A stretch of DNA of 39,365 nt from Polyrhizophydium stewartii (taxonomy: Eukaryota > Chytridiomycota > Chytridiomycetes > Rhizophydiales), in NCBI GenBank assembly GCA_027604665.1, contig JADGIZ010000029.1:1-39365 (forward strand), given 5' to 3'. The translations under genes were made by a program, and so were the position numbers. The notes under the pieces were generated by a model. It saw only the letters and a list, made by a program, of their open reading frames with translations. It was not told the DNA's origin and did not search any database. Shown here piece after piece: positions 1 to 39,365 of this stretch (position 1 is the first letter of the stretch; the number at the start of each line of letters is the position of its first letter).

Positions 1-62
1 GGCGGGGGCCCCCATCTTCGATGGGGGCCGGTCGCGGAGTGGCCGGCCTTCGCCTACGCCAC
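1..62. repeat. GC hairpin composite at left edge
   Basis: Three palindromic modules lie end to end: a CCCCCATC/GATGGGGG hairpin with a TTC loop region (9-27), a GGCC-rich stem around GGTCGCGGAGTGGCC, and a short GC tail. The same CCCCCATCTTCGATGG module closes the window at its right edge and recurs inverted near 17738. The window edges therefore lie in repeated sequence, so they are probably assembly limits rather than natural ends. Confidence 0.75.
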
Positions 63-708
63 ACCAGCCGCTTCAATTCTGCATCCAACTTAGTCACTTA
101 GAATTTTATCACACCAACTAATAATAGCATAACTATCCTATCAAATACCAAGAAGTGAGACTAGATAAATATTACAGATCATCTTATTCCTATTATGTCT
201 TTTGCAATTAGATAGCCCCCTAAGCACCAAAATAGATAGCAAGCCAACCATAGGTAGGGAATAATAAGTTTTGAGAAATACGGGAGAATCTTAATATTAT
301 AGACTCCTGAAAATACTGGCTAATAAGTTGGTCTGATTATGTTCATCAATTATTTACACCTCTATTTGATTAGATAGCATAAATGGGGAAGACCAGAAAT
401 TAGATCAAGATGATTAATATTTGACCCCCCTCGTTACACTCGACCCCCTCAAGGGGGTTGGCTCATATGAGTATATCCTTAATTAGATACGATTTATAGG
501 GGAAGCCCAAAATAGAGAGAATGTATAAGGTAAAACCCTAAAGAATCAGTGGTTTCTCAAAATAGAGGAATTCGTCTTTTAGACAATCATCAAAACTCTT
601 TGCTTTGCTCGATTTGCTCACCAGATCTAGATTAGAGCGGATCGGTGCGTGAAGCAAAGTAGCCTCATCTGAAATAAGAGATATAAGATATTAAATTAGT
701 GGGGTTTG

Positions 709-771
709 ATCGCGAAGCCCCGGACGCTAGTCTAGCCCTCAGGGGGCCCCGATTCGAGCAATCGGGCCCGA
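709..771. repeat. GC hairpin cluster
   Basis: An isolated GC-rich island in AT-rich spacer. It has the CGGACGCTAGT segment also found at about 4387 and 37838, followed by CCTCAGGGGGCCCC and a CCGATTC-GAGCA-ATCGGG hairpin. It is a relative of the larger composites at 4377-4440 and 37820-37970. Confidence 0.65.
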
Positions 772-1189
772 GTGTTATTTTATTCCACTCCTAACCATAA
801 AATCTGTACTCTTTTTATTAGTGAATTAATTAGAAATATCTGCTCCTCTTTTACTTATTTTCACCTTATTAAGCGGCTCCGCAATTATATATATGCTATA
901 TTCTAGGATGTTATCTATAACTCAAGTACCACTCATAGCGTTTAGACCAGGTCTAGTTCATTTTGCTAGATTAGGATAAGCCCACTTCATTTGGATTAGA
1001 GAAGAATCTGGGATATGTATCTTACTTGTTCTACTAAAATTTCATAATTTAATTATCTAATATATTAGATTGGGGAAAGTCAAAGATAGAGGAGATATGG
1101 CTAAATATTCTAGTAGAGGTTTTAGAATGATTATGACCAAAGTGGTGAGATATGTGTAAATAAGTAGGTGTGATAGATAGAAAATGTTA

Positions 1190-1233
1190 GATTCCACGCG
1201 GAGCGGGGAATCGCCCCCACAGGGGCCGATTCC
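1190..1233. repeat. Double-hairpin element, X = GATTCC
   Basis: The order is GATTCC (1190-1195), hairpin CGC-GGA-GCG, GGAATC (1207-1212), hairpin GCCCC-CAC-AGGGGC, GATTCC (1228-1233). The two outer six-base words are identical and the middle one is their exact reverse complement. This architecture is shared with the elements at 16363, 23985, 24455 and 27520. It resembles the mobile double-hairpin elements described in mitochondrial DNA of Allomyces and other lower fungi. Confidence 0.75.
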
Positions 1234-3789
1234 TTCCTGAAATTCTGGTATATCAGGTCATTAAATTTCCTTTAGAAAGAGATAGCATAAGTTTGTATGT
1301 TAGAGATGACTAAAATAACTATCTTGAACCTCTCCTTCTTTTATATATAAAATGTTATAACCTTTCTTATTATATGAAATTGGTAATAATAGCGACCCAA
1401 CTAACTTTGGATCATCACTTATTGAATTTGATTTATCCTATAATCTAGTCTTATTTATAATAGAAAAAGGGTAGGTTATCATTGAAATTATGTAGAGGAC
1501 TCTAGGGCTTATCGATCTTTCATTAAGTACCCATCTCTTAGGTTCTATACGCATCTAATAAACCCTCTACTTGCCTATATATTATGACGTCATTCTGTAT
1601 AAAGACCAATGTGTAAATTAGAATTTGTTAAGGAGAAAGTGCGTCAATCTATAATGGGATAAAATGGTCGGTCTGTAGACCTCACTAATTGAGTAGAAAT
1701 AACTTTAGATTTGGCTAAATAGGTTCCTCTAATATATTCCCTTCTTAATTAACCTACGGATCTAACCAATTTGATAAATAATCTGTAAGAAGCTAGTGTA
1801 GGAGAACCCTTAGAACTAGTATATAAATAAAGTATTATAGAATCCAGATGATTAGACTTATTATTAATTAAAGATGAGTTAATAAACCAGGATATCATAT
1901 TATCTTGCTAGGACATAATAAATAGATATGTACCCATTAATTTTCATCTAACCAGTATAAGATAATACAACCTAGAAAGGAGGGTAGACCTTAATTTAAG
2001 GGTATAATTAGCTATGGAGAATCTTGTAAAGCCAGGGAATTAATATAGGATCCAAAACCCTTAGGTATAGAAGAATTGGTATAGAATCAATATTTTATTT
2101 CTCAATTTGGATTATCCAGCTACAATGGATAGTTTAGTTTGTATCTCTTATAACTTTCCCTTTATATATGTATAGTAGAAAACCAGGTAGATACACCCTG
2201 TGGGTTAGAGTTAATAAAATCTATTTAAACCTTTGGTTGGTTTAGTTAATCATCAATTTTTATTCCCATAATATTTCTAACCTTATATATCCAATACAAA
2301 TAAAAGTACAAATAAATGAAATTAGTTGGGTAGGTTAACTTGTATAAATAATTGGCCTACATAGAAATTACCCAGAAGATTGAAAATTAGAACGTAGTGT
2401 ATCCTATAAAGTACACCATGTTTCTCAAATTAGAGCACCTTAATAATTATATATAAGCCTCCCTGGGTATAATAGGTTATTCTTATTCTATCTAGAAATA
2501 GACAGCCTCTCAAATGGATCTTTAGGGGAGGTATATCCTAATTGATAGAGTGTCTATATCCAATGAAGAAGATAGGTTATGTATCTAATGATAGAACCCT
2601 CCTAAATATAAGGTTCTTTCTAAAGTTAGAAATATTACTTTGATTATTAACATTAATAGGTTATCTATAGAGAAAAGATATACCCTAAATAATTTAGACT
2701 TCTCATTTATTCAATTATGCTGTATATTATTGGGAGGACCCTTGTATTAGTTTATTATAAAGTTAGGTACACACTTAATATGTGAAGATAATCAATAGTA
2801 AATTGAGTAGAGATCTATTGTTTAAAGAGAGAAGCTTAGTTATCAATAAAATAATATCTAGTTTTCTAATGGCTAATGTTCAATTATTGGGTAGACAGAT
2901 AATCATCAATTTCTCCTAGATATTTATAATTCGATTACATTTGCCTAATAAGTTTCTTGTGTCCACTTAGATTGATATACGAACCTTAAACTAGGAGGTG
3001 TGTTTTAATCGAAGAGAATTAAGGTTAATTTGGCTTCTAAATAGAGAACCCTCCTTATTCTAATTTAGAATAAACATTTTGTATTGAATAAAAGAAACTG
3101 GGGAGGCCTCACAGTGTATACTCCTATCCTTTATTTCTACTTTTTAATCTTGTATATCTTTATTTAGATACAGAAGACAAGAAGGTAAATATTTGGTAGT
3201 TCAAATTAAGAATCTTTAGATTAATTGTATATATAATAACCCTGCAAGGGGTCAAAAGAGGGATGGTCGGTGTCACCTCCTAGTTTAGAGAATACAATTG
3301 TATGGATCTATTTTATTTTATAATAGGATTTGTATCCTAGAGGTGCTGTATTACCATAGAAAATGATATGTTTTATTGGGTAGGATATATAGATAACTCT
3401 GTAGATTGAGTAGTTAGGCTTATATAATAGAATTCCTGGTGTTCTTTTACATTTGTATAATATACCTTCTTTCTCTCCGCCTCTTTGAGTAGGTTCAGAT
3501 TCATCAATTAGAAATTCTGGGTAGGTTAGTTACTAATCCATCCTATAAGATAAAGGATCTATTTTGACCTCTCTCAATCTATCAATAATTCTAGTTCTTA
3601 TAAGGGAGGTTCTAGTTATTTTTATCTATAAACAAATACCATTAAAATAGAAGAATTGTACACTTCCTCATAAGGTATATTCTTAATTGACCATTTGACC
3701 TCCATCTTTTTCTGATATCCTCTATATTTGGTGTATAGAGCAGCAAAGGGCAAAACAACAGCCAAATAAAAACACCACCTCAAGGCAAC

Positions 3790-4545
3790 CTTCAGCTACG
3801 CACCGGTGCTTTAAGCACCGGGCCTCCTACGGTGCTTGAAGCACCGGACCCCTTTAGGGTCCGTTAGGAGGCCACGCTCCGCTGCGGCCCGCGACGGAGT
3901 CGCTCCAAATCTCTTTCTAGGGGAATACGATGCCTGGGTCTGGGCTATATATCCCATCTAATAATTAGTCGATCCCAACCAGATCATCTAGATTTGGTGT
4001 ATTTCGTTGGTCGCGGGGCAATTCTGAAAGCTTCGAAGCTTGGCCGTGACTAGCCTCTGAAACCTGAAATCGGGCCCTAGCCTGCGCGAGCTGCGCGGAA
4101 AGGGCCCTTACCGGCGACGCCACACCGCTCCGCTGCGTCCTTTTACACTGAGCCACTGGTTATCCCCTATAGAAACCCCATCTAATCAAGAAATTGGGTG
4201 AATTACGCATACGCCAAAAGCTTGGAGCGACGCCCCTCAAAGGGGCGGGCGCTTAAGCGCCCGGCTGCCCTGGAGCCGCAAAAGCTCCGGGCCCGATCTC
4301 TGATCACCGCCCCTCGAGGCCTTCAAGGCCCCCGGATCTCTTCAGATCCGGCGGGGGCGGGCCGGAGCGACGTAGGGTGAAGCCCGGTCGCGGACGCTAG
4401 TAGGAGCCTTTACAAGGCTCCGGTCGCGGAGTGACCGGGGCGCCTGAGGCGCCCCCCCGCCCCTCAAGGGGCGGGCCTCAGAAGAGCTTCTGAGGCGACG
4501 TCGCACCTGTGAGGAGGCTAGCCACACCGCGACTCCTAGCGGGTG
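3790..4545. repeat. Dense mosaic of GC hairpin modules
   Basis: A long run of short palindromes joined head to tail: CGGTGCTTTAAGCACCG and CGGTGCTTGAAGCACCG (about 3799 and 3831), GACGGAGTCGCTCC (about 3893), CCCCTCAAGGGG-type stems (4233, 4451), GGATCTCTTCAGATCC (about 4332), GGAGCC-TTTACAA-GGCTCC (about 4404), a 22-bp palindrome at 4475-4496 followed by GACGTCGC, and a GGTCGCGGAGTGACC stem. Open frames seen across this stretch on either strand are read-through of palindromes, not genes. Modules recur in different orders at 14178, 17265, 17738, 18840, 32745, 36545, 37820 and 39290. Confidence 0.8.
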
Positions 4546-4663
4546 AATACTATGTAGTTGCAAAGCCGATTAGATGGTATTATGATAGCTTCGAAGCCTC
4601 CTAACTTTAGGGTGAAAATGGTTTTCGGAGCAGCGCGCGCCGCGGCGCCCGCTCGATTTCTAG

Positions 4664-4744
4664 CCTGGGTCTGGGCGGGGCCCATCAGAGTGAGCCGAAA
4701 GAGCTTGCTGATTGAGGCGAGACGTATAAAAAGCCAGACCCAGG
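4664..4744 (-). mobile_element. 81-bp element with 11-bp terminal inverted repeats
   Basis: The element begins with CCTGGGTCTGG (4664-4674) and ends with CCAGACCCAGG (4734-4744), a perfect 11-bp inverted repeat. It is an inverted copy of the element at 37584-37664, which has exactly the same length and ends. The interiors are alike but not identical: GGGCGGGGCCCAT is followed by a diverged core containing the complement of TACGTATCGGCTTACTC. A shorter left-end remnant, CCTGGGTCTGG, lies at 3933-3943. No coding capacity; mobility is inferred only from dispersal in both orientations. Confidence 0.7.
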
Positions 4745-4849
4745 AGATAATGACAAATCGCTCATTGAGCGAGTTGGCCCTCTGGGCCGCGACGGAGTCG
4801 CTCCCAATTTACCAAATTAATAAAATATTAGATAAAATGGTCAACTGAA

Positions 4850-5678
4850 AAGCAATCATATAAGCAATCGACTTAGTCGATTTACTAAGTTATTCTGTCC
4901 ATTTTTAGACACTATTTTTGGTAAACACTATTAGATTATCTAGTAGCTGCTAATATTATTAATTCTCTATAAAAACCATTTCAATAGTTAGCTAGGTACT
5001 ATTAATGTAGCTAATATATACTTAAGCTCTGGGAAAGAACTAATCCATAAAGTTAGCAAGTAGTCATTTAGGTTCATTGTAGTAAAATATAATATAACAA
5101 TGGTATTTGATAGGACCTTTTATCTATATTAATCAAATATTGACGGCTCCCTACCCCAGCATTCCGGGCCGCTCTTGTCCGGCCCTTCATTCTCTCGCTA
5201 GCCGCTCCACAGCCGCGTAGGCAAGGCCTTCGGTATATCTTCGCTAAATCGCCGCATTCTCCATGAAGGGGGCTTCAAGCGGGTCTCCCTAGCCCCATCC
5301 AGATACCCGCCCACCATAGGTGTTAGCTATTAGATTAGGAATGTCGGTTTAGGTAATGGTCTTTATTTAAAGGTAAAACTTATAATGGTTTAGGTATTTA
5401 GACTTATTATATCGGTCTTTAGGAATAAATATTGCCAGGGGTAACCAGACACCGGCCGCTTTAAAAGCGGCCTCTAATCAGAAAATGGGCAGAGTTTCAA
5501 TATATTCATCATCTCCATTTTGGGGTATATAAGGGGCGGGCCTTACATAAGTACCCCCGATTCATATTATGTGGTATAGGGTAATTGCTACCTGATTCAT
5601 TAAACTAATCCTCCGCCTATTTATAAAGAAAGGAGCGCTAATGCGCTCCCGGTATATAAAAACCTATGACAATAATAA
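4850..5678. other. Spacer with GC cluster, 5' of the polymerase relic
   Basis: No gene recognised. AT-rich sequence surrounds a GC-rich island at about 5150-5300, which includes CCGGGCCGCTCTTGTCCGGCCC and AGGCAAGGCCTTCGG. A small perfect palindrome, GGAGCGC-TAAT-GCGCTCC (5632-5649), lies just upstream of the polymerase frame, and GCCGCTTTAAAAGCGGC lies near 5456. Confidence 0.5.
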
Positions 5679-6485
5679 GACCAGGGTAGTTCATTATATG
5701 ATGAATTAGCTCCACGTATCAATAGAACAGATCAATGTTATATAAAATGTAACCAAGGCTTTACTAATCTTAATGACAATTATAATAATACTGCTGCCAT
5801 AGAAGTTGATAAAAAATAGACTAATGTAGCCGATCAATTGATGGAACATAAAAGAATTAATTTTGCTAAAACATTTATACCCAATAATGCTAATTACTTT
5901 GAATGGGCCAAAGATACCAATCATTTGAAATGGACTAGAAATATTATTGATGAAAATCATATTGATAGCAAATTTGGACATGATAGACTACATATTACAT
6001 TCAATAATGTTGAAATGAAAATGAATAGCATCACTACTAACCCCAACACTGGAGAAACTATTATTAATCTAAGAGCTTCATTCATTGATACTCATACTGG
6101 TATATTGCATAGAACTAGAGGAGCACTATCTAATATAGAAATTGAGAATGGAGAAATTATTAAATAGGTGAAAAGTTCTAATACTTTGATTAAAGTTCCT
6201 ATATTTAAAACTACTAAAATTGAAGAGGAATATAATAATAAATTTATATTGAAACTTATCCAGGTCTTGACGGTGTTCATGTCCCATATGCCATTGGATT
6301 CTATGAAGCTGGTCTGATACTACCTATTATCCTGGAAAAGATCTTGTATTTATGCTGACTATACTATATATGCCCATAATATGGCTGGATTAGATATACA
6401 CTTTATATAGAAACATCTATGCTCAAAAGTCTCTCTTATAAAAAATAAAGCTGGTGATCTTATCAAAGTGAATCGAATGCAATGA
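5679..6485 (+). pseudogene. dpo: Family B DNA polymerase relic (linear mitochondrial plasmid type), N-terminal and exonuclease part
   Basis: With TAG as leucine, one frame stays open from 5679 past 6240. The first ATG is at 5841, but reading upstream of it (for example DQCYIKCNQGFTNLNDN) also looks coding. Downstream come the proofreading motifs of protein-primed family B polymerases: an ExoI-like YIETYPGLDG followed by VPYAIGFY (about 6245-6305) and an ExoII-like TIYAHNMAGLDIHFI-L-KHL (about 6360-6425), in which the Leu after HFI is a TAG. The first ExoI acidic residue appears as Tyr, since the family has D-I-E. Three frame changes are needed, near 6240, 6310 and 6345, each a -1 shift, and the spacing between ExoI and ExoII is short. 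The frame stops at TGA 6483. I did not find polymerase motifs A, B or C (DxxSLYP, KxxxNSxYG, DTDS) downstream. This fits the relic of an integrated linear mitochondrial plasmid whose C-terminal half is lost or unrecognisable. Identification of the family is firm; functionality is very unlikely. Confidence 0.78.
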
Positions 6486-7468
6486 GATGATACGTAATTA
6501 GCCAGACCAGGTGATTAGACACCGGCTGATGAAGAGAAGACGGACAGATAGGATAGATTATTTGATGTCTATGGGAGTAGGAGACTGAAATAAATGAATG
6601 GTTTTTATTAATACTGTGTATCTACTTCTCATCTTATAACTAGTATAGGCTTTTGATAGTTGTCAAAGTTGATGATAGACTTAGGACATGGTTGTGGTGT
6701 TGAGAGCTACTAGCTATGATTATTTATAAACCTCCTAAGAAAATCCCTCGGTCTATTAAAGCCCTTTTCTGAATGACCAATTCTATCTTATTAGGTTGTG
6801 GTTAATAGAATTCAGTGCGGAGCCCGAATTACCCCTATATTGTTTAGGTTTAATCAGAATTTGACTAATGATTTTCGTAAGGACGTCGTCCGATCAGATC
6901 CCCAAATAAATCAAGGAGGTTATTAGTCAGATAGTCAAAGGCCCAATATGAGTGGTGAGCCAAAGGATTACTATTATCTATCTTACAAATCAATAAGGTA
7001 TCCATTATCCAATTAGTGATCAGGGATCTATCAAATTTTCTTCATTTCGGTTAGCGTCTAGCCCCTAACGGGGGGGCGATTTCTATTAAGTATTTAGCTA
7101 GAAACCTAATAAAACGGTCACCAACTTACAGTGGGTTCAAGTAGTTGATCTATTTCCAAGCGATGCCAATAAAGATCAAGCGACCTTTAAATATTCTTTA
7201 TCAAATCAGATTCGACATGTGTAAGAACATAAGATCAGCTTAGCCAAATTGAGTACTTCCCTAATCATTGAGTTATTGCATCTGCGAGACTGGTGGTAAA
7301 TTGTTACGAGATCTCTAGTCTAATTCTATGCAATCGAAGGTCCTTTATTTGGGTTCTATTAAGATCTATTATAGCTCTAATTACTATTGATAATCCACCA
7401 CCTAAGTGATCTAATATATCAGATCTTCTTTATAATAGGTAGGTCTTCAATATAGACACTCCTACGAA
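6486..7468. other. Spacer downstream of the polymerase relic
   Basis: No intact gene. A frame continuing from the relic (about 6481-6592, TAG as Leu, beginning NEMIRNLPDQVIRHRL) may be further polymerase debris. The sequence TTAGACACCGGCTGA (about 6513) recurs at about 35418. A half-element GAATTC-AGTGCGGAGCC-CGAATT lies at 6808-6830, matching the right end of the element at 21343-21413. The palindrome GTAAGGAC-GTC-GTCCGATC (about 6877-6896) belongs to the GTCC/GGAC family described at 35244. Confidence 0.5.
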
Positions 7469-7840
7469 TCATTGGATAGTTGGTTTATGTATTGTCGATC
7501 TTCTAGATCGAGTTACTATTAGGACCATTAATCTAACAGCAAATTCATTTAATTTGATTTGATGTTTAAATCCACTTAATTCAGCTGTTTGAGCGACTGC
7601 GTGATTAAGTATATGTTTATTAGCAATTTCTTGTTGAACTACAGCACTCATAACTATCCATTCCTTATAATCAACAATCACATAGTTCTAAATAAAATCA
7701 ATACCATATGAGTCTTCTAGTATATTAGCATCTATTATTAAGTAGTCATATATATATTTGATAGGAGTTGCTTTAGTTATTCGTATAGCACAACCTCTAG
7801 TATGATAAGATTTTGTTGACTTGCCAGTGTGAAAAGACAT
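7469..7840 (-). CDS. Hypothetical protein, 123 codons with one TAG
   Basis: Reading the minus strand from ATG at 7840 with TAG as leucine gives an open frame ending in TGA at 7469-7471; it contains a single TAG and no other stop. It starts MSFHTGKSTKSYHTRG and has a mixed, non-repetitive composition. I do not recognise it. A 17-bp dispersed repeat (GAGCGACTGCGTGATTA on the plus strand, 7591-7607) lies inside it and is read as NHAVAQ. Either the repeat was inserted without breaking the frame or the frame is fortuitous. A small GATC-type palindrome near 7496 also lies inside. It sits about 1 kb from the plasmid polymerase relic on the opposite strand, so it could be another plasmid-derived ORF, but nothing proves that. 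Confidence 0.35.
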
Positions 7841-9882
7841 GAATAGAACTGATCATCTAGAAAATGTCTACTATTCCAAACTTTACTGAAAATAGCCTAA
7901 TCACGCAGTCGCTTCAATTCTGATTAAAAGTTTCAAATAATTCGAGAATATTTTAGGAAACCGCTATGAGTAGTTTATAATGGTTTTTTATATGTTTAGA
8001 TTTTTATTAACAATAAGAGCTTTATTTGTATCAGTATATAATCTCATCTTGCTCAGGGGGTTTTGAGGCTCTATTTTGCAAATTGTGAAGATTACATTCA
8101 ACAATTGGGATATCAAATTACTAAATAGACCTCTATAACTATTAACAATTTTACTCTAACTTCTTTGGATAGAAGTGAAACACCTATAATATATAGATAT
8201 CAGTTGTAGGGAGAGATTTATGTTCTAAGATGAAGATCTACTTATTTTCTTTATAAGTCTGGTAAGAAGAACTACCCTACGATCAATAAAACATCTAAAG
8301 ATGTCTTTTAGTGCAATCATAGTTACCTCAAATTCCTAGATAGATTTTGTCGATCGTTTAAGCCATAGAATCCAATAGGCTAAGTAACATGAGCTAAGCT
8401 CCTGGTTGACCTCTGCAGCTATTTTAACCATCAGCTTCGCTGATGCACACCCAGATCATTTTTACATTTCCACTCCCTTTATAACAACTCTTTTTTGAAT
8501 CCCGTCCTTATTAGATGACGTACCATTCTATCTTCACATCAACATAGCCTTTCTACTTATCCTCTTGTGGTTTGGACTATCAATTCCTATCCTTTCGCTG
8601 TGTTGAGTATAAATTGTCTGTTTTTATTCTCACCCAAGCCATCTACCTTTGCCGCTACCCTGTCCTCGACCGCTAAACGATTAAAGTATCAACGTATTAT
8701 CTTTGGAATCGTTATACACTTACCAATAATGTCTTGTGGGCAAGCCGCTGAAACGAGACAAGACTTCATCACAAAGGACCTCTTGAAATTCTATATTTGC
8801 GTATTGAAGGGCAGGGGCCTTTAACGAAATGACTCAAAACTAACTCCCAAGCCTTAGGGTTTCAATTATTAAACGAATGGGACCCGTAGGGTCCTAGTAA
8901 TTGAACGCCAATATAGTGTCCCTCTGGAACATTCTACGAATAAGTCAAATGTTTCTTCTTTTAGTTGGAATCCTCAATTATTGCGTCATGAGTCAGCGGC
9001 CAGAGGCAGTAATTATGTGAGGAATACTTAGTAGCAAGCCATCAGATACAATACCCGGTTTTGGTTGTAGATAATGACTAATGATAAATTATTTATGATT
9101 ATTCTTGCTATAAGAGAGTGCTTAACTAAACACAAGGAACACCTTAAATCAAATCCAATTATCAAGGGATCGAATTGTCTTTAACCACTCTCAGAAATTG
9201 AATTGGTCCAGGGCATTTTTATAGCTATTAAACCCGGGCATTTATGATGGGACGAATTGAAAATCAAACAAGCATTCCAATGCTCGGAACTCACATTCCT
9301 CTTATAACACGCATTTTCCGGGACAAGCCCGCCCGGTCAAAAGAGACAAATAGGAATTAAAGATTCCCTCAGATCGTATAATGAATAAACTTGGCACATG
9401 AAAAACCTCAGAAGATGCTAGAATTGCGTCATCCAGAGATCAATCATATCAATAGAGCATAGAAGTAGCTTGTTCTCATTGTACAAGTTTGACGCAGAAC
9501 TCGCTCAGCCATTGACTCTAATCGATTATTAGGTCGGAAAGAGTAAGACTTCCTGAATATTCCTTAGTCTTTGGACTCCATACAAGTTAAATATCCACAA
9601 TGAATTTGATAAACCTAAGAGGATCGCGAAGCGATGGAAACCACCATACATTGGACCTAATCCTCTCACTATGCTCAAACGTTTGGAGAATTGTTTGACG
9701 AGTACTTACTTCAGTTTCTAAGATTTAGCTGAGCTAACCTCATTTTTAGGTTGTTCCTCACTAGAAGGCCCAACTCATCTTCACATGATTTGAGAGTGTC
9801 CGCACCATAGGTGCGCATATTAACTTGAACTTGATACGGATCGAGTCTTTGACAATTAAAAGTAGCGGCCAAGTTATTTTGA
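7841..9882. other. Mixed-composition spacer
   Basis: About 2 kb without a recognised gene. Composition is less AT-rich than block I. It holds an inverted copy of the GAGCGACTGCGTGATTA repeat (7898-7913) and small hairpins such as CATCAGC-TTC-GCTGATG (about 8430). A plus-strand frame at 8567-8824 and a minus-strand frame at 9711-9914 are open, but have no recognisable motif and no support beyond length. Confidence 0.45.
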
Positions 9883-10197
9883 ATAAAAGTATGGGTACCC
9901 GGTAATTTGAGCAACCTGAATAAGCCTGATTACCCCCTGATTTACGAGACTGTAGGTCCTATAAGAATTTCAAGTCAACTCAATTTGATAGATAGAGTGG
10001 TATATGATCATAACCCAGGTAACATAGCCTCACAAAGTGAGGCCAGGATTGAGCTAAGGAATCGATTGTCGGAGGTAGCTGGCCTACTAATAGTTATTAT
10101 TAACTCACTATCCCTCTATATAACGCTTAATGGGAATGTACATAGCCATTGTCATGAGGGCTACGGGTAGTGCCTCATAGTAGAATCGCAAGATTGA
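9883..10197 (+). CDS. Doubtful hypothetical ORF
   Basis: An open frame of about 105 codons if TAG is leucine, closed by TGA at both ends. It has no convincing start codon; TTG at 9907 is the nearest candidate. It includes the stretch LIYETVGPIRISSQLNLIDR, then runs into the first unit of the 493-bp tandem duplication. No family recognised. It may be chance or a fragment of a decayed gene. Confidence 0.2.
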
Positions 10198-11026
10198 AAT
10201 GAAACTCAACCACATAATGTAATGACTGGTTGTTAAAAGTAAGATGATATACTTACTATCCCTGCTAAAGGGTAATTAGGTAGGTCAACCTTGAATAATC
10301 TAAAGTTTCCTAACATCCCGATGATGGATGAAACGGTTGGTCCAAATAACCGACTAGCTAAAGCTGGTGAAGATTCCTATATTAAGATTGCGGTAAATGA
10401 AACCAACTGTTAGAAGTTGGGTGATATTCTAAGCCTAAGACACATGACATTTTATTATCCATTATGTTGATTATTCTTAGACATAGTGCAGATTATTATG
10501 TGTTATAGAAGCATATTGTTGTTTCTAAAGTGAGGCCAGGATTGAGCTAAGGAATCGATTGTCGGAGGTAGCTGGCCTACTAATAGTTATTATTAACTCA
10601 CTATCCCTCTATATAACGCTTAATGGGAATGTACATAGCCATTGTCATGAGGGCTACGGGTAGTGCCTCATAGTAGAATCGCAAGATTGAAATGAAACTC
10701 AACCACATAATGTAATGACTGGTTGTTAAAAGTAAGATGATATACTTACTATCCCTGCTAAAGGGTAATTAGGTAGGTCAACCTTGAATAATCTAAAGTT
10801 TCCTAACATCCCGATGATGGATGAAACGGTTGGTCCAAATAACCGACTAGCTAAAGCTGGTGAAGATTCCTATATTAAGATTGCGGTAAATGAAACCAAC
10901 TGTTAGAAGTTGGGTGATATTCTAAGCCTAAGACACATGACATTTTATTATCCATTATGTTGATTATTCTTAGACATAGTGCAGATTATTATGTGTTATA
11001 GAAGCATATTGTTGTTTCTAAAGTGA
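10034..11026. repeat. Perfect tandem duplication, 493-bp unit x 2
   Basis: Unit 1 runs 10034-10526 and unit 2 runs 10527-11019. By eye the two units are identical. The junctions share the 7-bp word AAAGTGA, found at 10034, 10527 and 11020. This is what is expected from slippage or microhomology-mediated duplication. Identity of the two units implies a recent event or ongoing gene conversion. The unit itself has no recognised gene. Confidence 0.95.
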
Positions 11027-11090
11027 TAATGATAATGATAATGATACTGATACTGATAGTGATAGTGATAGTGAAATAGATAATGAATAA
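11025..11090 (+). repeat. GAT-based hexanucleotide repeat (acidic if translated)
   Basis: Directly after the 493-bp duplication the sequence consists of GATAAT x3, GATACT x2, GATAGT x3, then GAAATAGATAATGAA and TAA. Read in the GAT frame it would encode an Asp-rich tail (DNDNDNDTDTDSDSDS...) ending in a stop. A TAA lies immediately upstream in that frame, so no full protein is visible. It may be a simple repeat or the acidic end of a lost gene. Confidence 0.8.
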
Positions 11091-11826
11091 ACTTTATCAT
11101 TTAATGGGTGAATATAGATCGAAAATAGTCGATATTAATATCTTTATGAAAATCCGCGTAAGTGGACGAGTTAGGGCTATCCAAACTAGCCTTCGAGACC
11201 CTAACGGGTTAAGATACATGTCAAAATTGGTGAAAATATTGCGGTCTATGCCGCGGCCTTAATAATAAGAAAGATGGATGATGAAGTTTGGATATATCAG
11301 AAATCAACAGTTTAACCTGATAGAGATGGGATCAGGAAGATTGCACAAATGTTGTATAACGACAATGAGTGGGTGTCTCTTCATGACCCTAGAGATCCTG
11401 ACACACATACACATCTACTCATTTGACCGGAGAGCTGGGTAACTTGGTAACTTATCGAAATTCTCTGAGGCTTGGAGGTGCTCATCTCACCATAAGGTAT
11501 AATTCAATTATATTAAAGTCCTTGATTAAACTCTTATCGAATATATAGGATCAATCAATCTTTTGAATTGGATGGTTGATTATGCTAATGATTGCTACGC
11601 AATCTACATAATATACACAAATAATAGATTTCAAAGACAAATTAGATCTAATCTAATCTATTGAGACATTATATCAAAAATACCCTTTATTATAAATTCC
11701 TAGTAATTAGTTAGCTAAATTAATAGGTGTCAAGCTAAGTGAAATATCTTCACCTTTTAAAAAAATTGTCAAGGAATGCTAAGATTTATCATGAGTCTTT
11801 ACAACTTAGATATGCTTTCTCTTACC

Positions 11827-11870
11827 CGAGCGGGGCCTCATTTGATGAGGCGCGCGTTCCGCGCCGCGAC
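11827..11870 (+). repeat. Double-hairpin element (GCGGGG / GCGCG type)
   Basis: Two adjacent hairpins: CCTCAT-TTG-ATGAGG and GCGCG-TTC-CGCGC, preceded by GCGGGG. An inverted copy lies at 34866-34912. The stems are identical in the two copies, while the first loop differs and the stem there gains one A-T pair. The plus-strand open frame 11739-12017 runs through this element and is not considered a gene. Confidence 0.75.
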
Positions 11871-12497
11871 CGGTCCAACCTCCACAACCAATGCCGCAAA
11901 CTATTTAAGCAATCTTTAGCTAATACTTTTCAATCACTAACTTTTCCTGTAGCGTTTGTTGTTCTGGTTACTTCATCTACACCATCTTGGATGCGGTTTC
12001 ATCTGAAACCCAAATGAATGAAGGTCTGAGGTACGAAATATCGAAATGTTGTTAATGTAATCGGACGGAGTCCTTACAGAATTCTGATAGATCAAATCTG
12101 AGTTATTCGAATGGAATATAATTAGTAGTTAGTCTAAATAATGATAAGTGAGTGTTGGGCTTCATTAGAAGGCTGAAAGGAACGACAGAAGCGGCGTTGC
12201 TAGGCGCGAGCTGATTAACTTGATGTTCGAGCTGAGCTAAACCAATTAAATAACTATCTTGGCCCCCCATAGACCATGAGAATATGGGGGGAAATATGTT
12301 ATAAGAGCTTGGGCAACTCTTTACAATCAATTTAGGGAATCTGAGTAGCTTGGCGATCTAGCAATATATTAAAATGGAAATAGATGTATTATAAATTAAA
12401 TACAAGAGAATTCTACATAATAGAGGATATTACACAATTAGACTTCTAGAATCTAATAAAATTAATGTGTCCACACAGATAAAGGATATATAATATT

Positions 12498-12705
12498 GGG
12501 AGAAGTTGAGGAGGAAATAATTGAGAATTAGTGGAGGTGAAAGAGAAAGGAGTGGTAGGTAAGAGAAGAATGATGAATAAGTGAAAGTAGAAGATGAACT
12601 GAATATGTCTAGATAGGAGAAGATCAGGATAATGAGATGAGTAAATAGAGATGAATGGATAAAGAAGATGTGAAGGAAGAATTAGATTAATAGTTGCTTT
12701 AGTTT
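12498..12705 (+). other. Purine-rich tract of about 200 bp
   Basis: The plus strand is overwhelmingly A and G here (for example GGAGAAGTTGAGGAGGAAAT and GAAAGAGAAAGGAGTGG), in marked contrast to its flanks. Frames across it are broken by TAA and TGA, so it is not coding. Such asymmetry can accompany a replication or transcription landmark, or simply be a decayed simple repeat; the sequence does not decide. Confidence 0.6.
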
Positions 12706-13883
12706 GTGGATAAATAGAATAGGTGTCGTAGGGGGGGAGGATTCGATGAGATCTGATTTTGATGGTTGTTACCCTGTCCCGATTGGTCTTGGGCTATTAA
12801 CCTGGGGTGAAACGAATTGTTGATTATTGGAATCGGGACCCTCATTTAGATGGGTTTTGTCTATCCATAGCAATCAGGGTATCTTTTGGATTTGGGGTGG
12901 GGTCGTAGACCCCTCCTGGGCGAATTGGCGCTTTTTTAGCACCCCTACGTCTAATACCAGGTTTTGATAGGACCAATTCTTAAGTAGCCATTTGTAGCTT
13001 ACATGCTAGAAAACCATTTGAATACACCAGATGGCTAATATTCAAAATAGACCGGATAAAACCATAGGCAAATACAGCCCGCCGCGGTCGGGCAAAATCT
13101 TATCCGATGATTAAATTAATTTAACGGTTAAATTGGCGATCGCAGCCACAAAAACCATAATTATTCTGCTGTAGATTGTACTTATAGCTAATCAATTTAG
13201 GATCACTTATTGGTAATTTAGAAATCTCGACATTAATTATTTACAAGAAGCGATTAGTCCCTGTTCTATTTATTATAGCTTACAGCAGCTAATTAGTTAA
13301 CTAATAATAATTTCAATCTAGATATTTGGTATTTTAGACCAATTAATATTTTACATAAATTATTTACTAATTTGATTTAATCATGGGGATCTTTATTAGA
13401 ATTTTGGTCTTAATGCAACCATCAATTATTTCATTCACCAACAAGCAATATTGCACTATAAAGGTATAAATCTATATTGAAAGGATAATGCTGTCTGCTC
13501 TAAATGAGAGCCTCAATTGATTCATTGCTGGTACTAAATCAGTAGCAACTAATTGAAGCTGCGATTAATTTAATGCGTATCGGCCTCATAAAGATTGGAC
13601 TATGGATTTTTAGTTTCTGATCCTAGTTAGATTCAACAGCGCATCTATTAGATCTATCAATGGTCTAATCAGTGATTATATCTTTTTATGTCATGGTGTA
13701 TAAGAGCTTTATATAAATAACTATTAATTACAGCACTTTATAGCGAATTATGGACCTAATGGGTACCAGAAGATCATACGCAGTGTTAACAGATTTAGTT
13801 GGAGCCATAAAATTATTAATCAAGAGCCAAGGGTTGGATCAATATACAATTAACTTCTAATCTTAATTAACCCTAGATCTCCC

Positions 13884-13921
13884 TCGAGGTGGACGTGCCC
13901 GCCCCGCGTTCACCTCCACGA
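13884..13921 (-). repeat. GTGGAGGTG palindromic element, inverted copy
   Basis: CGAGGTGGACG ... GTTCACCTCCACG encloses a GC core with GCCCGCCCCGC. It is the inverted form of the elements at 25019-25059 and 27896-27935, whose core is ACCGCGGGGCGGGC, and is related to 24309-24340. Confidence 0.75.
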
Positions 13922-14177
13922 TTTAGTATGGATTTGGTATCAATTTCTTATAGGTTCAAAATAGACAATAACTTATTCAGTGCGATCTTGTATAATATAA
14001 AGATATTTCCTGTTAATAGATTGTTTTATTAGAAGTTGCTAAAGATCAAACCGAGTGAGTATATCGATAGGATCGCCTAAATAGCAGAATAAGACAGGAG
14101 TTATTGAGAGACCTAATCTTTTAATTAATGGTCGTGATGTCAGCCGCTCACAAACTCTTAGTTTGTTTAGCTCTTCT

Positions 14178-14466
14178 AAGGACCCGGCCCCATTTTTCAA
14201 AATTGACCGCTACGTCGCTCCGGCCCGCCCCCTTGAGGGGCGGGGGAGCCTTGTAAAGGCTCCGGTCGCTCCGCCGCTCCATATCGCGTTTTACTCGTTT
14301 TCACGCGCCCGCGCCACAACCCCTTATAGATGATTTAGGTAGTTGTTCCCCATAAGTAGATTACGACAAGATACAATAGATCATTAGGAAAGGGTAGCCC
14401 GGTTGACTATACAAGAGTAGCCGTCGAGGCCTTAAAGGCCTCGGCCTCCTTTAAGGAGGCCAGTGG
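14178..14466. repeat. GC hairpin composite
   Basis: Modules in order: a GGACCCGGCCCC segment, CCGCTACGTCGCTCCGGCCC, CCCCTTGAGGGGCGGGG, GGAGCCTTGTAAAGGCTCC, GGTCGCTCCGCCGCTCC, then after AT-rich sequence CGAGGCCTTAAAGGCCTCGG and GCCTCCTTTAAGGAGGC (about 14428-14461). The open frame 14463-14663 starts at the end of the last hairpin and is not supported as a gene. Confidence 0.75.
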
Positions 14467-15489
14467 CGTATGAACGTATTTTGTCTATCATTTTATTCTA
14501 TCCTCATACGCTTCAACCTGAGCACTGGAATGAAATGAAGCGCGGAGGGTATCTGCTAGCCAAGACAAGGTCTGCTGGCGTACAGTTGAAGCGGAGGAAT
14601 GGCTTGAGGCACAATACATCAAAAAGTGTCGGTACTAATAAAAGATTAAATGATGACGAGTAAATCAAAAGCTAATTATTGACGATTGACAGGAATCCAT
14701 AACATGAAAGTAACTAAAGACCTTAGAAATTGCGATTGATCACCAAAAGTTGCTTATGTTATCACTTGTTAGCTTAAGGGTAATAAAGAATTACCTATAA
14801 AAATAGAACCAAAATAATCGAGTAACTATGGAGATAATATTTCGTATCTCATAAACGTTGGTGATTGGTTGGGTTGGATCAATTGATTACTTTCTTATTA
14901 TAAACGGACTAGCTATCGCTCAGATAATTTATCACCAACCTACATAGAGTAAAACTCATAATAGTAAAGCCACAATAAATTATCTACAAAATCCCGATCC
15001 GCGTTAGCCGGGCCGGAGGCCCTCCGCGCTTCCGCGCCGAGATCGGGATTGCCCCTCACGGGCCTAATCCTATGAGTCACTCTGTCCATAAAACTAAATT
15101 ACTGATAAATGAAGACTTATTTATACTTAGATATACCCCCGAGTCTAATTCTTGTACTCTCGCTCTATTTACTAAGATAAGTTGATTAAGATTAACTCAT
15201 AGGAAGGAATAATTCTAATGTAGTACCAATGATTACCTAGAGCTTAAGCGGCTTCGCGATTAAAAGCTTCGACTAAAACCCAACGAGCTAAAGTAGTTGG
15301 TATAATAGCATTTACGGTTCTTAAATAACACATTTAATTAATCAAGGGAATAGTGTTTCTATTTCAGCTCTGTATGTTGAGCGGGAATTATCCTTACAAC
15401 CAATCTCTAAATTCGGATAAACCTCCGCGGCAATTCTACCCTTGCAAGGTCATCTAAATAAACCATAGATGAGCTTATAAAAAAGTATA
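14467..15489. other. Spacer with GC elements
   Basis: No gene recognised. A GC element at 14997-15066 has an ATCCCGATC ... GATCGGGAT outer pairing, inner GGGCC-GGA-GGCCC and GCGC hairpins, and a final CCCCTCACGGGCCTAATCC. It looks like a longer, degenerate member of the X-hairpin-X'-hairpin-X family. The 29-bp repeat at 15409-15437 is listed separately. Confidence 0.5.
15409..15437 (+). repeat. 29-bp dispersed repeat, copy 1
   Basis: AAATTCGGATAAACCTCCGC followed by GGCAATTCT is identical to 31681-31709. Flanks also share TCTCT just upstream. The CCGCGGCAATTC end matches the right end of the double-hairpin element at 16363-16401, so this may be a truncated element that was copied as a unit. 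Confidence 0.8.
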
Positions 15490-16927
15490 CAAATAAATTA
15501 TTATATTATAATTAAAGAATAAAATACATTTAGAGTTAAATTATAGCTTTCTTTCTAATTTAGATAGGTGACATAGACTTGGTTTACTCTATATAATCTT
15601 GTATTTCTACCGGGGAAGAAGATCTGGATAATAAAAATTCCTATAGATTGGCGCGACTAGTCGCGCTCATCGCCCCTCCGGGCCGATTTATTGGTTCTGA
15701 AGGGTTGCAACCATTCTTATAAATTAAAGACAAGAGATTTTATTAGAAAGATGATAGAAGCAGATAGCTTCACACTGGATCCTATAAAAGTTTTGAATTA
15801 GATTATGATTTTATTTGGTTAACTTATCTGAAGAATTTATTGAAATATACAGGATATATTATTTAAGTAAAGGATTATTTATATAATTTGGAATCTATCC
15901 CAATTGTAAATCTTTGGATCCAATAATAAAGTTGAGACTTCATAATCTAATCTGGATCTTTCTACATTCTTTATAGGGTATAACCCACTTAGCCTTTTTA
16001 TCATGGATCGGTTACAATTTTATCATTCGTAATATCTATTATTGGTCTATTTTATCTGGTCTTATACTATTTATTAGGGTCTATTCCACTTTTCCTATAA
16101 TTTGAATAGAACTGGAGAGTACCCATATACTTAATAAGAGAATCCCAATTAAATTAGTTGGTTAGACTACCAGAAAATTCTGATATTTGAGATCAACTCG
16201 TAGAATCCAATATATAGGTAATTATTTGTCTAATAGGGTATTCTATACATTATCTTGCTATAAAAAATGAGGAGAGTACACCCTCTTAGGTTAAGTGTAG
16301 GTATGTATCTTCTCAGTTTAAAAATCTAACCAATTCTTTCTTTTTAATAAATATATTGGCACAATTCGCCCGGAGGGGGAATTCCCGCTACGCGGCAATT
16401 CTAAAGTAAAGGAGTGTACCGTACTATCAATTTTAGATGTAACAATCTTAGATTAGGATTCAGAACTTTTCTAGTATATCCTTCTATTATAGGTTATAAA
16501 AAATACAATTAATTAAGAGAAGTAAAATCTATCCAAGGTAACCTTCATATTTTAATAAAAGAATAGGAGAAATCTTTTAGATAAATTAATTAGACTACAA
16601 AGTTAAACTATATATAAGAAAGAAATTAGCTATGGATTTATGGTTGGGTACTCACCAATTGGATCAGAGAATATAAACTAAGGATTCTCACCTAATTTAT
16701 CTTTTATAGTAAACAGATATATCTCTATATTCTAGTTGGGTTCATTTTTATATAACTAGCTTCTCCTCTACTTAGCTGTCTCTTCTCTTTGGATCTATAA
16801 TTATTGATAATTAAATAAAGTGTTCTATCCCAATTGACCTCCTGGAATTATATGAATTAAAGGATATAGAAGTTAGAGAACTTAAAAGAAAGAAGATTGT
16901 AGTATGTTTCTCGGTCTAGACTGAGGT
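15490..16927. other. AT-rich spacer, block II
   Basis: Same composition and word usage as block I. No gene recognised. It contains a GC island at about 15648-15688 (CGCGACTAGTCGCG and CGCCCCTCCGGGC) and the double-hairpin element at 16363-16401. Confidence 0.6.
16363..16401 (+). repeat. Double-hairpin element, X = AATTC
   Basis: AATTC (16363-16367), hairpin GCCCGGAGGGG, GAATTC (16379-16384), hairpin CCGCTACGCGGC, AATTC (16397-16401). The same three-word, two-hairpin layout as at 1190. The first hairpin is shared with 21343-21413. Confidence 0.75.
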
Positions 16928-17830
16928 GCACATATTAGGTCGTCGTGGAGTCGAATCAGAGATTCGATTCCACCTCAATTTGTGGTTTTTATCAATAGAT
17001 GGAATGTATAGCCATGGGTCTGACTAGGTACGTATCGGCTTACTCGGCAAGCTCATTCGCCTCACTTTTGGGGGCGCGTCAACGACCCAGGCTAGATGGA
17101 TGAGGTTACAATTTGGCTTCAATCAATGAGGAGGCTACCAACAAAATACCATTCTTTTCTTACGGTCTTTTCTGATATCCCGCTATATACACCATCTAAT
17201 ATAGAAATAAAGAGGAGGTAATCCAGAGGCAAAAAATGGACAATCAACATTTTAGTGAAAATCTCCGTCGCGGCCGATCTTTGATCGTCGCTAAAGCGAG
17301 CTGACGCGACGCCACACCGTGGCCGGCCCTTTGGCCGACCCCCTCGAGGCCTTGAAGGCCTCCGGATATATCCGTAAGGGGGGCTGACGCGACGCCACGC
17401 ACGCTAGTCCGATTTTTATTATAAATTACTGTAGTGTTTATTAATAGTTGCTCCACTACAATAATCTGATAGAATAGCAGCTCGTATGAGCTGCCACTCG
17501 CCCCAAGGGCCGATTTTCTCTATATGCTCTGTAGAGTTCTTAAACCTTAATCTAGTATTGAAATACTTCAAATTTAATATAATCATTACATTCAGATCCC
17601 ATTATTGTTTAACCTAAAAATAGGACGCAGCGGAGCGGTCGTGACTAGCCTCCTGTGAGGAGGCGACGTCGCGGCTCCGAATCACACTAAAACTAGATCA
17701 CTTCAGAAAGAGGGTATCTCAAATTCCACAATATCAGCCCCATCGAAGATGGGGGGCGACCGGCCCCCCTTAAGGGGGCCGCCGGTGCTTCAAGCACCGG
17801 GCCTCAGAAGAGCTTCTGAGGCGACGTCGC
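16928..17830. repeat. GC-hairpin rich region
   Basis: A series of palindromes separated by short AT-rich runs: GTGGA-GTCGAATC-AGA-GATTCGATTCCAC (about 16945), the element at 17013-17091, a composite at 17265-17405 (GGCCGGCCCTTTGGCC, CGAGGCCTTGAAGGCCTCCGG, GGCTGACGCGACGCCAC), the CAGCTCGTATGAGCTG stem (about 17479), GCCTCC-TGTGA-GGAGGC (about 17648), and a composite at 17738-17830 with CCCCATCGAAGATGGGG, GGCCCCCCTTAAGGGGGCC, GGTGCTTCAAGCACC, a 22-bp palindrome at 17801-17822 and GACGTCGC. The minus-strand frame 17244-17456 is read-through. Confidence 0.75.
17013..17107 (+). mobile_element. Diverged copy of the 81-bp inverted-repeat element
   Basis: Core TACGTATCGGCTTACTCGGC and AAGCTCATTCGCCTCACT are identical to the copy at 37584-37664. 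The terminal repeats have decayed: CATGGGTCTGA on the left and CGACCCAGG on the right. Both copies are followed by the same flank, CTAGATGGATGAGGTTA. The flank is therefore either part of the mobile unit or evidence that the copies arose by duplication rather than insertion. Confidence 0.7.
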
Positions 17831-18839
17831 GACACAAATGATGCATATCTGTTGAGGTGTAAATAATCTATGCAAGGAGATGAATTGAGGTCTAATAGGA
17901 ATATCCTTGCTCTTTTAATTAAATGAGGATTTCTGATCTTGCTAGAATAGTCCTCAAATAGAGTTAGTAATGTAACATAGGTAGTCGATCCAATGGATCG
18001 AGCATTATAGTAGAAGGTTGGTGGTCAATACGATAGGCAACCAGATATATCAAGTTGAATTCAAGTGATTAACCGTTTTAGTTAAACCAATCTTTTCTAC
18101 TTACTCAATTTATCCAACCACCGTAGGTGGTTCATTGTCCTTTTACCTAGATCTGGCTCGATCAATCGAGCGACTGCGTGATTATACTATTACACAAACC
18201 ATCAAATCTCAATAGGAAAGATCCTGAAACCAATTTTAAAACTATCCTTGCCCCTCTGAGACCATGAGAATATGGGGGAATAAAATAAAAAGAATCTGAT
18301 CGAGGCAGCCAACGATTAAAGCTATCAATGCTTGAGGCAAATAAGTACCAACTAGGGAAAATGAAAAGTAACTCATGTGAGTGGTGAAATAGAATGTGAG
18401 ACAGATTCTTCATACAATAGTACTACGTTTAGGGCAAGCAATGAGTGCGTAGAGTCCTCAATTTAGTTTTCATTTAAATGTAATATACCATGACCATAGC
18501 CTCTGCTCTGTATTACATTAAAATTATTAGAACACTACCCCAACTGTGAGGCGGTGGATAGGAAATTGTAGTAGACACAACTCTAAAACTGGAGTTGTAA
18601 ATCCAAATTCACAATTTGATAGGGTTGTAGGAGCTACGCTCCGATCGGGGGAACACAAATGAGTTTTGCATATCATCTAATCGTGAAACCACTCAAGAAG
18701 AGGAGACGTCAAATGCAATTGGTTGATTGAAGGTAAATAGAGAGAAGACGCATAAGTTCAACATTGATGGAGATAGAGTTACTACGTAACTTAAATAAAT
18801 AAATGTGAGCCTTGGATTTGAGCAATTATTGGTGGGGTT
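17831..18839. other. Spacer
   Basis: No gene recognised. Holds a GAGCGACTGCGTGATTA repeat (18168-18184) and the second copy of GACCATGAGAATATGGGGG (about 18261) within a segment resembling 12240-12300. A minus-strand frame at 18162-18413 begins and ends in these repeats and is not convincing. Confidence 0.45.
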
Positions 18840-19178
18840 TGTAGGACCTCCGGTCCGCCTCATCGGGGCGGTAAGGGCCCCGCCCCTCAAGGGGCGGGCC
18901 CGATTTGACGTATCGTCGCGCTCACCTAGTTCGCTTGACTCACTCTGATGGGCCCCGCCCGATGAGGTTCGACGTCGAGCCGCGGCGGAGCCGCTCCAAT
19001 CGAGATGAGGTTACATTTGATCTTGTGGCAAAAATCAATCGAGATTCAGTGCCGCTAGGAGTCGCTCTCAAATCAGCGCCGATACGTCGATTTTGAGCCC
19101 CACAAATTCATTGATTCTTTTTTATTCAATTTTGAAATAGAACCCCATCGAAGATGGGGTCGCCCCCATGGGGCCGAT
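18840..19178. repeat. GC composite with remnant of the inverted-repeat element
   Basis: Modules: AGGACCTCCGGTCC, GGCGGTAAGGGCCCCGCCCC, CCCCTCAAGGGGCGGG. These are followed at about 18905-19015 by a diverged version of the 81-bp element (ACGTATCGTC...CACTCTGATGGGCCCCGCCC, then a late GATGAGGTTA) interrupted by GCGGCGGAGCCGCTCC. A CCCCATC-GAA-GATGGGG hairpin with GCCCCCATGGGGC follows at 19142-19175. The plus-strand frame 18905-19096 lies entirely in this mosaic. Confidence 0.65.
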
Positions 19179-21342
19179 CCTAAATAATTCCTCAACAGTT
19201 TTCAGCAAATATGTATAGAAATTGTGGGTCAACACTTTTAGATTACCATCCCCTATTATTTAACTTGTTTTTGACTTTGATTGATATTACCATTATTACT
19301 TAGGCTTATCAGTAATGGCCTACAGGATATTCGGATATTGGATTCCATTCAGTTGACTAACTCTAATAATTGCTCATCTAGGTACATCTGGTCTAATAAA
19401 TAATAGTAGTCTAACCCTAAATTGATTCTAATGAGTTTGGATTAATACCAACCTAAGTAGTCAAATAGTACTAATCCGAGGGTAAGCTGGAAAATAATAT
19501 AAAGAGATAATTTGAGCTCTACCTTATTATTAAGTAACTAGATTGCTTTCTTAGGGCGAACCGATAAATTACATCCTACATACTTGTGAAACTAGTTTAG
19601 GTTAAGGAAGTCAGACTGCTTTCCCAATAGTTCAAACTAAATCTGGATACGTTTCAGCTTAGATTCCAACCAATGAAATTAACAATCAGAAATCGTGCAG
19701 ATCTTCTTAGATGATTCCGGAGCTTTCTAAAAAGTTTCCTAATAAACTTATATGAACATAGATATTCGTGATCAACATTTGCTAGAACTTGTCAAAATTA
19801 GGATCTCTTCAATTGGTTCTAAACGTGCATGACTGGAATTTGTCACTGCGATTAACAATGGATTTATTTCTTTGTTACGATCCCATTATTTATTTTCATG
19901 TCAAACGATCTATTCTCTTAAATTACTTTACATTCATAATACTATCACGCTGTCGCTCTTTATTTGGATTATACATTTATCCTTATTTTCAATGAATCTG
20001 TTGCCTATACAATCATCTCAAATTGTTTCATGTAGAAATCGACTAATGGAGCAATCAACAACTTGCGTCAGGATGGTCAATTTCCAAAATTGCGGAGCCA
20101 CCCATCAATTTGCTGCTGCTTGAATAGTGATGATTTACCGTGAGCCGCTTTGCTACAAGTTAGTTATACACTTAATAACCACTATTATTAAATTTCTGTA
20201 GAGTTAACTAGATAAAGACATATGTTTACACGTTCTCGCAGGGTTAGATTCACTCCTCAAAGCTTTGCCTATGCTTCAATTACTTAAATACAGAACTCAA
20301 CCAAATCAGGTGGGCCCGAAGGAGCATGGTCTCATTAAAATCTACCAACGAAATTCAGGGAAGGGTTTATACAAAAAGGGCTCATGTATGGTCATATTGC
20401 CAAAGGTCAAGAGCTGTTGATAAATCCTCAATTGAGGTGCAGAGAGTTCTATTACTCTTTTAAAGACTCCAGCTAGAGGCCATCTCTCTGGCCGCCCCTC
20501 TCTTAGTCTAGTCAGTCAACCCTTGCTATCATTTAGGAGGGCGCCTCATAACAATAACCCAAAGACCTGCCGACGGGAGTAGCGAAAAAGGCTAAGATCT
20601 GTCACAAACTGGCTAGAACTTTTTATGCTTGATAAATCAGTTGTGACATATAGTGTGAAAATTCATAAATAGACGCTCTGCTTAATTTCAAAGACAAATA
20701 GCTTCGCTCTGAGTCAAAGTAACGCTTAGCTACAAGAGTAACTGCCAGGGTCGTTCTGATTTCAAGATCTACGATCTTTCGCTTTGCTGTGATTCAAAGA
20801 GGCACAACGTTCCAAAGAGGCACTTCGAAGGTCGCCCAATAAATAGTTTATAGGCTTCGAACTAAGAATTCTTCGCTGTGTCAACGTAATACTGAGCGCA
20901 ACCGTAGCCGCACGTTAGTTAGATCTCGGCGAATCTTTTATTGCAGGCCATAATCTTACCAATAGTCCATTAAGATAGTATGAGTCTCGTTCTGGTTCAT
21001 CTTGATAGAGAGATTTAGGAATAGCACCCTGAGATAGCATCTCATCTTGGCTGCCTGCTATTATTGAACTCCATTATGAAACCCCATTGTACGGTAATTG
21101 ATTTAGTCGTATAGGTGTTAACCAAATGGCAAAGACGCAAGCCGCGGGTATCCAGAGGGATCGCATGCCCACTTGAAGATCCCCATGTTCAAAAGGTCAT
21201 TTAGGGTTATACCTTTCTACCCTGGCCCCTTTAGGAGGGCGTCCTACAAATCAACTCACTCATTTTAGAACTGGAAAGGAGGATGGGTAGAAAGTACTAT
21301 GGTCCATAATACCCAATATTTCTTAAGGGAAAGGAGATGGAT
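19179..21342. other. Spacer, possible gene debris
   Basis: About 2.2 kb with no recognised gene. Overlapping plus-strand frames at 19789-20123 and short frames near 19260-19440 are open but carry no motif I can name. Searches by eye for conserved rRNA words (530 loop, decoding site, sarcin-ricin loop) and tRNA T-loops were negative. Confidence 0.4.
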
Positions 21343-21413
21343 AATTCGCCCGGAGGGGGAATTCGGGCCCTACAGGGCGAGTCATTGAAGTGACTCCGCT
21401 ACGCACTGAATTC
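21343..21413 (+). repeat. Triple-hairpin element, X = AATTC
   Basis: AATTC-GCCCGGAGGGG-GAATTC is shared with 16363-16401. It is followed by GGGCCCTACAGGGC, a GAGTCA-TTGAAG-TGACTC hairpin and CGCTACGCACTGAATTC. It looks like the two-hairpin element with an extra hairpin nested in its right half. Its right end matches the half-element at 6808-6830. Confidence 0.7.
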
Positions 21414-21523
21414 TCTTAGTTCATGGCAAACATAGACATTGAATAAAATTAACATCTCAAATTGATTTCAACTCGACAAATCCATATAAGTAAGACATTT
21501 GAACAACTAATAGTAAAACAATA

Positions 21524-21892
21524 TTAGAAGCGGCAATAGCATGCATATAGTGATTCGCTCAAATTGACTAATTCTTTATCACCTGAAATTAATGCAGGAA
21601 TTAGTAGCAGAAAAAAAGGCAATGAAATAAGAACAAGAATGAATAAAATCTTTAAAGGACTTTCACAACTATTAATAAAGCTAGTGGAGCTGAATGTCTT
21701 TCTATCCAATTTTGCATAGATAGGGGTAATAAAATTATTTATTTTTAATGAGTCTACTGCTTTGGCTCTATTATATATTCTTCCTCTAAAAACGAGGTCG
21801 GGGGAAATGAATATAACCTGGTCATATAATTCAGTGAGTCTTTGAATACCCCTTAGAAATATTACTAAAGAATTTAATAGGCAAACTATTGA
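21524..21892 (-). CDS. Hypothetical small membrane protein ORF
   Basis: The minus strand is open for 122 codons, from just after TAA at 21893-21895 to TAA at 21524-21526, with no TAA, TAG or TGA inside. No ATG starts it; the nearest candidate start is TTG at 21707-21709. The reading includes VFRGRIYNRAKAVDSLKINN and a hydrophobic stretch ILFILVLISLPFFLLLIPAL compatible with one membrane span. I do not recognise the family. In AT-rich DNA one such frame in a window this size could occur by chance, so confidence is low. Confidence 0.3.
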   Translation of the reverse strand, partial: SIVCLLNSLVIFLRGIQRLTELYDQVIFISPDLVFRGRIYNRAKAVDSLKINNFITPIYAKLDRKTFSSTSFINSCESPLKILFILVLISLPFFLLLIPALISGDKELVNLSESLYACYCRF

Positions 21893-23984
21893 TTACATAA
21901 ATGAATTAGATCCAAAGAAATGAGCACCATGACTAATAATATCAGTTTTATCCCCAATAAATTTGTAGTGATTGAACCATTATGAATAAAGATTTGTATT
22001 AAACCCCTCCTAAATGATTTAGAACCTAGTAGATTATTTGAGGAGTCCTCCCTTGATATATCTAGTTCAACCTACCCAAGGGACTTTACGTTAGAATAAA
22101 TTGATTCTATAATTCTATATCTAACCAATTCTGCTCCTCAGATAATCAAATATAGGAGTACACGCGGGTATATAAGGTCAAAACCAAAGAAATATCTAAG
22201 TTGAGACACATTTCTATTCTAGAACCAGCAAATTGATTAGAATAAAAGATCTGGTCAAATTGTTAGTGTAACACCTCAACTTTCTAGTTTTCTTTCTCAT
22301 ACAGCTTCTAGGATAGACATCATCTTGGGGGACCCTCCTTCTATAAGTCCAAACTAGTATGTCAATTATCTTCTTTTTGTTAAGGAGTCATTTATTTTAG
22401 ATGATAAACCGAGGGGTGTTAGAGAGGAAATACATCATTAATTTATTCCAAACTATTTAGGAGGTTCTTAATCAATGTGTACGATCAACTCTCTAGTGTA
22501 TATATATAGGGTGATCTTAAGCACTTTTATTTAAGGATATTCTCTAGCCCTTTCTTATATCCTATACTTTGAATCAAGAAATAGGAGGTTAATTATAAAC
22601 AGTAGTTTAGCTCCAATAGATAACACCTCATTTTGGTATGACATCTATCCATAATTTAGTTATTAAAGATCTACTATTGGTTATATAATAAGTCAGTATA
22701 GTTTTACATAATATAAGCTGTAAATAGGTAGGTCAAACCGACCCATTAGACAATTAGAAATAGACATAAGAAAGATGGATTGCCCAAAAAGTGTATATTC
22801 TCCCTTTGGATCTATCTGTTTTGTTTACTTGTTTCTCTTTCATATGGTTATGGATTAATATACAAGAAGGGTGCAGCCCGAATTAGGCTATCTATATTCT
22901 TTATTTATTATCAGGATACAAATTTAATTGAACCTCTCTGTAAGTATTTCCTATTCTTAAACTAGTCATTTATTTCCTTTGGATCTTGCCCTGGTAACAC
23001 ATATTGTAAGATTTAATAGAAGATTAGACAACTTAATTAATTAAGATAAGAAATTTACTTAGTAATGAACTGGATCTTAGAATTGAGGATATAGTATATT
23101 TCTATAAAAATTAGGTCCAACTAATAGAGATTAAAGTAATATAACTTTTAATGTTTGGAATCTCCCTGGGTAGGTGTAAGAAACTTAGAATAGAAAAGGG
23201 CTAGGGAAACTGATACAAAGATTTACTTAAGCTATTATATTTATCCATAGAAATTGGTCACCTTTCTTATAATAAATCTCTTCCATAATAATCGCTATAG
23301 AACCTCTTTTTTATCTCTAGATGATATAGGATTACAACAGGGGATGTACCCCTATCTTTAATTATTTAGTTTATAAGGATCTATGGGTAGAGAGAACATC
23401 CATACTTTAGAAGACCCTATCGATTAGATTAAATCTGTATCTTACTTAGGTTTAGGAAATTAAAAAGAATAATAGTTTAATAGATGGAGTTTCTCTAGAT
23501 CTAATGGATTAATATCTTATTCTTCCTGGGTTCTATTCTATAATAATTTGTGTGGTATACCTACTTCAATTTCTCCATGTGTTATTAAATAATATCTTCT
23601 ATAGAAGGGCTATCTAATCTCCCTCTAATTCTCATGGATAATCAGAATATAGATTAATTAGGTTTGATTCTTTTATTCTAGTCTAAACTGTTATCTACAT
23701 CAAATTAAGGTAATACAGCGTAGAGATCTAGGCCATCAAATCTATTATAGAAACCTTAGAATATCTAATAGTAAATACGTGTTTATTTCTTTACCTTTAT
23801 TCTTACCTATCATTGAGTATTACCTCCTGTATATTAGAATAGAAGATTAGAAGGGATTATGTAGAGAAATAATACCTCATCACAATGAGAGGTCTCCCCA
23901 ATAAAATAAATATTGCAACTTGAGCGACTGCGTGATTATTACTAAATTTCCCTTTAGAAAACGATCATTTTATAAAAATTAGTA
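21893..23984. other. AT-rich spacer, block III
   Basis: Same character as blocks I and II: AT-rich, CpG-poor, with GGGTAGGT near 23168 and TAGGTAGGTCAAACC near 22726. No gene recognised; the plus-strand frame 22780-22965 is short and unsupported. A GAGCGACTGCGTGATTA repeat lies at the right end (23922-23938). Confidence 0.55.
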
Positions 23985-24024
23985 GAATCGGCCGTGAGGG
24001 CGATTCCCACTGACGTGGTGAATC
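23985..24024 (+). repeat. Double-hairpin element, X = GAATC
   Basis: GAATCG (23985-23990), hairpin GCCGTGAGGG, CGATTC (24001-24006), hairpin CCAC-TGAC-GTGG, GAATC (24020-24024). Outer words are direct repeats and the middle word is the reverse complement. The flanks are AT-rich spacer. Confidence 0.75.
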
Positions 24025-24308
24025 TAATGATTTGAGTGCATCAAGTCTTGATACCATATAATTAACTTTATTATAAATGATACAACCAAAATGATCTAGA
24101 AGAATTAGAATTATTTATTATGGCTTCTTGAGGGACATCAAAAAGTTCGTACAGTATAAAATTCATGACCTTGTCCTATTGGATATTTAAGTAAATTACC
24201 AAACTATTTAGAGGAATAAATAAGACCACCTAATTCATTTCTTTCAGAATTATTAATAATGACTACAATAATTTTGAGGTATCAGCAAAGGTTAATTCCT
24301 GATGAAAT

Positions 24309-24340
24309 CGTGGAGGTGAACGCAGTGAGCGTCCACCTCG
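24309..24340 (+). repeat. GTGGAGGTG palindromic element, short form
   Basis: CGTGGAGGTGAACGC-AGT-GAGCGTCCACCTCG. The outer stem CGTGGA(C)GGTG/CACCTC is the same as at 25019 and 27896, but the inner core is a short GCAGTGAGC rather than ACCGCGGGGCGGGC. Confidence 0.75.
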
Positions 24341-24454
24341 ATGTTAATTGATATTCTGGTTAGAAAGGGGTTTATTAAGATTAAGGAAATCATTAGAGGA
24401 ACAATGATAGTAGGATGATCAGTTAAGCATAGATGACGGATCCAATAGAAATTA

Positions 24455-24494
24455 GAGTTGCCGCGTCCGCGGGAACTCGCCCTTCGGCCGAGTT
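24455..24494 (+). repeat. Double-hairpin element, X = GAGTT
   Basis: GAGTT (24455-24459), hairpin GCCGCGTCCGCGG, AACTC (24474-24478), hairpin GCCCTTCGGCC, GAGTT (24490-24494). It is an inverted relative of 27520-27560, which uses AACTCG as its outer word and has the two hairpins in opposite order. Confidence 0.75.
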
Positions 24495-25018
24495 TTCATG
24501 GAGTGATATTCGGGATTTGCCCGTAGCTAAAAGGGAGGCAGATAGACGGGGGTGCTGAATACTATATAATTAAGAAGAGAAATAACAAGGTTTTATGATC
24601 ACAAATGAAAGATGCCTATCAAGCTAGTCTGCCCCCGATCTTACGAATCTATTAAAAACACTAGCTTCAGTCATTAATCCAGGTGTAGTGAGACAGCACT
24701 ATCTTCTAAATCTCCACTACATAGATCAATTACAGTAATAATGACGAGACAACCAACACCATCTAAATCTAATCAACAATCATATTTGCTGACAAAGATC
24801 ACGTAACTAATTTACAAGCCCTAATCATGAATTCCTAGCAATTCAGCCTTTTGTAACCTATTCTGCTTCAGAGCACCCTGTCTGGCTATTTACGCATCAT
24901 CTCATTGCATTGCATTCGATTCGCTTTGATGGGCCCGCCCGCGACCTGGTGCTCACTCTTTTACCGCTACTAGTCTTTACCCTATTCTAGCTCCAATAGA
25001 TGGTATAAATTAAATGAT

Positions 25019-25059
25019 CGTGGAGGTGAACGCACCGCGGGGCGGGCACGTCCACCTCG
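25019..25059 (+). repeat. GTGGAGGTG palindromic element, long form
   Basis: GTGGAGGTGAACGC, core ACCGCGGGGCGGGC, then ACGTCCACCTCG. By eye the element is identical to 27896-27935, and in inverted orientation matches 13884-13921 closely. Confidence 0.8.
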
Positions 25060-25084
25060 AAGAAATCATTAATGCCGAATTCGA

Positions 25085-25143
25085 TCGAGCCATCGCCCCC
25101 ATTGGAGGCTAGTTGATGGGCTAGAAGGATTAAATGAATAGAC
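25085..25143 (+). repeat. 59-bp dispersed repeat, copy 1
   Basis: TCGAGCCATCGCCCCCATTG through GAATAGAC matches 27453-27511 over 59 positions with one difference (TAAATG versus TACATG). It contains an imperfect CCATCGCCCCC/GATGGGC pairing. Unlike most repeats here it is not a simple palindrome. Confidence 0.85.
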
Positions 25144-25804
25144 ACTACAGAGTTAATGGGTAAACCATCATAAGCATTGCTAAAGGGATGAGTAATCCTT
25201 ACTACAACAATTGATAAACGATCAGACTGAATGTTTCTGTAATGGCTATTGTTTATTTATGGCTTGAGTACAAGGTGAATCACACGTAAGTGGGACAGCG
25301 TAGCTATGAGTGAAAGGTTTCAATTGATATTAACAATTCCATGGATTTTGAGGTTAGTTGGATAGATCTAATCCATGCCAAAGGCATGTCATTATGAAGT
25401 TAATATGTGAGATTAATCTACAGTGGAATCCATTGTTGAATCTCTCAACTAGTGTTACCCCCACTCTATAGAGTGGGCAAATTAGTACTTGATAATTAGA
25501 AAGGAGAGTGTTTATTCCATTCAAAGCTAGTCGATGGAAGTCTAACCTTTAAGGGTGAAAGATTCAAAGGATCAATTGAATCCAAGAAGTAATAACCATT
25601 AATAGTCCAGAGTCAATAAATGATTGACATCCTATGTGTATGCTTAAAGGTTACAAGAAGTAGAACCAATTGAGTGATTTACCAATGGCTAGGTAAGGTG
25701 ATCATGTTTTCACCTTACTAAACGTAAGCACAAATTCTCAAATCCAAGGATAATAGAAGAGTAAATGAACCCATGAAACACAGGATATTTACCAATGAAG
25801 GTTA

Positions 25805-26414
25805 GAACAGTTCCAGTCAGCTTCGTTTACTGTTAAATATATTTATTATAAGGGAATTGATAAACATAGTAAGCCAAGGAAGAAATTTCAAAATAAAGGA
25901 TTCCAATGCTTCGTATTCAACGTCAAGTAACTTTCTAATTATGGGTGGAATGCAAAGCATGATGTTAACTCTAAAGATCAAACTATCCGTCGAAGACAAG
26001 ATCAAGTGTCACGTATTCAATCCCAATATTTGAACCCATTTTAGACAACCCTGAAGAAAGAATCTGGAATATCCCAGCTTCGCTGGTCAATGGTGAGGCG
26101 AATGCTTGGATCACCAAGTTCTAGTATTAGTTTCCATTGGCTTTATGCGGTAAGCGTTTATCACCTTCCATTTTAAGGATGAAGCAGGGAGTTGCCAATA
26201 GGAAATAATCTCACTCTTATGCATAAACAATATTTGAGTGGGCTTATCAAAAATCATTATAACATTAGTTGACACTCCAATTCTGAATGAGACTCTGTTG
26301 CCTTCTATCATTGGCTTGTGTATTCAATTTAGTTTATAGAAGATGTTTAACAGATTTTTCCATTGCTTACTTAGAAACCTCAATTGTTTAAGAATTTCCA
26401 TTGGGATCACCTTT
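25805..26414 (-). other. 203-codon minus-strand frame interrupted only by TGA
   Basis: Read on the minus strand in the frame whose triplets start at positions 2 mod 3, no TAA or TAG occurs from 26414 down to 25805. TGA occurs five times (near 26326, 26111, 26087, 26018 and 25817). TAA closes both ends. The part at 26111-26311 is repeated exactly at 26657-26857 because of the 546-bp duplication. Nothing in it is recognised. If TGA were tryptophan it would be a single ORF, but the cox1 exon uses only TGG and gives no support. The left-end TAA-containing palindrome GATCACC-TTTTA-GGTGATC (about 26405-26423) looks inserted. Confidence 0.3.
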
Positions 26415-27119
26415 TAGGTGATCACTTGGTTGATCGATATAGTTGCATAAGTATCAGCATCCTAGGGGTCATTCTACAAACGATCCAATACTATTTTGTG
26501 ATTAGATCAGTGGATCCATTTATGAATTTATCCAACTAGTCGTTTGAAAGATTCTAAGAATTCTGTTACCAATATTTGAACCCATTTTAGACAACCCTGA
26601 AGAAAGAATCTGGAATATCCCAGCTTCGCTGGTCAATGGTGAGGCGAATGCTTGGATCACCAAGTTCTAGTATTAGTTTCCATTGGCTTTATGCGGTAAG
26701 CGTTTATCACCTTCCATTTTAAGGATGAAGCAGGGAGTTGCCAATAGGAAATAATCTCACTCTTATGCATAAACAATATTTGAGTGGGCTTATCAAAAAT
26801 CATTATAACATTAGTTGACACTCCAATTCTGAATGAGACTCTGTTGCCTTCTATCATTGGCTTGTGTATTCAATTTAGTTTATAGAAGATGTTTAACAGA
26901 TTTTTCCATTGCTTACTTAGAAACCTCAATTGTTTAAGAATTTCCATTGGGATCACCTTTTAGGTGATCACTTGGTTGATCGATATAGTTGCATAAGTAT
27001 CAGCATCCTAGGGGTCATTCTACAAACGATCCAATACTATTTTGTGATTAGATCAGTGGATCCATTTATGAATTTATCCAACTAGTCGTTTGAAAGATTC
27101 TAAGAATTCTGTTACCAAT
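26023..27119. repeat. Perfect tandem duplication, 546-bp unit x 2
   Basis: Unit 1 is 26023-26568 and unit 2 is 26569-27114, identical by eye. A CCAAT word is present at 26023, 26569 and 27115, so the event looks microhomology-flanked like the 493-bp duplication. Both copies contain the same minus-strand 66-codon frame and a CCAGC-TTC-GCTGG hairpin. Confidence 0.95.
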
Positions 27120-27452
27120 TATCAATATCCAAACATGTTGATGGATCGATAAATCTCTTAATAGTTTAGGAATCACCTAATCAGTAGTACTCTCTGAATA
27201 TTGTATACTGGAGCCAATCAGGTGCAACTACTTGTTTGCCATCCAATCCCTATTTGTATACCGAACCATCATTTGGAATCTTCTTTGTGATGTCATGATA
27301 AACTGCCTCAGTGATCTGAATTTCCAAACATCTTATGAAATAACTCAATAATAGCAACCTTATTTAAAGATGGCATATCCACCAAAGGACAATAAATTCT
27401 CATTCAATAATTTAGATTAGGAGTTTAAGCTTACTCATTTTTGCCATGATCT

Positions 27453-27511
27453 TCGAGCCATCGCCCCCATTGGAGGCTAGTTGATGGGCTAGAAGGATTA
27501 CATGAATAGAC
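27453..27511 (+). repeat. 59-bp dispersed repeat, copy 2
   Basis: Partner of 25085-25143, in the same orientation about 2.4 kb away. The double-hairpin element at 27520-27560 starts 8 bp downstream of this copy but not of the other. Confidence 0.85.
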
Positions 27512-27519
27512 TGGATCAC

Positions 27520-27560
27520 AACTCGGCCTCAGGGCGAGTTCCCGCATCCGCGGCAACTCG
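27520..27560 (+). repeat. Double-hairpin element, X = AACTCG
   Basis: AACTCG (27520-27525), hairpin GCCTCAGGG, CGAGTT (27535-27540), hairpin CCCGCATCCGCGGC, AACTCG (27555-27560). Six-base outer words are perfect direct repeats; the middle word is their exact reverse complement. Confidence 0.78.
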
Positions 27561-30500
27561 AGTCGATTAATACTAACATTATCTTTTAGGGCTATCAAAC
27601 TGACAACTCCGGTCAAAACTAGGCTGATAATCATAGGGAGCAATTGCGTCGCTTATTTTGCAGACGCGGTGGATCTCTCCTTTATATTAAATTAAGTTCG
27701 GGCCCTAACAGCACCAGATCAACATGGGAATCCTAGATGTGCCATTATTGGTATTTTCTGTATAAGGTCTACTTTAATTAGTTGATGACCCTATGGGTCA
27801 TCCATGAAAAAAGAGAATAACCTAATTAATGAACTCAGTTACTCTATTAGAGCTTCACCAGTGTTGCTAGTAGGATCCAGAATAGATATACAATAGTGGA
27901 GGTGAACGCACCGCGGGGCGGGCACGTCCACCTCGATCAAATGGTTACTGATTATTCATCCCTCCTTAAAGTATTCTACTGATTCTTAATTAACAGACAC
28001 CCGTTAGCTATAGACATGATCTGTACACATGGCGGGATAATAACCTAAGATATTCCGTATTTCTGTTAAGGTAAGAGATGGGCCCGGTAACCTGCCTAAA
28101 TAGGTTTATAGACACCAATCAAGAAAACGTCGAGGCTTCTTCGGCGCGGATGCGCGGCTGACGCGAGATCGATAAATGGGCTCACGCGCTCTGATCATTT
28201 GCTCTTATAACTTCATCACTATTGTGATTGTATAAATTGGAATGGATGTATACATCTTAATTGGCTTTACATAGAAGGTATGTTCAATTTAACCTAAAAA
28301 AGTAATTATTATAGGATAATGAATCTTGCTCCTATTAGTTCTGACCTATTTATTATAATGATTGATTAAATCGACTTTAGTCGATGGATAGATAAATTCA
28401 GATTCCGTTATATAATGAATAGTTATCGATCCTCTGGATCGACAAATAGTAGTTTGCCACCAACTACAAGTTCTATTGATCAACAAAGATGGCCGCCCTT
28501 TTAAATAGGCTAGTACAATATAGAAGAATTTTGAGTAGTAAAAAAGGGGTAAGCAGTCATTTAGATAAACTTAATGACCAATTATGAATTACGTCAAATA
28601 TATTAAGCTCTAATTAACTGCACCCACACTAATATGGGGCATGAGCAATAAAGTGATTGGTTTGGCCCCCTCTAGGGGCTAATTCTGACATTTAACAGCC
28701 CACTAGCATTTACCTCACCTAAATGGGAGGGTCACAATACGCTACGGAGTCGCTCCCAATCGCGCCCAAAAGCGCGTCCATGCAGGACGGTAGGAACCCC
28801 CTTTAGAGACCCGGCTGATCTGGGCTAAGCCTAATTAAGATAAAGATTGCATAAATATTCCGAATTGTTTTCTTAGAACCACCAAAGGTGGTGCAAAATA
28901 TGATTGTAACAGGATTAAACAATTGAGATTTTATAGAAACATCTATGATGTTCTTCATTTGATTTTGAGGTTAGACATAATCAGGTAGTTTGGAGGGCCT
29001 CCGGCCCAGCTGTCACCCAAAGGGTGGGTGGCTAATAGAGGTCAAAATTAACATAAGTATTAATGACGATTCTTAAGAATGGCCGCCCAATCTAGCTCAT
29101 TGTCAAACTTGAAGATTCCAAACCCAATCAAAGACTTAATAAGCATTGCCCATCAGACTCCCAGATGAACATAGAATCCGAATTTATTTATTCAAGCGGA
29201 GCCACACCGAATCTGACAAACTATTACAGCGTGTAGATTTGAGAGATTAAAGAATACATTAAGATAGGCTTTTTATGTAAGAAAATCAATTTGGCTTAAA
29301 ACCAATTTAAAAGAGATTGCTCTAATCTATACTAAATCTTCTTTGATAGAGTAACATTTGAATTGCGGATCGGTAACTACCGATCCATTTAAACTTCACC
29401 CTAATGTCTTTAAATGAGCTTTCCTAAGAACATCTATTTTAACAGCTTAGTAGACTTAATCCAAAATCTTTAAACTAATATGTATCTTTTAAGCTTAATA
29501 TGATTAATTGATTACAGTGGCTAGAATCACTAAGTTGCTGACTAATGAAAAGCTAATCCCTCTAAAATTAATATTATTTTTAGTATAACTATTTAATGAG
29601 AGCTTCTCCCTTGCTAAGTAATAGATATTATAGTTAATTATATCCAGAATTAAAGAAATCAAAATGGACAATCATAACACAAATGCCAAAGGCGTTTTAT
29701 ACCTTTAGAGTTGGATAATGGTCTTATCCTTAAATAAAATGTAGGGATTACTATACTACAGACCCTCAATTTGAGTATCATTAATATTCTGAACTTAAAA
29801 TCATTAGAAATGATTTGAGTAGGTATGTTCATTAAGAGTACATCAATCCCATTCTACTTTTAGAGGTCTACTTCTAAGGACTTATGTTATCTAAGTTAAT
29901 TCTGATTCCTTGTTGAGGATTTGCTAGCTCTTGAGTTCACTACATATGTATCTCTAAATATTTGGTTAGGATGAATAATAGAGGATGATCCATAGGGTCA
30001 CCCATTAAATCAAATCCATTACTCATATATACCCAAACAAAATAACAGCTCGCAAACGTCTAGAAATAGCGATCTTTCTGTGTCACCTAGAGCGCCGTGC
30101 GACGATTACCATGGATCAAAGCATCCTAACTCGGAGGCGTATTATGGAGTTTGACTATAATAGTGGAACTTTAAGGGTGACAGGTAGAAACCAGCAGCAC
30201 AGAGTTCGCGCTCGCCACTGCCGGCCCTATGCGGAGTCACAAATTAATTAAACTGGTTTGTTTGGAGGGGTAGCTTTATAAAAGATCTAGACCAAAGTCT
30301 CCTTGATTCCGATTCAATCTATTTGGTGGGAAGGCTCCACCTAGGCCTAGGAGTGACAGTGTAAACCTTCGAAGCAATCAGTCCAAAGTGGCCACAAATC
30401 ATGTACATGAGTTTATCTATGGTTGGCTGATATAGCCTTCGGGATCTACAGGCTAATAAAGAGTAGGAGATTTTGGGTAATGGCTAAATTCTTTTCCTTC

Positions 30501-30894
30501 GGGGCTAGCATTTCTCTAAATATTATCCTAGATTACCTGAGCGACACATCTGCCTACTCCAAACAGACTCTCTAACTCAAAGGAGGATTATAGCTAAACC
30601 AGAGTAAATTCTTTAGGTATGAAATAAGGAGCAATGTCTAAAATTCTTAAGTATCTGTTTTATGACTTACATCCCCGGGAGTACATAAGATCTTCGCAAC
30701 TTCGTTGCTAGTCCATCCCAGTACAATCCGCGGCGGATGCCGCTCCAAGATCTATTATTTTGCATGCCACTACAAGGTGCTAAATTATCACGTGAGTAGG
30801 TCTACAGACTACAAGATAAGCTACATAAGCATTTTTGATCTTGACTCAATTAATCATCGCACTATGTGCGACTCTTTCTTTTCATTTCTTCTTC
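27561..30894. other. Spacer, mixed composition
   Basis: About 3.3 kb without a recognised gene. It includes a 22-nt GC sequence at 28144-28165 (GCGCGGATGCGCGGCTGACG plus CG) that is identical to 39063-39084 inside the cox1 intron, small hairpins (28660-28690, 28741-28760, 28980-29000), a GCCGCTCC module at about 30728, and a segment at 30100-30600 that superficially resembles structured RNA but lacks conserved rRNA words. The plus-strand frame 30705-30986 runs through two palindromes and is not supported. Confidence 0.4.
27896..27935 (+). repeat. GTGGAGGTG palindromic element, long form
   Basis: Same stem and core as 25019-25059. The core of 14 GC bases is conserved across three copies, in both orientations. 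Confidence 0.8.
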
Positions 30895-30941
30895 AGCGGT
30901 CCGATTCTATAAAGCCGATCTATGATCGGCGGAGGACCGCT
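30895..30941 (+). repeat. AGCGGTCC-stem element, inner hairpin GCCGATC
   Basis: Outer stem AGCGGTCC (30895-30902) pairs with GGACCGCT (30934-30941). The inner hairpin is GCCGATC-TAT-GATCGGC. The element at 32882-32925 keeps the same outer stem but has an unrelated inner hairpin. Confidence 0.75.
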
Positions 30942-32881
30942 ATCATTTATCAACAAAATCGGTCGATACGTAAAAGGGGACGTTGACGTCCCCCTTAAAA
31001 TATGGTTTGAAATCCAACGAGCATAGGTGGGCCCCCTTTTTCAGAATAGAATGCTTCTATTTTGTAATTTCTGCTTCAGCAACTACGTTGCTCCATTGAA
31101 GCGTATTGATGTTCTAAAATTGATCTAATACCAATTAAGCTTAAGTGATACTACTAGAGCTATCTTCGGTCTTGGCTTTCATCGATATTATTTATTGTTT
31201 CAGCTCTGTCGACCCTTTAGCAGGGGATGTGTTGCAGCTACCATAATTCGCCTGATTACCAAAATAGTCTAGAGTCTACTCCATGTATTAAATAACTTCA
31301 CCAAATAAGAGAGAACATAGACGAGAGCTTCTTTATAAACTGGAAGTGGTTGAATAACCCTATGATCTCCAATACGTCTGATCGAGAGTAATAAGGTGGT
31401 ACAAGAGCCGCTTCTTTGATGCTCAACTTATCGCACCTTCGGTGCTGGAACCGTGAAAACACGTTTAAAAACAAATCGGAGCCTTTCCTTGAGCTCTTCT
31501 AAACGACTTTCTCTAGTCGATGAATTTTTAAGATGATCGTGAAACACTTAGCAATTGGGTTATTTTAAGTAAGTTGTATAATTAAAGAGTAAAGTGTAGC
31601 GTAGCAAGGAAACACCCGGGAAGATAAAGAACCAAATAAACCATTGAATTACTCTCCCTCGTCTTCGTCAAAGATCTCTCAAATTCGGATAAACCTCCGC
31701 GGCAATTCTGTTCTCAATATAAAAGGGTTTAATAATTTACTACAGGTTGGTTAGTTTAGTTCTAAGTCGCTAAGCCGCTTATGATTAGGAAGAGTTCAGA
31801 CAAGATCAAGAAAATAGGTGCAAATCCTGTAATTATTGGATCAAAGCAACCACCGAAGGTGGTTCGCCTCCTTTCAAGTTGATGATTAAGCTAAAAACTT
31901 AGAAGCATCCAGACGGTAGCCTAATGGCCTCCTTTTCTTATACATAAATGACCTCCGTATGGAGGGACAACTTAGGTGAATAACTACAAAATACTCCGCT
32001 CACGGCCCGATGGGCCCGCCCTTTTCGGGCGGGGGGGGTCCCGTTGGGCGACGTCAACGGTTTCTGCCGCGGCTATGCCGCTCCAAATTATTGGGTGGTG
32101 CTGCACAGAGGCGTTGCATATTCGCAAAGCTGCCTATTTGGGGAAGAACTCTTCTATAAGACCTATGGTATCAAATACGATCACCTATACAAATAGCTAC
32201 GGGTCCTCAAGGGACCCTATACAGGATGTTAGATCGCACCGCCGCTTAAGTTTCATGGTAGAGACTATCTAGGTTGTTTGTGAAGGTCTAAGGTACATAT
32301 CGCTACGTAACTACGAGTTCTACTAGAGGCACAGCATAGGTACCGTCGTCATTTCTTAGAGTACTCTAATAGGTAATGGTGCTTGATTTTAGTATGATCT
32401 AGGCCTATGACGATCTCTTAGACAACTTACTAATATTATTCTATAGTACCAGCTTAAGAGGAGCTTCTGTTGCTTATTACCTTCTTAGGTCCTCTTCACT
32501 AATCAATTTGATCTCCATTCCTGCTAAGATTCAGTGAGATCCTCCCCTAAAATACTTGTAGGTGTATTCTCATTACACCTTGGTTATTACATGAACCTTC
32601 AGCTTTCCTGTTAACACGCACCAGAGGTGCTTCTCATTAAAAACACCTACGGTGGCTGATCCAACTGAAGGCTACCTCTCCCTTTTAACCAAATACAATT
32701 GGCAAATTTGACTAAACTCCGACCAGTCTCAGTTAAGGTTCAATCGCGCCGTGGCGTCGCCTCAGAAGTTCTTCTGAGGCCCGGGACTAGAAGTCCCGGG
32801 GGGGGGCCCCCCTAAGGGGGGCCCCGCCACTCCGCTCCGCTGCGTGATTATTCAGTTGTTTTTGTTCTTTCTTTTGTTCTT
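30942..32881. other. Spacer with GC clusters
   Basis: No gene recognised. Includes the second 29-bp repeat (31681-31709), a GC cluster at about 31998-32085 (GGGCCCGCCC-TTTTC-GGGCGGG, then GACGTCAACGG and GCCGCGGCTATGCCGCTCC), and a composite at 32745-32850 with a 22-bp palindrome (32759-32780), CCGGGACTAGAAGTCCCGG and GGGGCCCCCCTAAGGGGGGC. The plus-strand frame 31976-32272 crosses the first cluster and is not supported. Confidence 0.45.
31681..31709 (+). repeat. 29-bp dispersed repeat, copy 2
   Basis: Identical to 15409-15437 and in the same orientation. Confidence 0.8.
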
Positions 32882-32925
32882 AGCGGTCCGCCCCTATCAA
32901 GGCGGCTTGGCCGCCGGAGGACCGC
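32882..32925 (+). repeat. AGCGGTCC-stem element, inner hairpin GGCGGC
   Basis: Outer stem AGCGGTCC (32882-32889) and GGACCGC (32919-32925) as at 30895, but the inner hairpin is GGCGGC-TTG-GCCGCC. A third, shorter relative is GCGGACC-GGA-GGTCC at about 37161. Confidence 0.75.
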
Positions 32926-33481
32926 GCCCTTTTATTAGACCAAAGGTGTGCGACCACCGAACTAAATAGCAATGATCCTTGAGAGGTGGACCACCATAGC
33001 GAGCTTGATTCATCTACTTCGTCGATCATCGAGCAGATGCCCGTAGCTAATGCAAATGGGTGAGGGCAGTCAGTTTTGAGATACAATTTCCATATTTTCA
33101 GTGAGGACTTTATAGTAGAATTCTAATAATTGATAAGGAGAATAATTAGTAAGTTCGGGGAGAATAAACCAAATGACGTATGAATGACAAAGTGTAATGA
33201 TAGAATTAGAAAGAAGTTCTCGAATGTACTCCAATAAATACTTGAGGAGGGTACTATATAATAGAAGCAATATGCGACATCTGAGTAAAAGGAAATCGCG
33301 TCATGGCCGCGGCCGCGGCGACCGGGTAGCGAATAGAGGTGGCCCATCACGAGCCGCTGGATAATTGTGGAAGTTGAGCGGAACCTCAATCATTACTAAA
33401 ATAATCTATCTATTTTAACCAATTAATCCGAGAAATGAGTGGAAGGCTTCATTGTTGAAGCAAGAATAAATGGATAAGGGG

Positions 33482-33556
33482 CACCTGGTCTAGACGGCCC
33501 CCCAAGAGCGAGCCCCGGTATAGCAAGGGGCGAAGTGTACCAAGTCAGACCAGGTG
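33482..33556 (+). repeat. 75-bp inverted-repeat structure
   Basis: CACCTGGTCT (33482-33491) is perfectly complementary to AGACCAGGTG (33547-33556). Between them lie GGCCCCCC and a GCCCC-GGTATAGCAA-GGGGC hairpin. Length and terminal sequence recall the 81-bp CCTGGGTCTGG element, but the two are not clearly homologous. A single arm, CCAGACCAGGTG, is found near 6500. It could be a folded RNA or a palindromic insertion. Confidence 0.6.
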
Positions 33557-34865
33557 GTATACTGCCGATATCGGAGGATTCGTGATACTCATTCTATATA
33601 AGTACAATTCTAATCCATATTTAAGCCTTAAGAGATACTCCTTTTACCTTAATTAATATGTGATAGATAACAGAGGTAAACTACCAAATAACCCATAACA
33701 AAATATTAAGCCGGATCTCATCTCAATTCAGTTTATCACAATCAGCGGCGGATGCCGCTCCGAGATTGTTATTTATCTGGTAACCTACATGCAGTATGAG
33801 AAGCCTTTACTCCTTGGCACCTACCTACGGTTGGGCTGGTTTAGTAAATAGTCTGGATGCAAATGATGTAATAACCCACCAAGAGGATAGTCCAGAGTAT
33901 TGGTACTATATTAGAACTTTTCTTATAGCTCAGACATAAGATATCACAACCTATTTACAGAGAATTAATGATTCTTTTAAGGTTAAGCTATTGGGTATAA
34001 ACCATTAAACAAGAGCGATCGCTTGATAATTGATTGTGAGTTTTAGAGGTTTTTAGCTCCAGAATCTTCTAATACCAATTGTAACAATAAACTTCACTTC
34101 TAACTACTCAAATTAGCTACAGCTGCATTACTCTGACCTACTTCACCTAATAATACTTTGTACCACCGTTAGAACTTTGAGACTATTCGAAAGTGCCTAG
34201 TCGCTCTTTTTAGCCTTCCCTAATCTAAGAGTATCTAAGATCTTCAGCACAAAAGGCAGCAGCTACAAAACATTGTCGAATTCTAAATCATGGTTATGTA
34301 CGTCAAAGTTGGATGAGTCGAGCTGAATATTCATTATCTACGTTCAAACGCCTCTATGGCTTATATAGCCCTTTGCTTTTCTGTAGGATCATGTTTAATA
34401 ATTTAGTTATTCTATTTAGCTTTTGTTCCATTTTGAGATCATTGCCTAATTATAGTTTATCAATACAATCCTAATGGCCAAAGCGGCCTGAGCGGGATCT
34501 AGGTGAACAAGCTTATGTCCGCTTCGTGGTAAATAAGCGCGTGAGACGGTTGAGCTTTTAATTGATTAAGTCCTGATGGAAAGACTCCGGATGAAGGACT
34601 TCCACATCTATTTGCCCGCATTCATCTTAACAATCAGGAATTGTCTACCTATAAGTAATCATTGATTGCTGGGTCTACCTTAATTCAACACCATCGATCT
34701 TTTATCGATTCGCTCAATTTGAAGTGATAAACTTAGTTGATCCAGCTACAAAATAGCTTCGAGGTTGCGGTTTCTGGCTCCGCCCGATCGCTAGTCGCCG
34801 AAGGAACATCACGAACGGAGAAAGTGATGGCAGAGGGGTCCCCTTTGTGAGTGAGACAACTCCCT

Positions 34866-34912
34866 CGCGGCGCGGAACGCGCGCCTCATTACAATGAGGC
34901 CCCGCTTGGTCG
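34866..34912 (-). repeat. Double-hairpin element (GCGGGG / GCGCG type), inverted copy
   Basis: Inverted partner of 11827-11870. The GCGCG stem and TTC/GAA loop are unchanged; the CCTCATT stem is one pair longer than in the other copy, with a different loop. Confidence 0.75.
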
Positions 34913-35499
34913 TTTAATTAACCACGTTAGTGGTGCGGACTACTTTGTGCTGACTCGCCCTGAGGCCTTTTTTTAGGTAAAGCGAGGGATAAGCCTTTAC
35001 TGGCTCATCCAGAGCCATTTTTAGTATTTCTAATTCGAGTGATGAGTCTAAAGTAAGGGCTATTTAGGCAATATTAGCCTATAGTTGAGCGTCCGCGGGA
35101 ACTCTAAACTAAGATGTAAGGAACAACCATTCCGGTATATCTAATAAATAAGCATCAACACCATATAATAGGGTTCTCCTCATCAGTCTAATAAATAAGC
35201 ATAAACAAGTAAATTCGATAAATCCGAATTTCAGAAATAAATCGGACGGCGCACTCAGCGACGTCCTTACGAATAATGTCCAAATCAAATAAATCAGCAG
35301 GAACACCATCAGCCGGGGTGTCGTGCCCATCAAAGCGAGGCAAATGAGTTGTGTGGCGTAGGCCCCGGATGGGGCCGGCCACTCCGCGGCTTCGCGATGA
35401 AATGAGCCGAAGCGTAATTAGACACCGGCTGAGGAGGTAATAAAGGGGAATAGGAAGACAAAATAGCCTATAGTTTTTAAGATAGAACGTCAATTTCCA

Positions 35500-37583
35500 T
35501 TTAGATTAAGAAGTCTATAAAATGATTATTAAACAGCAACATCTTCTCTAAAGTCCTTTTCTTCAATTATAGATGAAATTTCTGTTATACAGGGGTAAGA
35601 TCCTTATAAAGGAAATAAATTCATTAGAAGTGTTATTAATATATCTTTCTATTAGGGTAGGTATCAGTAGATTAGAAAATTAAATATATAAAACCTCGGT
35701 AATAAATTATGAAGGGTAGGTATACTCAACTTATATCTTTTAATTTGTAGAAAGTTCAAATTTTATACCTTAATTAATCTATTAGAACCCTAAGAATGAC
35801 CTATGATTATCCAATTATATACCTTAGATATTAATATGACCTAGAATCTGAACTCAGACCTACATATAAAGAGGTAATTACCTTAAAAATCAATATACTC
35901 CAAAATAAGAAGACAAATATAAGGGTATATGTAACCTCACAATAGAATTTATTATTAAAAGATGACTATGACTTTATTTAGAATCTAGGAACCTTCTTAA
36001 TTTAATTATCTATTATAGAATCTCCCTAATAAGTTTATATTGAAGGGATTTACCAAGATTTAGATCATAAACCTATATGTAATGATAGTAAAAGAGATTC
36101 TATAGTAGTAGATACTTTACCTATTTCTTTTTATAGGACTCTAATCTTTAGGGGATATATAACCTATCCTGATCTAATAATCAATTGGTCTATATAGAAG
36201 AAAGGGATTAAACTAGACATAAAATTAAAGGATATAACCTATTAGTCATATATAAAAATGTATAGTTCATTATATTTATTCATTAAGGGATTTTCACTCC
36301 TTTATAGAAAGTGTATATAATAATAAATTTTACAAATAATTAAGAACATAACCCTTCTAAATTAGAATGTTTAGATGACCTACTCTTTTATTGTATCTTT
36401 TCAATACCCATCTTCTTTATATAACCTTTTCTCTACTGTCTATTAGACTTGACTTCTATCTCGTCTAATAAAACCAAGATATTCACCCTAGGGTGCGGTA
36501 GAATGAACGAAGTGAATCAAAAAGATGAAATTAACATTGAGAATTAGAGCGGCTGGAGCCTTGTAAAGGCTCCCCCGGATCCTTCAGATCCGGGCCTCAT
36601 AAGAGCTTATGAGGCGACGTCGCTAGCGATTTATTAAAATTAGTACATATTTCAAAGTAAGGATTACCTAAATTGAAACTTACTGGTTGGAGAAGCTCTA
36701 TACAATAATATGAATTATCTATATAATGAGTTAACCTACTCAGAACTACTTCAAATTAATTAACAAGGGGGTCGATCTTCTAGATCGATTGGGAGAAGCT
36801 TATACAATAAATAAGGTTGAGGTAGATATCTGACCCTTTTCCTTCTATAAATCTAAGATTAGTTGAAATTTCAGGTAGGTAAATTTAAGAATAATTGATT
36901 AAAGAAATCTAAGCCAAAGAAGGATGTACCCTGGTTGGTATACTATATAATATATATGTTTTGTATACTTGTCTAGGATTAGAACCAGGAGAGTTAATCT
37001 GGATCTAACCATATTGAAGTCAATCTAGAAGCAAGGATTTGATAATTTATTCTACTATACTTATTCTCATAAGCTTAGAGATGGGTAAAATAAATAAAGT
37101 AAAAGACCGAAAGGGAAGATTATAAAGAACATACCAAAAGATTTATTGAAAAGTTAATTAGCGGACCGGAGGTCCTCCAAATCTATTTAAGAATTTAAGA
37201 GATTAAGAACCTTCTTTATGAATTACAGATTCTAAATATAATAAGTTAAGGGAGAGATGTATATGCAGAAAAGAATCAAATGTTAGATTCTCGTATATCG
37301 GACGGAGTCCTTACAGAATATCAAAATAAAGATTACTAGCTTCTACCCAGCTATTCTATGATACATTTTAGTTTCCCTTCTTCTAAATATATCCTTAAAA
37401 TATGTTATTAAACCATAGGGGTTCTAACCAATATAAGAGGCTGTCAAAATCTATATCTTATAAATGGGCTATCTACAATATAGGAGTTTATTTGATTAGA
37501 CTAAAGATATAAAAAGATTATTTCTGTCGACAATTCTTCTATATGATATTTCTATTATTTCTACTTGTATTTATGCTTAATAT
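35500..37583. other. AT-rich spacer, block IV
   Basis: AT-rich, CpG-poor sequence like blocks I to III, with GGGTAGGTAT at about 35649 and 35714. No gene recognised. A GC composite interrupts it at 36549-36627 and a GGAC-GGA-GTCC hairpin with TTACAGAAT lies at about 37300. Short palindromes such as GTCGATC-TTCTA-GATCGA (about 36771) also occur. Confidence 0.55.
36549..36627 (+). repeat. GC hairpin composite
   Basis: Modules: GGAGCCTTGTAAAGGCTCC, CCGGATCCTTCAGATCCGG, a 22-bp palindrome at 36594-36615 (GCCTCATAAG and its complement around AGCT-like centre), then GACGTCGC. Relative to the palindromes at 4475 and 17801, both arms carry the paired change G to T and C to A, so pairing is kept. Confidence 0.78.
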
Positions 37584-37682
37584 CCTGGGTCTGGCTTCTT
37601 ATACGTATCGGCTTACTCGGCAAGCTCATTCGCCTCACTCTTATGGGCCCCGCCCAGACCCAGGCTAGATGGATGAGGTTAT
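37584..37682 (+). mobile_element. 81-bp element with 11-bp terminal inverted repeats, plus flank
   Basis: CCTGGGTCTGG (37584-37594) and CCAGACCCAGG (37654-37664) are perfect inverted repeats around a 59-bp core with TACGTATCGGCTTACTCGGC and GGGCCCCGCC. The flank CTAGATGGATGAGGTTA (to about 37681) is shared with the copy at 17013. The plus-strand open frame 37565-37822 runs through the element and is not regarded as a gene. Confidence 0.75.
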
Positions 37683-37819
37683 CATTGATTATCGGTTTCT
37701 CCTATTTTGCGAATAACCGTGATCGATTTTTGTCCCCATCTATTCTATTAGATGGAGTTTATAGGGAAATTCTAGAAATGCGCATTGATGATAATTTAGA
37801 AAATAGTCCGCTAGGTCGC

Positions 37820-37970
37820 TAGTAGGGCGAAGCCCGGTCGCGGACGCTAGTAGGCCCCCCTTAAGGGGGCCGGTCGCGGAGTGACCGGAGCCTTGTAAAG
37901 GCTCCTACGTCACGTCCGTGACCGGGGCGCCTGAGGCGCCCCGACGTCACGTCCGCCGCTCCTCAATCTC
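37820..37970 (+). repeat. GC hairpin composite
   Basis: GGGCGAAGCCCGGTCGCGGA then CGCTAGTAGG, GGCCCCCCTTAAGGGGGCC, GGTCGCGGAGTGACC, GGAGCCTTGTAAAGGCTCC, TACGTCACGTCCGTGACC, GGGGCGCCTGAGGCGCCCC and ACGTCACGTCCGCCGCTCC. Its first half shares the frame of the composite at 4377-4440 but has a different hairpin at the centre, as if modules had been exchanged. Confidence 0.8.
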
Positions 37971-39022
<1,052 letters not shown>

Positions 39023-39053
39023 TAGTAAGACCTCAACTGCTTCATTTAAAGGG

Positions 39054-39090
39054 CAATTCTGGGCGCGGATGCGCGGCTGACGCGGAATTG
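39054..39090 (+). repeat. GC hairpin element inside the intron
   Basis: CAATTC (39054-39059) and GAATTG (39085-39090) flank a GC core (39063-39084) identical over 22 nt to 28144-28165. It lies between P4 strands, in the P5 side of the intron, and leaves P3, P4 and P7 motifs untouched. It looks like an insertion tolerated in a peripheral loop. Confidence 0.75.
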
Positions 39091-39207
39091 CTTGAAACAG
39101 TGTTATTGACAAGTGGATTATTCGCAGGGGTGACTAAAAATTGCTTTTGTTGCTCCTCAGAGACTACACGCAGAGGGTCTTTCGAAAAAACATGGTAATT
39201 TTTTTAA

Positions 39208-39365
39208 TTTTGGAGCGACTCCGTCGCGGTTGTTGGTTAGTTGGTGTTACTGATCGCGGCGGAGCCGCTCCGTGATGGTGGTTTTTCAATCGCTAGCGAC
39301 GTCGCCTCAGAAGCTCTTCTGAGGCCCGGTGCTTGAAGCACCGGCGGCCCCCCCATCTTCGATGG
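39208..39365 (+). repeat. GC hairpin composite at right edge, within the intron
   Basis: GGAGCGACTCCGTCGCGG, ATCGCGGCGGAGCCGCTCCG, CGCTAGCGACGTCGC, a 22-bp palindrome at 39304-39325, CCGGTGCTTGAAGCACCGG, then CCCCCATCTTCGATGG cut by the edge. From 39296 onward it is close to the reverse complement of 17738-17830. This repeated sequence is a likely reason for the assembly to end here. Confidence 0.8.

Follow-up and report, generated by a model that had tools for sequence, protein, structure and literature searches.

The window analysed here, 39,365 nucleotides from the chytrid Polyrhizophydium stewartii, contains five copies of a short element in which two GC-rich hairpins, h1 and h2, are set between a five-base word X, its reverse complement X' and X again. 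The comparison of its relatives across the assembly, and of repeated targets with and without an insertion, suggests that base pairing via the internal complement picks the insertion site. On the strength of the sequences, we see about an even chance that a non-coding mobile family of this chytrid-like mitochondrial genome inserts the unit h1-X'-h2-X 3' of a pre-existing X, usually before TA, with X' as its pairing guide.

Double-hairpin elements in the window and the assembly

A strict scan of the window, in which X had to be 5 bases long and to recur after its perfect complement, with 3 bp or more of GC stem in each spacer, gives exactly five matches. These are the five elements of the original prediction, and each copy is indeed made of two adjacent GC hairpins:

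1190..1232, minus strand: element 1, word GAATC, from the window scan, with a near copy at C39:2032-2074; on the plus strand its parts are GATTC 1190-1194, hairpin 1195-1207, GAATC 1208-1212, hairpin 1213-1227, GATTC 1228-1232
16363..16401, plus strand: element 2, word AATTC; X 16363-16367, h1 16368-16378, X' 16379-16383, h2 16384-16396, X 16397-16401
23985..24024, plus strand: element 3, word GAATC; X 23985-23989, h1 23990-24001, X' 24002-24006, h2 24007-24019, X 24020-24024
24455..24494, minus strand: element 4, from the window scan, word AACTC on the minus strand, the same as in element 5
27520..27559, plus strand: element 5, word AACTC; X 27520-27524, h1 27525-27535, X' 27536-27540, h2 27541-27554, X 27555-27559

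The shuffled-sequence control proposed with the prediction gave the pattern once at most: with blocks of 20, 40 and 80 (100 shuffles each), the mean number of matches was 0.03, 0.02 and 0.04, and none of the 300 shuffles reached five. That the elements arose by chance, or as an artefact of GC clusters, is therefore scarcely credible. Two points of the prediction have to be amended. A different X had been seen in each copy, yet there are three words, not five, because elements 1190 and 24455 read in reverse: in common orientation the words are GAATC (1190, 23985), AACTC (24455, 27520) and AATTC (16363). Of the word of five to six bases, five constant bases stand and the sixth falls. We rejected X as six bases: the sixth base at 1190 fails in the close copy C39:2032 (GATTCA / GAATC / GATTCT), and the one at 27520 belongs to the body, a G paired with another body base, C. 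Over the window, Rfam gave no family at gathering score and ARAGORN, run with the bacterial code, gave no tRNA.

The five elements are members of a single family, X–GGCC..GGGC–X'–CCCGC..GCGG–X, of which at least 61 motif anchors occur in 249 kb (82 segments) of the same assembly. This count is a lower bound which takes the mitochondrial-looking places among the matches listed and under-counts other forms of h2; genome-wide, the hairpin patterns also match by chance (285 places against 192 in the reversed control, and 199 against 165). Among the anchors, selected by hairpin motif alone, 52 of 61 have a right word complementary to X' at its fixed position; the left word, required only somewhere within 25 bases, is present in 51, and both are found in 44; after permutation of the words, both match in 9.9 anchors on average and in 18 at most (2000 permutations). 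Counted as failures among the 61 are the GGATC copies C32 and C196, which read one base out of frame; C1:4057 is interrupted by N, and C10:32518, which matches neither side, may not belong. Because copies are related by descent (C2:1381, C20:45823 and C133:54 seem to be a single one), we give no P value. In 211,735 bases of the assembly a looser scan found 52 matches, AT-rich and other non-family ones included, against 6-21 in 12 block-40 shuffles. Viral contigs, scanned with one AACTC-type pattern, gave no match.

Within copies the three words covary, as had been predicted: eight words occur among 26 fully matching bodies, out of 33 unique ones, and one and the same h2 can accompany different words, which then differ in all three places (AACTC/AACCC, GGGTC/CAATC, GAGTC/AATTC). 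At C3:60780, C611:1063, C3:7524, C42:17352 and C20:24753 the right word deviates and the left one still matches X'. The left word matches X' imperfectly at C17, C285, C611:2444 and C1:4291, so that pairing would be loose. The two mutually exclusive folds that had been proposed are possible, either hairpin being able to take X into its stem, usually with a one-base mismatch between X stem and core stem (G-G in h1; C-C or C-T in h2). In the six bodies folded with RNA parameters, the extensions of h1 and h2 are comparable in energy (-9.7 and -11.4 kcal/mol for one AACTC body, -15.1 and -13.5 kcal/mol for one AACCC body). Of the earlier proposal that paired changes are kept by selection or conversion, selection probably holds for the element-borne pair of X' and right X, and conversion is neither required nor contradicted.

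Occupied and empty targets

The flanks were read from 64 motif rows, of which 59 had at most two mismatches in the right word and 51 at most one per side, making 49 distinct flank pairs. TA follows the element in 39 of the 49, against a background of 0.13 following seven of these words. The base before the left word is A in 35, C in 12, G in one and T in one, the left word having been set where it matched best, a choice biased towards agreement; the background is A 0.29, C 0.18, G 0.21 and T 0.31. In the window, element 1 is preceded by G, and element 5 is followed by GA rather than TA.

Two kinds of repeated target allow occupied and empty sites to be compared, and both carry one X, or a near match to it, before insertion, the very check that the original prediction had proposed. 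The window holds unoccupied examples of each:

4667..4741, no strand assigned: copy of the larger hairpin repeat; TG follows GGGTC at its two ends, neither of which carries an element (repeat-end comparison)
37587..37661, no strand assigned: another larger hairpin repeat, whose two GGGTC ends precede TG and are free of insertions (repeat-end comparison)
4867..4881, no strand assigned: copy of the small hairpin repeat ATCGAC-TTA-GTCGAT without an insertion; related copies elsewhere bear AACTC-type elements (repeat comparison)

Unoccupied ends of the larger repeat carry GGGTC once. Its four occupied ends all have X = GGGTC and all lie at GGGTC^TA. Among 40 exact ends, listed by chosen continuations, an element is present at 4 of 10 GGGTC^TA ends (4 of 11 if C39:11332, left out as unlike a repeat copy, is kept) and at none of the 29 followed by TG or AG. 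By a simple motif the far end could be located in only 21 of these 40, and of the five GGGTC^TA ends that are empty, three belong to copies occupied at their other end. Composites may have been copied together, so that these cases perhaps represent 2-4 insertion events. GGGTC stands in the 8 bases before the left word in none of 59 elements. Insertion of a whole unit targeting TA alone was rejected here, the extra GGGTC that it predicts being absent. C412:8194 was rejected as an empty site: what lies there is a damaged element, next to a repeat end that is intact.

At copies of the small repeat with GACTT or GACTC, the target supplies the left word, and the element retains its own GAGTT as X' and AACTC as right word. 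The empty site at C98 reads GATCGACTT^TAGTCGATTAATATT, and the occupied one at C17 reads GATCGACTT-h1-GAGTT-h2-AACTC-TAGTCGATTAATATT; as composites may have been copied together, there were perhaps 1-3 insertion events. The right flank of element 5, GAGTCGATTAAT, is similar to this small ATCGAC repeat, and its left flank has no simple fit to it. A scan of the 249 kb for empty sites with joined flanks, self-matches and tandem duplicates set aside, was noise-like (best matches with at least 7 mismatches of 32, mostly 9-13).

Proposed target choice and its rival explanations

The target would thus be roughly A/C-X^TA. With the left word supplied by the target, and X' and the right word borne by the element and inherited within subfamilies, the inserted unit would be h1-X'-h2-X, 34-45 bases long. 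X' may pair successively with the word of the target and the 3' word of the element itself, acting as a guide that selects the target and marks the element's end; this would account for the agreement of the three words, and a change in X' would send the element to another word. The predicted empty sites carry one word each: AGAAAATGTTA-GATTC-CTTCCTGAAATT for element 1190, ATATTGGCAC-AATTC-TAAAGTAAAG for 16363, AAAATTAGTA-GAATC-TAATGATTTG for 23985, ATAGAAATTA-GAGTT-TTCATGGAGT for 24455 and GACTGGATCAC-AACTC-GAGTCGATTA for 27520.

Microhomology without any guide would leave the same end product at all examined sites, including the combination of left word from the target and right word from the donor at GACTT. 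A strand ending in X would jump to an element copy during repair or replication, copy h1-X'-h2-X and return at X; X would be mere homology, and X' would be conserved since the hairpins matter otherwise. Recombination does seem active: at C260:15621 the h2 that lies between X' and X is in inverted orientation, chimeric copies that include another GC cluster are found at C42:25134, C412:5012 and C31:27434, and there are AATTC elements with one hairpin replaced. Yet this process, which we think possible and rather unlikely, accounts neither for X' changing together with X in eight words nor for the preference for TA, the 29 listed GGGTC ends without TA all being free.

It is also conceivable that selection for a bistable RNA, or hairpin-templated conversion, equalised the words, the whole X-h1-X'-h2-X inserting at A/C^TA. 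The comparable energies of the extended hairpins and the covariation of X in all three places agree with this, and TA-flanked insertion of a whole unit would fit most flanks. Because the extra GGGTC is not seen at the larger repeat, and the left AACTC is missing at GACTT sites, we consider it improbable. Much less probable again is a rewriting of the whole of X, including X', from the target at each insertion. The left word does equal the target word at repeats, and to that extent the earlier suggestion that X is copied from the target stands; it fails for X' and the right X, since each subfamily keeps its word at many sites (AACTC in 24 anchors, some of them tandem duplicates, mostly at unrelated sites) and GAGTT/AACTC is unchanged at GACTT and GACTC targets.

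Comparison with known mobile elements

Double-hairpin elements of Allomyces and fission yeast mitochondria were reportedly the subject of Paquin et al. 2000. They measure about 26-79 bp, and those of Allomyces can nest. The present family has their size and structure (GC-rich, two adjacent hairpins), is dispersed as they are (its 51 well-matched copies yield 49 different flank pairs) and displays compensatory changes, word positions 1-4 covarying and position 5 hardly varying. In the relevant passages of PMC10085805 and PMC2800124, the elements known from the two mitochondria are likewise short, GC-rich, two-hairpin, dispersed in mtDNA and apparently mobile; compared by description, these passages give no account of the three-word X/X'/X rule, of a pre-existing X^TA or of a left word given by the target. 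Allomyces elements are there without flanking duplications, and the sponge paper sees in this a reason to suspect RNA (PMC2800124, same passages). Yeast mtDNA GC clusters are similar as mobile GC palindromes with short target words and merging or shuffling of hairpins, but the abundant ones lie between fixed repeats (AG or ACT), and the sections compared describe no internal complement of a variable word (PMC4478555). The Synchytrium mtDNA paper leaves hairpins, palindromes and GC-rich or repeat elements unmentioned (PMC6131824).

As told in the sections of PMC5934647 used here, IS608 of the IS200/IS605 family inserts exactly 3' of a short word kept as left flank; its end cleavage words pair with guide words beside hairpins, a changed guide redirects insertion, and the base after the cut matters. 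A word kept on the left, with insertion 3' of it, is likewise found at our two repeated targets. X' is complementary to both end words, with which it may pair. IS608 nevertheless belongs to bacteria and has a transposase, TnpA; its guides are two, separate from each other, and its two end words differ (PMC5934647), whereas here one X' would serve both ends and the end words are identical. The Y1 (HUH) transposase profile PF01797, which matched 5 of 14 controls, had no match in the 12.86-Mb assembly, possibly incomplete. In reverse splicing of group I and group II introns, an internal complement pairs with a word immediately 5' of the insertion point in the target (IBS-EBS); unlike them, the family element, with its ~40 bases, has no room for an intron core.

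More tentatively, and at somewhat less than even chances, we may have here a ~40-base, protein-free mitochondrial element with a programmable target, in which mutation of X' would found a subfamily with a new target specificity. For the spread of GC hairpins in organelle DNA, a pre-existing word together with an internal complement provides a concrete, testable rule of target choice. If pairing truly guides insertion, organelles would have, in ~40 non-coding bases, their own equivalent of IS608-type guided transposition.

Words and hairpins across the assembly

Each double-hairpin element reads X–h1–X'–h2–X, X being a five-base word and X' its complement, placed between hairpins h1 and h2. The five elements that the original prediction claimed in the window are all there:

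1190-1232, minus strand, element 1
16363-16401, plus strand, element 2
23985-24024, plus strand, element 3
24455-24494, minus strand, element 4
27520-27559, plus strand, element 5

A strict scan of the window returned these five and nothing else, against a maximum of one match in 300 block shuffles. Oriented alike, they share the body X–GGCC..GGGC–X'–CCCGC..GCGG–X, with variants in element 2, which starts GCCC, and element 3 (CCAC..GTGG). The three words agree within each copy, as had been proposed, but X is not particular to each copy: five copies display three words (AACTC 2, GAATC 2, AATTC 1).

Two genome-wide pattern searches and 40 short stretches gave 249,022 b in 82 segments, part of the 37 contigs described below; copies from the pattern searches are a lower bound, among the matches listed, and many chance matches lie elsewhere in the assembly. 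The h2 motif alone, with X unconstrained, anchors at least 61 copies in this DNA. In 52 of the 61 the right word complements X' exactly, the left word is found in 51 and both match in 44, while exchanging words among copies gave means of 12.1, 11.3 and 9.9; two mismatching anchors are frame ambiguities of GGATC copies. The full rule holds in 26 of 33 unique canonical bodies, with eight words; position 5 is C save in one left word, and positions 1 to 4 vary. Identical h2 stems and loops carry different words, so that the hairpin stayed constant through a change of all three words.

The flanks display a preference as well. Of 49 distinct flank pairs, 39 have TA immediately after the right word (background after these words, 0.13), and the left word is preceded by A in 35 pairs, by C in 12 and by G and T in one each. 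The window contains two exceptions, with G preceding the left word of element 1 and GA coming after element 5.

Empty and occupied targets

A small repeat, ATCGAC–loop–GTCGAT, occurs intact 32 times in the fetched DNA. On contig C98 it is empty, reading GATCGACTT^TAGTCGATTAATATT, where ^ marks the insertion point; on C17 and C285 it contains an element, as does a related GACTC form on C611. In these three the left word (GACTT or GACTC) is as in the target, with GAGTT as X' and AACTC as right word, hence the unit added is h1–X'–h2–X. The idea that X is copied from the target is thus right for the left word, which comes from the target; the element itself supplies X' and the right word. The right flank of element 5 resembles this repeat; its left flank (GGATCAC–AACTC) does not fit it.

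The second target is a larger hairpin repeat of variable interior, whose ends (GGGTC...GACCC) are of the CC(A/T)GGGTC type. Several copies are nested within a CCATCTAAT...ATTAGATGG inverted repeat. The window holds:

4667-4741, larger hairpin repeat
~17016-17100, larger hairpin repeat, identified by eye
37587-37661, larger hairpin repeat

After exclusion of one of 40 exact GGGTC ends, which was not a repeat copy, 39 were kept, continuing with TA in 10 and with TG or AG in 29. Elements are present at 4 of the 10 GGGTC^TA ends versus none of the 29 others, all four with X = GGGTC (contig:position):

C17:38632, occupied end
C3:12053, occupied end
C628:226, occupied end
C3:26412, occupied end

A fifth TA end, C412:8194, has a damaged element alongside. 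In all four occupied copies the far end of the repeat is retained past the element, and GGGTC stands directly outside the left word in 0 of 59 elements. At both repeated targets the word, or a near match to it, is present once before insertion; TA is preferred in the flanks. Five TA ends are empty, three of which are the far ends of occupied copies, and in all five the base before the word is T; at occupied ends it is A at C17 and C628, the left part at C3:12030 is damaged and reads as A, and the left side at C3:26389 is chimeric. This difference, noticed post hoc, fits the general A/C preference. Insertion events may be fewer than sites, as composites can be copied together.

The mitochondrial setting

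The assembly comprises 12.86 Mb in 690 contigs, of which 37, with a summed length of 1.16 Mb, share these mitochondrial GC hairpins (C1-C4, C10, C17, C18, C20, C21, C29, C31, C32, C35, C39, C42 and others). They would make up either one giant mitochondrial genome or several. The window is contig C29 in full, 39,365 b long. G+C is 0.31-0.44 across 48 fetched stretches of at least 1.5 kb. The window has a cox1 exon at 38564-38941, with one in-frame TAG, leucine under table 16; C98 and C4 hold more COX1 pieces, most with in-frame TAG, in line with a chytrid-type mitochondrial code. COX1 pieces are scattered over C29 (the window), C98, C4 and C61, the first part being on both C29 and C4. Local tandem duplications of ~0.5-0.8 kb occur in the window (~10033-11020 and 26022-27118, recognised by eye only) and at C42:21429/22250 and C98:1861/2449, where they contain an element.

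A proposed guide within the element

We infer that X' would be a guide that pairs with the target word during insertion, because the three words agree and a subfamily holds its word across many sites, and because in five cases the right word deviates while the left word fits X' regardless (at C3:60780, left, X' and right are AAATC / GATTT / CAATC). Against this stands an imperfect fit of the left word to X' in four copies. The main rival is template switching at X, which would produce the same junctions; it gives no account of X' or of the TA preference. For the guide reading there is a parallel: IS608 inserts 3' of a word kept on the left, and guides beside its hairpins pair with the end words (PMC5934647). 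By analogy, the logic of our element would be the same, with a retained left word and a guide beside hairpins. Membership of the IS608 family was rejected, as no Y1 transposase was found in the assembly.

The portions consulted of PMC2800124, PMC10085805, PMC5910586, PMC4478555 and PMC7218506 do not mention a variable flanking word with its complement inside the element, nor is the X/X'/X rule described among the titles and abstract openings listed, a scope outside which most subscription papers fall; these negatives hint weakly at novelty.

Elements may move through RNA, given a reverse-transcriptase-like reading frame (C31:34091-34414), probably mitochondrial in view of its two in-frame TAGs; an element, C31:34955, lies ~540 b away from it. 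Recombination among hairpins seems active, to judge from three kinds of rearrangement. In an AACCC element (C260:15621-15662) the second hairpin, flanked by X' and X, is inverted, as though recombination had taken place at the words; at C42:25134, C412:5012 and C31:27434 the first hairpin is exchanged for another GC cluster, GGTGCTTGAAGCACC (GGTGCTTTAAGCACC at C31), with the junction in a G run; and AATTC elements, too, display exchanged hairpins.
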